64,000 bases of DNA from Planctomycetota bacterium (GTDB taxonomy: Bacteria > Planctomycetota > Planctomycetia > Pirellulales > Pirellulaceae): NCBI GenBank assembly GCA_026692905.1, contig JAPLNL010000124.1, forward strand, positions 1 to 64,000. The letters run 5' to 3'. The notes under the pieces were generated by a model that had not been told where the DNA came from, made no database searches, and was given only the letters and a program-made list of their open reading frames with translations. Shown here in pieces: positions 1 to 64,000 of this stretch. Positions within the stretch are counted from its first letter, which is position 1. The number at the start of each line of letters is the position of its first letter. Position numbers and translations under genes: made by a program.

Positions 1-47
1 GCTAGCCCCGGTTTTCCACTCGACATTCGTCGAGAACCGGGGCTAGC
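1..47. repeat. Interrupted palindrome (REP-like hairpin)
   Basis: The first 47 bases fold into a two-part hairpin. The outer 13-bp stem pairs GCTAGCCCCGGTT with AACCGGGGCTAGC. A 5-nt bulge (TTCCA) lies on the left side, and the inner stem CTCGAC/GTCGAG closes on an ATTC loop. No U-tract follows, so it is more like a dispersed repeat than an intrinsic terminator. The element may continue to the left of the window. Confidence 0.6.
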
Positions 48-248
48 GCCCATCGGCTCATTAATACGAAAAACAAATGCGGATGTGCTTAGAAAACCGG
101 TGCAAAAGACCGTGGACACGATGGAGTCGTCTGCGTATTCGTGCAATCGAATCGGGAATCGATTACAATTTCTGGCAAACGTTAGCAGTGCGACCCTGTC
201 GACTATGCGGCGGGTTACCAAGAATCTCTTCTCCAAAAGGTTTTTTCG

Positions 249-1619
249 ATGGCTATTTCTCGTCAAACAACGCGTCGTGGATTCGTACAAGGAGTGGCTG
301 CCGCTGGAACTGCAGCCGTGCTCAGCCCTTCTTTAGGTCGAGCGTTTGCATATCAGTCCCCCAATGATCGCCCCGTTTTTGCCACAATTGGTCTTCGCAA
401 CCAGGGCTGGACCATTACCAGCAAATCGTTCAAGTTCGCTGACTTTGCAGCTCTCGCCGATGTAGACGCTAATGTTCTTGGGGCCAATGTTGAAAAGACC
501 GAAAAGGCACAAAAACGCAAACCTGACGCTTACAAGGATTACCGAAAGATCCTGGACCGAAAAGATATTGATGCGGTCATGATCGCAACGCCAGACCATT
601 GGCACACCAAGATTGCGGTTGAAGCTATGCTGGCCGGAAAAGATGTCTATTGCGAGAAGCCGCTCACGCTCACTATTGCTGAAGGGAAGTTGATTGAGAA
701 GATTGTCAAGCAAACCGGCCGAGTCTTTCAAGTGGGGACGATGCAGCGCACTGAATGCGATGACCGATTCCTACAAGCCGTCGCTTTGGTGAAACAGGGT
801 CGCATCGGAACGGTCAAGAAAGTGACTTGCGGGATCAATGACATGGAAGCCTCACCGGTGATTCCGGTTGTGGCGGTTCCTAAAGAGCTCGACTGGGACT
901 TCTGGCTTGGCCCAGCTCCGAAAGTAGACTATCGCGCGCTTCCAGAATTGCGAGTTGGGTACGGCGGTGGTGTCCCGCTCTTTAGCAACTGCCATTATGC
1001 TTTCCGTAACTGGCATGAATACTCTGGTGGCAAATTGACCGATTGGGGCGCTCACCATGTGGACATCGCTTGCTGGGCTCTTGGGGCAAACAGCACGGGA
1101 CCGAGCAAAGTCACACCCGTCGAATTCAAATTGCCAGTCGAGTACAAAGACGGGCATCCATTGGTTCAAGATCAATACAATGCGGCCACCCATTTCAAGA
1201 TCAAAGTCGACATGCCTAACGATGTCGAAATGATCATTACAAGCGAAGGGGACAACGGCATCCTGTTTGAGGGAACGGAGGGACGCTTCTTTGTGAACCG
1301 AGGCAAGATCACCGGCAAGCCAGTCGAAGATCTGAAAGAGAAACCGCTGCCTGCGGGAGCGATCGAAGAGGTCTACGGTGGTAAAGTCAGCGAAAACCAC
1401 ACTGCGAACTTCATCGAGGGAATTAAGTCTCGCAAGCAACCGATTTCAGACGTATGGACTCACAACCGCATGCTGGAAATCTGCCATCTTTCCAACATCG
1501 CAATGCGTTTGAATCGACCGCTCAACTGGGATGCGAACACGCGAGAGATTGTTGGGGATGCTCAGGCCAATTCCTTCTTGTCGAGAGAGAATCGCAAGGG
1601 ATTTGAGATCAATATGTAA
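249..1619 (+). CDS. Tat-exported Gfo/Idh/MocA family oxidoreductase
   Basis: NAD(P)-dependent oxidoreductase of the Gfo/Idh/MocA family, probably acting on a sugar or inositol-type substrate outside the cytoplasm. The 456-aa protein starts with a twin-arginine signal (TTRRGFVQG, residues 7-15) and an Ala-rich hydrophobic stretch to about residue 34. A Rossmann glycine motif GLRNQG lies at 48-53 and the family motif EKP at 136-138. TDWGAHHVDIACWA lies in the C-terminal dimerisation/substrate domain. The start is supported by AAAAGG 8 nt before ATG. The exact substrate cannot be read from the sequence. A paralogue follows at 1882. Confidence 0.9.
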   Translation: MAISRQTTRRGFVQGVAAAGTAAVLSPSLGRAFAYQSPNDRPVFATIGLRNQGWTITSKSFKFADFAALADVDANVLGANVEKTEKAQKRKPDAYKDYRKILDRKDIDAVMIATPDHWHTKIAVEAMLAGKDVYCEKPLTLTIAEGKLIEKIVKQTGRVFQVGTMQRTECDDRFLQAVALVKQGRIGTVKKVTCGINDMEASPVIPVVAVPKELDWDFWLGPAPKVDYRALPELRVGYGGGVPLFSNCHYAFRNWHEYSGGKLTDWGAHHVDIACWALGANSTGPSKVTPVEFKLPVEYKDGHPLVQDQYNAATHFKIKVDMPNDVEMIITSEGDNGILFEGTEGRFFVNRGKITGKPVEDLKEKPLPAGAIEEVYGGKVSENHTANFIEGIKSRKQPISDVWTHNRMLEICHLSNIAMRLNRPLNWDANTREIVGDAQANSFLSRENRKGFEINM

Positions 1620-1660
1620 TGGATTCGGTTGCGGCCATTAGAGGCTCAGATTTGATCCAA

Positions 1661-1686
1661 GGGCACACCCCCCCTCAGGTGTGCCC
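1661..1686. other. Perfect 9-bp intergenic hairpin, possible terminator
   Basis: GGGCACACC and GGTGTGCCC form a perfect 9-bp stem with an 8-nt pyrimidine-rich loop, 42 bases after the stop of the first oxidoreductase. There is no T-run on either side. It may slow or end transcription or protect the mRNA 3' end, but it could equally be another REP-like element. Confidence 0.4.
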
Positions 1687-1713
1687 CACGGTGAATAGGG
1701 CGCGATGCTTTTC

Positions 1714-1782
1714 GTAGCGAAACTCGTCAAGAGTTTCTGCCGTTCTCAAGCTCCAGTCGAAAGTCCTAGCGACTTTCGCTAC
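1714..1782. repeat. 69-bp double-hairpin intergenic repeat, copy 1
   Basis: Copy of the dispersed 68-69 bp element of this window (others at 4960, 54685, 61905; half copy at 8930). It begins GTAGCGAAACTC and ends GACTTTCGCTAC. The left half is a hairpin with stem CGAAACTC/GAGTTTC. The right half is a hairpin with stem CGAAAGTC/GACTTTCG. The two halves are inverted relative to each other, as in a REPIN. Confidence 0.75.
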
Positions 1783-1881
1783 CGCAGTGCCGATCCAGTC
1801 CGATTGCAATAGGGCGGGATGCAACTTAGAATGAGGATTCCACCTTCCTCAATCCGAACTCTCTCATTCGGCTCTCTTTTG

Positions 1882-3219
1882 ATGCACACGCAACAACTTC
1901 TGCACTTCAATCGCAATCGTCGAAACTTTTTGTCCAATACTACCATCGCGGGCTTAGGCATTAGCTTTGGATTTCACACCGGCGTTGCAAATGGACTTTC
2001 CGAATCTTCATCGCATTCCAAGTCCCCCAATCAGCGGCTCGGAATTGGGGCTATCGGGCTTCGATATCAAGGAAGCGTGATCGCTCACAAGGCGCAGATG
2101 TACGGTGACATTGTCGCTGTTTGCGATGTCGATAGAAATGTCAAAGATCAAGCCAAAGCGGCTTTCGGTAGTACTCCGCATAGCTGCGAGGATTATCGGG
2201 AACTGCTAGCTCGAAAGGACGTCGATGTCGTCACTATCGGAACGCCAGATCACTGGCACACGAAAATGGTCATCGACGCTTGTCGGGCAGGAAAGGATGT
2301 TTATTGTGAAAAGCCTTTGACACTCACGATTGAAGAAGGACAGCAGCTCGTCAAAGTCGTTAAAGAGACCGGTCGCGTCGTGCAGGTTGGATCTTGGCAA
2401 CGAAGCGACGATCGTTTTCGGCTTGCAGTTGAAATGGTCCGATCAGGTCGAATTGGCAAACTTAAGAGCGTCGATGTTGTTCTCGGAAAGAATGTTACCA
2501 GTCAATCTTTTACGGTGACCAAGCCGCCGAAAAATTTGAATTGGGAACTTTGGCAAGGGCAGACACCAGATGTACCCTACATCGAGGAAAGATCGCACTA
2601 CACATTTCGGTGGTGGTATGAATACTCAGGGGGCCAAATGACGGATTGGGGCGCGCATCACATCGACATCGCTCAATGGGCAATCAACGATTATCCCACC
2701 TCCATCGTGGGAAAAGCCAAATTCCCGACGGTCGAAAACGGATTCAACGTCGCCAACGATTTCGAGGTTGTTTATGAATACCCGAACGGCGTCACGATGA
2801 CGGTGAAAGATCATGGCGAAAACGGAATCTTGTTTACGGGGGATTCGGGCCGTATCTTTGTGAACCGCGGGAAGATCACCGGAGCGCCGGTCGAGGGATT
2901 AACTAGGAATCCGTTTCCTCGCGAATCGTGGAACGTTTACGACTTTGACAATCTCGAGAGACCCGCTCGTGCAGGGAAACTGGATGCGATCATCAATCAC
3001 ATGGGGAATTTCTTTGATTGCATTCAATCTCGTCGATTACCTATTTCGAATTTAGAGAATCAGCATCGAACGGTTTCGACTTGTCACCTTGGCAACATAT
3101 CGATGCGATTAGGAAGACCGCTCCGATGGAACCCAACAGACGAAAAGTTTGTCAACGATGTGGAAGCCAACCGGTGGTTGAGGCGAGATCAGCGAAAAGG
3201 TTATGAGACAAGCGTATGA
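1882..3219 (+). CDS. Tat-exported Gfo/Idh/MocA family oxidoreductase (paralogue)
   Basis: Second NAD(P)-dependent oxidoreductase of the same family as the gene at 249, similar through CEKPLTLTI and the WGAHH region. From the ATG at 1882 it is 445 aa with twin arginines at 13-14 (NRRNFLSN), a hydrophobic stretch to about residue 37, GIGAIGLRYQG (54-64) and EKP at 143-145. An upstream in-frame ATG at 1819 would add 21 residues before the Tat motif. I prefer 1882 because it leaves a Tat n-region of normal length, although neither start has a convincing ribosome site. The stop overlaps the start of the next gene (ATGA), so the two are co-translated. Confidence 0.88.
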   Translation: MHTQQLLHFNRNRRNFLSNTTIAGLGISFGFHTGVANGLSESSSHSKSPNQRLGIGAIGLRYQGSVIAHKAQMYGDIVAVCDVDRNVKDQAKAAFGSTPHSCEDYRELLARKDVDVVTIGTPDHWHTKMVIDACRAGKDVYCEKPLTLTIEEGQQLVKVVKETGRVVQVGSWQRSDDRFRLAVEMVRSGRIGKLKSVDVVLGKNVTSQSFTVTKPPKNLNWELWQGQTPDVPYIEERSHYTFRWWYEYSGGQMTDWGAHHIDIAQWAINDYPTSIVGKAKFPTVENGFNVANDFEVVYEYPNGVTMTVKDHGENGILFTGDSGRIFVNRGKITGAPVEGLTRNPFPRESWNVYDFDNLERPARAGKLDAIINHMGNFFDCIQSRRLPISNLENQHRTVSTCHLGNISMRLGRPLRWNPTDEKFVNDVEANRWLRRDQRKGYETSV

Positions 3220-4172
3220 TGAATTCACAACCGTTTAATCGGCGGAGTTGGTTGCAGACGGCATCTTCGGTTGCTGTGGCTGGTTGCATCTCCAATGTCT
3301 TTCAAAGGGAAAAGAGCGTTTTTGCTCAAGAGCCGGTAGCCAATTTTCGTTTGAAGTACTTGGCTGCATCATGCATGTACGGTTACGCCGATCTCGCGAC
3401 TATTCTTCCTGAAGTGGCAAAGCAAGGAGCCACGGCCTTGGATATTTGGCCCAAAGTGCATGGCAATCAACGGGAGCAAATGACGGAGCTGGGAGAGGAA
3501 GCCTTTGCAGCCCTTCTGGGAAAGCACGACGTCTCGCTCGGCTGTATCACGCAATACAAACTCGGGCCATTTGGATTGCAAGAAGAGATGCGTCTGGCCA
3601 AGCGTTTTGGCTGCAAAACAATTGTGACCGGCGCTGTCGGACCAACCAATTTAAAAGGCTCGGAACTCAAGAATGCGGTTTCGGTGTTCGTCGAGCAGTT
3701 GAAGCCGCATCTGGCTGTTGCGGAGGAGACGGGAGTGACAATCGCGATCGAGAACCACGCCAACAACCTCATCAATACACCGGATTCGTTACGTTATCTA
3801 CTTGAGTTGCGGCCGTCCAAGCATCTTGGGATTGCTCTGGCACCTTATCATTTACCGCAAGACGAAAAGCTGCTGGCCTTGCTGATCGAGGAATTGATAC
3901 CGGCATTGGCGGTGTTTTATGCTTGGCAGCACGGGGATGGCTGCATGACGCAAATGCCAAAAGAGAAAGAATTGCTTCAAATGCCCGGGCTTGGCCCACT
4001 TGACTTTGGTCCGTTGCTAAGTGCATTGAAATCGAATCGCTTCGACGGTTGGACGTCGATCTTCATGCATCCATTTCCACGGGGGATTCCGATTCTCGAA
4101 AAAGGAGACGAGGTGACCGCCGAGATAAATCGATCCCGCAACTATCTAGAAGAGTTACTTCGCAAAATCTAA
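3216..4172 (+). CDS. Exported sugar phosphate isomerase/epimerase-like TIM-barrel protein
   Basis: Predicted xylose-isomerase-like TIM barrel, the fold of sugar phosphate isomerases/epimerases. The 318-aa protein has a Tat-type leader (NRRSWLQTAS, residues 8-17, then a hydrophobic run ending near SVFAQ). The barrel then shows typical strand motifs such as ALDIWPKVHGN, VTIAIENHAN (with the metal-site-type Glu and His) and WTSIFMHPF. The start overlaps the previous stop by 4 nt, and the second ATG at 3219 is equally possible. Co-translation with the Gfo/Idh/MocA gene suggests consecutive steps on the same carbohydrate. The substrate is unknown. Confidence 0.82.
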   Translation: MMNSQPFNRRSWLQTASSVAVAGCISNVFQREKSVFAQEPVANFRLKYLAASCMYGYADLATILPEVAKQGATALDIWPKVHGNQREQMTELGEEAFAALLGKHDVSLGCITQYKLGPFGLQEEMRLAKRFGCKTIVTGAVGPTNLKGSELKNAVSVFVEQLKPHLAVAEETGVTIAIENHANNLINTPDSLRYLLELRPSKHLGIALAPYHLPQDEKLLALLIEELIPALAVFYAWQHGDGCMTQMPKEKELLQMPGLGPLDFGPLLSALKSNRFDGWTSIFMHPFPRGIPILEKGDEVTAEINRSRNYLEELLRKI

Positions 4173-4187
4173 AGGGGGAACCCGACT

Positions 4188-4883
4188 ATGGAAATCGATC
4201 GACGGCAATTCATTGCCAATTCAACGGCGGCTTCAGCATTGTTGCTCTCAGCGACAACCGTTTCCGCTGATTCCGAAACCGCAACTCAAACTCAAGCAAA
4301 GGTTCTCGCAATGTCCCAACCCAAAGTTTTGATCATTATCGGCGACGCTACTGAGACTGTGGATACGCTGTATCCGTACTATCGACTGATCGAGGGAGGC
4401 TACAAGCCAGTGGTCGCAGCTCCTGAAAAACGGAGGTATCAAATGGTTTTGCACGAGGTCAAGCCAGGCTGGACGATCACCAAGGAGTGGGAAGGCTATT
4501 CGATTGAAGCCGATATCGCGTTCAAAGACATCAAGGCCGAAGAATACGCTGGCATTTTTTTCAGCGGTGGTCGTGCGCCAGAGTACATTCGCGAAGACGA
4601 GGATTTATTGCGAATCACGCGGTGGTTTTGGGTCAACAAGAAGCCTTGTGCGAGCGTCTGTCACGGTGTCGAGATTCCGGCTAGAGCTGGTATTGTTAAG
4701 GGATTGCGAATGGCGACGGTGGCGAAGTGCAAGTTTGATTTGGAAGTATGCGGTGGAATTTATGTGAATGAGCCATGCGTGATCGATCAACACATGTTCA
4801 GCGGCCGAACCTATCATGATCACGGTTCTTACATTGGTCCATGGATCAAAGCGCTCGATGAATCTATTAAGAAAACTTCCTAA
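4188..4883 (+). CDS. Tat-exported DJ-1/PfpI family protein
   Basis: Member of the DJ-1/PfpI/class I glutamine-amidotransferase-like superfamily (proteases, glyoxalases, stress chaperones). The 231-aa protein carries a Tat signal (EIDRRQFIANST, residues 2-13). The core starts at about 45 (PKVLIIIGDATETVDT), continues with GIFFSGGRAPEY and has the nucleophile elbow ASVCHGVEIP with Cys158. A strong ribosome site (AGGGGGAA) precedes the ATG. It lies 15 nt after the isomerase-like gene, so it is the fourth member of the exported-enzyme operon. A Tat-exported member is less usual for this mostly cytosolic family. Substrate unknown. Confidence 0.85.
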   Translation: MEIDRRQFIANSTAASALLLSATTVSADSETATQTQAKVLAMSQPKVLIIIGDATETVDTLYPYYRLIEGGYKPVVAAPEKRRYQMVLHEVKPGWTITKEWEGYSIEADIAFKDIKAEEYAGIFFSGGRAPEYIREDEDLLRITRWFWVNKKPCASVCHGVEIPARAGIVKGLRMATVAKCKFDLEVCGGIYVNEPCVIDQHMFSGRTYHDHGSYIGPWIKALDESIKKTS

Positions 4884-4959
4884 GTTGCTTGACGTGATTT
4901 CCTGTCCATCGCCCACGTTTCAACAACGCTGTGCTGCATTTCGTAGCGAGTTACATTGT

Positions 4960-5028
4960 GTAGCAAGACTGGTCAAGAGTTTCGGTTGTTCGGTCGATGC
5001 AGCCGAAAGTCTTGACGACTTTCGCTGC
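4960..5028. repeat. 69-bp double-hairpin intergenic repeat, copy 2
   Basis: Begins GTAGCAAGACTGG and ends GACTTTCGCTGC. The right half keeps the CGAAAGTC/GACTTTCG hairpin. The left half has decayed and its small hairpin no longer pairs well. A fragment resembling the element's left tip (TCGTAGCGAG) lies just upstream at about 4941-4950. Confidence 0.7.
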
Positions 5029-5041
5029 TAAAAAGAAAGCA

Positions 5042-5066
5042 CGTTCCGAGGCTCCGTCTGGGAACG
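5042..5066. repeat. Short palindrome between genes
   Basis: CGTTCC and GGAACG (6 bp) flank a 13-nt GC-rich spacer. The sequence is unlike the 69-bp element next to it. It may be another minor dispersed palindrome, or chance. Confidence 0.3.
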
Positions 5067-5127
5067 CGATGCATCGGAGGCTACTCGGCTAGTTGATGTG
5101 AGAAACGTGATAAGGGTGAACAGATTC

Positions 5128-7932
5128 ATGAGTTCCAAGCTGACCATTTCGAAGACAAAACTGTTGCCAACTTTTTTCGTGGTGCAGACTCATTTGCAGG
5201 GACTTTTCACGATTCTGCTGCTCTCTTTTACCTGCCTTCACTCCAATTGCAGTCTAGTAGGTGCCGACAGCGATTTTGAAAAGGACATTTTGCCGATCCT
5301 CAAAGAGTATTGCATTGAGTGCCATGGCACCGAGGTTCAGGAGTCCAAGCTTCGACTCGATACCATGCTCTTTGCGATGCGGGGTGGCAGTTCGGGTGAA
5401 CCAATCGTTGTACCTGGGGATAGCGGACGTAGCCATCTGGTCGAGCGACTAACGAGTCGTGACCCGAAATTGCGGATGCCGCCAGAGGGGGAACCGCTTG
5501 CGGACAATGCCCTAAAACAACTGCGAGCTTGGATTGATAACGAATCCCTTTGGAAAGAAGCCAAAGATCAACTGGAAACGAAGACAACCGACCATTGGTC
5601 GTTTCAGGCGCTCAAACGCCCAGACAGTCCGGTTTCCAAAGACACGAATGCGATCGATGCATTTATCAGTGAAAAACTGCAGGACGCTGGCTTATCCATT
5701 TCGGACCGAGCCGAGAAACGGAGGCTCATTCGTCGTCTGTATCTAGTGATGCATGGTTTGCCACCTTCGAGAGAACAAGTTGACGGATATCTCAGCGATG
5801 AAAAACCGGATTCTTGGCAGCGGCTGATCGAAGAGGTTTTAGAAAGCCCTCGCTACGGTGAACGATGGGCGTCGCACTGGTTGGATCTCGTTCGATTTGG
5901 AGAGACCAATGGCTTTGAAACCAATCGCGAGCGCACGACGGCTTTTCCTTATCGCGATTGGGTCGTCAACTCATTCAACTCCGACAAACCCTACGATCTG
6001 TTTATCAAGCAACAAATCGCCGGTGATGCTTTAGGGGAACCGATCGGGACCGGATTTTTGGTAGCTGGGCCGAACGACATTGTCAAGGGACAAGACCCAC
6101 TGTTAGGGCTTATGCAACGGCAGGACGAGTTGGCTGACATTGTAAACACGACGGGCACCGCGTTCCTTGGTCTAACGACCGGCTGTGCCCGATGCCACAA
6201 TCACAAGTTTGATCCCATTTCTCAAACTGACTACTACGCGATTCAAGCCGTTTTTGCAGGGGTTGAGCATGGGGAGCAAACATTGCCGCTTGCCCCGGCA
6301 GCCAAGGCAAAGGCCCAGGCCATGGAGGAGCAAATTCAACAGTTGCGGATATCGCTTGCCAAGTACTCACGCAACCAAGGCACACGTGAGCCTGTCAATG
6401 CTGTCGAAAATACGGAGCGCTTTCTACCATTGGAGGCCAAGCGGGTCCGATTCACGATTCATGCCACCAATGCTGCTGAGCCTTGTATTGATGAGTTGCA
6501 GGTCTTCTCAGGTGAGCAGAATGTTGCCTTGCGTTCCGTAGGTTCTGTTGCCACTTCATCGGGCAGCTTGGACCATCCTCTTCATAAACTTGAGCAGGTT
6601 AACGACGGTCAGTTTGGAAATCCGCAGAGTTGGATTGCGAGCACGGTTGCTGGAAGCTGGGTGCAACTTGAATTTTCTGAAGTTCAGAAAATCGATCGCA
6701 TCGTTTGGGGGCGGGATCATACTGGACGCTACGCGGACCGAGTTGCGACCGAATACCAAATCGAATCATCCTTGAATGGAACGGAATGGCAGACGGTTGC
6801 CAGTTCTGCGGATCGATTGCCATTTACGAAGGGCAAAGTCGAGAACTCCTACGATTTTAAAGGGCTGCCGGAGGAAGAAGCCAACAACGCCAAGCTCGCC
6901 CTAAATCGTATGCAATCGTTGAGCAAGGAAAGAGAGCAGTTGCTTTCAGCGAACAAGGTTTATTCGGGGACTTTCTTTCAACCACCTGCAACACACCGCA
7001 TGTATCGTGGCGATCCTACAGCCCCTAAGGAACAGGTGATCCCCGATGCAATTCGTGTGTTGGGGTCGTTGGGCCTCGCTGCGGACGCGCCTGAACAACA
7101 ACGTCGCGTTGCCATTGCAAACTGGATCGCTAGTCCAGCGAACCCATTGACGGCACGCGTATTGGTCAATCGACTTTGGCAGTTTCATTTTGGCGTGGGG
7201 ATCGTTGATACTCCATCTGATTTTGGGGCCAACGGAACGCAGCCAAGCCATCCGCAGCTTCTCGATTGGCTCGCTTCGGAGTTTATCGATCAGGGCTGGT
7301 CGATGAAAAACATGCATCGCTTGATTTTGACTTCGAAGACGTGGCAACAGGACAGTCGGCCGCGAGTTGAAGGGATGCAAGTCGATGCTGGGTCGCGATT
7401 ACTATGGAGGTTTCCTCCGCGGCGGTTGGAAGCGGAAGGGATTCGAGATTGTATTTTGATAGCCACGGGCAAACTCGACTTGAGTGTTGGCGGACCAGGT
7501 TTCAGCGCGTTCGAGATCGCAATGGAAAACGTACGGCATTATTTTCCAAAGCAGGAATATGGACCCGTTGATTGGCGGAGGATGATTTATATGACCAAGG
7601 TGCGGCAGGAAAAGGACTCAACTTTCGGCGTGTTTGATTGTCCTGATGGTAGTCAAGTGACCCCGAAACGAAGCCGATCGACGACACCTTTACAAGCCCT
7701 CAATTTATTGAATAGCCGCTTCGTCATGCAACAAGCGGAATTGTTGGTCGATCGACTCGCGAGAGAGTGCGATGGGACGGAAAAGAAGATTTCGTGCGCC
7801 TTTGCGCTTTGTTTCGGACGCGATGCTAACGAGCAGGAGTTGGCATTGGCGGAAGTGTTTGTTGCCGAGCACGGCTGGGTGCATTTCGCGCGAGCGATGT
7901 TGAACGCAAACGAATTTGTATTCATTCCGTGA
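5128..7932 (+). CDS. PSCyt1-DUF1549-DUF1553 planctomycete cytochrome-type protein with discoidin insert
   Basis: Large exported protein of the planctomycete multidomain class. From the ATG at 5128 it has 934 aa: a long hydrophobic leader (about 20-50), a planctomycete cytochrome-c domain with C62-IE-C65-H66, then DUF1549 including a second CxxCH (GCARCHNHKFDP). An F5/8 type C (discoidin)-like carbohydrate-binding region follows at roughly 440-570 (GSWVQLEFSEVQKIDRIVWG), and DUF1553 lies at the C-terminus (RVLVNRLWQFHFG, QALNLLNSRF). An upstream GTG at 5098 is in frame, but the ATG gives the better leader. The heme motifs suggest redox work at the membrane, and the discoidin insert suggests glycan binding. 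The function of the class is not established. Confidence 0.9.
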   Translation: MSSKLTISKTKLLPTFFVVQTHLQGLFTILLLSFTCLHSNCSLVGADSDFEKDILPILKEYCIECHGTEVQESKLRLDTMLFAMRGGSSGEPIVVPGDSGRSHLVERLTSRDPKLRMPPEGEPLADNALKQLRAWIDNESLWKEAKDQLETKTTDHWSFQALKRPDSPVSKDTNAIDAFISEKLQDAGLSISDRAEKRRLIRRLYLVMHGLPPSREQVDGYLSDEKPDSWQRLIEEVLESPRYGERWASHWLDLVRFGETNGFETNRERTTAFPYRDWVVNSFNSDKPYDLFIKQQIAGDALGEPIGTGFLVAGPNDIVKGQDPLLGLMQRQDELADIVNTTGTAFLGLTTGCARCHNHKFDPISQTDYYAIQAVFAGVEHGEQTLPLAPAAKAKAQAMEEQIQQLRISLAKYSRNQGTREPVNAVENTERFLPLEAKRVRFTIHATNAAEPCIDELQVFSGEQNVALRSVGSVATSSGSLDHPLHKLEQVNDGQFGNPQSWIASTVAGSWVQLEFSEVQKIDRIVWGRDHTGRYADRVATEYQIESSLNGTEWQTVASSADRLPFTKGKVENSYDFKGLPEEEANNAKLALNRMQSLSKEREQLLSANKVYSGTFFQPPATHRMYRGDPTAPKEQVIPDAIRVLGSLGLAADAPEQQRRVAIANWIASPANPLTARVLVNRLWQFHFGVGIVDTPSDFGANGTQPSHPQLLDWLASEFIDQGWSMKNMHRLILTSKTWQQDSRPRVEGMQVDAGSRLLWRFPPRRLEAEGIRDCILIATGKLDLSVGGPGFSAFEIAMENVRHYFPKQEYGPVDWRRMIYMTKVRQEKDSTFGVFDCPDGSQVTPKRSRSTTPLQALNLLNSRFVMQQAELLVDRLARECDGTEKKISCAFALCFGRDANEQELALAEVFVAEHGWVHFARAMLNANEFVFIP

Positions 7933-8367
7933 GTGCGACTCGGATTTCTTCGGTCACTCTGTGGGCCATGTGAGCGCGAGGATTTCTAGGGACTTTCCCC
8001 TAGCTATCGCATTTCGTCTCAACTAGCCTTGATTTGACGACCGATGTTTTGTTATTAGGTCTTTCGAATGGATTTGGCCCACGCTGCCAAGCATGGACTT
8101 AGTCGCTGGTTCGAATTCCCTTTACGTTTTCGTTTCCGATCGAATTCGGTCTGAGTTCTATCTTTTAGTGAGGTGGTTGCTTGCAGAATCGTTGGATGAT
8201 GTAACGCGGAAACTCTCCTGCCCTCTCGGTTCGTTTGCTTACTTGACCGCACACACTTTGTAAGCGAGTGAATCACCGCGCTGCTTCTCGCGGCTCATGT
8301 AATCTCCTCGATAGTCTCATACGACATTCGATCTACCCAAGGAGTTTTCAATTGAGGGTTCGCGGTC
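7933..8367. other. 435-bp intergenic region without a recognisable gene
   Basis: No convincing coding frame on either strand. A small 6-bp palindrome (CTAGGG/CCCTAG, 7986-8003) lies shortly after the preceding stop. A GGTTCGAATTCC stretch near 8110 resembles a tRNA T-loop but has no tRNA around it. The 3' part presumably holds the promoter of the next gene, but no clear -35/-10 pair stands out. Confidence 0.5.
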
Positions 8368-8931
8368 ATGTTATCAATGTCTTTTGTATTCTGTCTCATT
8401 GTTTCCGCCTCCATATCACATAGGGGCAACCAATCCGTCGACGAGTATGTCGACCTGATCGAGCTCAATCATTTTTTCGATCAGCAAGGGCGACTCGTTT
8501 ACGATCAGGTTGTTTTTTACGAGCGAGCACCAGAAACGGGCAAGTTTCAAGTCAGAGCTTGGTGTCTCGTCGAGGATCGAGAATACCTCAACCGACGCCC
8601 GGTCAAAAATCTAGAAACCGAACTCTATCAGGTCGATTGGTTTGATACCGACCAACGCCTTCTTCGCAAGATAACCAGTCGACTCTATCGCGAGAGTTGG
8701 ACGCAGGTCGACCCTGAGCGATCCAACAAGAAGTTTCATGACGAGCGACTTCGTATTTCGTTGATCCAGAATCCAAAGAAATTTCAGCAGTCCCAAACCC
8801 AGGAGCCAGACGAACCCAAGCACACAGTTCCAACGCCTGCGATTGCTATAACAGCGGCAGAGCAACGGGCAGTTCCAGTGGTAACGCCTGTTTCGACAAC
8901 GCCTGCTGTCGCATCAGGATTGCAACGATAG
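8368..8931 (+). CDS. Hypothetical protein with short hydrophobic N-terminus
   Basis: I do not recognise this 187-aa protein. Residues 1-16 are hydrophobic and could be a signal peptide or anchor. The middle (about 25-135) is rich in charged residues and predicted beta/alpha, with RVRAWCLVEDREY-like and LRKITSRLYRESWTQ segments. The last 45 residues are Pro/Thr/Val/Ala-rich and probably disordered. The TAG stop lies at the edge of a half copy of the 69-bp intergenic repeat, so the present C-terminus may have been set by insertion of that element. Codon use resembles the neighbours and I regard it as a real gene. Confidence 0.65.
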   Translation: MLSMSFVFCLIVSASISHRGNQSVDEYVDLIELNHFFDQQGRLVYDQVVFYERAPETGKFQVRAWCLVEDREYLNRRPVKNLETELYQVDWFDTDQRLLRKITSRLYRESWTQVDPERSNKKFHDERLRISLIQNPKKFQQSQTQEPDEPKHTVPTPAIAITAAEQRAVPVVTPVSTTPAVASGLQR

Positions 8932-8950
8932 TCTTGACGACTTTCGCTAC
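8930..8950. repeat. Half copy of the 69-bp repeat
   Basis: AGTCTTGACGACTTTCGCTAC matches the right end of the 69-bp element. The left half is missing. The TAG stop codon of the upstream gene (8929-8931) runs into it. Confidence 0.65.
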
Positions 8951-8962
8951 TCACTCACTTTT

Positions 8963-9685
8963 TTAAACGAACAAAACCGAGCCGATGCGAACCATGGTGG
9001 CTCCTTCCTCGATGGCTGCTTCGAAGTCGTCGCTCATTCCCATCGACAACTCTTTGAGTGGCAGACCAAATTGTTTCGCCCATCGATCTCGTAGATTTCG
9101 CAGTGCTTCAAAATCCTTTCGAGCTTGGTCGATGCCCCCTTCCAAGCTTCCCATGCCCATCAGTCCGGACATTTCTAAATTCGGATGCTTTGCCGGTTCG
9201 GTCAGCCAGGCGGTCAGTAGCTCTTCCGCTTCAGGAATCATCATTCCGGTTTTGGTCGGATCGCCAGAGACATTCATTTCCAGCAATAGCTGAAGAGGTA
9301 AGTCGCGATGCAAAGAGTCCAATTGGACTTGCTCCAAAATTCGAAAGGAGTCTAGAGAGTGCATCGCAGTCACCAGAGGGAGAGTCCGTTTGGCTTTGTT
9401 CCGCTGCAAATGACCTATCAAATGCCATTTAATCCGCAAATCCGACAGAGCCTCTGCCTTTTCCCAAAGGACTTGCGGACGGCTTTCTCCCAAGTTTTCA
9501 CAGCCAAATTCCACGAGCCAGCTCGCAACCGAAGCGTCGACGTACTTGGTCACCCCAATCATTTTCACGTCTTTTCCAAGTCTGCCCGAACGGGCGGCGG
9601 ATTGCTCAATTCGCTCCAAAACGCGCGAATAATTGGCATGGAGTCGCTCTTTGCTTGGGTTGTACCTATTTGCCAAGTTGGCCAT
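8963..9685 (-). CDS. yggS: YggS/PLPBP family PLP-homeostasis protein
   Basis: Pyridoxal-5'-phosphate-binding homeostasis protein, a single-domain alanine-racemase-like barrel that buffers free PLP. From the ATG at 9685 it is 240 aa. Family marks are MIGVTKYVD with the PLP lysine K47, ENLGESRPQ, the signature WHLIGHLQRNKAKR, LEMNVSGDPTKTGM, SGLMGMG and LSMGMSDDFEAAIEEGATMVRIGS. An upstream in-frame start at 9760 would add 25 residues unlike the family and overlap the palindrome at 9745, so I reject it. Divergent from the MerC-domain gene. Confidence 0.95.
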   Translation of the reverse strand: MANLANRYNPSKERLHANYSRVLERIEQSAARSGRLGKDVKMIGVTKYVDASVASWLVEFGCENLGESRPQVLWEKAEALSDLRIKWHLIGHLQRNKAKRTLPLVTAMHSLDSFRILEQVQLDSLHRDLPLQLLLEMNVSGDPTKTGMMIPEAEELLTAWLTEPAKHPNLEMSGLMGMGSLEGGIDQARKDFEALRNLRDRWAKQFGLPLKELSMGMSDDFEAAIEEGATMVRIGSVLFV

Positions 9686-9744
9686 GTGGACTTTCCGGTT
9701 TGTTATCCATGAACAATTCGAATGCAAACATTTTGGAATTCTTT

Positions 9745-9759
9745 TGCAATAACATTGCA
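9745..9759. promoter_or_regulatory. Fur/Zur-like palindromic operator candidate
   Basis: Perfect 6-bp inverted repeat TGCAAT-AAC-ATTGCA in the divergent region between yggS (start 9685) and the MerC-domain gene (start 9841). The length, symmetry and AT-rich halves resemble boxes bound by Fur-superfamily regulators, which would suit a gene whose product has metal-type Cys and His clusters. The link to a regulator is inference. No regulator gene is adjacent. Confidence 0.4.
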
Positions 9760-9840
9760 TGTGCGCCTGAATTCGATATGATAACGTACCGACGAGGCGT
9801 GAGACACGAGGTCCAATTTACTTAGGAGCACAACTATACC

Positions 9841-10476
9841 ATGGAGAAAAGCGGGAATCAGTGGAAGGACTCTCTGGGCATTCTTGCTTCAGTGGCTTGC
9901 GCGATTCATTGTGCTGCAACTCCTGTTTTGCTGGCTTTTCTACCCGCTTTGAGTTTTACCGAATGGATGGCAAGTCCACGGTTTCATCAAATTGCGGCCT
10001 TGGTTTGTGTCGGGATGGTTTCGCTTGCAATTTGGCCCGCTTTTGTCAAATTTCGCGATTACCGCGTTCTGTCTTTGTCCACGGCAGGCCTTGCTTTGTT
10101 GATTTCAGCGGCTTTTTTCTTGCCGGACGAGTGCTGCTCCCGTCCTCTCGGGGAATCTGTAGAACTTGCTTCGGGCGAACACAACCATGGACCTAGTGAG
10201 ACACACGTTCACTCCGCCCACGCAGGGTCGACTTACACTGCTAGCCTTGTCAGTCCAGAACTGCTGTCGCTGATACAGCCTTGGATGACGCCTCTCGGTG
10301 GTTTGCTCTTGGTTATTGCACATGGTTTCAATTTGCGACGTCCGGTTCGCCGTTCGTCTTGCAGAAAAAGCGGATGCGAATGCCATCGGTCCACATTGAA
10401 CAATCTAGTGTCTCCTATCACGCTGAGCGAGCCTTCAGATCGGTTGGTTGCAAGTTCGACAACGCAGGCTGCTTAG
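9841..10476 (+). CDS. MerC-domain integral membrane protein
   Basis: Membrane protein with a MerC-type domain; in the founding family this carries Hg(II) into the cell. Its 211 aa show ACAIHCAATPVLLAFLP with Cys20/Cys24 in the first TM helix, then further hydrophobic segments (about 45-65 and 75-95) and a CC pair (PDECCSRP). A His-rich loop (HNHGPSETHVHSAH) leads to a final TM segment near 150-170. The tail is Ser/Cys/His-containing. No mer operon partner is present, so mercury specificity is doubtful. Another metal or an unknown role is as likely. The palindrome at 9745 may regulate it. Confidence 0.75.
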   Translation: MEKSGNQWKDSLGILASVACAIHCAATPVLLAFLPALSFTEWMASPRFHQIAALVCVGMVSLAIWPAFVKFRDYRVLSLSTAGLALLISAAFFLPDECCSRPLGESVELASGEHNHGPSETHVHSAHAGSTYTASLVSPELLSLIQPWMTPLGGLLLVIAHGFNLRRPVRRSSCRKSGCECHRSTLNNLVSPITLSEPSDRLVASSTTQAA

Positions 10477-10583
10477 GCGAGCGTCGGTGCCCAATTTACT
10501 TAGCACCAATCGCTTATTCGGTTTCGCGGTCCCCGCCGCTTTCATCTTCATTCGCTGCTATTTGGCATGCCGTGCTTGTGAGC

Positions 10584-11879
10584 CTAACGGGATTTGGCGT
10601 GCGTGGGGATCACGTACGGTCCTTCCGGTATGATCGCGATCGACTTGTCTCCGGACTGCGAGATACTTGCCGCAATGGCATCTTCGATCGATTCCACCAT
10701 TTGAACTCCGGTCAGTTCACGTTCAGGGCCCTTTAGGCCTTCGCTATAGAGTGAAACGTTGCCAACAGCCAGAGTTCTAAGGAGCATGTGCGTTTGCCAT
10801 GCATCGATATCCGCGAGCGGCATCGGGCGGATTCGATCCAAAAATCCTTGCCTACCCAACGAAACGAGATAGGACTGGGACTGACGGTACTCGTGCGAAC
10901 CAAGGCCCTCTTCGCAGGCGCTCGCAATGATCATCCTGCCACCGTCAGCTAGAATCTGAATAGGAGCGACCATGCCTTTGACTGTTTGATAATAAGTTTT
11001 GTCCAATGGGTAGCCCGCCGCGCTTGTCACCACGGTATTGAACTGTCGCTCTAGCGGAACCTCCGCGTAACGCTTCACAAAGGCAACACTTTCAAGGTGG
11101 CTCTTTTCGCAATCTCCGAAATTGACAAAGCTCATTCGTCTCGCTTCATCGATGATTGTGTTGATTGCGTATGCTTTGCCCAAAATCTTGAGAATTTCGA
11201 GCTGACCCCGGTGTAGTGGGTTGTTTAAAAGATTACCGTTGCATGCTAGCGGGTCGGCCATGAAACGATGATTATGGAAGGTCCGAATGGTTTCTTCACC
11301 TGCAACGCCAGGCGCGATAACTTTTCGGCCACCTGAGTAGCCAGCCATAAAATGCGGCTCCACCAAACCGATCGCAATTCGAAGATCTGCGTCCACCAGA
11401 TGCCGATTCAATACGACCGGAATACCGTCAGTTGGCGTATGCCCTAGGTCGACCATCCAATGTTTGTCGCGAGCAAAATGATTCTCGATTCGAATATTGT
11501 CGAACACCCAGTCGTCACCAATCACCTCGCGCATCTCACGCCCCAAATTGGGGCGGTGTAGACCGGTCGCAATCAAAATGGTGATACGGTCCAACGTCAC
11601 GCCGTTGGCGCTAAGCTGTTCGATCAGCCCTTTGAGGATCGGTCCGTTGGGAACAGGACGCGTAATATCGCAAATGACAATGCATACGCGTTTCACTCCC
11701 TTGGCCAACTCGGCGATCGAAGGGGCATCGACCGGGTTCAGCAATGCTTCGCGAATGGCCATAAGCGGTTCTTGTAAGACAGGCATGTCTGGTTTACGAA
11801 TCACCGTCGGTTCGCAACCGTTTGGCAACTTCACATGCAATTCCCCTTTGCCATACCGAATCGAAATTGAATCGCTCAT
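10584..11879 (-). CDS. larA: LarA-family nickel-pincer lactate racemase homologue (DUF2088)
   Basis: Member of the LarA family, which racemises or epimerises 2-hydroxyacids using a nickel-pincer nucleotide covalently held by lysine. The 431-aa length matches the family. The residues known in Lactiplantibacillus LarA can be matched: H108 (ATGLHRP), H176 (EPHFMAG), the pincer lysine K186 (YSGGRKVIAPG) and the Ni-ligand-type H202 (FHNHR). The cofactor genes larB, larC and larE are not in this window. Substrate could be lactate or another hydroxyacid, as the family is broad. It stands alone on the minus strand. Confidence 0.85.
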   Translation of the reverse strand: MSDSISIRYGKGELHVKLPNGCEPTVIRKPDMPVLQEPLMAIREALLNPVDAPSIAELAKGVKRVCIVICDITRPVPNGPILKGLIEQLSANGVTLDRITILIATGLHRPNLGREMREVIGDDWVFDNIRIENHFARDKHWMVDLGHTPTDGIPVVLNRHLVDADLRIAIGLVEPHFMAGYSGGRKVIAPGVAGEETIRTFHNHRFMADPLACNGNLLNNPLHRGQLEILKILGKAYAINTIIDEARRMSFVNFGDCEKSHLESVAFVKRYAEVPLERQFNTVVTSAAGYPLDKTYYQTVKGMVAPIQILADGGRMIIASACEEGLGSHEYRQSQSYLVSLGRQGFLDRIRPMPLADIDAWQTHMLLRTLAVGNVSLYSEGLKGPERELTGVQMVESIEDAIAASISQSGDKSIAIIPEGPYVIPTHAKSR

Positions 11880-11942
11880 TAAGTTATCCCTACCGTCGCC
11901 AAGGTTAAGATTGAATGCAAAAAGTATAGTTTGTTGAAAGCG

Positions 11943-12875
11943 TTAAAGCTGAACGCCATCACGTACTGGTTTAATGTAGGCAGCAGCCATTTGATCGATG
12001 ACCTCCGTACTCGCCGCCGGGATTTGTTCAGGCAATCTGATCATCAGTTCCACCATCATGTCACCCACGACACCACCTGGTCCCTTTAGTCCCTGTCCCT
12101 TGATTCGAAGCTTCTTGCCACTGTTGCTCATCGGAGGAATGGTCAACGTCACGGTGCCGGCCGGTGTCGGGACATCGATACGCGCACCTTGAACGGCCTC
12201 AGGAATCGATATCGGCAGACGTAGTTCAAGATTGCTTCCGACGATTTTGAAGTAGGGATGCGGCTCCAAGTTCACCTTGAGTATCAAGTCACCTGGCTTG
12301 CCATTTGGGCTGGGATGCCCTTGCCCACGAAGTCGAACCTTTTTACCCGGTTCGATACCGGCTGGAATCTTGACGGTGATCGATTCCATTTTGCCGTCGT
12401 TGTCCAATTGGATACGTGTCTCGCCGCCGAGGATGATCGTTCGCAGTGGCACCGCGATCTCCGCTGAAACATCAGCACCGCGAGGGGGCGCAGCACGTCG
12501 CGCGCGTCCTTGCCCACCTGCAAACTGACCAAAAATATCTCCCAGATCGACTCCGCCCGCGCCACCACGACCAAAAATGTCTCCGAAATCGAAACCCGCG
12601 CCACCTTGGGGTGCTCCGCGCGATTGGCCTCCTGCAAACGGATTCTTTCCGTATTGTTCGTAGTTGTCCCCGAACTGGTCGTACATTTTGCGTTTTTCTG
12701 GATCGTTCAAACAATCGTATGCCTGTTGAACCTCTTGAAAACGCTTCTTCGCGTTCTTGTCGTCTTGATTCAAGTCCGGATGGAATTTACGGGCAAGTTT
12801 CCTATAAGCCTTTGAAATTTCCTCGGTTGAGGCTGTTCTCTCGACATCCAAAATTTTGTAATAATCGTTTGCCAT
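11943..12875 (-). CDS. DnaJ/CbpA-type co-chaperone without zinc finger
   Basis: J-domain protein of type II (CbpA-like). It has a J domain at 1-70 with the HPD motif (RKFHPDLNQ), then a Gly/Phe-rich linker (about 75-140, GGAGFDFGDIFGRGG). The DnaJ C-terminal substrate-binding domains follow (VPLRTIILGGETRI, IPAGIEPGKKVRLRGQG, HPYFKIVGSNLELRLPIS). The zinc-finger CxxCxGxG repeats of canonical DnaJ are absent. The start MANDYYKIL at 12875 has GGAA about 8 nt upstream. An ATG at 12887 would add four residues. Upstream in-frame sequence to 13013 is not J-protein-like and overlaps the divergent gene. Confidence 0.92.
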   Translation of the reverse strand: MANDYYKILDVERTASTEEISKAYRKLARKFHPDLNQDDKNAKKRFQEVQQAYDCLNDPEKRKMYDQFGDNYEQYGKNPFAGGQSRGAPQGGAGFDFGDIFGRGGAGGVDLGDIFGQFAGGQGRARRAAPPRGADVSAEIAVPLRTIILGGETRIQLDNDGKMESITVKIPAGIEPGKKVRLRGQGHPSPNGKPGDLILKVNLEPHPYFKIVGSNLELRLPISIPEAVQGARIDVPTPAGTVTLTIPPMSNSGKKLRIKGQGLKGPGGVVGDMMVELMIRLPEQIPAASTEVIDQMAAAYIKPVRDGVQL

Positions 12876-13000
12876 ACTTGTTTCCATGCGTGTACTCTCT
12901 TGTTGGCCAAAGACAATTCGGAACGGATGTCGATAGCCATTGAAGTATTTTAGCTGGATTTCAACGGATTCCCCAGGGCAAACCAACCTCGAATTGACCG

Positions 13001-14653
13001 ATGCGTAAAACAATCATTCCGCTTGATCGAATCCTCATGGTCATGGCAATTTCCCTAGCCACTGCATTTTGTCCTGGCTTTTGTGCCGGCCAAGGTGCCG
13101 TCGAGCTTGAATTTACGGATAAAGATACTGGTGATCCGGTCTCAGCTAGGCTCACATTCACCAAATCCGGCAAAAAAATATCTCGACCGCGAAAGGTTCT
13201 CTTTGCCCAAGAGCATTGGCTGGCAGAAAAGAAATTGCAATTGACTCCCCCGAACGGTGAGTTTGAATTTTCTGCCCAACGCGGCCCAGAGTTCAACGAA
13301 ATCAAAGGTGGATTCACGATTGAGCCTCGAGCCAAAGATTCCGTTCCGATCGCAATCCCGCGCTCCATCGATATGCACGCCGAAAATTGGTACAGCGGAG
13401 ATCACCTTTCTCCGCTCACCTCGAGCGATCTCTTTCGGTGGCAGGCTGCCGACGCGGTCGACCTGACGGTTTCGACAGCAGAAGTCAAAGAAACCAAAGT
13501 CCCCAATACCAACCCTCGGCCGAAAGGTCGCTCGAGCAAAGAGCAGGATAAGGCCGTAGAAGAAAGCATAAAAACCCAAATCAATCCCAATGGACTGGGG
13601 CTCCAAACATCGAGTCGTAGCTTGGAGTGGGAGCATGGTGCGGTTCTGCTACATGGTGTCAAGGGATCGCAAGCCAAATTGCAAGACGGGGCCGAAGCTC
13701 TAGAGCAACTCGATCAACCGAAAGATCAAAAGCCATTCGTTGTTGAATTGCTTCGGCCCTGGTCGCGCGACGTCCCACTCCTCTTGGCCAGTAATGCAAT
13801 CCGTTCCATCCAAATTCTATCTTCCTACAATCGAATGGGTGGGGACGACCGGATGGCAGTTGCACCGACGCCAGATAAAGGCGTTTTCGGAAAAGTTCAG
13901 CTGACTATTGGCAAGGAAAAATCGCCGAGTCAAATTTTTACCCCTATTGAATCAATCGATTCCGTCCGATATCGCGATGCGCTTGGTGTTGGAAAGCTGA
14001 GCGAGAGTATCTACTGGAAGATGCTTGAAGCAGGTCTACCATTGACACCGACCGCTGGCAGTGGGTTCGTCGGAAACGAAACGCTTGTCGGTTATAACCG
14101 CGTATACGCTTACTCGGCAAATCCGCCCGATGAAGCCGCGTGGTGGCAAGCTATTTCCAGTGGACATACGTTTGTAACCAACGGGCCAATGCTCCGAGCG
14201 AATATCAATGGTTTACCACCAGGAAGCGTGCAAACCAGTTACCGCTCGCAGCGCATCGCTTTGGATATCGGGGTATCACTGGCGGTACGGGACCCAGTCG
14301 ATTACTTGGATGTGGTCTTTAATGGTGACACGATCTACAGTGCGAAGCTCGAAGATCACTACAAACGCGGAGAATTTCCACCGATCGAAATCGATAAGTC
14401 TGGCTGGTTGGTGATTCGGGTTGTGACCGAACACACAAAGGGCTACCGATTAGCGACGACAGCACCGTTTTATTTTGTTTTTGATGGCAAGCCTCGAATT
14501 TCCCGCGAGGCGGTTTCGTTTTTCCAGCGATGGCAAAAGGGTGCATTCGAAAGTATCAATTCATCGCCCGAAGCAAAAAGAAGATATGAACCTTGGGTAG
14601 CGCGCTCGAGTCAATTTTGGGAATCAAAAATGGTCGAAAGCAACGCGGAATAA
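13001..14653 (+). CDS. Secreted PHP/CehA-McbA-like protein
   Basis: Secreted 550-aa protein with a signal peptide (residues 1-30, ending near FCAGQG) and a beta-sandwich-like N-terminal region. A segment resembling the PHP-type metallohydrolase region of CehA/McbA proteins follows (IDMHAENWYSGDHLSP, about 121-136). The classical HxH of PHP domains is not intact here (HAE in its place), so catalysis is uncertain. Later segments (AGLPLTPTAGSGF, GHTFVTNGPMLRANING) match the pattern seen in planctomycete relatives. It is divergent from the DnaJ-type gene with about 125 bp between starts. Substrate unknown. Confidence 0.65.
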   Translation: MRKTIIPLDRILMVMAISLATAFCPGFCAGQGAVELEFTDKDTGDPVSARLTFTKSGKKISRPRKVLFAQEHWLAEKKLQLTPPNGEFEFSAQRGPEFNEIKGGFTIEPRAKDSVPIAIPRSIDMHAENWYSGDHLSPLTSSDLFRWQAADAVDLTVSTAEVKETKVPNTNPRPKGRSSKEQDKAVEESIKTQINPNGLGLQTSSRSLEWEHGAVLLHGVKGSQAKLQDGAEALEQLDQPKDQKPFVVELLRPWSRDVPLLLASNAIRSIQILSSYNRMGGDDRMAVAPTPDKGVFGKVQLTIGKEKSPSQIFTPIESIDSVRYRDALGVGKLSESIYWKMLEAGLPLTPTAGSGFVGNETLVGYNRVYAYSANPPDEAAWWQAISSGHTFVTNGPMLRANINGLPPGSVQTSYRSQRIALDIGVSLAVRDPVDYLDVVFNGDTIYSAKLEDHYKRGEFPPIEIDKSGWLVIRVVTEHTKGYRLATTAPFYFVFDGKPRISREAVSFFQRWQKGAFESINSSPEAKRRYEPWVARSSQFWESKMVESNAE

Positions 14654-14797
14654 TTGAGATTCATGCCGACGCTATATCAATTCATACCGAGCATGTTTGG
14701 ATAACGTGTTCATTTGCGAACCGCTATCCTCGTTACCGCTCTTGTCCTGGCAAGGAGCGACAAAGCGATGCAGACGAAGGCCTCGGGCGCACTCACC

Positions 14798-16198
14798 CTA
14801 GTACGCGTCTCGTTTTAGAACAACAAAGAACGTTTTGAACAGGATTTTGATGTCCATCCAGATCGACCAATCGCGGATGTACCTGTGATCCAGCGAGATG
14901 CGTGCTTCCATCTTTTCAACCGTGTCTGTTTCTCCTCGACTGCCTTCGACTTGCGCGAGACCAGTAATGCCGGGTTTTACTTTGTGTCGCATCATGTAGC
15001 CTCGAATCAGCTTCCTGAAGTGCTCGTTGTGCGCATTCGCATGCGGGCGAGGACCTACCAACGACATGTTGCCCATGATGACGTTGAATAACTGCGGCAA
15101 TTCGTCCATCGATGTCTTTCGTAAAATCGAACCTACTGGCGTTATTCGTGGATCGTTCTTGATCGCTTGCTTGACGATAGGGCCATTGTCACACGTATGC
15201 ATCGATCTAAACTTCAAAACCAGGATCTCTTTCCCATCTAGGCCGTATCGCTTTTGGCGGAAGAAGATCGGACCCGGTGAAGTGAATTTGACGAGTAGCC
15301 CACAAGCCAAGAGTATGGGTGAAATCATTACTACTCCAACCAAGCTGATGGATAAATCCAAGGCTCTTTTTAACCAACCATCAACCCCGTATATCGGTGT
15401 TTCGAAAACGCTAACCACGGGCAGTCCCCCCACGTGAGTCCATCGTGAATGAAGCAATTCGAACACGAAAAAATCGGGGACGATATACGCAGACGCGGTT
15501 GTGTTGGCCAAGCGGTCTAGCACAGATTGAATCCGCTTTTCTGCTCTCATTGGGAGCGTAATGAGAACCGTGTCGATCTCACCGGCTTCAACCATCTCTA
15601 ACAATTTGTTGCTGTCTCCTATGAACGGAGGCATGTTCTCAGTTGTGTCGGCTCGTCGTCCGTCGCCTCGATCGTCGAAAAAACCAACAATTTTCAGTCC
15701 ACTATCGGTTGATTCCTGTGCATTGCGAGCGACTTCGAGCCCAAGTCGATTCGAGCCGACGATCGCGGTCTTGCTGACCCCATATCCGCGACGTCCGAGA
15801 AGTTCGAGAATGCTTCGCAGGCACATGTGTGTTGTCAGCACAAAAAGTCCTCCGACAAAGAACCAGGCAATTAGCGATGATCGTGCAAAGGTTTCGATGC
15901 TTCTCGTAAACAATCCGATGAGCATGAGTAATACGAATGTTACGGTCCAAGCGGCAGCAGCCAAGCCGACTTCACTGTCTGCCGATCGACCGCGGCCCGG
16001 CTTGTAGATCCCGAAAAGTTCACCAACGAAAAATAGCGTGATGCACGCGACTAAGCTCGATATCGTGGTCGCTTGGTTCAAGGGCTGCTGGGTTAGCCAC
16101 TGTACGAGCGGTAGCGACAAGCAAAGCGTGATGGAGTCGATGGCATGCAGCAGAGTCGGCAGAAACGACCGTGTGGTCCGAATGTTGGACGTAGACAT
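14798..16198 (-). CDS. Exopolysaccharide polyprenyl glycosylphosphotransferase
   Basis: Initiating glycosyltransferase that moves a sugar-1-phosphate from a nucleotide sugar to undecaprenyl phosphate. The 466 aa show an N-terminal membrane region with four or five TM helices (about 15-125), then a CoA-binding-like/NAD-like segment (TAIVGSNRLGLEVA). A further TM helix near 285-305 leads into the bacterial sugar transferase domain: SPGPIFFRQKRYG, LKFRSMH, TSMDELPQLFNVI, MSLVGPRP, KPGITGLAQVEGSRGETD. This fits the undecaprenyl-phosphate glucose phosphotransferase type (WcaJ/PssY-like). No polymerase or flippase genes are near, so it may serve a distant polysaccharide locus. Confidence 0.92.
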   Translation of the reverse strand: MSTSNIRTTRSFLPTLLHAIDSITLCLSLPLVQWLTQQPLNQATTISSLVACITLFFVGELFGIYKPGRGRSADSEVGLAAAAWTVTFVLLMLIGLFTRSIETFARSSLIAWFFVGGLFVLTTHMCLRSILELLGRRGYGVSKTAIVGSNRLGLEVARNAQESTDSGLKIVGFFDDRGDGRRADTTENMPPFIGDSNKLLEMVEAGEIDTVLITLPMRAEKRIQSVLDRLANTTASAYIVPDFFVFELLHSRWTHVGGLPVVSVFETPIYGVDGWLKRALDLSISLVGVVMISPILLACGLLVKFTSPGPIFFRQKRYGLDGKEILVLKFRSMHTCDNGPIVKQAIKNDPRITPVGSILRKTSMDELPQLFNVIMGNMSLVGPRPHANAHNEHFRKLIRGYMMRHKVKPGITGLAQVEGSRGETDTVEKMEARISLDHRYIRDWSIWMDIKILFKTFFVVLKRDAY

Positions 16199-16504
16199 GT
16201 TCTTTTGCCTTCGATGGGTTTGGTATGAAAAACGAGCGCAATCGATCTAATCGCTAGGATCGGATGCTTCTGATCCGATAGACGAAAAACCGTAGGTCAT
16301 TCTGCAAACGTTTCCAAGAAATCACTCTGAAAAGCCTATTGGCTCGTGTTGCCGCTCCCCACTAACCGCTACGTCCCCAAAAGACCTAATTCTGTGACCA
16401 CAGTCGAACTTGGCGAGCCAATCGCCCGATATTACATAAACGTATTTGAGTTGAGTACTGTCGAGGACGGTTTGTCCCCTATTCATCCTTGGTCGAGTCA
16501 ATGC

Positions 16505-17131
16505 ATGCCTGAATCACTCAGCATTATTTTCCCGGTTCGCGATCGCCAATCTCAAATCGGGGATCGAGTGGAGAATCTGCTCGAATTGCTTTGCGAGCTA
16601 TGTAGCGACATCCAATTAATTGTCGTCGATGATCATTCGGAAGACGCAACTCCCGAAGTACTTGATGAGATGCGAAGGAGATATCCTCAAGTCAATGTTG
16701 TTCGAAACATGACCTCCGTAGGACCGGCACAAGCGGTCGAATCGGTACTGTGTTTGGCTCGAGGCGATTTCATTTTCCTGCATCAATCCTACGAAGCCAT
16801 TGATTTCGAGGAAATCCTACAGCTTTGGCAACTGAGAAAAGATGAGCAATTGGTCATTGCGCGCGCTGCGACTCGAGTCCGTAGAATCGACCAGCAATTG
16901 TTGCAACGTCTGCACGAGTGGGGGCGAAAACTCGAGGAACATTGGCCTGTCCCAAGAGCCGTTGTGAACGGTCTTCAGATGATGCGGAAGGATGGTGTCA
17001 AGTCACTGTCGAAGATCAAGGATACAGCCGAAGATCTTGAGGTGACTCACCAATCGCATCGACGTATCACGGCACCCAAGTACATTCAGTCGGCGTCCAC
17101 CAACGCTCAATCCAAAGCAGAAATGCGCTAG
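16505..17131 (+). CDS. Family 2 glycosyltransferase-like protein
   Basis: GT2-type (GT-A fold) glycosyltransferase-like protein of 208 aa. SLSIIFPVRDRQ begins the nucleotide-sugar fold, with VVDDHSEDATPEVLDE as the first acidic motif. The second half is short and lacks an obvious DxD and acceptor region, so it may be a truncated or regulatory member. I choose the ATG at 16505. A GTG at 16346 would add 53 residues without family likeness. Its TAG stop shares the palindrome CTAG with the stop of the convergent ExbD gene, so the genes overlap by a few bases. Confidence 0.65.
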   Translation: MPESLSIIFPVRDRQSQIGDRVENLLELLCELCSDIQLIVVDDHSEDATPEVLDEMRRRYPQVNVVRNMTSVGPAQAVESVLCLARGDFIFLHQSYEAIDFEEILQLWQLRKDEQLVIARAATRVRRIDQQLLQRLHEWGRKLEEHWPVPRAVVNGLQMMRKDGVKSLSKIKDTAEDLEVTHQSHRRITAPKYIQSASTNAQSKAEMR

Positions 17132-17595
17132 CGAGCCACTAAAAAAACCGCAAGCGAACCGTTGGCTCGTGCGATATCGTACACTCGAATCGCTTCCCCG
17201 GCCGGAACATTGTCCTCTGGGTCAATGACGATCGGCACATTGGGTTGGACCCGAACAAGCTGACTCACTCTATTGGTCAGTTCCGCAAAAGAAGCTGCAG
17301 GATCACCATTTACTGTGTATTCCAAAACCTGTGTGGATGGTTCCTTTGGGAGGCGAATACGAATCACAACGTCACTTAAATCGCTTAGGTTTTTCGCAAG
17401 CTCTTGTTCGGTCGCGTTTCCCTGTGTTTGTGCATCCGGTGCCGCAGCCGTTGCGCTGGGCAATGCTTTTTCGAGCTTTTGAAACGACGAAGTGGAAAGA
17501 AAGAAAACCAATAGCAAAAATACGACATCGATCATCGGCGTCATCATACTGTCGACCGACGCGCTCTTGGATGGATCGGAATAGGCGGTTCGCAT
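17128..17595 (-). CDS. exbD: ExbD/TolR family biopolymer transport protein (second of pair)
   Basis: ExbD/TolR-type inner membrane protein that with an ExbB/TolQ channel converts proton motive force into work at the outer membrane. From the ATG at 17595 it has 155 aa, with one TM helix (about 18-38) holding the essential Asp in TPMIDVVFLLLVFFL. A periplasmic domain follows, ending in the typical ...YDIARANGSLAVFLVAR tail. The ATG overlaps the stop of the upstream exbD by one base (TGATG), so the two are translationally coupled. The ExbB-like partner candidate in this window is distant (44791). Confidence 0.88.
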   Translation of the reverse strand: MRTAYSDPSKSASVDSMMTPMIDVVFLLLVFFLSTSSFQKLEKALPSATAAAPDAQTQGNATEQELAKNLSDLSDVVIRIRLPKEPSTQVLEYTVNGDPAASFAELTNRVSQLVRVQPNVPIVIDPEDNVPAGEAIRVYDIARANGSLAVFLVAR

Positions 17596-18014
17596 CAGCC
17601 TTTCTCCTCGTACACCGCAAACACCACGTCGGAGTTGCCCGTTTGCGAACACACTTTGAGTAGTGATGCTATGTACTTGTACGGAGTCGTTCGGTCGGTT
17701 CGAATTCGAATCCGCAATGCTTCTTGCTCAGCACGCATTCGACTTAAGATTGCACGCGCAACTTGTTCCAACGGCATTGCGACGTTGGAAACTTGATATT
17801 CGCCTGACGGCAAGACTTGCACGGTTACCGTTGGTCGATCGACAACCTCCAGCAAGCCTGCATCTGCGAATGGCAAATCGAGTTTTAAGAAGTTCTCCTG
17901 CTTGGCCAGGTGGCTGCTAACCAAAAAGAAAATGATAAGCAAAAAAGTCACGTCGATCATGGGTGTCATGTTGATTGTGACACCTTTGGATCCACGGTAA
18001 TTTGGGATTCTCAC
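17595..18014 (-). CDS. exbD: ExbD/TolR family biopolymer transport protein (first of pair)
   Basis: ExbD-type protein of 139 aa from the GTG at 18014 (RIPNYRGSKGVTIN...), with TPMIDVTFLLIIFFLV as the TM helix carrying the functional Asp and a small periplasmic domain. A longer frame to 18284 exists, but its first 90 residues are antisense-like, overlap the LptF/G gene and lack family likeness. GTG at 18014 leaves a 17-nt gap to the lptF/G stop. It forms an operon with the following exbD, so the two ExbDs may make a heterodimeric periplasmic unit. Confidence 0.82.
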   Translation of the reverse strand: MRIPNYRGSKGVTINMTPMIDVTFLLIIFFLVSSHLAKQENFLKLDLPFADAGLLEVVDRPTVTVQVLPSGEYQVSNVAMPLEQVARAILSRMRAEQEALRIRIRTDRTTPYKYIASLLKVCSQTGNSDVVFAVYEEKG

Positions 18015-18031
18015 AGAAGCTAGCGCGGGGG

Positions 18032-19231
18032 TTAGGTTCGAATGACTTTTCGCATTTGCCAAGTCCCAATCAGGATTAGCGTGATGTTGCTCAGCCACAA
18101 AGTAGCAGCAGGCCAAGTTCCATCTTTGGAAAATTCTAATGTCAATCCAAAGATTGGATAGTAGATCAACAAAATCGGAACAAAACAAACGCCAAATGTC
18201 CACCAGTAGTCGGCACTTCGAATTAATACCGCCATGGGAACTCCGATCCAGACGAATGCAAGACAGCTGAAGCCCTGGGACCAACGCCGCATTGGCTCCG
18301 TCTTGAGACGTGCCAACCTGTTGTCGGTATTGGACATTTCAGCGGCGATCAACCTGGCCGCGTCATCGTTCAAACTTACGTAGCGCCCTGAAGCCAACGC
18401 GATCGCTTGGCGGGTTGCAAGTTTTTCGCGACGGCGGTCATTTAAACCATTTTGACGAGCAAGCTCTGCTGGAATTTGGCCTATCGAATAGTGAGCCGGA
18501 CGAACGGAAGTCGCCCCGTTTTTGTTTGCCAGATTGAGAGGCATTTCAAAGGGCTCAGAGCCAGGAGTCCGAATTTCCTTTTGACCGCTGCCATCCAAAA
18601 GAACCACAAGCGAATCGACCAACTCGATGATCATCTTGTCCTTTTCGGGGTCGATCGAAATCTTAGCTCGCTCAGCGATAATCGTCGTTAACTGGTTATC
18701 GCTCTGCATCCAAATATTGGGCTTAATGAGCCATCGGTCCTTGACATCCTGAACATGGATTGCAAATCCTTTCTCGGAATTGTACGCCTTTTTCGAACTA
18801 AGCCCTTTGTAAATGATCTCTTCTAAGGATCGCAGGATGACGCGTTCGATCGTAGGTTTGGCCCAAGAAACCGCCATATCATTGATCCAAACAGATGGAA
18901 CGCTTAATAAGAAGCCGAGAACGATCGCTGGCCGAAAAATGCACATGGGCGAAATGCCACCACTTTTCAATGCGATAATCTCGTTATCCGCAGAAATCCG
19001 CCCATAAACGCAACAAACAGAAAACAAAATCGTCGGTGGGACGGAATACTGAAGCCCCATGAGAAAGAGGTAAGGCATCAATTTGGCGACCGAAAGGTAA
19101 CTCAAATCGGAAGCGACGAGTTGCTGCCCCACAAACACCAACGAAATCAATGATGTCATCGCGGTTAGCGATAAACCGAATAGCTTGAGAACGTCCCAGA
19201 GGATATAGCGTGTGAATTTCGAGGGAAACAT
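18032..19231 (-). CDS. LptF/LptG (YjgP/YjgQ) family permease
   Basis: Inner membrane permease of the lipopolysaccharide export ABC transporter family; in Gram-negatives LptF and LptG together extract LPS for transport to the outer membrane. The 399-aa protein has the expected plan: three TM helices in the first 130 residues (RYILWDVLKLFGLSLTAMTS..., NEIIALKSGGISP is the family motif), a periplasmic beta-jellyroll-like region to about 290, and three C-terminal TM helices. Its start is 9 nt after the small Cys protein gene and its stop is 17 nt before exbD, so these form one envelope operon. Confidence 0.9.
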   Translation of the reverse strand: MFPSKFTRYILWDVLKLFGLSLTAMTSLISLVFVGQQLVASDLSYLSVAKLMPYLFLMGLQYSVPPTILFSVCCVYGRISADNEIIALKSGGISPMCIFRPAIVLGFLLSVPSVWINDMAVSWAKPTIERVILRSLEEIIYKGLSSKKAYNSEKGFAIHVQDVKDRWLIKPNIWMQSDNQLTTIIAERAKISIDPEKDKMIIELVDSLVVLLDGSGQKEIRTPGSEPFEMPLNLANKNGATSVRPAHYSIGQIPAELARQNGLNDRRREKLATRQAIALASGRYVSLNDDAARLIAAEMSNTDNRLARLKTEPMRRWSQGFSCLAFVWIGVPMAVLIRSADYWWTFGVCFVPILLIYYPIFGLTLEFSKDGTWPAATLWLSNITLILIGTWQMRKVIRT

Positions 19232-19240
19232 GGATGACGA

Positions 19241-19432
19241 CTATATCGAATTCGCATCCCCCGGGTCGATGCCAGTTTCGTGCAGGTCCCATTTGAGCAC
19301 GTGTTCAAGACAGAGCAGCCAGGATGGGGCTCTTGCTTGCGAGCGAAATGGGGCGAAAAATGAGCCGTTGTGACACGATTTGTCAGGTTGGCACACTTGA
19401 GAGACGGCAGTTTGGCAGTAGACACATTTCAT
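19241..19432 (-). CDS. Small cysteine-containing protein upstream of lptF/G
   Basis: A 63-aa frame with ATG start opening MKCVYCQTAVSQVCQPDKSC, that is CxxC plus two further Cys, which suggests a small metal-binding knuckle. The rest is not recognisable. It ends 9 nt before the lptF/G start on the same strand, tight spacing typical of a real operon member. An overlapping frame (19425-19165) runs into lptF/G and looks less protein-like. No homology can be claimed from sequence reading alone. Confidence 0.45.
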   Translation of the reverse strand: MKCVYCQTAVSQVCQPDKSCHNGSFFAPFRSQARAPSWLLCLEHVLKWDLHETGIDPGDANSI

Positions 19433-19530
19433 GTCACGTGCCTCTCACGAAAATCGTTGTCTTAAGCTACGCTTGTTAGATTGGCACGAGTTTCGCTCTT
19501 AAGCAGGAGTTAGGAGGGCGCTCGCCATTT

Positions 19531-19550
19531 CACTAGCTTGCGCGTCGTGT
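19531..19550. repeat. Half copy of the CACTAGC...GCGCGTCGTG palindrome
   Basis: CACTAGCTTGCGCGTCGTGT matches the right arm of the palindrome at 59533-59588 in 19 of 20 bases, but without the other arm. It lies in the 196-bp divergent gap before the DksA-like gene. Confidence 0.6.
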
Positions 19551-19628
19551 TAGGCGAGGTGTGGCATGAGCATTTGTAGACCGTAATTCCTAGAATCATC
19601 TCCACCGTAACAGAATCGAGATCGAAAT

Positions 19629-19943
19629 ATGCTTGACTTGAACGCTATTAAATCTGCCTTGGAGGCAAAACTGAATAAGTTAAAGGATCGCGCAACCGAA
19701 ATCGAAGACACTCTTAGCGCGCCGAAAAACGCGGATTCGGGAGAGCGGGCTATTGAGCTAGAGGGCGACCAAACTGCCACCGCCATCGGCGAGATTACGG
19801 AAGCAGAGATTCGCGATATCAAATTTGCCCTTCGAAGAATTGAAACAGGTGAATATTCGACGTGTGAATCATGTGGAAAGCACATTCCTGTAGAGCGATT
19901 GCGGGCGTTACCATGGACTAGTCGGTGCACCGTTTGTTCATAA
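19629..19943 (+). CDS. DksA/TraR-type zinc finger protein
   Basis: Small member of the DksA/TraR family, which bind RNA polymerase through the secondary channel and modulate transcription, often with ppGpp. The 104-aa protein has an N-terminal coiled coil (about 5-75). A C4 zinc finger follows with C79/C82 (STCESCGKHIPVERL) and C100/C103 at the very end. The acidic tip of the coil reads GERAIELEGDQTA. It is shorter than E. coli DksA and closer to planctomycete/actinobacterial small forms. No operon partner downstream. Confidence 0.88.
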   Translation: MLDLNAIKSALEAKLNKLKDRATEIEDTLSAPKNADSGERAIELEGDQTATAIGEITEAEIRDIKFALRRIETGEYSTCESCGKHIPVERLRALPWTSRCTVCS

Positions 19944-20046
19944 GCAGCGCGACCCTAGCACGAGTGTTTTTTTAGCTCATTTGCAGGGTGTGGATAAACA
20001 ACTTAGACGGGCGGACGGTATCGGAATGCGCCTGCTACGTTGAAAT

Positions 20047-20080
20047 AAAAAAACCCATCGGTCGCCCGATGGGTTTTTAT
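20047..20080. terminator. Bidirectional intrinsic terminator
   Basis: Perfect stem AAAAACCCATCGG / CCGATGGGTTTTT with a TCGC loop, followed on the minus strand by further T residues and on the plus strand by TTTTTAT. It lies 28 bases after the stop of the Flp pilin gene on the minus strand and about 100 bases after the DksA-like gene on the plus strand, so it can end both transcripts. Confidence 0.9.
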
Positions 20081-20107
20081 ATTCGTGTCTCGGCTTGGTC
20101 GAGCGGT

Positions 20108-20290
20108 TTAGCTTGCCGACCCAAGTTGAGTTGCAACATTGGTGAACGTTGTGCTTGCACTCTTGCCGATGCTTGAAACGGCTGTCAAGCATACGACGAT
20201 AATGAGCGAGAGCATAACCGCGTATTCAACAGCGGTTGGTCCATCTTCACTCTTCAAAAAACGCTTCAGTTTCATGGCGAAATTTTTCAT
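20108..20290 (-). CDS. Flp family type IVb pilin
   Basis: Class IVb (Flp/Tad) major pilin precursor of 60 aa. The short positively charged leader ends in Gly17. The mature protein begins PTAVEYAVMLSLIIVVCL with Glu and Tyr at mature positions 5 and 6, as required by the TadV-type prepilin peptidase, followed by a 20-residue hydrophobic helix. A strong Shine-Dalgarno (GGAGGG, complement of 20298-20303) precedes the ATG, the best in the window, which fits high expression. No tad export genes are near. The terminator at 20047 ends the transcript. Confidence 0.93.
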   Translation of the reverse strand: MKNFAMKLKRFLKSEDGPTAVEYAVMLSLIIVVCLTAVSSIGKSASTTFTNVATQLGSAS

Positions 20291-20575
20291 GGGTATACCC
20301 TCCGACAGGTATTTTCGGCTGCTGCCGAACTAGGTGGTCAAAATAAAATCCCTCGCAATCGGTCTGAATTCATCGCCATGACGTCAAACGATCACTGGGC
20401 ACTTTGCTGATTGGGCAGCAAGCGAGGCATGGTTGTCTCGCCGGATGAAAGATAGGACACTTTTAGGGTCCGTCAAACTTTAGGGTCTGAATTCATTAGC
20501 AAAAATTGAGTTCAGAGTTCACGAAAGCAAAATTGCGATCGGAAGATTCCGATTAACCGGATTGTGTTGGAGTGC
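20291..20575. other. 285-bp leader region upstream of the pilin with short direct repeats
   Basis: No gene is seen. GGTCTGAATTCAT occurs at 20361-20373 and again at 20484-20496, and TTTAGGGTC occurs twice at about 20462 and 20480. As this is the upstream side of the well-expressed pilin gene, these may be regulator sites. The ABA4-like gene ends at 20576 on the far side. Confidence 0.35.
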
Positions 20576-21034
20576 TTAGTGAGATTCCGTCGGCGTTTGG
20601 TCACTAACGCCCCGTCGTACGAACGCCAAACCGCTATCCAAAGCAAAGTAGAGAAGTAAGCCGAAGGGCCCAAGCAAGAATGTGGCGGCTAAGATAGGGG
20701 CTTGAAAGACACGGTGTATCTTTTTCAGATCGGATTGCTCAGCAATCCAAAGTCCTACAAAGAGATCGAATGCAAGATAGTGCAGCCATCCGGCAAACAC
20801 GACTGCATCCGAACCAAAGAGTGCTTTCACTTCGTTGAGCGTAGAGAATCCACCGCCGTCGACTTCCGAGATAAATCGAAAGATGACGGCCGTGTAGATC
20901 AAACAGATGGAACCAACTAGTCCTCGCCGCAACGCGAAGATTAGCCAGGATGCCCGTGGCAGGAAAATGAGGGAAATCCAAGCGACCAGGGCAACTGAGT
21001 TCGCGATTTGGAACGCTTGCCCCCAATCCATCAT
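20576..21034 (-). CDS. ABA4-like (DUF4281) membrane protein
   Basis: Small polytopic membrane protein of 152 aa resembling the ABA4/DUF4281 family, whose plant member is needed for neoxanthin formation; bacterial roles are unclear. Four hydrophobic segments are visible (about 9-27, 35-53, 75-95, 108-130). The family-like motif FAGWLHYLAFDLFVGLWI and a following PILAATFLLGPFGLLLYF are characteristic. Its ATG overlaps the stop of the small basic protein gene upstream by one base (TAATG), so they are coupled. A carotenoid link is inference from the family only. Confidence 0.78.
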   Translation of the reverse strand: MMDWGQAFQIANSVALVAWISLIFLPRASWLIFALRRGLVGSICLIYTAVIFRFISEVDGGGFSTLNEVKALFGSDAVVFAGWLHYLAFDLFVGLWIAEQSDLKKIHRVFQAPILAATFLLGPFGLLLYFALDSGLAFVRRGVSDQTPTESH

Positions 21035-21213
21035 TATGCAAGCTTCCAGGCTTGAATAAGTTGCTCAGCACCAGGGCTCAAACGACGGAGTTTGTGAACG
21101 ATTGCGGCCTTTTCGGTCTTGTTCGCTTTTTCACATTTTTTGTGAAGGTTCGCCAATTTCTTGGTGCGGTGTCGTCGTTTGCGAAGTTCTCGTTGTCGTT
21201 CGGTTCCAGCCAT
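21034..21213 (-). CDS. Small basic protein (GTERQRELRKRRHR type)
   Basis: Very basic 59-aa protein from the ATG at 21213 (MAGTERQRELRKRRHRTKKL...), mostly helical with many Lys/Arg, ending SPGAEQLIQAWKLA. I recall similar small proteins in planctomycetes (possibly DUF6800), but their function is unknown; the charge suggests nucleic acid or ribosome contact. An ATG at 21276 would extend it by 21 residues (PDRRDRILELIPRYDKKEL); both are possible. It is translationally coupled to the ABA4-like gene by a TAATG overlap. Confidence 0.65.
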   Translation of the reverse strand: MAGTERQRELRKRRHRTKKLANLHKKCEKANKTEKAAIVHKLRRLSPGAEQLIQAWKLA

Positions 21214-21460
21214 TGCAAGTTCTTTCTTATCGTATCGAGGGATGAGTTCAAGTATTCGATCTCTCCGGTCTGGCATACCGGTCAAGACGGAGAACGATAA
21301 CGAAATTTGCTAAATTCGTCAATGTTGGGCGTTCCAAGCCTGGGCGCCCTGGATAGCTTGAAGGATCTTTGGCAAGATGTGTGGAATGTGACCGAACTTG
21401 CCCAGCAAAATCAAATTTGGCGATGTTCACGTTGGTGTCGAAGACTATTTGGAGCCGTTA

Positions 21461-22213
21461 ATGACTGAAACTACAGCTGTCGTCCTGGCAGCGGGAAAGG
21501 GGACTCGAATGAAAAGCGAGCTTCCCAAGGTTCTGTTTCCTGTCTTGGGCCGAGCCATGATCCATTGGGTTTTGGACGCCCTGCAGTCTGCCGGAATCCG
21601 GCAAATTATTGTAGTTGTTGGCTACCGTGCTGACTTGGTCAAACAGGAGTTAGCTGGTCGCGGAGTCGATTTTGCACTCCAAACTGAGCAACTTGGGACG
21701 GGCCATGCCGTTCAAATGTGCAAGTCGCAACTGGAAAAAGGAGACAAGCCGGTCCTGGTTGTCGCAGGGGACTCACCGATGGTTCAGGCCAGTTCAGTCC
21801 GCGAACTGATCGAGGAGTTTGACGAGGGTGGTTTCGGTTGCTTGCTCGGGACGCTCATTAAGGATAATCCTTATGGTTTAGGCAGAATTGTCCGAGATCA
21901 CCAACATAATTTCTTGCGCATTGTCGAGCACAAAGATGCTTCGCTTGAGCAGTTGCAGATCGGTGAGGTCAATATGAGCACGTACTTGTTTGATCGGCCC
22001 AGTCTTCTGTGGGCGCTGGACAATTTGCAGAACAAAAATTCGCAATCCGAGTATTATTTGACGGATTGCCCGGAACTACTGCTGAAAAACGGTTGCAAGG
22101 TCGATGCTCGCCCTGTGTTAAAAGCGTGCGAGTCTTTGAGTATCAATACAATCGATGAACTTGCTATGGTTGAGTCGAAAATGCGAGAGATGGGATACCA
22201 ATGCGCGAGCTAA
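21461..22213 (+). CDS. glmU: GlmU-type N-acetylglucosamine-1-phosphate uridyltransferase, uridyltransferase domain only
   Basis: Nucleotidyltransferase making UDP-GlcNAc from GlcNAc-1-P and UTP for peptidoglycan and envelope glycans. The 250-aa protein from the ATG at 21461 (GGAG 8 nt upstream) has AVVLAAGKGTRMKSELPKVL, QTEQLGTGHAVQ, VVAGDSPMV (GDxP motif) and GEVNMSTYLF. It stops after the uridyltransferase domain: the left-handed beta-helix acetyltransferase half of bifunctional GlmU is absent and is not present out of frame downstream. The GlcN-1-P acetylation step must be encoded elsewhere. The last 13 bases overlap prs. Confidence 0.88.
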   Translation: MTETTAVVLAAGKGTRMKSELPKVLFPVLGRAMIHWVLDALQSAGIRQIIVVVGYRADLVKQELAGRGVDFALQTEQLGTGHAVQMCKSQLEKGDKPVLVVAGDSPMVQASSVRELIEEFDEGGFGCLLGTLIKDNPYGLGRIVRDHQHNFLRIVEHKDASLEQLQIGEVNMSTYLFDRPSLLWALDNLQNKNSQSEYYLTDCPELLLKNGCKVDARPVLKACESLSINTIDELAMVESKMREMGYQCAS

Positions 22214-23148
22214 AGATCTTCAGTGGCCGCGCCAATCCACAATTGGCAAAAGACATTTGCGCTTTCCTGCATTTGGATTTGGGCTCTATCACTCTGAACA
22301 AGTTTCCGGATGGTGAAAACAACTGCAAAGTCGAAGATGACGTGCGTGGTCGAGATGTTTACTTGATCCAGCCAACTTGCCCACCCGTCAATGATAATTT
22401 GATGGAACTGCTCATCATGATCGACTCTTGCAAGCGGGCCAGCGCTGCGCGAATCACCGCCGTGATGCCTTACTACGGCTACGCTCGGCAAGACCGAAAG
22501 GACGAGGGGCGAACTCCCATTACGGCCAAATTGGTCGCGAACGTGATCACGCGTGCCGGAGCGGATCGCGTCTTGGCTATGGACTTGCACGCGCCTCAGA
22601 TTCAAGGGTTCTTCGACGTTCCCGTCGATCACTTATACGCTGCACCTGTCTTTACATCCTACTTCCAAAGCAGAATGTTGGAACCGGCGGAGATTGTCGT
22701 CGTTAGCCCAGATGAGGGCAGTATCAAAAGAGCAATCGGTCACGCGAAAAGACTCGGTGGGAAAATCGCGATTATCGATAAACAACGCGACAGCGCGCTC
22801 AAGACCCAGCAAAAGCACATCATCGGCGGTCCTGTCGAAGGCAAGATTTGCCTCATGTTTGACGACATGATCAGCACTGCAGGCTCGATTTGCGGTGCGG
22901 CCCAACTGGTTCACAAGGCAGGCGCTAAAGAAATCCACTTGGCCGCAACCCACGGCGTTCTTTGCGACAACGCTATCGAAAATCTGCGCAAGGCGCCGAT
23001 CAATAGCCTAGTGATCACCGATACGATTCCTCTACCCGATGAAAAACGCTTGCCAAACATCCATGTTCTCAGCGTTGCCCCACTGCTGGCAGAAGCGATC
23101 CGACGCATCCACTCGAACAAGTCCATCAGTCAGATGTTTACTGGCTGA
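22201..23148 (+). CDS. prs: Ribose-phosphate pyrophosphokinase
   Basis: Makes PRPP from ribose-5-phosphate and ATP, the precursor of nucleotides, histidine, tryptophan and NAD. The 315-aa length is standard. Marks: KIFSGRANPQLA, KFPDGE, YYGYARQDRK (ATP-binding flexible region), the divalent-cation segment VLAMDLHAPQIQGFF, and the PRPP-binding loop CLMFDDMISTAGSI. It starts inside the end of the glmU gene (13-nt overlap), coupling UDP-GlcNAc and PRPP synthesis, a gene order also known from Bacillus and other bacteria. Confidence 0.97.
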   Translation: MRELKIFSGRANPQLAKDICAFLHLDLGSITLNKFPDGENNCKVEDDVRGRDVYLIQPTCPPVNDNLMELLIMIDSCKRASAARITAVMPYYGYARQDRKDEGRTPITAKLVANVITRAGADRVLAMDLHAPQIQGFFDVPVDHLYAAPVFTSYFQSRMLEPAEIVVVSPDEGSIKRAIGHAKRLGGKIAIIDKQRDSALKTQQKHIIGGPVEGKICLMFDDMISTAGSICGAAQLVHKAGAKEIHLAATHGVLCDNAIENLRKAPINSLVITDTIPLPDEKRLPNIHVLSVAPLLAEAIRRIHSNKSISQMFTG

Positions 23149-23255
23149 GTCAATTGAAGATTTCCTGACCAGCAGTTACACTGGTTCTCTGCTTTGATTC
23201 AGTCGAATTTCCTAACTTTAATTCATTTATACAGAGGCGACGGTTCGAGGTTGGC

Positions 23256-24053
23256 ATGCTTCAGAATTTACGCAAGCTACAGTTGACTGAGACTCAACGA
23301 GACGGGATGCGTCATGCGGGTCAGTTTAACGCCCAGCTCATGGACTATCTTCGCCAGTACATTGTGGCTGGGATTTCAACCGACGAGATCGATCGACTCG
23401 TTACGGATTACACACACCAACACAAACATATCCCAGCAACACTTGGGTACTTAGGTTATACCAAGAGCTGCTGCACAAGCGTCAACGAAGTCATCTGCCA
23501 CGGAATTCCGTGCGACTATGTCCTCAAGGATGGTGACATCGTCAATGTAGACATCACCTCTATCGTTGATGGTTGGCATGGAGATCAATCGGAAACGTTC
23601 TTGATCGGAAATGTCACGGACGAGGGACGCAAAGTCACCCAATGTGCTTTCGACGCAATGCATCGAGCGATTGCGGCCCTGGAACCTGGCTGCCCGGTAA
23701 GTGTCATCGGGGACAATGTAGTGGAAGAAGCGACAGAACGCGGATTCTCCGTGGTTCGAGAATACGTTGGACACGGACTAGGACGTCGCTTTCATCAGTA
23801 CCCAAACATCCCTCACGTTCCAGACCGAAAAAGCAAACAAGAGCGATTGCTTCCCGGAATGTGCTTTACCGTGGAGCCGATGATCAACGCTGGCACCAGA
23901 TTTACTAAACTCGATACCAAGGACAATTGGACGGTTCGTACGCGAGACGGTAAACTCTCAGCTCAATTCGAGCATACGGTTTTGATGCGTGAGGATGGAC
24001 CCGAGATTCTAACCCAATGCGCAAACGGGCCACGATGCGGCTACAAGTTCTAG
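23256..24053 (+). CDS. map: Methionine aminopeptidase type I
   Basis: Removes N-terminal Met from new proteins; cytosolic dinuclear metalloenzyme. The 265-aa protein shows the five metal ligands D99 (VNVDITSIVDG), D110 (WHGDQSETF), H173 (GHGLGRRFH), E207 (FTVEPMI) and E239 (AQFEHTVL), plus substrate His82 (EVICHGIP). The C-terminal QCANGPRCGYKF adds two Cys that are not part of the catalytic core. It follows prs by about 107 bp and precedes the chemosensory operon. Confidence 0.96.
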   Translation: MLQNLRKLQLTETQRDGMRHAGQFNAQLMDYLRQYIVAGISTDEIDRLVTDYTHQHKHIPATLGYLGYTKSCCTSVNEVICHGIPCDYVLKDGDIVNVDITSIVDGWHGDQSETFLIGNVTDEGRKVTQCAFDAMHRAIAALEPGCPVSVIGDNVVEEATERGFSVVREYVGHGLGRRFHQYPNIPHVPDRKSKQERLLPGMCFTVEPMINAGTRFTKLDTKDNWTVRTRDGKLSAQFEHTVLMREDGPEILTQCANGPRCGYKF

Positions 24054-24288
24054 GAAAACGGAAGCGTACAAACGGGTTCGATTGAGACTTGTTGGGAACA
24101 CGAACGGTTTTCGGAAGCTTCAAAAGCGTTTCAACGACACAATCCGCCCCCAAATCGATGAATATCGGTCCGATTCCTTGTGCCACGGTTCACGCAGACT
24201 ATCATCAGAGGGGTTAGGGATTTTTCCGAGATCATTCGACCTAGTCACCTTTTTTCCGTCTAATCGCACCTTGAAGACTTCGAATGTA

Positions 24289-24798
24289 GTGTCCGAAAAC
24301 CTCAAGCGAAATGTCGCTCAATTTGTAGCTTTTCGCATCGAGAACCAAACATACGCGTTTCGGATCGAGCAGATCCAGGAAATCGTCATCCTAAGCCAAG
24401 TCACGCGGACGCCTCAAGTCCCCGATTATGTCGAGGGAGTAGCGAATCTTCGCGGCTCCATTATTCCGATCGTCAATTTGCGGAAGCTCTTTGGACTTGC
24501 GCCGAAACCAATTGACGCCGACACCCGAACCATCGTTGTCAACGTCGGTAAGCGAACAATTGGCTGCACTGTCGATACGGTAACCCAAGTGGTTCGAATT
24601 GGACAAGACGCAGTACACACAGCTCCCGAGACCGTCACAGGCCATGGTGCTAGCTACATTTCCGGTTTCGCTCGAGTCGGAGAGCAGTTAATCGTCCTTC
24701 TCGAAGTCGAGGAATTGCTGGATCCGCAGAAACTCGAACAAATTAGCAAGATCGCGATGCCTGAACTTCCTCGCAACGCGATTCAAAAACAATCGTAA
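24289..24798 (+). CDS. cheW: CheW coupling protein
   Basis: Adaptor linking chemoreceptors to CheA; soluble two-subdomain beta-barrel protein. From the GTG at 24289 it is 169 aa: VAQFVAFRIENQTYAFRI, EIVILSQVTRTPQVPDYVEGVANLRGSIIPIVNLRKLFGL covers the conserved receptor/CheA contact (VEGVANLRG), and LLEVEELLD closes the fold. Upstream in-frame sequence to 24082 has no CheW likeness and begins with TTG; TTG at 24271 is another possible start. First gene of the che operon, 62 nt before the receptor gene. Confidence 0.9.
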   Translation: MSENLKRNVAQFVAFRIENQTYAFRIEQIQEIVILSQVTRTPQVPDYVEGVANLRGSIIPIVNLRKLFGLAPKPIDADTRTIVVNVGKRTIGCTVDTVTQVVRIGQDAVHTAPETVTGHGASYISGFARVGEQLIVLLEVEELLDPQKLEQISKIAMPELPRNAIQKQS

Positions 24799-24860
24799 CC
24801 TGACGCGTAAGCTCACCCTACACTCATTTTACTCCAAATACGACTGGAGCCTATCTAGCA

Positions 24861-26285
24861 ATGGCCGAAATCAACAATCCAACCACCAAGAGCAACCGCC
24901 GCAAAGTGCCTGCGGCAAAGGCAGCGGTCAAGAAGCCAGAAAGCTCGGAGACTCATACAGCTAAGAACGCGATGTTTGATGCGTTCAGCCGCGCGATGGC
25001 GATTATCGAGTTCACCGTCGAGGGTACTATCCTTTGGGCCAATGAAAATTTTCTACAAACGATTGGCTATACGCTCGACGAAATCAAAGGTCGTCATCAC
25101 AGTTTGTTCGTAGATCCAGAGTATCGATCGTCGTCGGAGTATCGAGATTTTTGGTACGATCTTGGACAAGGCATCGTCAAGGTCTCAAGGTTCAAGCGGT
25201 ATGGGAAAGGTGGCCGTGAAGTCTACTTACAAGCGGCATACAGCCCAGTCATCAATGACCATGGGACGACTATCAAAGTCGTAAAGCTAGCTGCAGATGT
25301 TACGGCGGACGCGATGCGAGAAATTCGTTCTCAGGAACGTGAGGACGCGGTCCAGGCTCAACAAGCGGAAGACAAACGAGTTCTCGAAGACAAAGTGAAT
25401 GAGCTTTCGATCAATGTTGAGGCCGCATCGAAGGGTGATCTGACGCAAAAAGTTTCCGTCAGCGGCAACGACGATATGGGACGGCTAGGAACTAGTCTAA
25501 GCAAAATGATTTGCGATCTAAGATCGATCATCGGCGAGGTCATGGCAGCCGCACAGCAACAAAACGAAGGAGCCCGGACAATCGCCGAGAGCAGCGCGAA
25601 TTTGAGCGAAGGCGCACAAACCCAAGCGGCCTCAGTCGAGGAGATGACGGCCAGCGTGGCGCAGATGATCGAGGCTATGGAAGTCATTTCTAAGAATGCC
25701 AACGTCGCCAAATCCAAAGCCGTTGAAACTTCCAAGCTGGCCAAGGGAGGTGGAACGACGGTAGACGAAGCTGTCAACGCCATGAAGATGATCCAGAAAT
25801 CGAGCGAGCAGATCAACGAGATCATCCAAGTCATCAGTGAAATCGCAAGCCAAACCAACTTGCTCGCACTCAATGCTGCGATCGAAGCCGCTCGGGCTGG
25901 TGAGCATGGTCTGGGCTTCGCCGTGGTTGCTGATGAAGTGCGGAAGCTGGCTGAACGATCCAGCGAAGCGGCAAAGGAGATTACCAAGTTGATTAAGGAG
26001 TCTTCGCGCCGCGTGGAGGAAGGGGCAAGTTTATCTCAAAGAGTTGGCGAGTCGCTTAAGAAGATTGTAGAATCCGTCGACGACACTGCAGACGGCATCG
26101 GCCACATCGCTGCCTCAACGGAAGCTCAGGCAGCAAGTGCTCAAGAAGTCAAGGCAGCCATTCGAAGCGTGTCGGACACAACCGAGTCCAACGCAGCAGC
26201 CTCGGAAGAGATGGCTGCAAGCGCCGAGCAACTCGGAGCTCAAGCCCAGAGCCTCCGCGATCTTGTGGCGAAATTTCGAATCTAA
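24861..26285 (+). CDS. Soluble PAS-HAMP methyl-accepting chemotaxis receptor
   Basis: Chemoreceptor with no TM helix or signal peptide, so it senses cytoplasmic cues. The 474-aa order is a basic linker (1-35), a PAS domain (about 38-155: [22 protein letters not shown]..., [20 protein letters not shown]), a HAMP-like segment (about 180-230, [22 protein letters not shown]) and the long signalling coiled coil. The highly conserved hairpin tip [20 protein letters not shown], with [18 protein letters not shown], lies near residues 330-370. There is no C-terminal CheR-tethering pentapeptide. The stop overlaps cheR (TAATG). Confidence 0.94.
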
Positions 26286-27130
26286 TGTCCCGGACGAACA
26301 CGATGAAGGAACCGGAACGACTGACGCCTCAGCAATTCGAGTTGTTCCAAAAGTTTATTTATGAGCGTTGTGGTATCAAGATCGATCTTTCCAAGATCAC
26401 CTTGGTTAGCAACCGCATTCGCCGGCGTCTACAACCTGCGAATTGCTCAGATTTCGGCTCCTATTACCAATTCATTGCGTCCAAACCCGGTGCAGCCGAG
26501 CTTGTCGATTTCATCGATGCCATTACGACCAATGAAACGTCGTTCCTCCGAACCCCGAGCAATTTTGAATGGCTCAAGAACGACTTTGTCAGCGAGCTGA
26601 TCCGCGACAGAGCCGAAGGCAAACGAGAGTCTTCACTGCGCGTCTGGTCTGCTGCATGTAGCTCAGGTGAAGAAGCTTACTCGATCGCAATGTGCCTTTC
26701 CGAAGCAAGTGTGTCATTGCGAGGATGGTCTATTCAAATCATGGGTACGGATATCTCCGAGTCTTCGCTCAAGTTGGCTCGCGATGCGGTCTATCGAAAG
26801 CGAACCATGCAGGAATTAGATGACGCAAAGGTACGTCGCTACTTTTCGGAAGTCTCGCCAGGCGAATTTCACTTGCGACCTGCAATTACCGAAATGGTTA
26901 AGTTCAAGAATCATAACTTGATGAAGCCAATGCTCGAAAAGCCATTCGACTGCATTTGGCTTCGTAATGTACTTATCTACTTCGATCGCGAGTCCAAGGC
27001 AAAGGTAATCGACAACCTAGTGCGCTCGATGGTCAGCGGCGGGTACTTGGTCGTCGGACCATCGGAAGGTGTTTACGACATGTTAGGTATGCTCCAAAAA
27101 CGCGGTACCTTTCTTTATCAGAAACAATAA
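26285..27130 (+). CDS. cheR: CheR receptor methyltransferase
   Basis: S-adenosylmethionine-dependent methyltransferase that methylates glutamates of chemoreceptors. The 281-aa protein has the N-terminal helical CheR domain (about 10-85, ending ITTNETSFLR). The SAM-binding methyltransferase fold follows, with VWSAACSSGEEAYSIAM, MGTDISESSLKLARDAVY, FDCIWLRNVLIYFDRE and GGYLVVGPSEG. The ATG overlaps the receptor stop by one base. It forms the methylation pair with cheB at 31124. Confidence 0.95.
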   Translation: MSRTNTMKEPERLTPQQFELFQKFIYERCGIKIDLSKITLVSNRIRRRLQPANCSDFGSYYQFIASKPGAAELVDFIDAITTNETSFLRTPSNFEWLKNDFVSELIRDRAEGKRESSLRVWSAACSSGEEAYSIAMCLSEASVSLRGWSIQIMGTDISESSLKLARDAVYRKRTMQELDDAKVRRYFSEVSPGEFHLRPAITEMVKFKNHNLMKPMLEKPFDCIWLRNVLIYFDRESKAKVIDNLVRSMVSGGYLVVGPSEGVYDMLGMLQKRGTFLYQKQ

Positions 27131-27144
27131 ACCAGGATGCTACC

Positions 27145-29589
27145 GTGAGCGATGAATTCAACTTCTCAACGGGGATGCCTTCAGACGAGATGGCAGAGTA
27201 CGTTCAAATGTTTGTCGATGAAACATCGGAACAGTTGGATAACCTCGTCGACGTTTTGCTCGTCTTGGAAACCAAACCCAATAGCCCTTCGGAACTGAAC
27301 GAGTCATTCCGTTTGATTCACTCGATCAAAGGTGCGGCGGCAATGATGGGTCTCGATAGCATCACGCTGCTCACGCATCATCTGGAAAATCATTTTGAGC
27401 ATCTTCGATCTGGTATCGAGACGCTCGACAAGTCGATGATGAACTTGATCCTAAAGTGTGTCGATTTTTTGCGAAACGCTGTCGATATGCTGCGTGAAGG
27501 CCGCCCCCTGGTGAGCGCTCCAGAGCTCATCGAACAGCTCTCACGCTCGGTTGCAGAAATTCGATCTGCGGCTGCAACCACCGCGCCGAGCGCCGTTTCC
27601 AATGTGGGTTTGGATGCAACAGATGTGACGACCGTTGGCCCCCTAGTTGTAGACGCCACATCAGCTGCGGAAGCCACATCCAAGTCGCAAGTTGTGTCTG
27701 AGCAGAAAAGGGTTATCGTCTATCTGGACCGCAGCATCGATTTGCCCGAGCTCAAGGCAGAATTGATCATCGCGAGACTGAGCGATCTAGCCATTATCAG
27801 TCGAACAAGTCCCGACATCGACAATCTTGCGAGCCTTGCGGAATTGCGAACGCTCCAAGTTTGGCTAGAAACCACGCGGAGCGATAGCGACGTGCGGTCA
27901 GCAGCAGATGTGGTTGGAGTCGATCTGGTTGAAATCGACAATATCGACGTCGAGCCCATGGTAGAACCGATGTCCTCAGCGGTTCACGCGACCCGAGAGG
28001 CTATCGAACCCCGAGGTTCAAGCGAAGGCCCCATTCACGTGGGTGATGAACCAACAACTTTTTCAGAGAACGCAACCGTAGACGAGGCTCCATCCGGCGC
28101 GACCGCTTCGGTTTCGCAAAGCATCGCCGTTCCAGAAACCCCAGATCCCCAAAGCAAAGTCGTCGAGACGTTAAGAGTCGATATTCAGCGTCTTGACCGG
28201 CTGATGAACTTGGCTGGCGAACTCGTGGTCAATCGCGCTCGCTTTGTGCAGCTAGCGTCGCAGATGGCAGACACTTTCAAAAAGTCTGGACTGATTTCGC
28301 AAGTGCGCGATTTGTGCGAGTTGCTTAGAGAACCGTCAACGACGGGACCGCAATCAGATGATATGGAAACGAGAGCGACCGATGAACGATACTCTGAAAT
28401 TCGCTCGACAGTCGTTGCGCTCGAAGAGCAGTTGCATACTCTCGAGCGGGGTCGGCGCAGCTTTATCCAATTGAACGAAGCCATCGATCAATTTTCAAGA
28501 GTCTCCGATGGATTACAACGAGGCGTATTGGATACCCGGATGGTGCCAGTAGGGCCACTCTTCAATCGATTCAAACGAACAGTCCGCGATATTTCTTCCG
28601 AGCTCGGAAAGAAAGTCAACTTCATCATCCGTGGCGAGAACACCGAACTCGACAAGCGGATGATCGACGAGTTGGGCGATCCTCTCGTACACCTAGTGCG
28701 TAATGCTATCGATCATGGGTTAGAGTCCGAGGCGGTACGACGCAACCGCGCTAAACCGGAAGCGGGAACTCTCACTCTGGAGGCGGCTCACAGCGGCAAT
28801 AATGTGTTGATTACGATCTCAGATGATGGTGGAGGGATAAACACGGACAAGGTCAAACGACGCGCTATCGAGCGAGGGATTGTCACCACCATCGAAGCGG
28901 ACATGATGTCGGACTACGAGATCGCTCAGTTTATTTGGGCACCTGGGTTTAGTACGGCCGAGGTGGTTTCGGACATCTCGGGGCGCGGCGTCGGCATGGA
29001 TATCGTCAAGACGCGAATCAGTGAACTCAATGGTACGATCGAGGTCGACTCGACGTTGGGCAAAGGGGCTAAATTCGTCATCCGATTGCCGCTCACGTTA
29101 GCGATTATTCGAAGCCTTTTGTTTCGGCTTCAGCAAGGAACCTTTGCTGCGCCGATCGAAAACGTTCGTGAGATTGTTTCTGTACGTGACAAGGACGTCA
29201 TCTCGGTTCACGGACGCGACTCGATCGAGGTCCGTGGAGAGTTCATCCCGTTAGTTCGTATCGAGGACGTCTTTGATTGGCATGGAACTCGATACGCCTA
29301 TACGACAGAAACGGAAATCGAATCCGAAACCACTGGAGATACGTCCAGCATATTGATCTTAACGTCCGGAACAAAATCCATGGGTTTAGTTGTCGCTGCG
29401 TTGAAGGGATGCCAAGACATCGTAGTTAAGTCGCTGGATGAAAACTTCACGCACATTCGCGGACTGGCCGGAGCGAGCATATTAGGAGACGGCTCCGTCT
29501 GCTTGTTGTTGGATGTCGTATCTTGTTTAGAGTTGGCTCGACAACGACTTCGTGACAGGCCTCCTCAGCGGCCGATGACAAGCGTATGA
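27145..29589 (+). CDS. cheA: CheA chemosensory histidine kinase
   Basis: Histidine kinase that passes phosphate from receptor signals to CheY and CheB. The 814-aa protein starts at GTG 27145 with AGGA about 9 nt upstream. Domains: HPt with phospho-accepting H59 (LIHSIKGAAAMMGL), a long low-complexity linker (about 135-330) with an extra folded stretch around 190-270, and a dimerisation region (VDIQRLDRLMNLAGELVVN). The ATPase follows (HLVRNAIDHGLES, ISDDGGGIN, GRGVGMDIVK), then the CheW-like C-terminal domain from about 650. No receiver is attached. The stop overlaps the cheC-like start (ATGA). Confidence 0.95.
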   Translation: MSDEFNFSTGMPSDEMAEYVQMFVDETSEQLDNLVDVLLVLETKPNSPSELNESFRLIHSIKGAAAMMGLDSITLLTHHLENHFEHLRSGIETLDKSMMNLILKCVDFLRNAVDMLREGRPLVSAPELIEQLSRSVAEIRSAAATTAPSAVSNVGLDATDVTTVGPLVVDATSAAEATSKSQVVSEQKRVIVYLDRSIDLPELKAELIIARLSDLAIISRTSPDIDNLASLAELRTLQVWLETTRSDSDVRSAADVVGVDLVEIDNIDVEPMVEPMSSAVHATREAIEPRGSSEGPIHVGDEPTTFSENATVDEAPSGATASVSQSIAVPETPDPQSKVVETLRVDIQRLDRLMNLAGELVVNRARFVQLASQMADTFKKSGLISQVRDLCELLREPSTTGPQSDDMETRATDERYSEIRSTVVALEEQLHTLERGRRSFIQLNEAIDQFSRVSDGLQRGVLDTRMVPVGPLFNRFKRTVRDISSELGKKVNFIIRGENTELDKRMIDELGDPLVHLVRNAIDHGLESEAVRRNRAKPEAGTLTLEAAHSGNNVLITISDDGGGINTDKVKRRAIERGIVTTIEADMMSDYEIAQFIWAPGFSTAEVVSDISGRGVGMDIVKTRISELNGTIEVDSTLGKGAKFVIRLPLTLAIIRSLLFRLQQGTFAAPIENVREIVSVRDKDVISVHGRDSIEVRGEFIPLVRIEDVFDWHGTRYAYTTETEIESETTGDTSSILILTSGTKSMGLVVAALKGCQDIVVKSLDENFTHIRGLAGASILGDGSVCLLLDVVSCLELARQRLRDRPPQRPMTSV

Positions 29590-30224
29590 ACTCATTCGAT
29601 GCGACACAGTTGGCAACACTGACCTCGTACTTCCGCGTCGGGACGTCGGATGCTTCGCGCGCGCTATCGACTTGGTTGGGACGCGACGTTCAAGTTTCCA
29701 TGGAACAACTTGAGCAAGTCTCATTAGAGTTCGCCACGGAGCAGCTCGGGCCGTCCGAAGAGACGGTGTGTGCTTGTTGTATGCGAGTCTCGGGTGGCGT
29801 CAGTGGCCAACTGCTTCTCGGATTCGATGATGCGAGCGGACTGATGCTTTGCGATACACTTTTGACGCGAAAAAATCGATCGACGGACTGGGGCGAGCTT
29901 GAGATATCTGCTGCGATGGAAACAACGAACATCGTTGGTTGTGCGTTTCTTAATTCCCTAGCGAGTGTCTTTCCAAAGTCGACGTCGGACCGAGGGCTCA
30001 GCCAAAACCCAATTGACTCTACCTGGATTCCAACACCGCCTGTTTTTGTTCGTGATTATGCAGCGGCAATCATGCAGTTTGCACTGATGGACCAAGCGTG
30101 TGAGTTTGATTCGGTGTTGGTAGCCCAAACCCAGTTCGCAATCGAAAAAATGCCAATCGGATGGCGTTTGTTGTTGATTCCGGATGCTGAGGTCCTCCAA
30201 CGTCTGGCGAGGATTCTTCGGTGA
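29586..30224 (+). CDS. cheC: CheC-like chemotaxis phosphatase
   Basis: Member of the CheC/CheX/FliY family that dephosphorylates CheY-P and, in CheC-CheD systems, controls the CheD deamidase. The 212-aa protein shows the family helix ELEISAAMETTNIVGCAFLN with one E-x2-N active-site motif (METTN) and the preceding GQLLLGFDDASGLMLCDTLL strand-helix. A second active-site helix is not obvious, so it may have only one catalytic site. It starts in the cheA stop codon and its own stop overlaps cheD (GTGA), so all three are tightly coupled. Confidence 0.8.
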   Translation: MNSFDATQLATLTSYFRVGTSDASRALSTWLGRDVQVSMEQLEQVSLEFATEQLGPSEETVCACCMRVSGGVSGQLLLGFDDASGLMLCDTLLTRKNRSTDWGELEISAAMETTNIVGCAFLNSLASVFPKSTSDRGLSQNPIDSTWIPTPPVFVRDYAAAIMQFALMDQACEFDSVLVAQTQFAIEKMPIGWRLLLIPDAEVLQRLARILR

Positions 30225-30715
30225 GCAAGATCGCTGAGAACGAGGGTCTGGTAGTCAAAATGGCAGAAATTGGAGTGCTGCAACACGTCGGGATTTTGCG
30301 AACTCTTTTGGGCTCGTGCGTCGGTGTAGCGCTGTTCGAACGCAAGTTGAAGCTGTCTGGCTTGGCACATATCGTCTTGCCCTTTTCTGTAGGACGCGAC
30401 CAGTCTCTCGGGAAGTACGTGGATACCGCCATTCCAGAAACGATTCGACAAATGACGACGCTTGCCCGAGGTGCGAAATTGTCCTTGACGGCCAAAATTG
30501 CTGGCGGCGCAAATATGTTTTCGCATGTTTCTCCCAACAATTTGAATGCGATCGGGGAGCAGAATATCGTGGCAGTGGAAAAGGTGCTTGCCGATTGTCA
30601 GATACCGATCGTGGCACGACACTTGGGCGGCACTTTTGGGCGTCGTATGGTGGTTGATGTCGAGAGCGGATTGGTACAGATTCATGTGGTCGGTCAGACC
30701 GTTGTCCAGTTTTGA
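30221..30715 (+). CDS. cheD: CheD chemoreceptor glutamine deamidase
   Basis: Deamidates receptor glutamines and, with CheC, forms an adaptation module. The 164-aa length is normal. The catalytic Cys33 is in LLGSCVGVAL and the His50 is in LSGLAHIVLP, in the usual C-x16-H spacing; KIAGGANMF is a further family motif. GTG start overlaps the cheC-like stop. With cheC, cheR and cheB present, this operon has the Bacillus/Thermotoga type of adaptation chemistry rather than the CheZ type. Confidence 0.94.
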   Translation: MSKIAENEGLVVKMAEIGVLQHVGILRTLLGSCVGVALFERKLKLSGLAHIVLPFSVGRDQSLGKYVDTAIPETIRQMTTLARGAKLSLTAKIAGGANMFSHVSPNNLNAIGEQNIVAVEKVLADCQIPIVARHLGGTFGRRMVVDVESGLVQIHVVGQTVVQF

Positions 30716-30761
30716 TTGAAGAATTTCTGAGACGCCAAACGACTCGAGCGAGGTAAGCCAA

Positions 30762-31127
30762 ATGAAAAAGCTAATGATCGTTGACGATGCCATGATCATG
30801 CGGCTGAGAATTCGTGAGATCGCGGTTCAGGCTGGTTGGGAAGTCGTTGGCGAAGCAGCGGACGGGAATCAAGCCGTTGTAATGTTTCGCAGTTTGCAGC
30901 CAGACCTGGTGACAATGGATATCGTAATGCCTTCGATGGATGGAGTTGAGGCACTCAGAACCATACGTAGCGAGTCGCCGAACGCCTGCGTTTGTATGGT
31001 TAGCGCCGTAAATCAACGGGAGAAGCTTGCTGAGTGCATTCGATTGGGCGCGATCGATTTTATCGTCAAGCCATTCGATAAATCGCAGCTGATCAGCTTA
31101 TTCGACAAACAAGGACGTTGCCAATGA
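30762..31127 (+). CDS. cheY: CheY-like single-domain response regulator
   Basis: Stand-alone receiver domain of 121 aa that carries the output signal. Acidic pocket D8/D9 (MIVDDAM), phospho-acceptor D53 (TMDIVMPSMDG), Ser81 and the switch lysine K103 (IVKPF) are all present. Its TGA stop overlaps the ATG of cheB. No flagellar or twitching gene is in the window, so the output could be motility, pili or another process. Confidence 0.94.
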   Translation: MKKLMIVDDAMIMRLRIREIAVQAGWEVVGEAADGNQAVVMFRSLQPDLVTMDIVMPSMDGVEALRTIRSESPNACVCMVSAVNQREKLAECIRLGAIDFIVKPFDKSQLISLFDKQGRCQ

Positions 31128-32227
31128 AGTTAAAAGTCATGGTAGTCGATGATTCGGCACTTTACCGACAGTTGGTAAAGAATGTGCTCCGAAACCTCGC
31201 GGAGGTAGAGGTCATTGGACTTGCTTGCACGGGCAAGGAAGCTCTTGAAAAAATTCCTGAGCTGCAACCCGACTTACTGACTCTCGATGTCCAAATGCCA
31301 GACATGAATGGATTGGAGTTGCTTCGCGAGATAAAGCGACGTCGTCTTCCGGTCAAGGCAATTATGATTAGCAGTTTGACTGCGCAAGGGGCCCAAGTAA
31401 CGACCGATGCATTGCTCGCAGGCGCGTTTGACTTTATTCAAAAGCCGAACAGCCCCGATGCTAATTCCAATCGCCTGCAGCTTGAAGCCCTTTTAGCGGA
31501 CAAGATCAGTGCGTTTCAGCAGAGTCGAAGCGTATCCATGCCAACTCGGATAGCCAATAACGCTTTGTCTAGGCCAGTAGAATCGCTATCCGTCGATGCA
31601 CAGTCCGTCAGAGCGTCAGCACTTAGGCATGAACCGAAAAGCGGTCGCATGGAGGCTGTTTTGATTGGAACATCAACCGGTGGCCCTTTGGCGCTTCGCG
31701 AATTGATTCCAAAACTGCCGGCAGACCTCGGTGTTCCTGTTTTTGTCGTACAGCATATGCCACCCAAGTACACTCAATCGCTGGCCGCACGGATCGGTGA
31801 GGTTAGTCAAATCGCAGTTCACGAAGCAGTCCACGGCATGAAGGTCGAAGCCAATCATGTGTATATTGCACCAGGCGGTTTGCACATGGGAATTCAACTT
31901 ATTGGTGGAAAGCCTGTGATTCGTACCTCGGAGGAGCCACCTGAGCACAATTGCCGACCCTCCGTTGACTTTACTTTTCGAGCTGCTTGTAGTGTCTATG
32001 CGGGCAACCTTTTGGGCGTTATCCTGACGGGGATGGGACGCGATGGAACCGAGGGCTGTCGAATGATCAAGCAGTTGGGCGGTAAGGTATTGGCGCAACA
32101 TCCGGATGGCTGCATCGTGTACGGCATGCCCAAGGTCGTCGTCGAGGAGCAGTTGGCAGACCGGGTCGTACCTATTGATAAAATGGCATCCTGGATCATT
32201 CGCATAGTCGATCGTAGTCGACACTAA
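31124..32227 (+). CDS. cheB: CheB protein-glutamate methylesterase
   Basis: Response-regulator-controlled enzyme that demethylates receptor glutamates. From the ATG at 31124 (overlapping the cheY stop as ATGA) it is 367 aa. The receiver (1-125) has D55 as phospho-acceptor, followed by a linker to about 172. The esterase domain carries the catalytic triad S184 (GTSTGGP), H211 (VQHMPP) and D307 (TGMGRDGTEG). A TTG two codons upstream is less likely. Complete pair with cheR. Confidence 0.95.
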   Translation: MKLKVMVVDDSALYRQLVKNVLRNLAEVEVIGLACTGKEALEKIPELQPDLLTLDVQMPDMNGLELLREIKRRRLPVKAIMISSLTAQGAQVTTDALLAGAFDFIQKPNSPDANSNRLQLEALLADKISAFQQSRSVSMPTRIANNALSRPVESLSVDAQSVRASALRHEPKSGRMEAVLIGTSTGGPLALRELIPKLPADLGVPVFVVQHMPPKYTQSLAARIGEVSQIAVHEAVHGMKVEANHVYIAPGGLHMGIQLIGGKPVIRTSEEPPEHNCRPSVDFTFRAACSVYAGNLLGVILTGMGRDGTEGCRMIKQLGGKVLAQHPDGCIVYGMPKVVVEEQLADRVVPIDKMASWIIRIVDRSRH

Positions 32228-32338
32228 TCCGCGCGCTTAAGCCAGGCACCGACCACGAGTGACCCGAGGCGTAAGCCCATGCGTCGGGGTTACCACATTT
32301 CAAACATTAATCTAACTCAACACCAACATCCACCGATC

Positions 32339-33730
32339 ATGAATCGCACTCCTACCGTCATTGTTATTGCCGAAGATAGCCGGGTCCAAGGAAAGGTACT
32401 GCAGCAGCGGCTCATCGCAGCGGGTTACGATGCGCATGTTGGACTGAATGGCGAATTGGCGTTAGAGCTAGTGCAGAATCTCAAGCCGGATATCGTGGTA
32501 TCCGATATCGAGATGCCTAAAATGAACGGCTACGAATTATGCAGTGCGGTCAAGCAGTCTCCCTCACTTCGGCACACTCCCGTGATCCTACTTTCCACTT
32601 TGAATGACGCCGAAGACATCATCCGAGGTTTAGCTGCAGGTGCGGACAACTACATCACCAAACCCTACGATATTAACTTTTTGATTGCCAGAATCGAAGA
32701 CCTTCGGTTGAATCCGATTCAGCATGTAGAAAGCGATTCGTCGAATACCACGGCCGTCACTCTCGGTGGACAGGTTTACGAAGTTCGAGCGGGGAGACAG
32801 CAAACGCTCAATCTGCTTGTATCCGTATTCGAAAACGCAGTCGAGAAAAACAAGGAGTTGCACCGAAGCAACGAACATTTAATATTAGCCAAAGAGAAGC
32901 TTTCTGCTTGGAACACGCAGCTTGAGTCGTTGAACGGCCAGTTGAATGAACTCAACGGCCGCATGAAGCGAGACTTGCACGCCGCTGCTCGAATGCAACA
33001 ATCGCTATTGCCCAACGAAGCCCTTGCGATACCGGAGGTTACGGTTGCTTGGGACTACACTCCATGCGAAGAATTGGCGGGGGATTTCCTTAACTATGCA
33101 CAACTCGATGATCATACGCTTGGATTGTACGTAGTGGACGTTTGCGGACACGGGGCGGCGTCAGCTCTTTTGGCGGTGGCGATTGGCCGAGTCCTCAGTA
33201 CCGTTGTTTCTGCGACATCGCTTTTGGTTAGGCACGATCCTTTCACGGGCAAACGCGTCGTTACGCCACCAGCGACAGTGGTCGGCGAGTTGAACAAACG
33301 TTTTCCGATGGATAGCCAGGGGGGCTTGCATTTCACGATTTTATATGGGTTGCTCGACCTTAGGACCAAGCTGTTTCGCTATGCTTGTGGCGGTCACCCG
33401 CAGCCAGTGCATCTCCCGAAAGGCAATTCTGCAGTGTTTGCCCCAGGTGAAGGGCTGGCTGTGGGGTGGGTGGACGATGTCGAGTTCGATGAGTTTACGT
33501 TGCAGTTGGCTGCGGGCGATCGACTCCTGTTGTACTCCGATGGAGTTCCAGAGGCGATGGACGCCAACCTGGAGCAACTGACCAACGAAACGATGCTACA
33601 CGAGCTGGATAAGAGTCGCGATCAGCCTTTGGCCGATCAAGTTTCGCATCTCCGAGGCGTTGTAAATCAATGGTGCCAACCCAAGGGCCCGTTAGATGAT
33701 GTTTCGATTCTCCTCGTGGAAATCACCTAG
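32339..33730 (+). CDS. Receiver-PP2C (RsbU/SpoIIE-like) phosphatase
   Basis: Response regulator with a serine phosphatase output. The 463-aa protein from ATG 32339 contains a receiver (1-125; AEDSRVQ, phospho-acceptor in VVSDIEMPKMNG, ITKPYD), a coiled coil (about 170-245, NKELHRSNEHLILAKEKL) and a PP2C/SpoIIE domain. That domain shows QQSLLPNEA, ELAGDFLNY, VVDVCGHGAASALL, FTILYGLLD and GDRLLLYSDGVPEA. In other bacteria such proteins act on anti-anti-sigma factors. At the end of the che operon it may offer CheA a second output. ATG 32279 is an alternative start. Confidence 0.88.
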   Translation: MNRTPTVIVIAEDSRVQGKVLQQRLIAAGYDAHVGLNGELALELVQNLKPDIVVSDIEMPKMNGYELCSAVKQSPSLRHTPVILLSTLNDAEDIIRGLAAGADNYITKPYDINFLIARIEDLRLNPIQHVESDSSNTTAVTLGGQVYEVRAGRQQTLNLLVSVFENAVEKNKELHRSNEHLILAKEKLSAWNTQLESLNGQLNELNGRMKRDLHAAARMQQSLLPNEALAIPEVTVAWDYTPCEELAGDFLNYAQLDDHTLGLYVVDVCGHGAASALLAVAIGRVLSTVVSATSLLVRHDPFTGKRVVTPPATVVGELNKRFPMDSQGGLHFTILYGLLDLRTKLFRYACGGHPQPVHLPKGNSAVFAPGEGLAVGWVDDVEFDEFTLQLAAGDRLLLYSDGVPEAMDANLEQLTNETMLHELDKSRDQPLADQVSHLRGVVNQWCQPKGPLDDVSILLVEIT

Positions 33731-33818
33731 AGCTCCGTGGTCGCAGATGGAGTTTTCCTCCGTTGAGTACTTTAGCAACTCGTTTGCCAAGAACCGGCCT
33801 TTCGTGTCCACTATTTGC

Positions 33819-36800
33819 TTAACCGCCTGGACTAAGGACAGACCTCAGCGTCGTTAGCAGATCGGTTCTTGCCACAACTTGGGCATTCGTTTCTGCGATT
33901 GGGGTTGTCTGAGATACGCTTGACAGAGGAATACGTGATAGGGACATAGACTGAGGTTTGCCAACGGATTTCGAGACTTCGGCACGCAACGGCCAATAAG
34001 CGTGTTGGCCATCTACAATTCGCAGCTTCCCGTTGTGTTTACGTGCCAGTTGCTCGATTCTTTTTACGTCCGAATACGTAAACGCAATGTAGTCATCTTC
34101 GACCCCAATATAACGTATCGACCAAAGAGCTGCATCCATTCGCAATACCGCTACATCCAGCAGCCTTCCAGCAATCTCAGGTAACGGTCCAAACCGATCT
34201 GCTAGCTCCTGACGAAGCTCCGCAATCGCGTGCACGTCCTGTAATCGACTCAATCGACGGTAGACGTCGATCTTGTGACGCATCTCGGGAATGTATTCGC
34301 TCGACAAAAACGCTTCGATTGGCAAATTCACTTCGACGTCGATCTTGATCTTCGGCGGCTGGCGAGTCAGCTGCCGCACTGCCCCCTCAAGCAACTGGCA
34401 ATACAGCTCATACCCCACCGTCGCAATATGACCGCTCTGCTGCGTTCCGAGCAAATTCCCAGCTCCCCGAATTTCCAGATCTCGCATGGCGATGCCAAAC
34501 CCCGCTCCCAACTGCGAGTATTCCTCAATCGCATGCAACCGCCTAGCCGCATCCGGATTAAGGCTGCGATCACGATCGACTAGCAAATAACAGTGCGCCT
34601 GATGCTTGTAGCGGCCAACTCGACCTCGCAACTGATGCAACTCAGACAGCCCATACCGATTGGCTTCGTCGATGAAGATCGTGTTGGCATTGGGGATATC
34701 CAAGCCGCTTTCAATGATGGTCGTGGCGAGCAAAATATCCGCTCGGTGGTCGATGAAGTCGAGCATTACTTGCTCAAGAACCCCTTCAGCCATTTGCCCG
34801 TGACCGATCAGGATTCTGGCCTCTGGTGCAATGCGCTGCAGTCGTGCGGCGACTGAATGCATGTCTTCAATGCGATTGTGGACAAAGAATATCTGTCCAT
34901 CCCTATTCAGTTCTCGCAATATCGCATTTCGCACCAAAGCGTCGTCAAATCGAACGACTCGCGTTTCGACCGCCATGCGTTCCTCAGGCGCCGTCTCCAA
35001 ATTCGAGATATCGCGAACCCCCAGCAACGACATATGTAACGTTCTTGGAATTGGCGTAGCGGAAAGCGTCAGGATGTCGACCATCGATGCCGTCTTTTTG
35101 ATCCGCTCCTTGAGCTCGACGCCAAACTTCTGTTCCTCGTCGATAATCAACAGTCCCAAATTAAAGAACTGCACATCGGCTGAGGCAAGTCGATGTGTAC
35201 CGATCACAATATCTACTTGCCCGTGTGCCAATCGCCGAACGGTTTCCTTTTGCTCCGCGGAGGTTTCAAAGCGACTCAACTTGGCGATTTCGAATGGGAA
35301 CTCTGCCATTCGCTTTTGAAACGTTTTGTAGTGTTGTTCGGCAAGCACGGTGGTTGGCACAAGCACGGCCACTTGGTAGCCACTCTCGACGGCCTTGAAG
35401 GCAGCTCGCATTGCGACCTCCGTCTTTCCGAAGCCTACGTCTCCACAAATCAATCTTTCCATCGGCCGCACACTCATCATGTCGGCTTTGGTTGCCGCGA
35501 TCGCGGTTAACTGATCTGGCGTCTCTTCGTAAGGAAACGAGCCGTCAAATTGGCTTTGCCAAACCGAGTCCGGCTTGAACGCGATTCCCGTCAAGTGCTT
35601 GCGTTGGGCTTGTAGCTCTAATAGGTCCGCGGCCATATCCGTGACCGCCTTCTCTGCTGCGATCTTTTGGCGGACCCAAGCTTGACTGCCGATACGAGCC
35701 AATTTTGGCCTGGATTTGGTCGCACCCACGTAGCGCTGAACCAGGTCGATCTTACTGCTAGGTACGTAGAGTTTAGTCCCACCCTCGAACTCGATCGTCA
35801 AATGCTCGAACTTCTGCCCTTGCTTTTCGATCAGCTCCATGCCTTGATAGATGCCGATGCCATGCGACAAGTGGACCACAAGATCTCCTTCGCGGAGGTC
35901 GAGGAAGCTATCGATGGCTCGTGACGCCAGCCTCCTCGAAGATCGCCGCAACGTCGATCGTTTTAGTAGCTGGTTCACCGTCAAAACAAACGGCCCATCG
36001 GGTTGCAACTCAAAACCGCTGCTGAGCAAACCCAATTCGAGCTTAACCCGGCCCTCTTGGAAGGCTTTGCTATGCTGCAGCAAATCGCTGAGCCTACTCA
36101 GTTCCCCCTCGTTGATGCATGCGATCAAAGCCGAACGTGCACCGATCGCATTGTCGATGTCTTTTGCGATATTTTCTAGCTCGCCACCGATTCGCTGCAC
36201 ATCGCCGATCGGGACACGCAGCAATTCGCCCAAGTAACCTTCACCGGCCAGCTGAGTGATTTGGGCGAACGCATACTTGATGATCTCGGCATAGAGTTCA
36301 TTTGGATCGCGAAATCGCTCTGGGAACGGTACTCTGGCTTTGAACGCGTTGGCGTTATAGACAGCCGCGATGGGCTCGCTCAACAAGACCATCGTGTCCT
36401 TGGGCAAATAGTCGAGCAATGACGCTTCCTCTTTGATTGCCTCGTTGGCTGCGATCAAATCTACGCGGTCCATACGGTTGAGCGACCGCTGAGTTACCGA
36501 ATCAAAACTGCGGATCGATTCCACTTCTTCGTCGAACCATTCGATGCGCCGAGGTTCACCGCAATCGGGTGGATATACGTCGAGGATTCCACCACGGGCC
36601 GTAAATTCGCCAGGTAACTGCACGCTGGTCGTGGTCCGATAGCCAGTCGAAGTTAACCAGCGTTTCAGTTCGGTCAAATCGACCCGCTGGCCAACGCTCA
36701 AACTACGACGGTCCTGACGTAGCTGCTGCGGACTCGGCACCCGGTGCATGAGAGCTGGAATAGTGGTTACGATGACGGGTACATCCGTCTTGGTGTTCAG

Positions 36801-37520
36801 GCCGTGCTCACGCTGCGTTTGGCAAGCATCAAGACGGGAAAGCACTTGTAGTCGCTGAATGACTTCCTGTTGTTGCAAGGAATCAACGTCGATATCGTCC
36901 GAGGAGGGCGGAAAGACGTCGCAATTGCGATCGAGAAAGAAATCTAAGTCGCGTGCAACGGTTTCCGCGTCCTGATGCTGCGCCAAAATGACCAGCATAG
37001 GACGCCGAAATCGCTGAACAGCCCCTGCCGCCATGGGGGCAACTGCGCCGAGCCATGCACCCTCCCAACATATACTGCTACCCCGAGCCCATCTGTCCGT
37101 TGCATCGCGAAAGGCTTCCAGGCCCGTGATGCCTTGCAGCAATTCTCTCGCTTGTGTTTCACGCCGAGTTGTTGGATCAGGCTTAGCCGTATGTTTGGCT
37201 TCTTGGATTTGAGCTTCGCGAAGCCGTTGCTTCTCGAGCGGATCGATTTCAGGTTTGTGCTCCGGAACTGACTTCTTCCTAGTTACCTTGCTTGCCGAAG
37301 ATTTCGTTGGCCCATTGGGTTGGTCGATCGGCTGATCGCTAAGTTTGTTCGTGCGGATTTTCTTCGCGGTCGCTTTCGACTTGGGGGGCAACGGGAGCAC
37401 CTCGCTGGACGACTCCACTGGCGCAGACTCATCCGCGATCGTGAAATCGATTTGCGGAGCTTCCTTGCGATTCAAGAAGTCCGCCAATGTTCTTTTGGCC
37501 TTTGGCCGTTGCGGCTTCAT
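33819..37520 (-). CDS. mfd: Mfd transcription-repair coupling factor
   Basis: ATP-dependent translocase that removes stalled RNA polymerase and recruits UvrA. The 1233-aa protein has an N-terminal basic, low-complexity extension (about 1-110) not found in E. coli Mfd. The UvrB-like region, the RNA-polymerase interaction (CarD-like) domain around 545-605 (EGDLVVHLSHGIGIYQG), the helicase core with Walker A GDVGFGKTEVAMRAA and the DEEQ box (LLIIDEEQKFGV), the SATPIPRTLHMSL motif, QLRGRVGR and the TRCF C-terminal domain follow. It lies 6 nt downstream of the prolyl oligopeptidase gene, so they probably share a transcript. Confidence 0.97.
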   Translation of the reverse strand: MKPQRPKAKRTLADFLNRKEAPQIDFTIADESAPVESSSEVLPLPPKSKATAKKIRTNKLSDQPIDQPNGPTKSSASKVTRKKSVPEHKPEIDPLEKQRLREAQIQEAKHTAKPDPTTRRETQARELLQGITGLEAFRDATDRWARGSSICWEGAWLGAVAPMAAGAVQRFRRPMLVILAQHQDAETVARDLDFFLDRNCDVFPPSSDDIDVDSLQQQEVIQRLQVLSRLDACQTQREHGLNTKTDVPVIVTTIPALMHRVPSPQQLRQDRRSLSVGQRVDLTELKRWLTSTGYRTTTSVQLPGEFTARGGILDVYPPDCGEPRRIEWFDEEVESIRSFDSVTQRSLNRMDRVDLIAANEAIKEEASLLDYLPKDTMVLLSEPIAAVYNANAFKARVPFPERFRDPNELYAEIIKYAFAQITQLAGEGYLGELLRVPIGDVQRIGGELENIAKDIDNAIGARSALIACINEGELSRLSDLLQHSKAFQEGRVKLELGLLSSGFELQPDGPFVLTVNQLLKRSTLRRSSRRLASRAIDSFLDLREGDLVVHLSHGIGIYQGMELIEKQGQKFEHLTIEFEGGTKLYVPSSKIDLVQRYVGATKSRPKLARIGSQAWVRQKIAAEKAVTDMAADLLELQAQRKHLTGIAFKPDSVWQSQFDGSFPYEETPDQLTAIAATKADMMSVRPMERLICGDVGFGKTEVAMRAAFKAVESGYQVAVLVPTTVLAEQHYKTFQKRMAEFPFEIAKLSRFETSAEQKETVRRLAHGQVDIVIGTHRLASADVQFFNLGLLIIDEEQKFGVELKERIKKTASMVDILTLSATPIPRTLHMSLLGVRDISNLETAPEERMAVETRVVRFDDALVRNAILRELNRDGQIFFVHNRIEDMHSVAARLQRIAPEARILIGHGQMAEGVLEQVMLDFIDHRADILLATTIIESGLDIPNANTIFIDEANRYGLSELHQLRGRVGRYKHQAHCYLLVDRDRSLNPDAARRLHAIEEYSQLGAGFGIAMRDLEIRGAGNLLGTQQSGHIATVGYELYCQLLEGAVRQLTRQPPKIKIDVEVNLPIEAFLSSEYIPEMRHKIDVYRRLSRLQDVHAIAELRQELADRFGPLPEIAGRLLDVAVLRMDAALWSIRYIGVEDDYIAFTYSDVKRIEQLARKHNGKLRIVDGQHAYWPLRAEVSKSVGKPQSMSLSRIPLSSVSQTTPIAETNAQVVARTDLLTTLRSVLSPGG

Positions 37521-37526
37521 CAGACT

Positions 37527-39719
37527 TTATTCGTTCTCGAAATTCTTTAGGACAAAGGCCCAAGTATCAGCTGCTGTTTCGACGAGCTTACTGACCGGTG
37601 TTCCGGCACCATGCCCCGCGCTGGTTTCGATCCGAATCAAGGCCGGCTTGGGACCGCTTTGACTCGCTTGCAAACGAGCTGCAAATTTGAAACTATGGCC
37701 TGGCACGACACGATCATCGTGGTCCGCTGTCGTGATGAGCGTAGCCGGATAGCGCATGCCTGGCTTGATATTATGAAGTGGCGAGTAGGCGAGCAACGTC
37801 TTGAACTGTTCTGGATCGTCGCTGCTTCCAAACTCGTTTACCCAGGCCCAACCAATCGTAAACTTGTGGAAGCGGAGCATGTCGAGCACTCCTACCCCGG
37901 GCAACGCGACAGCGAATAGCTCAGGTCGCTGAGCCATGGTCGCACCTACCAACAATCCACCGTTGCTGCGACCTTGAATCGCGAGCTTCGATGGGTTCGT
38001 AATCTTTTGCTCCACGAGATATTCTGCAGCGGCGATAAAATCATCGAACACATTTTGCTTCCTGTTCAACATCCCCGCCTCGTGCCATTCGCGACCATAT
38101 TCGCCACCGCCACGAAGATTGGGAACCGCGTAGACTCCACCCATTTCCATCCACGCGAGATTGGCAGGCGAAAAGGTTGGTGTAATCGAAATATTGAAGC
38201 CGCCATAAGCGTAAAGCAGCGTAGGCAGTTTGCCGTTTCGTTCCAGTCCTTTTTTGTGCGAAAGGATCATCGGGATACGAGTCCCGTCCTTGCTCTTATA
38301 GAAAACGCGTTCGGTCACAAAGTCCGATGGGTCGAATACAAGCTTGGGTTGCCGCCATGGCTTGGCAGAGTTGTCCGTCAAATTGAGGCGATAGACGGTA
38401 GGTGGAGTAATGTAGTTTGTGAACGAATAAAACGTCTCGTGGGCGGATCGCTTGCCTCCTAAACCTGCTACCGTCCCGAGCGGCGGTAGTTCGAGATCTG
38501 CGCGTCGCTCTCCCGAAGTTGAGTATTGACGCACAACGCTCGTGGCATCTTTGAGGTACGTGACAAAGAACCGATCGCCAAAAAGACTTACCGATTCAAT
38601 CGTCTCTTCGGACTCCGGTACGATTTCCTTCCACTGCTCGCGCGCTGGGTTGTCGATATCGACGGCGATGATACGGCGTTTGGCAGCACCGTTGTCCGTC
38701 TTAAAATAAAACACCGATCCATCGTTGCCAATGAATTGATAGTCGCTATCAAACCCAGCGAGTAACTCGGCCACCTTCGTCGCTCCACTTACGGACGTGC
38801 TATCGAGCTTGGCATAGAAGACTTGGTTTCGCTTTTCGGTTCCCCGCCAAACCGAGATAACGAGATACTGATGGTCTTCGGTGACAGCCCCACCAAACCC
38901 CCATTCCTTTTCTTCGGGCCGATGGTACACAAGTATGTCATCGTCTTGGGAGGTGCCGATTTTGTGATAGTAGAGCTTCTGGAAGTAGTTCACCCCAGTG
39001 AACTCAGCGTCGGAACTTGGTTTGTCGTAACGGCTATAGAAGAAGCCTAGATTGTCGCCTGTCCAGGAAACGGAACTGAATTTTACCCATTCGATCTTGT
39101 CGTCGAGATCCTTGCCCGAGGCGATATCGCGAACTTGCCAGGTGTTCCAATCGCTGCCAGCGGTTGCTAGCCCGTAGGCCAAAAGTTTGCCGTCGTCGCT
39201 GGGCACATGGCCTGTCAAAGCAACCGTTCCATCGGCGACTAGCGTGTTCGGATCGAGGAGAACTCTCCTCTCCGCCTCGAGGGAGTCGGCGATGTACAAA
39301 ACGCTTTGGTTTTGCAAACCGTTGTTGTGCGTAACCAGGTAATGGTCCCCATGTTTGGACGGGAATCCGTAGCGTTCGTAATTCCACAGTTGAGTCAAGC
39401 GATCCTTGATCTCATTTCGCTTTGGGGACGACTTCAAGAATGCGAATGTCACCTCGTTTTGATGTTTAACCCAATCTTGGGTGTCCACCGAATCAACGTC
39501 TTCCAGCCAACGGAACGGATCATCAATCGTTTGACCATGGTATTTGTCCGATTGCGGCACGGCCTTGGTCACGGGGTATTGGACCGTCATGGCTCGATCG
39601 GGTTGTGGTGCCAAGGTGCTTGGTAGATCAGGTACCTTCGGTTCTTGGGCAGCAGCAAAGGCTGGGGCTGAAAGTGTTGCAATGAGAAGTGCCGATTGCA
39701 ATCGATGGAAGTGAAACAT
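37527..39719 (-). CDS. Secreted prolyl oligopeptidase (S9A)
   Basis: Serine peptidase that cleaves short peptides after proline. From the ATG at 39719 the 730-aa protein opens with a signal peptide (FHFHRLQSALLIATLSAPAF) and therefore is probably periplasmic. The N-terminal beta-propeller region begins DDPFRWLEDVDS. The alpha/beta-hydrolase domain carries the catalytic Ser in QGRSNGGLLVGA, Asp in DHDDRVVP and His in SAGHGAGTP. A TTG-initiated extension to 39749 is not supported. It is followed directly by mfd. Confidence 0.94.
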   Translation of the reverse strand: MFHFHRLQSALLIATLSAPAFAAAQEPKVPDLPSTLAPQPDRAMTVQYPVTKAVPQSDKYHGQTIDDPFRWLEDVDSVDTQDWVKHQNEVTFAFLKSSPKRNEIKDRLTQLWNYERYGFPSKHGDHYLVTHNNGLQNQSVLYIADSLEAERRVLLDPNTLVADGTVALTGHVPSDDGKLLAYGLATAGSDWNTWQVRDIASGKDLDDKIEWVKFSSVSWTGDNLGFFYSRYDKPSSDAEFTGVNYFQKLYYHKIGTSQDDDILVYHRPEEKEWGFGGAVTEDHQYLVISVWRGTEKRNQVFYAKLDSTSVSGATKVAELLAGFDSDYQFIGNDGSVFYFKTDNGAAKRRIIAVDIDNPAREQWKEIVPESEETIESVSLFGDRFFVTYLKDATSVVRQYSTSGERRADLELPPLGTVAGLGGKRSAHETFYSFTNYITPPTVYRLNLTDNSAKPWRQPKLVFDPSDFVTERVFYKSKDGTRIPMILSHKKGLERNGKLPTLLYAYGGFNISITPTFSPANLAWMEMGGVYAVPNLRGGGEYGREWHEAGMLNRKQNVFDDFIAAAEYLVEQKITNPSKLAIQGRSNGGLLVGATMAQRPELFAVALPGVGVLDMLRFHKFTIGWAWVNEFGSSDDPEQFKTLLAYSPLHNIKPGMRYPATLITTADHDDRVVPGHSFKFAARLQASQSGPKPALIRIETSAGHGAGTPVSKLVETAADTWAFVLKNFENE

Positions 39720-39832
39720 ATTGAGTTTTGTTTTTAAGCGAAAGGGCAACTGTCTATCGCTACACAGTATACCGAGAATCCGAGAAGTTGCAGACGGTCA
39801 CTCCCGGTAGGAGTTCCCGACCTTGGGAGTGG

Positions 39833-41077
39833 CTACATTGATCTCAGGAGCTGGATCCCAGCGATTGCCGCTTCGACGTCAGCAAGGGTACTGGTGTGCC
39901 CTAGGCTCAGCCGTAATGTACCGCCAGAATCCTTTGTGCCTAAATAGCTGTGAACAAGCCCTGCACAATGGAATCCAGACCGGGTCTCTACCCCACATGC
40001 GGAATCCAATAGCATGGCCGCCTCATGGCATGATAGCGTTTGACAAATCAGACTAAAAACGGGAAGGCGACTTCGCGTCGGATGATCGAACCCGAGCCCA
40101 ACCAGCTTCAAGTTTGGCGATTGTTGAATCGCCTTTAAAATCCTTTCAGACCAAATCCGTACGGAGTCGGTTGGCTTATGATCTCGCAGCCATTCCAATC
40201 CAGCCTTCAGCGATGCGATGGCAGGGAGATTACTGTTCCCCGATTCGATTGCTGCGAGCCAATCAAACGGCCCATCAATGGAGTCGCTTTGTGTGCCGGT
40301 ACCACCAATCCAAATGGTCTCCATTTGTTTTTGCAGGTCGCTTCGCACGTAGAGGATTCCCGTACCGAGCATTCCGCCGGCTCCCTTGTGACCAGGAGCC
40401 GCAAGCATGTCAATTCCATTCTTTACGACATCGATCGGTAAGTAGCCTAACGACTGGGCTGCATCCACGAGGAATAATGCTTGACGCTCCTTGGCAATTG
40501 CAGCGATGGCCTCAATGTCTTGAACGGTACCGGTCACATTGGAAACATGGTTCACAACGACAAGTCGTGTATTGGCTGTCATCGCACCGCGGAGCTGATT
40601 TGGATCGACCCAGCCTGTCGCATCGCACGGGACAGCCGTCCAAGTGATACCGCTAGAGTGGGTTGCGAGTTGCAATGGTCGTAAGACACTGTTGTGCTCG
40701 GTTGCGGTGGTCACGACGTGACAATCACGCATGCTCCTTGATTGCAACAAGCCGAGGATAGCTGCATTGAGGGCTTGCGTCCCATTGCAGCAAAGAGCAA
40801 CATCGTTTGCATTCGGGGCACCGATGAGCTTTGCGATTGCCTGTCGGGTTGTGCGAACCAGCTCGCTGGCCGCTTCTGCGGACTGGTACACACCACGGCC
40901 GGCAGCGGCACCATTGGAAGTTTGATAAGAGATGCAGGCTTCAAGCGAACCGGGCGGCTTGGGCCATGAAGTTGCGGCATGGTCTAAATAAAATCTCGGA
41001 CGAACAGCCAAACCCGATCCTGCCTGTCTATGGGAAAATGTATCGGATGAAATTGCGGACGGGCTGACCATCGACAT
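39833..41077 (-). CDS. Class V aminotransferase, cysteine desulfurase-like
   Basis: PLP-dependent fold-type I enzyme of the aminotransferase class V/SufS-Csd group. The body begins RFYLDHAATSWPKPPG; HNSVLRPL holds the PLP-stacking His, FLVDAAQSLGYLPIDV the cofactor Asp/Gln, and AAPGHKGAGGMLGTG the Schiff-base lysine. ACGVETRSGFHCAGLVH contains the Cys near the position used by desulfurases. Start uncertain: ATG at 41077 overlaps the upstream gene by 50 nt, while TTG at 41011 has AGGA at good spacing and follows that gene's stop. The exact substrate (cysteine, selenocysteine, other) is not decided. Confidence 0.82.
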   Translation of the reverse strand: MSMVSPSAISSDTFSHRQAGSGLAVRPRFYLDHAATSWPKPPGSLEACISYQTSNGAAAGRGVYQSAEAASELVRTTRQAIAKLIGAPNANDVALCCNGTQALNAAILGLLQSRSMRDCHVVTTATEHNSVLRPLQLATHSSGITWTAVPCDATGWVDPNQLRGAMTANTRLVVVNHVSNVTGTVQDIEAIAAIAKERQALFLVDAAQSLGYLPIDVVKNGIDMLAAPGHKGAGGMLGTGILYVRSDLQKQMETIWIGGTGTQSDSIDGPFDWLAAIESGNSNLPAIASLKAGLEWLRDHKPTDSVRIWSERILKAIQQSPNLKLVGLGFDHPTRSRLPVFSLICQTLSCHEAAMLLDSACGVETRSGFHCAGLVHSYLGTKDSGGTLRLSLGHTSTLADVEAAIAGIQLLRSM

Positions 41078-42482
41078 AAGCTGTTGGTTGGCCGACGATT
41101 CCGCGTCCCAAATGTGCTTTGTTGAGGGTTTGCCCGAATCCGATGAGCGGCCTATAACCAGAATCGTAACTGTTGTTGCTGTAAGCCATTCCCGTTGGCG
41201 GAACATACGTAAAGGGGGAAGAACCCGGCTGAGTAGCGTAAGGTGCGTATGGAGATCCACGCGGAGCACACGGGTCAGAGCATTGACGATAAGCTTCTCG
41301 CGAAACCATGTTGCGAGCGTCGAATTGACAAGGCGGATTGCTCACGAAAGGTGAGCCAGTGACCGGTTGTGCTGACGGGCGTGGAGAGGTTGGCGTGACA
41401 TTGTTGTTTGGATTGGCGGGGGTGGCAGCGTTGTAAGCTGGGCCAGTCAAAGGCGGGTAATAGACTGGTGGTGGTGGAATATACGTTGCAGGTGGACCGA
41501 CAATTGCGGATGGATTTCCATTTGGGATAGGCGTCGAATAAATTGGAGCAGAACCAACAGATCCCGGGTTATACGGCAACGTTGGGGGATTGATCGCTTC
41601 ATTCGGTAGGATCGGTTGCGTATTTCCGCTAGTTGGACTGGGCGTCGTTGGCATTATATAGGTGGGTGCAGAAGGCATCACATTTGGATTGGTTGCGCCG
41701 CTAGTTGGATTGGGGGCGGTTGGCATTATATAGGTGGGTGCAGGAGGCATCACGTTTGGATTGAATGCACCGCTATTTGGATTGGGCACGGTTGGCATTA
41801 TATAGGTGGGTGCAGGAGGCATCACGTTCGGATTGAATGTGCCGCCAGCATTCAACGGAGGCGTAGTAATTGGAGCCGATCCATATGGAATATCCTGAAA
41901 ATTAGAGATAACGTTCGTAGGTTGTTCCGCATTGGGAAGATTCGCTGATGCGAAAGCAACAGGGGATTGCAGGGAAGGGCGAATAGACGCTTCTATGTCC
42001 GAGACGTAGCGTGCAGGATGGAACCCATCCACCGCTCGAATCTGCGGGCTCGCTTGCTGAACGATGGTATAGCGTGGACCAGGCAACACTCCGGCCGTTT
42101 TGGGTGGCTTGGGAATTGGCGCAGGTGCGAGTTGTCGCTTTGCTTCAGAGGGTGACAATCTGGGAGCATGTTCCGATTCGGAGTCATGTCCCATATCTCG
42201 TTCGTCTGGTCCAATCTCTAAGCGAGCGGGAGCATCGTTGGCTTTGGCCTTCTCGATCGCTTCGGCATCGCGCTGCAAAAATGCACCCAATGGGTTGATC
42301 GGGCCAATAACATCCTGCGCCTTGTTTAACTCAGCGCGAAGTTGTTGCAGATCTCGCTCGGCATTTGCGTCGGTGCGGGATCGAAAGGTCAGTTCCGTTT
42401 GGGCGTGAAGATTCACAAACGTGCCCAGCCAGAACATGGCCAAGTTTACTAAAAAAATAGAGCGTTTCAAAGTGTAAGTCAT
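41028..42482 (-). CDS. Secreted Pro/Asn-rich protein with 24-residue tandem repeats
   Basis: Exported protein of 484 aa with a signal peptide (LKRSIFLVNLAMFWLGTFV..., ending near HAQ). A Lys/Glu/Ala-rich segment (about 35-130) precedes a very Pro/Asn/Thr/Ser-rich middle. Residues near 217-288 are three perfect-length 24-aa repeats beginning NPNVMPPAPTYIMPT. The C-terminus has several Tyr/Pro/Gly stretches, a few Cys and ends RNFIRYIFP. No enzyme motif is seen, so a structural or cell-wall-associated role is a guess. Repeat number may vary between strains. Confidence 0.7.
   Translation of the reverse strand: MTYTLKRSIFLVNLAMFWLGTFVNLHAQTELTFRSRTDANAERDLQQLRAELNKAQDVIGPINPLGAFLQRDAEAIEKAKANDAPARLEIGPDERDMGHDSESEHAPRLSPSEAKRQLAPAPIPKPPKTAGVLPGPRYTIVQQASPQIRAVDGFHPARYVSDIEASIRPSLQSPVAFASANLPNAEQPTNVISNFQDIPYGSAPITTPPLNAGGTFNPNVMPPAPTYIMPTVPNPNSGAFNPNVMPPAPTYIMPTAPNPTSGATNPNVMPSAPTYIMPTTPSPTSGNTQPILPNEAINPPTLPYNPGSVGSAPIYSTPIPNGNPSAIVGPPATYIPPPPVYYPPLTGPAYNAATPANPNNNVTPTSPRPSAQPVTGSPFVSNPPCQFDARNMVSREAYRQCSDPCAPRGSPYAPYATQPGSSPFTYVPPTGMAYSNNSYDSGYRPLIGFGQTLNKAHLGRGIVGQPTAYVDGQPVRNFIRYIFP
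41619..41834. repeat. Three 72-bp in-frame tandem repeats
   Basis: Units at 41763-41834, 41691-41762 and 41619-41690 (each 72 bp, 24 codons, minus strand) inside the secreted Pro/Asn-rich gene. The core TTGGCATTATATAGGTGGGT is identical in all three, starting at 41648, 41720 and 41792. The high DNA identity points to recent slippage or unequal exchange. Confidence 0.9.
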
Positions 42483-42538
42483 GGTGTTTCGCTTGTGCTT
42501 TAGGCTGAAGGCTCGGATTGGCCTAGAAGCATTTGTAG

Positions 42539-42600
42539 CTGGTTTCCTGAGAAACCAGATTTGCTACATTGGTTCTTGAATGTCGGTTTCTCATGAAACC
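42539..42600. repeat. Two GGTTTC-N4-GAAACC hairpins
   Basis: CTGGTTTC-CTGA-GAAACCAG at 42539-42558 and GGTTTC-TCAT-GAAACC at 42585-42600, flanked by TGTAG and CTACA, lie in the gap between the LRR gene and the Pro/Asn-rich gene. The same short palindrome recurs at 44676 and 44739, so it is a small dispersed family. Confidence 0.65.
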
Positions 42601-42626
42601 AACTACATCGGGTCAACTTGCTTGTA

Positions 42627-43481
42627 CTAATTGCTTGGATTGATTCGCACCTTCGCGGTTTTTAGTCTCTCAATCGCCGCTCCTTGCGCGGCGTCTTTGA
42701 TAGTTGCGTCATCCAGATACAATCTCATGAATTGAGCAAAGCGTCGATCACCTTTCGAATCCGCTTCGCATATTTCTACGAGTGGTCCAAAATCGCTGAT
42801 GGCATTACCATTGAGCATCAAAAAATCCAGCGTTAGCGTGCGAACGAATTCGAGACTTTTGATTTCGCATCCTTTGAGCGTGAGCGATTTGAGCCCCGAC
42901 AGCCTGCCAATCGGCGCGATGTCTTCGATGGTATTGCCAGCCAAATCCAGGCTGACCATGCGTTTCAGCGTTGATATGGGCTCGACCGATTTGACTTTGT
43001 TGTCCGCGATGTACAGATTGCGCAAATTGCTCATTTCTCGCAAGGGTGCGAGGTCCGTGATCGAGTTGCCCGATAGTTGCAAATACTGCGACTTGATCAA
43101 ACCCACCATCGGATCCAGCGACTCGATTTTGTTCGAGGATAAATCGATCGACTGAAGCAGTTTGAGCTCCTTGATCGGTGCCAAATCGACGATTTCATTT
43201 TTCGCCAGATCCATTTTCATCAGGGCTTTGCAATTCTGAAGCCCCTCCAGACTCTTGATCCCCTTGTCTTTTCCAATCACTTGCGAAATGTTCTTCACGT
43301 CATCCGCGGTCAACGGTTCGCTGTTGTAACGTTTTTCGAAAACTTCGCGTCGCACAGCTGCTTCTAGACCTTTATCTGGAAACAAATCTTCGCAAAGGGC
43401 CTGCCGGGATGGAAGTGCGAGGGAAAAAGCAATCGCGAGAACCGAGAATCCGCGACGGAGAGAATTTTCCAAAAGAAGCAT
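42627..43481 (-). CDS. Secreted leucine-rich-repeat protein
   Basis: Exported LRR protein of 284 aa. The ATG at 43481 has a good ribosome site (GGAAGG) and opens a signal peptide (about 1-30, ending RQALCED). Then come internalin-like 22-residue LRRs of the pattern LxxLxLxxNxIxDLxPI (DLAPIKELKLLQSIDLSSNK, NSITDLAPLREMSNLRNLYI, NTIEDIAPIGRLSGLKSLTL), about seven in total. A short Lys/Arg/Asp-rich C-terminal cap follows. Likely protein-binding; partner unknown. A GTG at 43526 is an unlikely earlier start. Confidence 0.85.
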   Translation of the reverse strand: MLLLENSLRRGFSVLAIAFSLALPSRQALCEDLFPDKGLEAAVRREVFEKRYNSEPLTADDVKNISQVIGKDKGIKSLEGLQNCKALMKMDLAKNEIVDLAPIKELKLLQSIDLSSNKIESLDPMVGLIKSQYLQLSGNSITDLAPLREMSNLRNLYIADNKVKSVEPISTLKRMVSLDLAGNTIEDIAPIGRLSGLKSLTLKGCEIKSLEFVRTLTLDFLMLNGNAISDFGPLVEICEADSKGDRRFAQFMRLYLDDATIKDAAQGAAIERLKTAKVRINPSN

Positions 43482-43710
43482 CCAATTCGCCTTCCGAAAG
43501 TGATCATGGGGTACATTCCTATTCACTTTATCCCAACGAAGAGCTCAATTCCAGGCTTGTTTTACCCCTTCGAGGCTCACGATCGAGTTTTTCACTAACA
43601 AAATCGGTATAAATAGGTCTCGGACTCGGCCGAGTTAGTGGATTCGCTGGATTTCGAATTAAGCTCTCAGGACAACCAAAAGGGAAGCCGCTCCAAATAC
43701 GAGGACTGCA

Positions 43711-44316
43711 TTGCGAGTTTTGCTAACTGCCTTCGAGCCATACGACACTTGGGAACAAAATTCCAGCTGGGAGGCGCTTGTTACGTTTTTGCACAAACGC
43801 GGAATTCCAGCCGGAGTCACGACCCGCCGGTATCCCGTTGATTTGGTCCAAATGCAGTCTCGAATGGACAAGGATCTGGCCCTCGGTTTTGACGCAGTGT
43901 TGCACCTCGGCCAAGCTCCCGGAATCAGCCGTGTCCAAATGGAAGCAATCGCCGTGAATGTCGCTGGCATGACGGAAACGGTCGGCGATTTTTTTGGCCC
44001 GCTTGTGCCAAGCGCCCCCGTTGCGTATCGAACCCATTTCCCGTTGGATCAATGGAATCTAGAATTGCGTTCCAGCGGAATTCCGTGTTCCGTGTCGTTT
44101 CACGCGGGCACTTACCTTTGCAATGCAGCCATGTTCTTGACCCATCACTGGCATGCCGTCCGCAATCGCCATTGCTCTGTCGGTTTTGTGCACTTTCCAC
44201 TGACCCCCGAACAAGTACTTCACAGCCGTCGCGATTTATCTTCCATGCCCCGCGAGCAGTCAGCCGAAGCAATAGGGAAGATACTTGATCTGATCATGAG
44301 TGGAGATGAGGCATAA
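43711..44316 (+). CDS. pcp: Pyroglutamyl-peptidase I (C15) homologue
   Basis: Cysteine peptidase that removes N-terminal pyroglutamate. The 201-aa protein starts with the family N-terminus RVLLTAFEPYDTWEQNSSW. The catalytic-type Glu lies in HLGQAPGISRVQMEAIAVN, Cys in FHAGTYLCNAAMF and His in VGFVHFPL. The start codon is TTG, chosen because GAGGA sits 6 nt upstream and because the conserved N-terminus begins exactly there. The canonical GTYVCN-x2 context is slightly altered (LCNAA), but the triad is intact. Single gene. Confidence 0.85.
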   Translation: MRVLLTAFEPYDTWEQNSSWEALVTFLHKRGIPAGVTTRRYPVDLVQMQSRMDKDLALGFDAVLHLGQAPGISRVQMEAIAVNVAGMTETVGDFFGPLVPSAPVAYRTHFPLDQWNLELRSSGIPCSVSFHAGTYLCNAAMFLTHHWHAVRNRHCSVGFVHFPLTPEQVLHSRRDLSSMPREQSAEAIGKILDLIMSGDEA

Positions 44317-44348
44317 GGAGCTAGTCGGACGAGCCGAACGGTGGCAAT

Positions 44349-44645
44349 TCACCCAATCTGCGTAACAATCGACCAAAAGACAAACATCACGGCCGCACAC
44401 CCCAACCAAGCTGCAAAGCAAACAGCTGCAGTCTTATTCCTTCCCACGTCCAATTGCTTGTTCACGACGGGACTCGTCCCAATCGCCACCAAAAAAATTG
44501 CAAAGGGCATCGTAAAAACACACAGATGCACAAGAAACAGCATCGTCCAAAGAACCGTCCAACCAAAAGGTCCCCAAGTGGCCAGGGCGAATAGAACTGC
44601 GACAGCAATCGTCAGCCAAAGTAAATGTCGAATGCGAATCTGCAT
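44349..44645 (-). CDS. Small membrane protein of the planctomycete RIRHLLWLT type
   Basis: 98-aa protein from the ATG at 44645. Basic start MQIRIRHLLWLTIAVAVLFA is an N-terminal pattern I associate with planctomycete small membrane proteins. Three hydrophobic segments (about 7-25, 28-52 and 70-92) suggest an integral inner membrane protein. Function unknown. The upstream frame to 44702 reads into a palindromic repeat (44676-44691) and is not part of the gene. Confidence 0.65.
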   Translation of the reverse strand: MQIRIRHLLWLTIAVAVLFALATWGPFGWTVLWTMLFLVHLCVFTMPFAIFLVAIGTSPVVNKQLDVGRNKTAAVCFAAWLGCAAVMFVFWSIVTQIG

Positions 44646-44675
44646 TGAAGTAATATCACGGCATATAAAATAGTA

Positions 44676-44760
44676 GGTTTCGCAAGAAACCCGATGTAAC
44701 ACAAGGGATCTGGACGGCAGGTTTCTCGAATCTGGATGGCAGGTTTCTCACGAAACCTGC
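44676..44760. repeat. GGTTTC-N4-GAAACC hairpins, second site
   Basis: GGTTTC-GCAA-GAAACC at 44676-44691 and GCAGGTTTC-TCAC-GAAACCTGC at 44739-44760, with a half copy (GCAGGTTTCTCGAATC) between them. Same family as at 42539. The pairing is perfect in both hairpins while the loops differ. Confidence 0.65.
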
Positions 44761-44790
44761 TCCGCATACGTCACTCTTGCCGAGTGTGAC

Positions 44791-45768
44791 TTACTCAGAC
44801 GACCCCGAAGTCCGTGTTCGCAACTCCGACTTAGCAGCTCTGGACACATTTGGTAACCCAGTCGAAACCACCGGAGGCGCGGCAACTGTTCCGCCATGAA
44901 GCAAATCCCTGGCGGCCAGCTCACGACCAATCGGTTCAAATCGAGTTCGACCCTCGTAACACTCCAACCGCATCATCAACTCCGACGATAACTCCTCGAT
45001 CGCACCAAAAACCCGAGTAATCTTCCCTTCGAAATAGTGCGAAGCGACAGCCGCCGGAATAGCGACGATCAAACCAGCCAACGTCGTAACCAACGCTTCG
45101 TAGATCCCAACCGCTAAGAAATCAGCTCGATTCTGCCCTGCTGTTAATTGCGTTGTATCATGAAAGGCGCGAATCAATCCCCATACGGTTCCCAGCAAAC
45201 CAAGCAACGGTGCAATCCCAGCTGACAAGTTGAGCCACCGCACGTTGCTATAGGCTTTATCCAACTCGCGCTGAGTCGCCTCCGACGTTGCCGCCTCCAT
45301 TTCCGGCATCGGCCTGCCCGTTTTAAGCACCATGGTCCGGAAAATCTTCGCCGCTGCCGACGATGACTCTCCGCAAATCCGATACACATCCCTCGGGTCC
45401 AGTTCCCCCTGACGAGCCGCTTGCAGAAGACTCCTTCGAAGCACCCACGGCAAGATCTTTCCAGACCGCAATCCAATCAACCGATCAAACACGAAAGTGA
45501 CTACGGTCAAGCTGACAAAGCCGATCGGGATCATGAAAATCCCACCCTTGATCATCAGGTCAAAGAAGTCGATCTCGGTTTTCGGCGCAATCTTGGTCGT
45601 GGCTGTATTGCGATTGGATGCAGCATCCCGAGCAAGCTGGTTCAGTTCGCTTTCAGATACTTGCCCATACACCAAACCTGAGTGAGACAAAACCAAGCAC
45701 AAACTTACTAACGTGACAAACAAGCCAAGTCGGCAACCACAGACAACGCGGAGAAGTGTTTTCGACAT
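44791..45768 (-). CDS. exbB: MotA/TolQ/ExbB family proton channel protein
   Basis: ExbB/TolQ-like channel subunit that powers outer-membrane work together with ExbD/TolR. From the ATG at 45768 (AGGA about 9 nt upstream) it is 325 aa with a signal-peptide-like N-terminus (1-35) and a TM helix near 72-90 (GGIFMIPIGFVSLTVVTFVF). The conserved C-terminal pair of TM helices carries the family core LSAGIAPLLGLLGTVWGLIRA and YEALVTTLAGLIVAIPA. No exbD is adjacent, but two lie at 17.1-18.0 kb. A Ser/Thr-rich cytoplasmic tail follows. Confidence 0.9.
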   Translation of the reverse strand: MSKTLLRVVCGCRLGLFVTLVSLCLVLSHSGLVYGQVSESELNQLARDAASNRNTATTKIAPKTEIDFFDLMIKGGIFMIPIGFVSLTVVTFVFDRLIGLRSGKILPWVLRRSLLQAARQGELDPRDVYRICGESSSAAAKIFRTMVLKTGRPMPEMEAATSEATQRELDKAYSNVRWLNLSAGIAPLLGLLGTVWGLIRAFHDTTQLTAGQNRADFLAVGIYEALVTTLAGLIVAIPAAVASHYFEGKITRVFGAIEELSSELMMRLECYEGRTRFEPIGRELAARDLLHGGTVAAPPVVSTGLPNVSRAAKSELRTRTSGSSE

Positions 45769-45813
45769 GAATAGTCCTAGGGTTTTTTTGGGGGGACAAA
45801 CCATTGTACCAAT

Positions 45814-48198
45814 CTACCGCCTATCGTTCACTCTGAATAACTCGGCTTGCGACGAGCTGATTTCCCAAGGGATTGGGGTCAAGCACGATTCGTTCACCAA
45901 TCTACTAACGGTCGAACGATAGTCCGATTCTCGTTTCCGACCAGTCAACCTCTCGCGATACTGCACGCCGGACCAAGCTACCAAGACGTAGCCGATGCCG
46001 CGATCTCGAAGTAGTGATTCCGCTTCTATCGACGGCAATTCGCTACATTTGTCCATCAATCCTCGATCAAATGGGCCGTTGGTAATGCAATCGCTGACGA
46101 AATCGAAGTCATCGCTTTCGCCCACCAGCAAAACCTTAACACGTGCCTTACCGGCGGCTTGGCTTTCTATGACTGAGCGGTAAATGCCGGCATATCCTTC
46201 AGCCGTGTTTGTTTCGGGTGTCGATTCCTTTGCCGCCTTCTCCTCGGCTGCTGAATCGAGTGCTGACAAACGACCAACTCGCGATAGTTTTTCCAACGCC
46301 ACGAAGATCCGATTGTCACTCGTTGGCCATACAGGCAATACCACCACAGTCCAAGCGATGGCAATGGATACCAAGAGCATCATGAAATACCCTCTCGCTC
46401 GATCCAACAGCCACTCCGATCCCGATGCTGCTGGCCAAGCCAACAAGCCCAATGCCCCAACCCAATCTCGGTCCTGCCTCGAAAAAAACATCCACCAAAC
46501 TGCTACCCAATAAAGGAACCAAAGAAAGACGACACGATAGCGCCCATACCTTCCTAACAACAATGCGACCAAGGCCAGCGGAACCAACAACAAGCCATGG
46601 ACATTGGAGTTCCCAAGTAATCGAGCAAGTCCGTCTTGCAAATTGCTCAAGCGATAGGGTGAAAGACTTCTTGCAACATCAACGCCAACACCTTCGTCTC
46701 CCAGAGAAGCCATGGACTCCGCAATCGTTTCGCTCGGAACCCTGTTGGCAAAGTGGATTGCATCTCGGATTTCGTTATGTCCAACAACTCCCAGTTGCTG
46801 AGCGAGAACACCACCCCATGGATAGATTGGGTCGCCGCTGGCAATCGTGTTGCGAATGTAAAAGGTACTCGAGGAAAGAACGACTCCAACAGCGATTGCG
46901 ATCTCCCAACCATTCCGCGATTGGTGTTCCAAGAACTGTCCTCGCTGCCTACGGTCTGTCAGCCAGAGCACTATGGCTGGTAGCCCAACGAGCAACGCTG
47001 GAGCATAGCCGGAGCTAAAAGCGCCTGCCGATAAGTATCCCCAAACCACTCCGAGTGGCACATGTTTTAAGTGCGAGACACAAGATGTTTGCCAAACGAC
47101 AGCCAACGCAGTGCACCATACACCCGTTAGTACTTCACTGCGTCCCAGTCGCATCAACTCCGTGATACCAGGTGTTGCTACCAACAAGAAACAGATCAAT
47201 AGCCCGGACAGAAAACCACAACGTCGGCCAACGTGAATGCTCACGAGCAATAAACCTACCAGACAAAGCATCGCGTTCACAGTCTTGCCTGCCAATACTC
47301 CCATCAACAACCTTGCATTCCACTTCTCTCGAAACGCAATCCAGTCCGTGTCACTTCGTATTAACTGCGGCGATGTCAAATCGACAGTGACCATGCTCGC
47401 CAAAGCTACCGCGGGCATATCTAGTCCGGCTGGTGCGTTCGCCAATGAATGATCCGCTGACCATTGAATCTTACCCTCTATCGTTGCGTGCTTGACCAGC
47501 CACCAATCCACCTCGCGCACTTGGGCGTCCTGCGTTGGCATCGTCGCACCCAGCACGTGGAAGCCAGCAAGAGAAACCGTGGCCAAGATCAGTAGACCAA
47601 CCATTCGCCGGCGTATCGAACTAGCAAACGAAGTATCAGGAACTGTCTCCAATGCAGATAACGACTCGCATTCGAAGACCGATTCCTCTTTCAGAGACGT
47701 CTTGCTCGGCTTCGATGTGCTTTGTACCCATTGAAATAGGCAACTCGCAATGGCCATCAACACCAAAACGGCTGAAAACCAGACCAACTGCTGGACACCA
47801 ACGAGCCACCCAATCAGAAAGACAACCGTTGATAGCGCCGATTGACCTACCAAAATGGAAACACAGAGACGCTCGTACTTCGAGAGCCGACTCGAAATCG
47901 AATCGAACTTCAAAATATGTTTTCCGCCCCACCAACATGCAAATAGCCAGACCGCAGCCAAAGCCAAAATGGGAACGCGATCTGCAATGTGAATCGGCTG
48001 CAATCCCCCGGTCCATTGCCACCAAATGGCCGATGGAACCGACGCATGTAGCAACCAATATTCCCACCGCGGAACCGCTTGTGCCTCCCCCATCGGGTCT
48101 GAAACAGGCATGCACGAGGAGGCCAGCATCGCCAGTACGTAAACCAGCACCAACGCCGGTATCAACACTCGAATGGCAAAAAGCAAGGCATAACGCAT
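45814..48198 (-). CDS. Large polytopic membrane protein, glycosyltransferase-39-like
   Basis: Integral membrane protein of 794 aa with about 13-15 TM segments and a soluble C-terminal part (from about 650). The layout, with an acidic loop after the TM pairs (TMPTQDAQVREVDWWLVKHA, a DxR/DxD-like region near 225-240), resembles dolichol-phosphate-mannose-type protein glycosyltransferases (GT39/ArnT-like), but no single signature settles it. The C-terminal segment (VLLVGESDDFDFVSD) is soluble and mixed alpha/beta. Possible role: lipid-linked sugar transfer on the outer face of the inner membrane. Start 48198 chosen over 48267. Confidence 0.6.
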   Translation of the reverse strand: MRYALLFAIRVLIPALVLVYVLAMLASSCMPVSDPMGEAQAVPRWEYWLLHASVPSAIWWQWTGGLQPIHIADRVPILALAAVWLFACWWGGKHILKFDSISSRLSKYERLCVSILVGQSALSTVVFLIGWLVGVQQLVWFSAVLVLMAIASCLFQWVQSTSKPSKTSLKEESVFECESLSALETVPDTSFASSIRRRMVGLLILATVSLAGFHVLGATMPTQDAQVREVDWWLVKHATIEGKIQWSADHSLANAPAGLDMPAVALASMVTVDLTSPQLIRSDTDWIAFREKWNARLLMGVLAGKTVNAMLCLVGLLLVSIHVGRRCGFLSGLLICFLLVATPGITELMRLGRSEVLTGVWCTALAVVWQTSCVSHLKHVPLGVVWGYLSAGAFSSGYAPALLVGLPAIVLWLTDRRQRGQFLEHQSRNGWEIAIAVGVVLSSSTFYIRNTIASGDPIYPWGGVLAQQLGVVGHNEIRDAIHFANRVPSETIAESMASLGDEGVGVDVARSLSPYRLSNLQDGLARLLGNSNVHGLLLVPLALVALLLGRYGRYRVVFLWFLYWVAVWWMFFSRQDRDWVGALGLLAWPAASGSEWLLDRARGYFMMLLVSIAIAWTVVVLPVWPTSDNRIFVALEKLSRVGRLSALDSAAEEKAAKESTPETNTAEGYAGIYRSVIESQAAGKARVKVLLVGESDDFDFVSDCITNGPFDRGLMDKCSELPSIEAESLLRDRGIGYVLVAWSGVQYRERLTGRKRESDYRSTVSRLVNESCLTPIPWEISSSQAELFRVNDRR

Positions 48199-48326
48199 GA
48201 AATTCTTTCGGGAAAACGTCGAGGATATTGGGAAAACCCGAAAATGTGTACCCCTGAGCGGTGTCAAATCATGACAAATCTCATAGCCGGTTGCCAGCGG
48301 CGTATTCGATGTGTTATTGTTGTGCT

Positions 48327-49349
48327 ATGAGCAAACAACCTTTAGCGGGTATTTTTACCCCAAACATTACTCCCGTAGACCGTAACGGCGCACTCGACGA
48401 AGACACCCTTCGAGGTTACATCGATTGGCTAATCGAGCATGGCGTGCACGGACTTTACCCGAATGGTAGTACCGGTGAATTCGTTCGTTTTACCCCCGAG
48501 GAACGCAAGCGAGTCATCCAAATTGTCGTCGATCAAACGCGAGGTCGAGTTCCGATCCTTGCGGGAGCCGCCGAAGCCAACATCGAAGAAACGATTCGCG
48601 CTTGCGATACCTATGGTGAACTCGGCGTAAGGGCGGTAGCAATCGTTGCTCCGTTTTACTATCGTTTAGCACCGGATGGCGTCTACGCTTATTTCAAACA
48701 AATCGCGGACCGCGTGTCGGTCGATGTCACACTTTACAATATTCCTCTATTCGCTTCCCCAATCGATGTGCCTACAGTAAAGCGATTGGCTCAAGAATGC
48801 CCGCGAGTTGTCGGCATCAAAGATAGCTCGGGAGACGTTCCGCACATGATGCGGATGATCGCTGAGATCCGTCCGATACGCAATGATTTCTTCTTCATGA
48901 CCGGTTGGGACGCAACGTTGGTTCCAATGTTGATGATCGGTTGCGACGGTGGTACTAACGCGACGAGCGGAGTCGTTCCGGAACTGACCCGAAGCATTTA
49001 CGAAGCAGCTCGGGCGGGCCAATGGGAACGTGCCATGCAAATCCAATACAAACTGCTTCCCCTGTTCGACACCATGTTGTCGACCGCCGAATTCCCCGAA
49101 GGTTTCCGCCGCGGCGCCAGGATCCGTGGTTGGGATTTAGGACAATCGCGTCAACCTCTCACACCTCAACAAGTCAACGCAGCCGACGCAACTCAAGGTA
49201 AGCTTCAAGAACTGCTCTCCGGCTTTGACTTCATGCAGAACAGACGCCCAACACTTTCGAACGCTAATACCAACAACACTTCGATTGCGGAAGATTCCGT
49301 TATCGATCGGATTGTTAGCGAAGTGCTGCAGCAACTCCGGGCTAATTAG
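48327..49349 (+). CDS. DapA/NanA family aldolase with C-terminal encapsulation-peptide-like tail
   Basis: Class I aldolase/lyase of the dihydrodipicolinate synthase/N-acetylneuraminate lyase family. The 340-aa protein has the (beta/alpha)8 core with [11 protein letters not shown] (pyruvate-carboxylate site), Tyr137 (TLYNIP) and Schiff-base Lys165 ([10 protein letters not shown]). At 340 aa it is about 40 residues longer than usual. The extra tail is a polar Asn/Thr linker ([16 protein letters not shown]) followed by an amphipathic helix ([17 protein letters not shown]). That form is typical of peptides that target enzymes into bacterial microcompartments. The ATG at 48327 fits the family N-terminus. 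Real substrate undecided. Confidence 0.9.
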
Positions 49350-49374
49350 TCAGGGCCAACCAGGACAGTCCAAT

Positions 49375-49767
49375 ATGCAGGATGCAAACGAAGCCGATGA
49401 AGTCGGCACCCGCGATCAAGAGTGGGGCCGAGTCGTCAGGATTCGGACACAGGCCTTTGCAGCTCTCCTTATTCTGATCGTTGTCTGGACGCTCGGCGTG
49501 GTATTCTTTGGTGGTCGCGAAAACACATCCGAGCAAGCGATGCCCGGTGAATTGATCGTCGATCTCAACGATGCAACAGAAGCCGAACTCAATCTCTTGC
49601 CTGGCGTGGGCGAAAAGCTCGCCAGCGATATTTTGAAGTATCGCGACAATGTCGGCGGATTTCGCTCGATAGAAGAACTGATGAACATTCGCGGCATCAA
49701 GGAAGGCCGACTTCTTTCACTAAAGAAGTACATACGAGTCAGCGAAAAGCATCGACTGACTAAATGA
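49375..49767 (+). CDS. ComEA-like helix-hairpin-helix protein
   Basis: 130-aa membrane-anchored DNA-binding-type protein: one TM helix (about 25-46, AFAALLILIVVWTLGVVFF), then two helix-hairpin-helix motifs (VDLNDATEAELNLLPGVGEK and FRSIEELMNIRGIKEGRL) as in ComEA, which binds incoming DNA during natural transformation. It follows the aldolase by 25 nt on the same strand, but other competence genes are not near, so the DNA-uptake role is inference. Confidence 0.82.
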   Translation: MQDANEADEVGTRDQEWGRVVRIRTQAFAALLILIVVWTLGVVFFGGRENTSEQAMPGELIVDLNDATEAELNLLPGVGEKLASDILKYRDNVGGFRSIEELMNIRGIKEGRLLSLKKYIRVSEKHRLTK

Positions 49768-49912
49768 TCGTCTGATCAATTCGCCCTTAGTCATCTAATC
49801 GATACAAACCAGCAAATCCCCTGCCAGAGTCGTTAATCTTCCCTCAATTGGAAAATCTTCTAAAGCAATATCCTGTCGCGGCGGTATTTTTCTAAACCTA
49901 GCATCCGGATTT

Positions 49913-49979
49913 CGTTTCATAGTCAGCCGCAGGCGTACTAAGCTCCGGCAACAGTGCCCCTACGGCTGACTGTGAAACG
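49913..49979. repeat. 67-bp palindrome sharing AGCCGCAGGCG
   Basis: The 17-base arms CGTTTCATAGTCAGCCG and CGGCTGACTGTGAAACG pair with one mismatch around a 33-base loop that includes CAGGCG. The same AGCCGCAGGCG word opens the hairpin at 55905, so the two may be related elements. Confidence 0.6.
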
Positions 49980-50043
49980 ACTACATACCCCAGGCCATCG
50001 ACCTGGGGCGAGAAGACTTTCGTCATCTTCCCACGTATCGTTC

Positions 50044-52116
50044 ATGAATAAAACGCTGACCCATCGCATCACGGTCCTTCTCTTTGCCTTGACCATTTTT
50101 GTGAGTGCGTTTTTGCTCTTTCAGGTCCAACCGATCATGGGCAAATACATTTTGCCATGGTACGGAGGCAGCCCAGGCGTATGGACAACTTGCATGCTGG
50201 TCTTTCAAGTATTGTTGTTCGGTGGTTACGCCTATGCGCATCTTCTCAACCGTCTACTAAGCTTGCGCAAGCAAATTGCACTTCATTGCAGCATGCTTCT
50301 GTTGGCAACGCTGACATTGCCTATCGCCCCATCCAATGCATGGAAGCCGATCGGCGACGAATCACCGACCTGGATGATCATGCTATTGCTGGCCTGCAAA
50401 GTGGGAGCCCCCTATTTTTTGCTTTCATCGACTGGGCCGCTCCTCCAATCGTGGCTTGGCCAGTCCAAAATTCTTGAGCAACCCTATCGACTGTATTCGC
50501 TGTCCAACGTTGGCTCGATGCTTGCCTTGCTCTCGTTTCCGTTTTTGATCGAGCCTGCCTTTTCTTCGTCGCAACAGTCCATGCTCTGGTCATTCGCCTT
50601 CGGTGGTTTTGCACTCGCATGTAGCCTTTCCGGAGTCGTATTGTTTCGCTCCAACAAACAAACTACTTCGAAATCCGATAATCCAAACACGCAATCGGCT
50701 TTGGTTGCGGCTACAGCTTGGCCAATCGTCGGTGCCTGGTTTGCCCTGTCGATGTTGCCATCGGTCATGCTGTTGGCGACGACCAATCAAGTTTGCTTAG
50801 ACACAGGAGTCATCCCCTTTCTTTGGGTAATCCCGTTGGCCATCTATCTGCTGACCTTCATTTTGACATTCGACAGCGACCGCTGGTACTGTCGACGTCC
50901 GTGCATCATGTTGGCTGCGATTTCGTTCCTTGCACTTTTTGCACTCAAGCTGATCGAGTATCGAACACCGCTCACAGTCGATCTTGCTCTCTATTTCGGT
51001 GCCCTTTTCTTTTCCTGTATGGTTTGCCACGGCGAGCTTGTGCGGCTCAAACCACACCCTAGTAAGCTCACCTCTTTTTACATGACATTGTCCGCCGGTG
51101 GCGCTTCGGGCGGATTGTTTGTCGGTCTTCTAGCGCCGGTGCTATTCCAAGAGTACTTTGAATGGCAGCTCGGGCTTTTTGCCTGCGTTTTGGTTTTTCT
51201 TGAGACGTATTTGCAAAGAAATACCTTTTGGAAGAACCGTGTTCCAGCGTGGAGCAAGCTGACCATAGCCATTGTCTTGCCATGCATCGCTATCGTTTGG
51301 CTGACGATTTGGAACTCGATATCCAATCATCAAATCGTTGCCAAGCGTAATTTTTATGGCGTTCTTAGCGTAGCCAATAGTCAGGACACGCGAACACACG
51401 AATCAACCCGAGAATTGGTACACGGACGCATTGTGCACGGATCACAGTTTCTCAAAGAGGGAACAACCAGTCGTCCTACAACTTATTATTCAGAACAATC
51501 GGGAGTCGGCATCGCTCTCTTGAACCATCGAACGGATCGACCGCGGCATGTCGGAGTCGTCGGGCTTGGTGCAGGCACACTGGCCACCTATGGCAAGACC
51601 GGCGATCGTTTCCGTTTCTACGAAATCAACGACGTCGTCATCGAGTTAGCCAAAGAGTATTTCACCTTTCTCAAGGATTCTCCAGCTTCTGTGGAGCTTG
51701 TTCTTGGTGATGCTCGTTTGACCTTGGAACGCGAAGAACCACAGGCCTTCGACGTGCTTGTTCTGGATGCTTTCAGCGGCGATGCGATCCCGGTCCACTT
51801 ATTGACCCGAGAAGCCATGGAGATTTATCGTCGGCACATGAACCAAGACGGAATTTTAGCAATCCATATTTCCAATCTCTACTTCGACCTCAAGTCGATC
51901 GTTGGCGGACTCGCGGAAAACGCAAAATTGGAGTCGTTGATCGTGTCCGATGAACAAGCCGCATGCCCAGGGGCTCGCGAATCCTGCTGGGCCATCATGG
52001 CCAACAGAAAAGAGACGATCGACCAAGCGTTAGGAGCCGTCAAACCAATCATACCGCGAGGAAAAACAGTCCTTTGGACGGACGATCGAAGCAATCTCTT
52101 TGAAGCGCTGAAGTAA
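50044..52116 (+). CDS. Polytopic membrane protein fused to a spermidine-synthase-like domain
   Basis: 690-aa fused protein from the ATG at 50044. The N-terminal two thirds has about 11-12 TM helices (from FALTIFVSAFLLFQVQPIMG on). The C-terminal third (about 440-690) is a SAM-type Rossmann fold similar to spermidine synthase SpeE: VGVVGLGAGTLATYG, FRFYEINDVVIELA, LVLGDARLTLEREE, FDVLVLDAFSGDAIPVHLL. This architecture occurs in other bacteria as a 'fused MFS/spermidine synthase'. The true substrate is not known, and polyamine synthesis is only one possibility. Earlier in-frame start 49954 falls in a palindrome and is rejected. Confidence 0.85.
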   Translation: MNKTLTHRITVLLFALTIFVSAFLLFQVQPIMGKYILPWYGGSPGVWTTCMLVFQVLLFGGYAYAHLLNRLLSLRKQIALHCSMLLLATLTLPIAPSNAWKPIGDESPTWMIMLLLACKVGAPYFLLSSTGPLLQSWLGQSKILEQPYRLYSLSNVGSMLALLSFPFLIEPAFSSSQQSMLWSFAFGGFALACSLSGVVLFRSNKQTTSKSDNPNTQSALVAATAWPIVGAWFALSMLPSVMLLATTNQVCLDTGVIPFLWVIPLAIYLLTFILTFDSDRWYCRRPCIMLAAISFLALFALKLIEYRTPLTVDLALYFGALFFSCMVCHGELVRLKPHPSKLTSFYMTLSAGGASGGLFVGLLAPVLFQEYFEWQLGLFACVLVFLETYLQRNTFWKNRVPAWSKLTIAIVLPCIAIVWLTIWNSISNHQIVAKRNFYGVLSVANSQDTRTHESTRELVHGRIVHGSQFLKEGTTSRPTTYYSEQSGVGIALLNHRTDRPRHVGVVGLGAGTLATYGKTGDRFRFYEINDVVIELAKEYFTFLKDSPASVELVLGDARLTLEREEPQAFDVLVLDAFSGDAIPVHLLTREAMEIYRRHMNQDGILAIHISNLYFDLKSIVGGLAENAKLESLIVSDEQAACPGARESCWAIMANRKETIDQALGAVKPIIPRGKTVLWTDDRSNLFEALK

Positions 52117-52255
52117 GATAGTCGAGTGTTGGGTACGACCAATCTGCAATTCGCCCTGAATGAAATGAACACGAATCGTCACTAATTGGCACTAATCAAA
52201 AAGATTGACATCGGCACGGTCCCACGCCGATTCTAATCCGGCGAGGCCGACACAA

Positions 52256-52335
52256 AGCGAACGCGGGCCTCGTGCCCTTTGTTCGCAACATGCTTGGCGT
52301 GCTATGCCACTAAGGGCACAAGGCCCTCGTTCGCT
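52256..52335. repeat. 80-bp palindrome with 24-base arms
   Basis: Arms at 52256-52279 and 52312-52335 (starting AGCGAACGCGGGCC and ending GGCCCTCGTTCGCT) pair in 22 of 24 positions around a 32-base loop. It sits between the convergent ends of the spermidine-synthase-like gene and the AroE-like gene, where it could also act as a transcription barrier. Confidence 0.7.
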
Positions 52336-52344
52336 CTGCACACG

Positions 52345-53235
52345 TTACCATTGCATGTACTCCTCCAAGGAGTCGCGTATCGGTTCTATCATCGGCGACA
52401 GACCAGTCCAGAATTGAAAGTCGGCTGCCGCTTGATGAGCCATCAAGTCAACCGAGTCGATATGCTTTAAATTCGGCACCTTGATCGCTTCCTTCCAAAG
52501 TCGAATTTGCTTTTCCGATGACGTGCCCAAGATTAAACAACTTGGAGTACTGCTCCATGGCAATGTAGAGAGCTGTCGAATTAACGCGGCGCTTGGTATC
52601 TCACTTAAGACCACACTGTCCACCTGTCTGTTTGTTTGCACAAATTCATCGACCGAAGCCAATTCCCATGGGGCTTTGGATGGAGACAGGGAGCCGTCGT
52701 CGGCCCTTTTCGACTCGAACTCTGTTCCGCTCTGCAATGAAAAAATACGCTCGGATAATTCTTCGTTGGCCAGACGCATCGACTTGGCTACTTCGTTGGC
52801 GCCTACCACCAAAATACACGGGGGGGGATGATCGCTTGCGTCTGGTCGCTCCGTAGAAACGGTGCGAGGTGGCTCGAGTATCGGCAGGATGCAGTTCACT
52901 ATGGCTAGGCCAAACGTGTTGTCACCCAGCCAAGAATTCCCGTCCAATCGAGCCACGTTTACCCTACCCAGACACATCGCTGACTCAGTAACACTATCCA
53001 GTAGTTCCAGCGATTTCCTTTGGAAAGGATCGAACAAGGCCATTCCGCTTAGCCCTAACGCTTGAACGCCCCGGAACGCAATTTCAAATTGGTCGATTTC
53101 TACTTGAGAAGTAAAGAATCGCCAATCGACTCCCGCGGCTCGGGCTGCGCGGTACATCACAAATTGCGTCGGATTGCCCGCTACCGGGTTTCCCAAGCAA
53201 CAAACATACGGTTGAAGGACGCGGGTTAGGTTCAT
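52345..53235 (-). CDS. Divergent shikimate dehydrogenase-like protein
   Basis: AroE-like two-domain protein of 296 aa. The N-terminal substrate-domain pattern is visible (CCLGNPVAGNPTQFVMYRAA, FDPFQRKSLELLD with K74 in the catalytic-lysine place, VNVARLDGNSWLGDNTFG). However, the shikimate-binding Ser pair is missing, and the catalytic Asp of the NTDxxG motif is replaced (NTF). The NAD(P)-domain has ILVVGANEVAKS rather than the standard GxGGxxxA. It is therefore unlikely to be the housekeeping shikimate dehydrogenase. It ends the unit begun by the dapL-like gene, with 11 nt between them. Confidence 0.65.
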   Translation of the reverse strand: MNLTRVLQPYVCCLGNPVAGNPTQFVMYRAARAAGVDWRFFTSQVEIDQFEIAFRGVQALGLSGMALFDPFQRKSLELLDSVTESAMCLGRVNVARLDGNSWLGDNTFGLAIVNCILPILEPPRTVSTERPDASDHPPPCILVVGANEVAKSMRLANEELSERIFSLQSGTEFESKRADDGSLSPSKAPWELASVDEFVQTNRQVDSVVLSEIPSAALIRQLSTLPWSSTPSCLILGTSSEKQIRLWKEAIKVPNLKHIDSVDLMAHQAAADFQFWTGLSPMIEPIRDSLEEYMQW

Positions 53236-53246
53236 GCTAAAGCAGA

Positions 53247-54518
53247 CTAAAAGGTCAACGAGAGCGAAGCAATACGCCGAACGGTCTCGGCCATCAGAGC
53301 GTCTTCAGCTGTCTCGCTGTCAGCTTCGTAAGTTACCGAAAATCGGAGGAAGCTGCCAGCGTCGTCCCAAGGAACAGTCACCATGGAGTGTTCTGTAATG
53401 AAGTACTGTGAAGCCTCCTCGGCATTCGCAAACTGCAAGCCACCCTTAATTCCCTTCGGTGCCTTAGTGTACAAGAAGTAGCTGCCGCCGGGGACATCGC
53501 AAGTGAAACCACAGCTGCGAAGGCAAGCAACGAGTTTCTCAAGGCGACGACGGTACTTGGTATTGATCCGTTGCGGAATGTCCGGTGAATCGAGACCGGT
53601 AATCGCAGCGCGCTGCACCGCTCCGAATTGGCCACTGTCGCAATTGTCCTTCACGTCCGAAAACGCTTGAACGATCTTTGCATTGCCGCACACCCATCCG
53701 ATCCGCCAACCAATCATGTCGAAGCCCTTGCTCATCGAATGCACTTCAACACCGACGTCCATCGCACCAGGTGTTTGGAGGAAGCTCAATGGCTTTCCTC
53801 GGAATGTAAGCAAGATATGCGCTGCGTCCTGGACAACGATGAATTTGTGCTTGTGCGCGAGTTCGACGATGTCTGCGTAAAATTTTTCCGTTGCGACTTG
53901 GCCGGTTGGACTATTCGGGTAATTCACAACGACCATCTTGGTTCTCGCCCAAGTCTCATCGGTCACTTGGCTGAAGTCTGGATAGAAATTGTTTTCGGCC
54001 AAAAGTGGCAATCGATAAACAGTGCCACCGTAGTACTTGGTATGCGTTCCTGCGACGGGGTATCCGGGTACGGTCATCATGGTGATGTCGCCTGGATTGA
54101 TGAAGCAAGCGGGCAACATGGATAAGGCCGTCTTGCTGCCGATGCAGTGATTGATTTGCGTGGCAGGATCGAGATCGACTTGAAACTCGCGCTTCATGAA
54201 TCGGCTAACCGCTTCTTTGTAATCAGCAGTGCCATTGTCCATGTAGCCACGATTTTCGGTTCGATTGACCTCAACCGACATTTGCTGCCGAACTTTCACG
54301 TCGGCCATCGAATCATTTTCACCGATGCCGAAGTCGAGCAATCCGCGGTCTGGATAGTCCGATAACGCTTTGCGCTTCGCTCGCTTGATCTTCTCGAATT
54401 TGTAAATCTCGTTCCCCTTGCCGTAGTTCATTCCACCGATTCGGTCGGCGAAAAGCTCCTGGAAATAAGGGTCTTGGGTAGAAGGCGCAGGATTAGCAAC
54501 GGCAGATGCGGTCGACAT
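53247..54518 (-). CDS. dapL: LL-diaminopimelate aminotransferase-like enzyme
   Basis: Fold-type I PLP aminotransferase of about 423 aa, close to DapL, which converts tetrahydrodipicolinate directly to LL-diaminopimelate for lysine and cell-wall synthesis. Visible: YGKGNEIYKFEKIKRAKR, LLDFGIGENDSMAD, VVVNYPNSPTGQVA (PNxPTG), VVQDAAHI (cofactor Asp) and HSMSKGFDMIGWRIGW with the Schiff-base lysine. The start at 54518 is ATG; the earlier TTG at 54524 is less likely. Co-transcribed with the AroE-like gene. Confidence 0.85.
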   Translation of the reverse strand: MSTASAVANPAPSTQDPYFQELFADRIGGMNYGKGNEIYKFEKIKRAKRKALSDYPDRGLLDFGIGENDSMADVKVRQQMSVEVNRTENRGYMDNGTADYKEAVSRFMKREFQVDLDPATQINHCIGSKTALSMLPACFINPGDITMMTVPGYPVAGTHTKYYGGTVYRLPLLAENNFYPDFSQVTDETWARTKMVVVNYPNSPTGQVATEKFYADIVELAHKHKFIVVQDAAHILLTFRGKPLSFLQTPGAMDVGVEVHSMSKGFDMIGWRIGWVCGNAKIVQAFSDVKDNCDSGQFGAVQRAAITGLDSPDIPQRINTKYRRRLEKLVACLRSCGFTCDVPGGSYFLYTKAPKGIKGGLQFANAEEASQYFITEHSMVTVPWDDAGSFLRFSVTYEADSETAEDALMAETVRRIASLSLTF

Positions 54519-54684
54519 TGGCAATCAGTGAGTGAAGTGGAAGGAATCAAGCGAACAAGAAACGTCACACTCATGATACGAAACAAATCCACTTTGTTCC
54601 ACCGACAATGAAAAACGATGCTTGCAACCGTGAAGGGCCGCCTCATTCTTTTGTCGCCATTTCGGGCAACATTACCAAGCAGTC

Positions 54685-54753
54685 GTAGCGAAACTCGTCA
54701 AGACTTTCGGCCGATTAGGCAATCCTGCCGAAAGTCTTGACGACTTTCGCTAC
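54685..54753. repeat. 69-bp double-hairpin intergenic repeat, copy 3
   Basis: Begins GTAGCGAAACTCGTC and ends GACTTTCGCTAC, with CTTTCGG and CCGAAAG arms in the inner part. The right half is a clean CGAAAGTC/GACTTTCG hairpin. It lies in the 333-bp gap between the divergently placed dapL start and the folD end, which otherwise shows nothing recognisable. Confidence 0.75.
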
Positions 54754-54851
54754 ACCAATACCCTATACAAAGTTCTGGGTAAAGCTAAGACTTATCCGCC
54801 ACGGCTTGGGATTTGTCGGCCTTTCAGACTTCATTTCCGCACCTTCAAAAC

Positions 54852-55742
54852 TCACGCTTGGGTTTGTGATTGCCCCGCCTTCGCGGCAGCAAGCGTATTC
54901 TGCAACAACATCGCAATCGTCAATGGGCCGATGCCACCAGGAACAGGTGTTATGGCTCCTGCGACTTGTGAGACAGCTTCAAAGTCCACGTCGCCTACGA
55001 TTTTTTCGCCTAATCGATTGATGCCAACGTCGATAACCACCGCGCCTGGCCGAACCATGTCTGCCGTGATGAAGTTCGCTTTGCCGATGGCAACAACCAG
55101 AATGTCCGCGCGTCTAGTTATCTCGGCCAAATTGGTGGACTGGCTGTGGCAACATGTCACGGTGGCATTTGCGTTTGTTTGTCCCAGCGGCCCTGTCTTT
55201 TGAAGAAACATCGACACCAGTGGCTTGCCAACAATATCGCTTCGACCCACCACCACGACCTCTTTGCCAGACGTCTCGATGTCGCATCGACCAAGCAATT
55301 GCAGGACGCCATGCGGAGTACAAGGCAAAAATCGCGGACGACCTTGAGAAATGAGCCCTACGTTTTCTGGTGAAAACGCATCAACATCTTTGGCCGGCAA
55401 AACAGCATCCAACACTTGCCGTTCATTGATTTGCTTAGGCAAGGGCAATTGAACCAAAATACCGTGAATCTTGGCGTCGCGGTTAAGTTGAGCTAGTAAC
55501 TCTAGTAATTCACTTGTCGTTGTCGTGACCGGCATTCGAAACAACCGGCTCTGCAGTCCCGCTTTCTCGCATGCTATTTCCTTATTGCGAACGTAAACTT
55601 GACTTGCGGGATCGTCCCCTACAAGCACGGCAGCCAAGCATGGCACAATCCCCCGTTGCGAGGTCAAGGTTGCAACTTCCCCAGCGATTTCTTTTCGAAT
55701 CTGCATCGCCAAGGTTTTGCCATCTAAAATACGTGCGGTCAT
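54852..55742 (-). CDS. folD: Methylenetetrahydrofolate dehydrogenase/cyclohydrolase FolD
   Basis: Bifunctional enzyme interconverting 5,10-methylene-THF, methenyl-THF and 10-formyl-THF. The 296-aa protein shows Y50 and the catalytic K54 (SQVYVRNKEIACEKAG), ILVQLPLPKQI, KDVDAFSPENVG (usually KDVDGF) and CTPHGVLQLL. The NAD(P) loop is VVVGRSDIVGKPL and the C-terminal marker is ITPVPGGIGPLTIAML. Housekeeping gene of one-carbon metabolism. Confidence 0.97.
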   Translation of the reverse strand: MTARILDGKTLAMQIRKEIAGEVATLTSQRGIVPCLAAVLVGDDPASQVYVRNKEIACEKAGLQSRLFRMPVTTTTSELLELLAQLNRDAKIHGILVQLPLPKQINERQVLDAVLPAKDVDAFSPENVGLISQGRPRFLPCTPHGVLQLLGRCDIETSGKEVVVVGRSDIVGKPLVSMFLQKTGPLGQTNANATVTCCHSQSTNLAEITRRADILVVAIGKANFITADMVRPGAVVIDVGINRLGEKIVGDVDFEAVSQVAGAITPVPGGIGPLTIAMLLQNTLAAAKAGQSQTQA

Positions 55743-55904
55743 TAGAAAAGTTACTTGAAAGAGTGTGGGAGTTTGCTTTGCGAGTGGAGCCGTTTCGGGA
55801 TATCGGCAATGGACTCATTTGTTATATTGTTTGGTTGGGTGGTTCGTCGAGCCTGAATGGTAATCCGATAGCAACGATCAAATGGTAATCACGTTACTCA
55901 AATT

Positions 55905-55974
55905 GAGCCGCAGGCGCTAGCCGCGACAACCGCGTTTGCCAGGGAAACCGTAACGCGTCCAGCGCCCGCGGCTC
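55905..55974. repeat. 70-bp palindrome (AGCCGCAGGCG type)
   Basis: Arms GAGCCGCAGGCGCT and AGCGCCCGCGGCTC pair in 13 of 14 positions around a 42-base loop. Shares the AGCCGCAGGCG word with the element at 49913. It lies in the 337-bp gap upstream of the sulfite reductase gene; no other signal is obvious there. Confidence 0.6.
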
Positions 55975-56079
55975 TGTAAATTGCCTGCAACAATTACAAC
56001 GTAATTACTACTAGGCTTCGGCCACCCAAACGTCATTTGCCACCAATCCTGTTTCCACACGATAGAAAACCTTTCCGAA

Positions 56080-57813
56080 ATGGCCGACAACGAAAATCCT
56101 GCCGAAGAAAAGCTTAGCCCCGTCGAAGGGATGAAGATCGCAAGCAACTACCTACGCGGAACCATTGCTGCTGAATTGGCCGCCCCAACAGACCATTTCG
56201 GCAAAGAAGACCTGCAGCTTCTCAAGTTCCACGGCACCTACCAACAAGACGACCGCGAAGCTCGCGGCGCTGCGACCGAAAGCGGCAAATCGGAAAAAGC
56301 ATACAGCTTTATGGTCCGCAGCCGAATTCCAGCTGGCATCATGACCAGTGCGCAACTCCTTGCACACCTTGATCTGTGCGATGAAATCGGCAACACCACT
56401 TTGAAAGTAACGACTCGACAAGGTCTCCAGCTACACGGAATTTTGAAGTCCGATCTGCGTCAATGCATTCAGCGCATCAACGAAGTTCACTTAAGCACTC
56501 TCTCCGCTTGCGGTGACGTCAATCGCAACGTGATGGCTTGCCCAGCACCTTTCCAAGACAACATTCGCCCTGTGATTCAAAAGCTCGCTTATGATTTAGC
56601 GATGCACTTGGCACCAAGCACCAAAGCGTATTACGAACTTTGGCTTAAAGATCCAGAAACCGGCGAAGAAACGCTTGAGGGAGGTAGCGACGAAGTCTAC
56701 GAACCCATCTACGGCAAAACGTATTTGCCTCGTAAATTCAAAACCGCCATCGCTCTGCCCGATGACAACTGCGTAGACGTCTACACAAATTGCTTGGGCT
56801 ACATCGCCGTGATCCGCGATGGCAATATCATCGGTTATAACGTTGTGGTCGGCGGCGGACTTGGTGTGACCCCCAGCGCCAAAAAGACGTTCCCTAGGCT
56901 TGCCACACGCATGGCTTTTGTCACTCTAGAACAAGCGATCGGAGTCGGTGAAGCGGTCGTCAAAGTTCAACGCGACTTCGGTAACCGTGGCGATCGCAAG
57001 CGAGCCCGACTCAAGTACTTGATTCACGACGAAGGAATCGAATGGTTCCGTGCCAAAGTCGAGGAGTACTACGGCTCCAAGCTGGCTGATTGCACTCCAG
57101 ATGACGTTCGCGAACACAATGACCATATGGGCTGGGATCAGCAAGGGGACGGCAAATGGTTCTACGGATTCAACGTCGAAAACGGTCGTTTGTATGACAA
57201 CGAAGACCGCGCGTGGAAGGCCGCGCTCCGGGACATCTGCAAAGAGCTGAATCCCGAGATTCGATTGACTGCGCACCAAAGCATTCTGTTCTGCAATATC
57301 GAAGAAAAGGACAAGAGCAAACTAGAGTCGCTCATCAAGAAGCGGGGGTTGCCTTTAACGGAAGAGCTCTCGAACGTGCGACGTTGGTCGATTGCTTGTG
57401 TTGCAATGCCCACCTGCGGATTGGCTATCACTGAGAGTGAACGCGCGTTGCCTGGCCTGATCGATGACCTCGAGAAAGTACTCGCAGACATGGGCTTGGA
57501 CAAGGAGTTGTTTACGCTTCGTATGACCGGCTGTCCAAACGGCTGTGCAAGACCCTATAACGCCGATATCGGATTGGTCGGCAAAGCCAAGGGGAAGTAC
57601 ACGATGTTCGTTGGTGGCACCCGTCTTGGAACGAGACTAGCGTTCATTTTCAAGGATCTCGTTCCCTTCGAGAACATCGTTTCCACGCTCAAACCGCTCT
57701 TTGTGGCATTCAAAGCAGAGCGACAAGGAAACGAGACGTTCGGTGATTTTTGCACTCGGGTTGGCAACGAACAACTAAACCGCTGGCACGACGAAACCAA
57801 CCTACCAGCGTAG
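56080..57813 (+). CDS. cysI: Siroheme [4Fe-4S] nitrite/sulfite reductase
   Basis: Six-electron reductase of assimilatory sulfur or nitrogen metabolism. The 577-aa protein has the two repeated ferredoxin-like halves (MVRSRIPAGIMTS, LKVTTRQGLQLHG, FKTAIALPDDNCVDV). The coupled siroheme-Fe4S4 ligands are C440 and C446 (ACVAMPTCG) and C485 and C489 (TGCPNGC). The length and segments fit the sulfite reductase hemoprotein subunit; nitrite as substrate cannot be excluded. Its TAG stop is immediately followed by the first REP of the RAYT element. Confidence 0.92.
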   Translation: MADNENPAEEKLSPVEGMKIASNYLRGTIAAELAAPTDHFGKEDLQLLKFHGTYQQDDREARGAATESGKSEKAYSFMVRSRIPAGIMTSAQLLAHLDLCDEIGNTTLKVTTRQGLQLHGILKSDLRQCIQRINEVHLSTLSACGDVNRNVMACPAPFQDNIRPVIQKLAYDLAMHLAPSTKAYYELWLKDPETGEETLEGGSDEVYEPIYGKTYLPRKFKTAIALPDDNCVDVYTNCLGYIAVIRDGNIIGYNVVVGGGLGVTPSAKKTFPRLATRMAFVTLEQAIGVGEAVVKVQRDFGNRGDRKRARLKYLIHDEGIEWFRAKVEEYYGSKLADCTPDDVREHNDHMGWDQQGDGKWFYGFNVENGRLYDNEDRAWKAALRDICKELNPEIRLTAHQSILFCNIEEKDKSKLESLIKKRGLPLTEELSNVRRWSIACVAMPTCGLAITESERALPGLIDDLEKVLADMGLDKELFTLRMTGCPNGCARPYNADIGLVGKAKGKYTMFVGGTRLGTRLAFIFKDLVPFENIVSTLKPLFVAFKAERQGNETFGDFCTRVGNEQLNRWHDETNLPA

Positions 57814-57955
57814 AGTGTAAAACGATTGTCCTCAATCGTTTCGGCGCTGCCAGAAACAAACGAAATCAGATTCAGACCACAAATCGCTTCGCAGTCACTT
57901 GGCCAACTTGAGCCTAAAGTGCCCGCCAAGCGATTGAGACAATCGCTCTACTCTC
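57814..57955. repeat. Left REPIN flank of the RAYT gene
   Basis: Two REP hairpins in inverted order about 87 bases apart: AAACGATTG-TCCT-CAATCGTTT at 57820-57841 (perfect 9-bp stem) and AGCGATTG-AGA-CAATCGCT at 57929-57947 (perfect 8-bp stem). The spacer (CAGATTCAGACCACAAATCG and onwards) recurs nearly unchanged right of the transposase gene, so the gene is bracketed by about 140-bp direct repeats. Confidence 0.85.
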
Positions 57956-57970
57956 TTGTACGCCCTTACG

Positions 57971-58669
57971 ATGAACAATCCCAAGAAAGTGCTGTTCAAT
58001 GCATTTGATCCCGATGCGGAAATCGAATTCTCAGAACGCAACCTGCCGCACTGGTTTCAAGTCGATGCAGCCATGTTCGTTACTTTTCGAACGATGGATT
58101 CACTTCCGAAGGATGTGCTGCTTCGGATGCAGCGTGAACTTGAAGGTTGGTTAGCGATCAAGCAACTTCCTCTGGAAATAGCTGCATCAACCATGGGCGT
58201 CAAACATTCGAGTCACGAAATGCTACTTAATCGATTAAGCCAGATGGATCGTGTGCACTTTCGTAAGGTAGCGGATCGCTTGTTTCATGGTGCCTTGGAC
58301 GAATGCCATGGCAGGTGCCTACTGAGACGTCAAGAACTTGCGAATATCGTGGCGGAAGCGATCTTACATCATGCCGATGAGCTGTACGATCTCGACTGTT
58401 TCGTAGTGATGCCCAATCATGTCCATGTGATGGTTCAGTTTCGTACAGAGAAGGCCAAGTCGATTGTTGGACAAAGTTGGCTACGATATACAGCGAGACA
58501 GATAAACTTGAAAACATCGGAAACCGGTGCATTTTGGCAGGCAGAACCGTTTGACCACGTGATTCGGAACGCAGAGCAGTTTAATTACTTGCGGAGTTAC
58601 GTAGCCAAGAATCCTATCAAGGCGAGTTTGCGTAGCGGTGAGTATTTGCTGTGGCAGCGTCCAGTGTAA
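57971..58669 (+). CDS. REP-associated tyrosine transposase (RAYT, Y1 HUH)
   Basis: Single-domain HUH transposase of the RAYT (TnpA-REP) group, thought to cleave and spread REP hairpins. From the ATG at 57971 it is 232 aa: FVTFRTMDSLPKDVLL near the start, then the metal-binding HUH in DCFVVMPNHVHVMV (H150/H152). The C-terminal helix FDHVIRNAEQFNYLRSYVAK holds the candidate catalytic Tyr (Y206 or Y210), followed by NPIKASLRSG. A TTG at 57956 is an alternative start. The TAA stop lies inside the right-hand REP, and both flanks are REPINs, so the mobile unit is complete. No frame damage is seen, so it may be active. Confidence 0.9.
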   Translation: MNNPKKVLFNAFDPDAEIEFSERNLPHWFQVDAAMFVTFRTMDSLPKDVLLRMQRELEGWLAIKQLPLEIAASTMGVKHSSHEMLLNRLSQMDRVHFRKVADRLFHGALDECHGRCLLRRQELANIVAEAILHHADELYDLDCFVVMPNHVHVMVQFRTEKAKSIVGQSWLRYTARQINLKTSETGAFWQAEPFDHVIRNAEQFNYLRSYVAKNPIKASLRSGEYLLWQRPV

Positions 58670-58819
58670 AACGATTGTCCTCAATCGTTTCGGCACTGCC
58701 AAACAACCCTCGAATACCCCGCAATCGAAATCAGATTCAGACCACAAATCGCCTCGCGGTTGCTTGGCCAACTTGAGCCTAAAGTGCCTGCCAAGCGATT
58801 GAGACAATCGCTCTACTCT
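58663..58819. repeat. Right REPIN flank of the RAYT gene
   Basis: Starts AGTGTAAAACGATTG (which includes the RAYT stop codon) and ends with the inverse hairpin AGCGATTG-AGA-CAATCGCT. It repeats the left flank with small changes and about 15 extra bases in the spacer. Both hairpin stems are preserved. Confidence 0.85.
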
Positions 58820-58829
58820 GGCGGCCAAA

Positions 58830-58870
58830 AGTGTAAAACGATTGTCCTCAATCGTTTCGGCACTGCCAAA
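58830..58870. repeat. Additional single REP unit
   Basis: AGTGTAAAACGATTGTCCTC and following bases, ending GGCACTGCCAAA, repeat the first hairpin unit of the RAYT flanks once more, 10 bases after the right REPIN. This makes a tandem arrangement with no second inverted partner. Confidence 0.8.
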
Positions 58871-58918
58871 ATACATTCAAACCCAATCCAACCGCAGTTG
58901 TTCGGTCCGAGTTACTGA

Positions 58919-59350
58919 CTATCGAGGTATAACGGCGATAATTTGCCGAGTGCCCGGATCATTGACGTTGACCATGCCATCGTTGCCGATGTCCGCACTC
59001 ACTCGTCGACCATTCCTGCCCGCTTCGGTACCTGCGACCGCATATCCCTGTGGCAAGTACTCCGTGTAAAGCACTTGGCCATTGTTAAGATGCACTGCAT
59101 AGTGCAACACATAGCTGCCTCGATCCAGCGGTGCTGCTAGTTTGTTCACATAAGAAATTCCGGAGGCTGGCGATGCGGAGTACATTGTGGTTGGCATCGC
59201 GGCAATTGTGGCTGGGTAAGTCATCGGAACGACTCGTGTTGTGTACGTCCGAGGAACATAGGAGCTTGTACCGCAACCGCATTGAGCTTGTGCGGAACCA
59301 GTCAAGAATGCAAATCCAAGAACGCAGAGCCCTGTCGTTAAAATCTTCAT
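58919..59350 (-). CDS. Small secreted hypothetical protein
   Basis: 143-aa exported protein with a typical signal peptide (KILTTGLCVLGFAFLTGSAQ, cut near AQA-QC). GGAG 7 nt upstream of the ATG at 59350 decides the start against a longer frame. The mature part starts QCGCGTSS and is rich in Tyr/Thr/Pro/Ala. It then shows a compact segment (SYVLHYAVHLNNGQVLYTEY) and a Gly/Asn-rich end. I do not recognise a family. It lies just right of the RAYT cluster in the opposite orientation. Confidence 0.7.
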   Translation of the reverse strand: MKILTTGLCVLGFAFLTGSAQAQCGCGTSSYVPRTYTTRVVPMTYPATIAAMPTTMYSASPASGISYVNKLAAPLDRGSYVLHYAVHLNNGQVLYTEYLPQGYAVAGTEAGRNGRRVSADIGNDGMVNVNDPGTRQIIAVIPR

Positions 59351-59532
59351 TACTATCTCCAGTAGAAAAACATGGGTGATGCACATAGTGTGCAAACTAG
59401 GTTGGCCAACTAACGCCCTGCTGTCGAACGCGGAAAAAGTCGATAACGCGCGATAGTTCTCTCACTAAAGTGTAACAACAATTTCAACTGTTGTGCGTTG
59501 CGAACGCGTCTCCACTTTTCTTGTTCTACGGA

Positions 59533-59588
59533 GCACGACGCGCATGCTAGTGGATCGACATTCTAATTCACTAGCTTGCGCGTCGTGC
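59533..59588. repeat. 56-bp palindrome with 20-base arms
   Basis: Arms GCACGACGCGCATGCTAGTG and CACTAGCTTGCGCGTCGTGC match with one mismatch around a 16-base loop. On the plus strand GGGGCATTTTT follows. A half copy lies at 19531. It is in the 310-bp gap after trpA (minus strand), where it may also act as a transcription end. Confidence 0.7.
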
Positions 59589-59660
59589 TGGGGCATTTTT
59601 CCTGCTTAAGCGACCAAAAACCGCGATATTTACTATGATATCCCAAAGAAACAGACCGTC

Positions 59661-60461
59661 TCAGTTCCCGGCCGCCGGCAACAAAGACGTAACCAACTGC
59701 TCAATGGCCGCCAAAGCCGATTCCTCAGAAACCGCTGCTTGCTCCATCAACTTCACAATTGCGGACCCTACAATTAGACCGTCCGAGACCGGCGCCAACA
59801 TTTTCACGTGTTCAGGTTTGGATATGCCAAAGCCTATGCAAATCGGCAATGGAGTACGTTCACGCAACCAGGACACTCGCTCCACCAAATCCGGTGGAAG
59901 CTCAGTTCGCTCGCCGGTTATCCCGGTCACACTCACGAAGTAAAGAAATCCGCTGGACTGTTCTGCTATCTTCAACGCCCGCTCCCGAGGTGTTGTGGGT
60001 GTTACCAGCTGAATCAAATTGAATTGGTTGGCTGTGCAAATCTTGGCAAGCGAGCCACTCTCCTCAACCAACAAATCGGGAACAATCGCGCCCGCAAATC
60101 CAGCCTTCATCGCTTCTTCGACAAATCGCTCCGGACCTTGTCGGTGAATGATCGCATAGCTAACCATCGAAACCATCGGCATCGATAGATTCGGTTTCTC
60201 TAAGGCAATCTGATCAAAGATATCATGTAGCTTGACTTTGTTCCCAAGCGCACGAGTATATGAGGCTTGAATGACCGGCCCGTCCGCGATCGGATCGCTA
60301 TAAGGAATCCCAACCTCTGCCATCGAACAACCAAGCTGATTCAGTTTGCGCAGCACTTTTCGAGTGAATCCTAGATTCGGGTCTGCAGCTGTGATAAACG
60401 GCATAAAGGCTTTTTTGCCCTCTGCTTTGAGACGGACAAAAAGATCGTCAATGGATGTCAT
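59661..60461 (-). CDS. trpA: Tryptophan synthase alpha subunit
   Basis: Cleaves indole-3-glycerol phosphate to indole, passed to TrpB. From the ATG at 60461 it is 266 aa, with the catalytic residues at canonical numbers: E49 (MAEVGIPYSDP) and D60. Others visible: VTPTTPRERALKIAE, FLYFVSVTGITGER (loop 6), ICIGFGISKPEHVK and GLIVGSAIVKLME. It follows trpB by 40 nt in one operon. A longer frame to 60530 adds unlike sequence and is rejected. Confidence 0.97.
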   Translation of the reverse strand: MTSIDDLFVRLKAEGKKAFMPFITAADPNLGFTRKVLRKLNQLGCSMAEVGIPYSDPIADGPVIQASYTRALGNKVKLHDIFDQIALEKPNLSMPMVSMVSYAIIHRQGPERFVEEAMKAGFAGAIVPDLLVEESGSLAKICTANQFNLIQLVTPTTPRERALKIAEQSSGFLYFVSVTGITGERTELPPDLVERVSWLRERTPLPICIGFGISKPEHVKMLAPVSDGLIVGSAIVKLMEQAAVSEESALAAIEQLVTSLLPAAGN

Positions 60462-60501
60462 TTCGTGTTCCAATCCTACGGTGTGTGTGAGAGCCGCCCA
60501 A

Positions 60502-61749
60502 CTACCAAGCTTGACCGCGAAGCCGCGCAAGTTCGCCAGCGTCTTTGTCTCCCCGACCGGATAGACAAATCACTAAGTGTTGATCGGGGGACATCGTCTT
60601 GGCGGTTTCAGTAGCCTTTGCAACGGCATGGCACGTTTCCAATGCAGTCAGAATCCCTTCGTTGCGAGCTAGGAAATCAAATGCTCCGAGCGCTTCATCG
60701 TCGCGACAAGAGGTATACTCGACCCGTCTCGAGTCCTTCCAGTAGCTATGCTCTGGTCCAACACCGGGATAATCTAAACCGGCAGACATGGAGTGAACGT
60801 CGCTCGTCTGACCATCTTCGTCTTGCATCACATAACTGTAAGAGCCGTGAAGGACGCCGGGTGAACCGTAGCTCAATGGGGACGCATGATCGCCGGCCGC
60901 CGAGCTCCTACCTCCGGCTTCAACTCCAATCAGTCGAACACTGTGGTCATCTACGAACGGGTGGAACATGCCAGCTGCATTGCTACCACCACCAACACAA
61001 GCCACAATCGTGTCCGGCAAGCGACCGATGGCGGACAGACATTGCTCACGGCATTCGCGGCCAATCACGCTTTGGAAGTCTCTCACCATCATCGGGAATG
61101 GATGCGGCCCGATTACGGAACCGATGATGTAATGAGTATTCTCAACGCTCGACATCCAATCGCGCATGGCTTCGTTGACTGCGTCTCGCAAAGTCCGCGA
61201 ACCGCTTTCAACAGGTCGGACCTCGGCTCCCATCAATCGCATGCTGAAAACATTTGGCTTCTGTCGTCGTACGTCTTCCGAACCCATGTACACCACGCAA
61301 GGGAGACCGAAGTGCGCACATGCGGTTGCGGAAGCAACCCCGTGCTGGCCAGCGCCTGTTTCCGCGATCACGCGCGTCTTCTTCATTCGAAGCGTCAATA
61401 ACGCCTGCCCTAAGGTGTTGTTGATTTTGTGGGCGCCGGTGTGATTGAGGTCCTCTCGCTTTAGCCAGATTTGAGCACCACCAAGCTGCTTGCTCAGCCG
61501 CTTGGCATGATACAACGGAGATGGCCGACCGACGAAACGATGCAACAATTCATTCAGTTCGGCCTGGAAATCAGGATCCTTGATGGCTCGATCGTATTCG
61601 ACCACCAACTCATCCAGCGCTCGCGTCAACGTTTCTGGCACATAGCGACCACCAAAGTCTCCGAAGCGCCCGTTTCGATCAGGAACCTGTTTTGTCGCGG
61701 TGGTTTCGGTCAAGTTCTTATTTGCTTCTTGGGGATGGGCAAGACTCAT
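60502..61749 (-). CDS. trpB: Tryptophan synthase beta subunit
   Basis: PLP enzyme joining indole and serine to form tryptophan. The 415-aa protein shows [13 protein letters not shown], the PLP lysine K108 in [55 protein letters not shown] (phosphate loop) and ISGRGDKD-like [13 protein letters not shown] at the end. Standard trpB1-type length. No other trp genes lie in this window. Upstream lies a 69-bp repeat copy, no clear attenuator. Confidence 0.97.
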
Positions 61750-61904
61750 TCGGTCTCAGCGATCGTTGGAGGGAATAACAAATTTATTTTCAAAAACAAT
61801 TTCAAGTTTCATTCAACGTACCTTACTCCCCCTCGCCCTTGTAAAAGGGAGTGGGGGCCGGCAACGCTGTACAGCATTTTCCGCTGCTAAAAACAGGGTT
61901 TTGT

Positions 61905-61972
61905 GCAGCGAAAGTCGTCAAGACTTCGGCTGCATCGCCTAAACGACCGAAACTCTTGACGAGTTTCGCTAC
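61905..61972. repeat. 68-bp double-hairpin intergenic repeat, copy 4
   Basis: Begins GCAGCGAAAGTCGTC and ends GAGTTTCGCTAC. Here the right hairpin uses the CGAAACTC/GAGTTTCG stem and the left the CGAAAGTC/GACTTCGG stem, the reverse of copy 1, one base shorter overall. It lies between the cysteine desulfurase stop and the trpB start. Confidence 0.75.
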
Positions 61973-62026
61973 AAAATGCTTCACAGCGTTGGGGAGCATG
62001 TATTGTCGAGTGGTGGCAAAAATCGG

Positions 62027-63202
62027 TCAAGCTGCAAACGAAGCTAGTTTCGCATGAGCTTTGCCCAGCCAATCGGCCGTCATTCGAATCTCCTCTTCGG
62101 TCGTAAATCGCCCTAAACCAAATCTTAAGCTCGACCGTGCTTGGTCGACACTAAGGCCGATTCCCAACAAAACATGGCTTGGATGGGGCTCGGCGGACGT
62201 GCAAGCGCTACCGCTGCTAACCGCCAACTCCGGAACAGCCAACATCAGCGACTGCCCCTCGACTTTCGGGAAACAAACGTTGAGGTTATTGGCAAGCCGT
62301 TTTTCGACGATCAATTCTGGTCCGTTTAACTTTAGACCGTCAATCCGCTCGTTCAGCAACAACCAAAGTAAATTGCGCAGTCTTTCCTGCTCCGCCATTT
62401 CACTCTCCCGGTTCGCTGCTGCAAGCTCCATCGCTTTTGCCATTCCAAGGATACCAACGCTATTGAGTGTCCCGGAACGAAGATTCTGTTGCTGTCCGCC
62501 ACCTAGGATTTGAGGCTGCAATTGGACCGAAGTTGGCGACTGGCGTACGATCAAGCCGCCGATTCCTTTGGGACCGTAAAACTTGTGCGCTGAGAAGCTA
62601 ACCAAATCCACCCCCAAAGCCTGAACATCGATCTGCAGACGACCAACGGCTTGGCTGGCGTCGGTATGGAGTGGAACGTCAAAGCGTTGGCAAATTTTGG
62701 CGATCTCAGACAAAGGCTGAATGGCACCGATCTCGTTGTTCGCCATCATCACACTTACCAGCGCGGTTTTCTCGTTGATGGCTTCGGCAATGCGATCTAA
62801 TGGAACAATACCGGTATCAGGTTCACCGCACTGGCGAACGGGGAGCCGAATGATTTCGAATCCATTTTTCTCAAGCCTGGATAATGGGTCGAGCAATGCA
62901 CGATGTTCGGTCACCAGCGCGACGATGGTACGCCTTTTCTGCTTGGGATGCAAAGCGACACCGAACAACGCAAGATTGTTGCTCTCCGTTGCACCGCTGG
63001 TCACGATGAGTTCGTCGCTGGCAACATTGAGAAGACCAGCCATTTTGGACACGGCAGCGTCGACCCATTCACCGACGAGACGTCCGGGTGCGTGACTGGA
63101 GCTGCCCGGATTGGCGTAATACGTCTCCATGAGAGGCAACATGGCTGCAATAACCGCGGGATCGGTCCGCGTCGTCGCCTGATTGTCCAGATAGATGGTC
63201 AT
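62027..63202 (-). CDS. NifS/IscS-type cysteine desulfurase
   Basis: PLP enzyme that removes sulfur from cysteine for Fe-S clusters and thio-modification. From ATG 63202 it is 391 aa: IYLDNQATTRTDP, TSGATESNN, VTEHRALLDP with PLP-stacking H100 (usually EHKA or EHRA), HTDASQAVGR, the Schiff-base lysine K207 (SFSAHKFYGPKGIGG), RSGTLN and the persulfide Cys334 (VSSGSACTSAEP). The start is 2 nt after the KAS-like gene stop, so they are co-transcribed. No iscU or iscR is near. Confidence 0.93.
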   Translation of the reverse strand: MTIYLDNQATTRTDPAVIAAMLPLMETYYANPGSSSHAPGRLVGEWVDAAVSKMAGLLNVASDELIVTSGATESNNLALFGVALHPKQKRRTIVALVTEHRALLDPLSRLEKNGFEIIRLPVRQCGEPDTGIVPLDRIAEAINEKTALVSVMMANNEIGAIQPLSEIAKICQRFDVPLHTDASQAVGRLQIDVQALGVDLVSFSAHKFYGPKGIGGLIVRQSPTSVQLQPQILGGGQQQNLRSGTLNSVGILGMAKAMELAAANRESEMAEQERLRNLLWLLLNERIDGLKLNGPELIVEKRLANNLNVCFPKVEGQSLMLAVPELAVSSGSACTSAEPHPSHVLLGIGLSVDQARSSLRFGLGRFTTEEEIRMTADWLGKAHAKLASFAA

Positions 63203-63204
63203 TC

Positions 63205-64000
63205 CTACGCTTCCGCGGAAACGAGAACGCCGACACAGTGGCCTTGATGCGTTTGCGAGATTTTGATGAAGTGCTCTTTGTTGCGAGGCTTGGCGTTTTT
63301 CGAAATAACGTGAATCGGGCAATCGACCGCAGTGGTTTGGTGGTTGGGTGTCGGAGCGATTTCACCTGCTCGCATACCAGCTAACGATGCGATCCATTCT
63401 ACCAAACCGGAACCGCTCATCGAATCGCCGATTGCCCCTTTGTAGGAAACGACAGGCACATCCTTCAGCACTTTGGCTATCGCGCGGGCTTCTGCTGCAT
63501 CGAGAGCGATCGTGCCGTTTGCGGCTGAATTCACATGGTCGATGTCATCTATCCCCAAACCGGACTTCTGAAGCAAATTGGTCAGCGCATTTTCGGTCGC
63601 CAATTGGGTTCCGCTCCATCGTGTCTCGGTTCCCTTGCCAAAGGTATTGGCCCAACCTGTGATCGTCCCGAAAATCGTTGCTTTGCGCGCTTCGGCATGC
63701 GAGCGACGCTCAAGAATTACCGACGATGCCGACTCGCCAGAAACGGAGCCGTCGCGGTTTTTATCAAAAGGTTTGCAAGCGGATGAAGGATTGGTATAAG
63801 CCTTGGAATAATCGTCTTCGTAGCGTTGCAACATTCGAGTGTAGGTGTTCTGCGAAGCCGTTGAACCAACCACCATGACATCTGCATTGCCGCGACGTAT
63901 CACGTTGATCGCTTCCAAGGTAGCGTTCAAACCGCTCGTACCTAGTGTTGTAATCGTATTGCACGGACCACGCGAGTCGAGAGCAATGCCGACGTGACAA
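63205..64000 (-). CDS. KAS-like (beta-ketoacyl synthase) protein, 5' end outside the window
   Basis: Thiolase-fold condensing-enzyme homologue whose reading frame is open to the window end, so the true start lies beyond 64000. The nucleophile Cys is kept (GPCNTITTLGTSGLNATLEA), as are ADVMVVGSTAS and FDKNRDGSVSGESASSVILE. However, the first catalytic His motif (normally HGTGT) reads ANGTIALD. The second (normally KxxxGHxxG) reads KGAIGDSMSGSG. Both His are lost, which would prevent ordinary decarboxylative condensation. It could be a partner subunit like a chain-length factor or a protein with a new reaction. Followed by the cysteine desulfurase gene. Confidence 0.8.
   Translation of the reverse strand, partial: CHVGIALDSRGPCNTITTLGTSGLNATLEAINVIRRGNADVMVVGSTASQNTYTRMLQRYEDDYSKAYTNPSSACKPFDKNRDGSVSGESASSVILERRSHAEARKATIFGTITGWANTFGKGTETRWSGTQLATENALTNLLQKSGLGIDDIDHVNSAANGTIALDAAEARAIAKVLKDVPVVSYKGAIGDSMSGSGLVEWIASLAGMRAGEIAPTPNHQTTAVDCPIHVISKNAKPRNKEHFIKISQTHQGHCVGVLVSAEA

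Follow-up and report, generated by a model that had tools for sequence, protein, structure and literature searches.

The repeat dispersed through the 64-kb window (the whole stretch of 64,000 nucleotides that was analysed) is a REPIN, a known kind of tiny DNA element, in which two REPs are placed head-to-head in inverted orientation, with the GTAG tails outermost and a spacer between them. The element is an asymmetric heterodimer that consists of a CTC/GAG half, the spacer, and an inverted GTC/GAC half, and the stem "swap" seen in one of the window copies is the same asymmetric element inserted backwards. As judged from the sequences, the repeats very probably belong to a family of short non-autonomous REPINs, two inverted GTAG-tailed REP hairpins and a spacer, that is mobilised by a RAYT and whose single copies decay, and the element probably owes its copying to a transposase whose gene lies elsewhere in this genome.

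Copies in the window and in the genome

The preliminary description listed four full copies and one half copy in the window, and all five were present at the positions it gave (Table 1). When the window was scored against the family consensus at every 7th start, the four full copies scored 39 to 54 and all other places, with these five excluded, scored at most 10. The repeats are therefore real, but several of the details required correction. The ends said to be shared by the copies, GTAGCGAAA and TTTCGCTAC, are both present only in copies 1 and 3, while copy 2 has the ends GTAGCAAGA and TTTCGCTGC and copy 4 starts with GCAGCGAAA. As described, all four full copies are intergenic with respect to the listed ORFs, but the half copy clips the last 2 nt of the ORF at 8368-8931. 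This half copy, originally placed at 8930-8950, is indeed one REP, although its extent, strand and mismatch are those given in Table 1. It is most simply read as the remnant of a REPIN, because the orthologous place in the relative G107 holds a full REPIN with perfect arms. The boundary of 68-69 bp was wrong in part, as copy 4 extends past 69 bp into an outer inverted repeat.

Table 1. Positions of the REPIN copies and associated features in the window
Feature	Position	Strand	Remarks
REPIN copy 1	1714..1782	+	C-type half first, diverged spacer; not found at the orthologous place in G107
REPIN copy 2	4960..5028	+	C-type half first; partial decay of the left stem
Single REP, G-type, one mismatch	8926..8950	-	Remnant; G107 has a whole REPIN there
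REPIN copy 3	54685..54753	+	Left stem CTC opposite GAC, mismatch uncompensated
REPIN copy 4	61905..61972	-	Heterodimer reversed; common to G107 at the orthologous place
Copy 4 outer inverted repeat, arm adjoining the C-type half	61973..61991	none	
Copy 4 outer inverted repeat, other arm	61862..61880	none	24 nt past the G-type half

The family occupies at least 146 distinct places in the 5.96-Mb genome, a floor that represents the best-scoring copies, as 150 candidates were scored and all of them matched. With up to 3 mismatches allowed, the two half-patterns gave 147 + 157 matches in the genome (304 half-sites) and the reversed-pattern control gave 0, and the repeats therefore exceed chance. 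Among the 138 copies with enough context to be scored (8 were left out), 121 lie between ORFs and 17 overlap a predicted ORF; the intergenic copies comprise 66 in tandem, 40 in convergent and 15 in divergent settings. The earlier interpretation as a REPIN family was upheld by the inverted GTAG-tailed REP pairs, their many copies, their intergenic location and a RAYT with these repeats on both sides, and so was the assignment of the host to the planctomycetes, as the same genus group includes Planctomycetaceae bacterium and Pirellula staleyi. The argument from covariation that accompanied this interpretation did not hold.

Stem differences and covariation

The preliminary description took the exchange of two stem versions between copies 1 and 4 as covariation, and hence as a sign that selection or mechanism keeps the fold. 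The two versions do occupy opposite halves of these copies, but each belongs to one half of a single asymmetric element, and the cause of the exchange is the orientation of insertion. When read on the minus strand, copy 4 differs from the family consensus by only one substitution and one deletion, and 130 of the 146 oriented copies share the identical C-G / G-C arrangement. Within the genome, compensatory covariation was rejected: 96 stem cells were changed among the 146 copies, with 91 one-sided and only 3 compensated, and all three are located where the pair is flipped (10/20 or 50/60). Between species the outcome was different. REPs located beside related RAYTs had 30 doubly changed paired cells versus 7.2 in shuffles, and 0 of 500 shuffles reached 30, so that, in terms of the compared sequences, genuine stem covariation is found between species. 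Random stem mutations without compensation, which had been named as evidence against a maintained fold, were thus observed within the genome and at the 13 sites shared with G107, and not between species.

In the comparison with G107, 13 of 15 mappable insertions were common to both genomes, which indicates little recent movement, and the sites that were not common were not clean empty sites. At the 13 shared sites, the arms differed at 34/648 positions versus 219/2250 in the 100-bp flanks (Fisher P 2.6e-4), a conservation that is biased upward because the copies were chosen by a model in this genome (G000) and the alignment positions are not independent; the spacer (23/246) was similar to the flanks. 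The contrast between arms and flanks, together with the location of most copies downstream of genes, would be expected if the copies were not mobile and host selection maintained each of them as an RNA or DNA element at the 3' ends of genes, such as a terminator, an mRNA stabiliser or a gyrase/IHF site. We consider this improbable, given the bias just described, the mostly uncompensated stem changes, the copies that overlap predicted ORFs, and the presence of the same element on both sides of a RAYT, which points to mobility.

The candidate partner RAYT

The cognate RAYT is likely a gene on contig C59, outside the window, a proposal that rests on gene neighbourhood and sequence comparison. Three REPINs of the same type are located upstream of this gene and two downstream. 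The motifs MPDHLHLLW and EYIARNPER were read in its protein, and the HUH and Tyr motifs are intact; the residues that we take to be catalytic are those of the family and of a 4ER8 alignment of another RAYT. The protein scored 33 bits against NF047646 (E 1.8e-7), below the curated cut-off of 80 bits, and was missed by the PF01797 profile. The NF047646 cut-off looks strict for this phylum, since the other RAYTs tested from the same genome also scored below 80 bits.

Full-length homologues with at least 60% identity to the C59 RAYT were found at 18 loci in 17 genomes, and GTAGCG-type REPs were present at 18/18 of these loci (17/18 by a stricter scan) and at 0/17 of the less similar RAYT loci examined. 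These distributions indicate that the REP sequence is co-diverging with the RAYT between species. R1 matches occurred in 17/17 genomes with a RAYT of at least 60% identity versus 82/224 others (Fisher P 1.1e-7). Two partial RAYT matches with at least 60% identity (fragments in G223 and G088) were left out, and loci L095, L098 and L100 were left out of one RAYT locus comparison. A full-length RAYT at this identity was present in only 6 of the 22 genomes that carry exact heterodimers, and none was found in the G107 assembly, despite its 203 exact heterodimers.

Two other RAYTs were rejected as partners. The RAYT at 57971 in the window had already been doubted because its own repeats differ, and this was borne out: it is flanked by other repeats. 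The RAYT on contig C99 (L033) has a REPIN 26 nt past its stop, but this REPIN looks like a bystander because G107 has the same REPIN at the same place; in addition, the catalytic Tyr position is Phe and the relatives of this RAYT lack such REPs. Its dN/dS versus G106 was undefined, as dS was saturated. The C59 RAYT fits far better than the C99 RAYT.

Outer flank and unlike halves

A left flank was common to 94/146 copies, and both flanks were present in 64, on a criterion of at least 12/18 matches for the left flank that 11/20000 random 18-mers from the window pass. The outer inverted repeat reached a score of at least 20 in 35/141 copies (five of the 146 elements, with too little flank, were left out), compared with 1/141 when the right flank was shuffled and 148/1398 when the right flank of another copy was used. 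In some copies, then, the left flank pairs with the right one to form this repeat. The flank was also found in 40/54 REPINs of G107. Many copies carry this additional sequence, and what amplified is in these cases not a 69-bp unit but a longer composite of roughly 135 bp. Such a composite could instead be a MITE-like terminal-inverted-repeat element of about 135 bp, moved by another transposase, with the REPIN as a passenger or an early insertion, and the flank counts in both genomes are what this would predict. It is nevertheless quite unlikely. The REPINs at the C59 RAYT are without the outer flank, the REPIN is found in other genera and other contexts, and the flank hardly ever occurs without a REP: at 5/73 sites in stretches of this genome, which were chosen around REPINs, and at 1/29 sites in G107 stretches totalling 754 kb, which were picked mostly by contig number and include six contigs already seen with REPINs.

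Unlike halves are the rule for the REPIN. Exact heterodimers were found at 426 places in 22 of 241 genomes, compared with 15 head-to-head homodimers, counts that cover one flipped position and are silent on other heterodimers; at least 2 of the 426 places, among the matches listed, are tail-to-tail (G161). The halves were unlike in 14 of 17 scorable REPtrons, and the flipped inner pair varied by lineage (CTC/GTC, CTC/CAC, ACC/CTC, GCC/TGC, TTC/CTC). In the three without an inner-stem difference, those of G050 and G155 are plain homodimers and that of G170 differs at other positions; the G113 REPtron, which has no head-to-head pairs, was left out of the scorable set. It is very doubtful that template switching in the hairpin (quasi-palindrome correction) produces the paired stem changes, a mutational rather than selective origin of covariation that would suit the position of the 3 compensated cells and the similarity that the loops of the two halves tend to show within a species. 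Frequent correction would make one-sided changes rare and should homogenise the halves, and both the 91 one-sided changes and the excess of heterodimers over homodimers speak against it.

Per-site differences between the halves were higher in the stem (0.162) than in the loop (0.069), though a single loop mutation would break the long hairpin, and this hints that the inner stem pair may be recognised as a left/right label. When the sequences were folded in silico, the swap took the long hairpin from -33.7 to -26.1 kcal/mol, about 7 weaker, and left the two-hairpin state unchanged at -17.9 kcal/mol. The heterodimer is still predicted to favour the long hairpin at equilibrium, with a two-hairpin probability of 1.5e-6.

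By analogy with known TnpA_REP, the C59 RAYT or its relatives would nick single-stranded REPs at the replication fork, and this would lead to copying or moving of the element; the predicted substrate of the C59 RAYT is the single-stranded form of the GTAGCGAAASTC REPs. With the inner pair flipped (C-G vs G-C), each REP hairpin remains perfect while the long hairpin acquires a C.C and a G.G mismatch. Unlike halves might in this way bias the single strand toward the pair of local hairpins to which a RAYT can bind, a suggestion that we hold only tentatively. That a REPIN needs non-identical halves is likewise conceivable rather than probable; lineages of one RAYT clade that extends across the family would then have flipped different inner pairs repeatedly, and the long foldback would be broken either for RAYT action on two hairpins or against destruction of palindromes by the host. 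After insertion, most single copies decay without compensation.

These elements are similar to the GTAG REPs as described by Di Nocera et al. (2013, PMC3733652) in the GTAG tail, 8-bp stem, 5-nt loop, head-to-head dimers, heterodimers, sub-families with complementary stem changes, tandem or convergent location, and a REPtron beside the RAYT. That account places R. baltica among genomes with several REP families, describes, for other bacteria, longer palindromes that enclose REP dimers, and presents the heterodimer preference as lacking an obvious explanation. Compared with its description, the same kind of flip recurs here among related RAYT lineages, in which the base pairs involved differ. 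The REPINs described in Pseudomonas fluorescens SBW25 (Bertels and Rainey 2011, PMC3116915) are also non-autonomous, RAYT-linked, inverted REPs with a spacer, and it was proposed there that the RAYT recognises a clover-like double hairpin, and the long hairpin only poorly. In contrast to those elements, described as symmetrical, the present one has halves distinguished by a compensated base pair, and an outer inverted repeat accompanies many of its copies. The pairing of unlike REPs is also similar to that of the y and z REPs of enterobacterial BIME/REPIN elements, described as served by one TnpA_REP (PMC8266576, PMC8049555); the E. coli REPs described in these papers, however, differ by their lengths and a required stem bulge, whereas here both stems pair perfectly and the difference between them is a flipped pair.

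The family is a well-resolved case: a single genome holds one intact RAYT within a REPtron, a close relative shares insertions with it, and there are about 17 related REPtrons. In a comparison of only a few copies, a lopsided element that is inserted both ways can be mistaken for covariation, and the recurrent compensated difference between the halves makes the question of why heterodimers are so frequent among REP dimers directly testable.

Copy number and anatomy of the element

The preliminary description had placed five repeats in the window, and all five positions were confirmed (three of them in the table). Across the 148 contigs (5.96 Mb) of the genome, a half-element pattern gave 147 and 157 matches and the reversed-pattern control gave none. 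The genome-wide covariance-model search proposed earlier was performed with a model built from 18 REPIN copies, and its 150 matches represent at least 146 distinct places. Because all 150 scored candidates matched, 146 is a floor, and the set is biased to well-preserved copies.

The consensus is asymmetric and 69 bp long, and it consists of a GTAG tail, a hairpin with the inner stem CTC/GAG and the loop GTCAA, a 19-nt spacer, an inverted GTC/GAC hairpin, and a CTAC end. Across the genome, 84 copies lie one way and 62 the other. Window copy 4, once reverse-complemented, shows a single substitution and a single deletion relative to this consensus. The stem versions seemingly trading places between copies are therefore the left and right halves of one element, viewed in opposite orientations.

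Coordinates of the elements and RAYT genes (L numbers are extracted loci)
Feature	Location	Strand	Remarks
REPIN copy 1	window 1714-1782	+	
Half copy	window 8926-8950	-	single REP
REPIN copy 4	window 61905-61972	-	
Window RAYT	window 57956-58669		HUH and Tyr motifs
Window start repeat	window 1-97		dispersed repeat
C59 RAYT gene	L160:464-1057		HUH and Tyr motifs intact
REPINs at C59 RAYT	L160:1-454 and 1096-1353		183-bp tandem units
Second RAYT	L033:1198-1875	minus	contig C99; Phe at catalytic Tyr position

Similarity extends beyond the 69 bp. An 18-nt left flank was matched at 12 or more positions in 94 of the 146 copies (random window 18-mers, 11/20000), the right flank in 78, and both in 64. 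In 35/141 copies, left and right flank together make an outer inverted repeat scoring at least 20, compared with 1/141 after shuffling and 148/1398 with another copy's flank. One flank variant has TTCGC/GCGAA in place of GAAGC/GCTTC, changed on both sides.

When both flanks were required for placement against 0.97 Mb of the close relative G107, 15 of the 146 REPINs could be placed and 13 sites were occupied; no element was found in G107 at window copy 1 or at C119:303792. In the opposite direction, 19 rows gave 17 distinct places, of which 13 were occupied in the source genome, 3 were unoccupied and 1 was the window half copy. At G107 C17:24248 there is a REPIN with outer flanks and none at the matching window place, where the surroundings differ. 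Where the window has the half copy, the REPIN of G107 is complete, its arms perfect and its spacer 32 nt long; the half copy is most simply a REPIN caught in decay to a singlet. The 13 shared sites differ at 34/648 arm, 23/246 spacer and 219/2250 positions of the 100-bp flanks, and the lower arm divergence is suggestive only, because part of the flanking DNA is coding and copy selection was based on the source genome. Another dispersed repeat opens the window: ten different places in G107 have 85-93% identity to its first 91-97 bases.

RAYT genes and their repeats

A PF01797 search of the source genome returned seven genes, and the RAYT on contig C59 was absent from them; an NF047646 search of ten REPIN-rich genomes led to it (C59:539-916). 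Upstream of this likely cognate gene are three REPINs, the last of them ending 9 nt short of the ATG; two more lie downstream, the first beginning 38 nt past the stop. These REPINs do not have the outer flank present in dispersed copies. REPIN model matches occurred in 17/17 genomes with a C59-type RAYT vs 82/224 others, in a comparison where one underlying search scored only about 21 candidates per genome and applied stricter filters.

The exact heterodimer pattern (a CTC/GAG half and an inverted GTC/GAC half) was found at 426 places in 22 genomes and 11/68 genera among the 241 family genomes searched. Counting against a link with this RAYT, only six of these 22 (G000, the source genome, and G142, G153, G155, G159 and G161) have a C59-type RAYT, and none was found in the other 16, many of them fragmented assemblies, including G107 with its 203 places. 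A REPtron with tandem repeats may drop out of an assembly, which might account for the missing RAYTs.

The source genome hosts several independent REP systems. The window RAYT has different flanking repeats (AAACGATTGTCCTCAATCGTTT; GTAGAGCGATTGTCTCAATCGC), and the RAYT-like genes L035, L036 and L034 (contigs C54, C68 and C88) have their own flanking palindromes, such as GGGACCATTGTCCC and GTTCACTAGCTGGCG. A related RAYT on G107 contig C91 (L161, 50% identity) has another REP type, GTAGCCGGAGTCGCCAGACTTCGG. In the second RAYT the catalytic Tyr position is Phe (RFVESHP, against RYVERNA in relatives) and the HUH motif is retained; the genus-group relatives L072-L077 show the same, and in two more distant relatives HUH is also lost. 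Its dN of 0.027 and dS of 0.48 against G107 indicate that the gene is kept by selection, and from these sequences it may possibly be maintained without catalysis.

Stem covariation within and between species

Once every one of the 146 places had been read and put in a common orientation, 130 showed the C-G left, G-C right arrangement. Of the 2306 stem cells that had a letter at both positions, 2210 were unchanged. A one-sided change was seen in 91, which lost the pair in 73 and became G.T in 18; the remaining five were changed on both sides (3 compensated, all at the flipped pair, and 2 unpaired). With 91 one-sided changes vs 3 compensated doubles, the compensating covariation claimed earlier does not hold among copies of this genome, even though a covariance model rewards pairing and would, if anything, favour compensated copies. 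Uncompensated changes are found in G000 and G107 alike.

Between species the outcome was different. RAYTs with at least 60% identity to the C59 RAYT carry one REP type (18 full-length loci, 17 genomes), with the inner stems GTC/GAC, CTC/GAG, CAC/GTG, TGC/GCA, GCC/GGC, CGC/GCG, TTC/GAA and ACC/GGT among REPs of related RAYTs. For 44 distinct REPs chosen from 69 rows after merging duplicates and setting aside a few decayed REPs, 96.3% of stem cells were paired, and 30 cells were changed on both sides vs 7.2 in shuffles that ignore kinship, with 0/500 shuffles as high. Sliding the stem partner abolished the signal.

The unlike halves

The source genome has 76 exact heterodimer places. Among the matches listed, and with orientation judged by reading them, head-to-head homodimers numbered 6 of the GTC type (G000 1, G107 4, G171 1) and 9 of the CTC type (G000 1, G107 2, G142 1, G144 1, G155 3, G157 1), the remaining homodimer matches being not head-to-head. 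Within one genome, much of the heterodimer excess is explained by units passed on whole. At 14 of 17 scorable REPtrons, however, the two inner stems of a pair differ while each is fully paired, and lineages differ in which inner pair is flipped. The G050 and G155 REPtrons are homodimers, and the halves in G170 differ at other stem positions.

With DNA parameters, the ensemble energy was -26.1 kcal/mol for the consensus heterodimer vs -33.7 kcal/mol for either constructed homodimer, while the state with only local hairpins was -17.9 kcal/mol for all three. For 99 natural gap-free heterodimers, the median gaps between long hairpin and local hairpins were 6.7 vs 14.1. The computed fold still prefers the long hairpin for the heterodimer at equilibrium, so a two-hairpin form would depend on protein binding or on the lagging strand folding locally. 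PMC3116915 proposes that the clover form is recognised and the long hairpin only poorly so. According to PMC8266576, some RAYTs hardly cleave a perfect REP stem once it carries a mismatch, while the effect of complementing the stem is moderate. These accounts fit a compensated flip.

The literature found on REPIN/RAYT and planctomycetes comprised PMC3733652 and PMC6006769. PMC3733652 describes GTAG REPs from planctomycetes, with R. baltica mentioned by name. The present REPIN belongs to an already known REP/REPIN kind. Its unlike halves are the aspect that deserves experiment.
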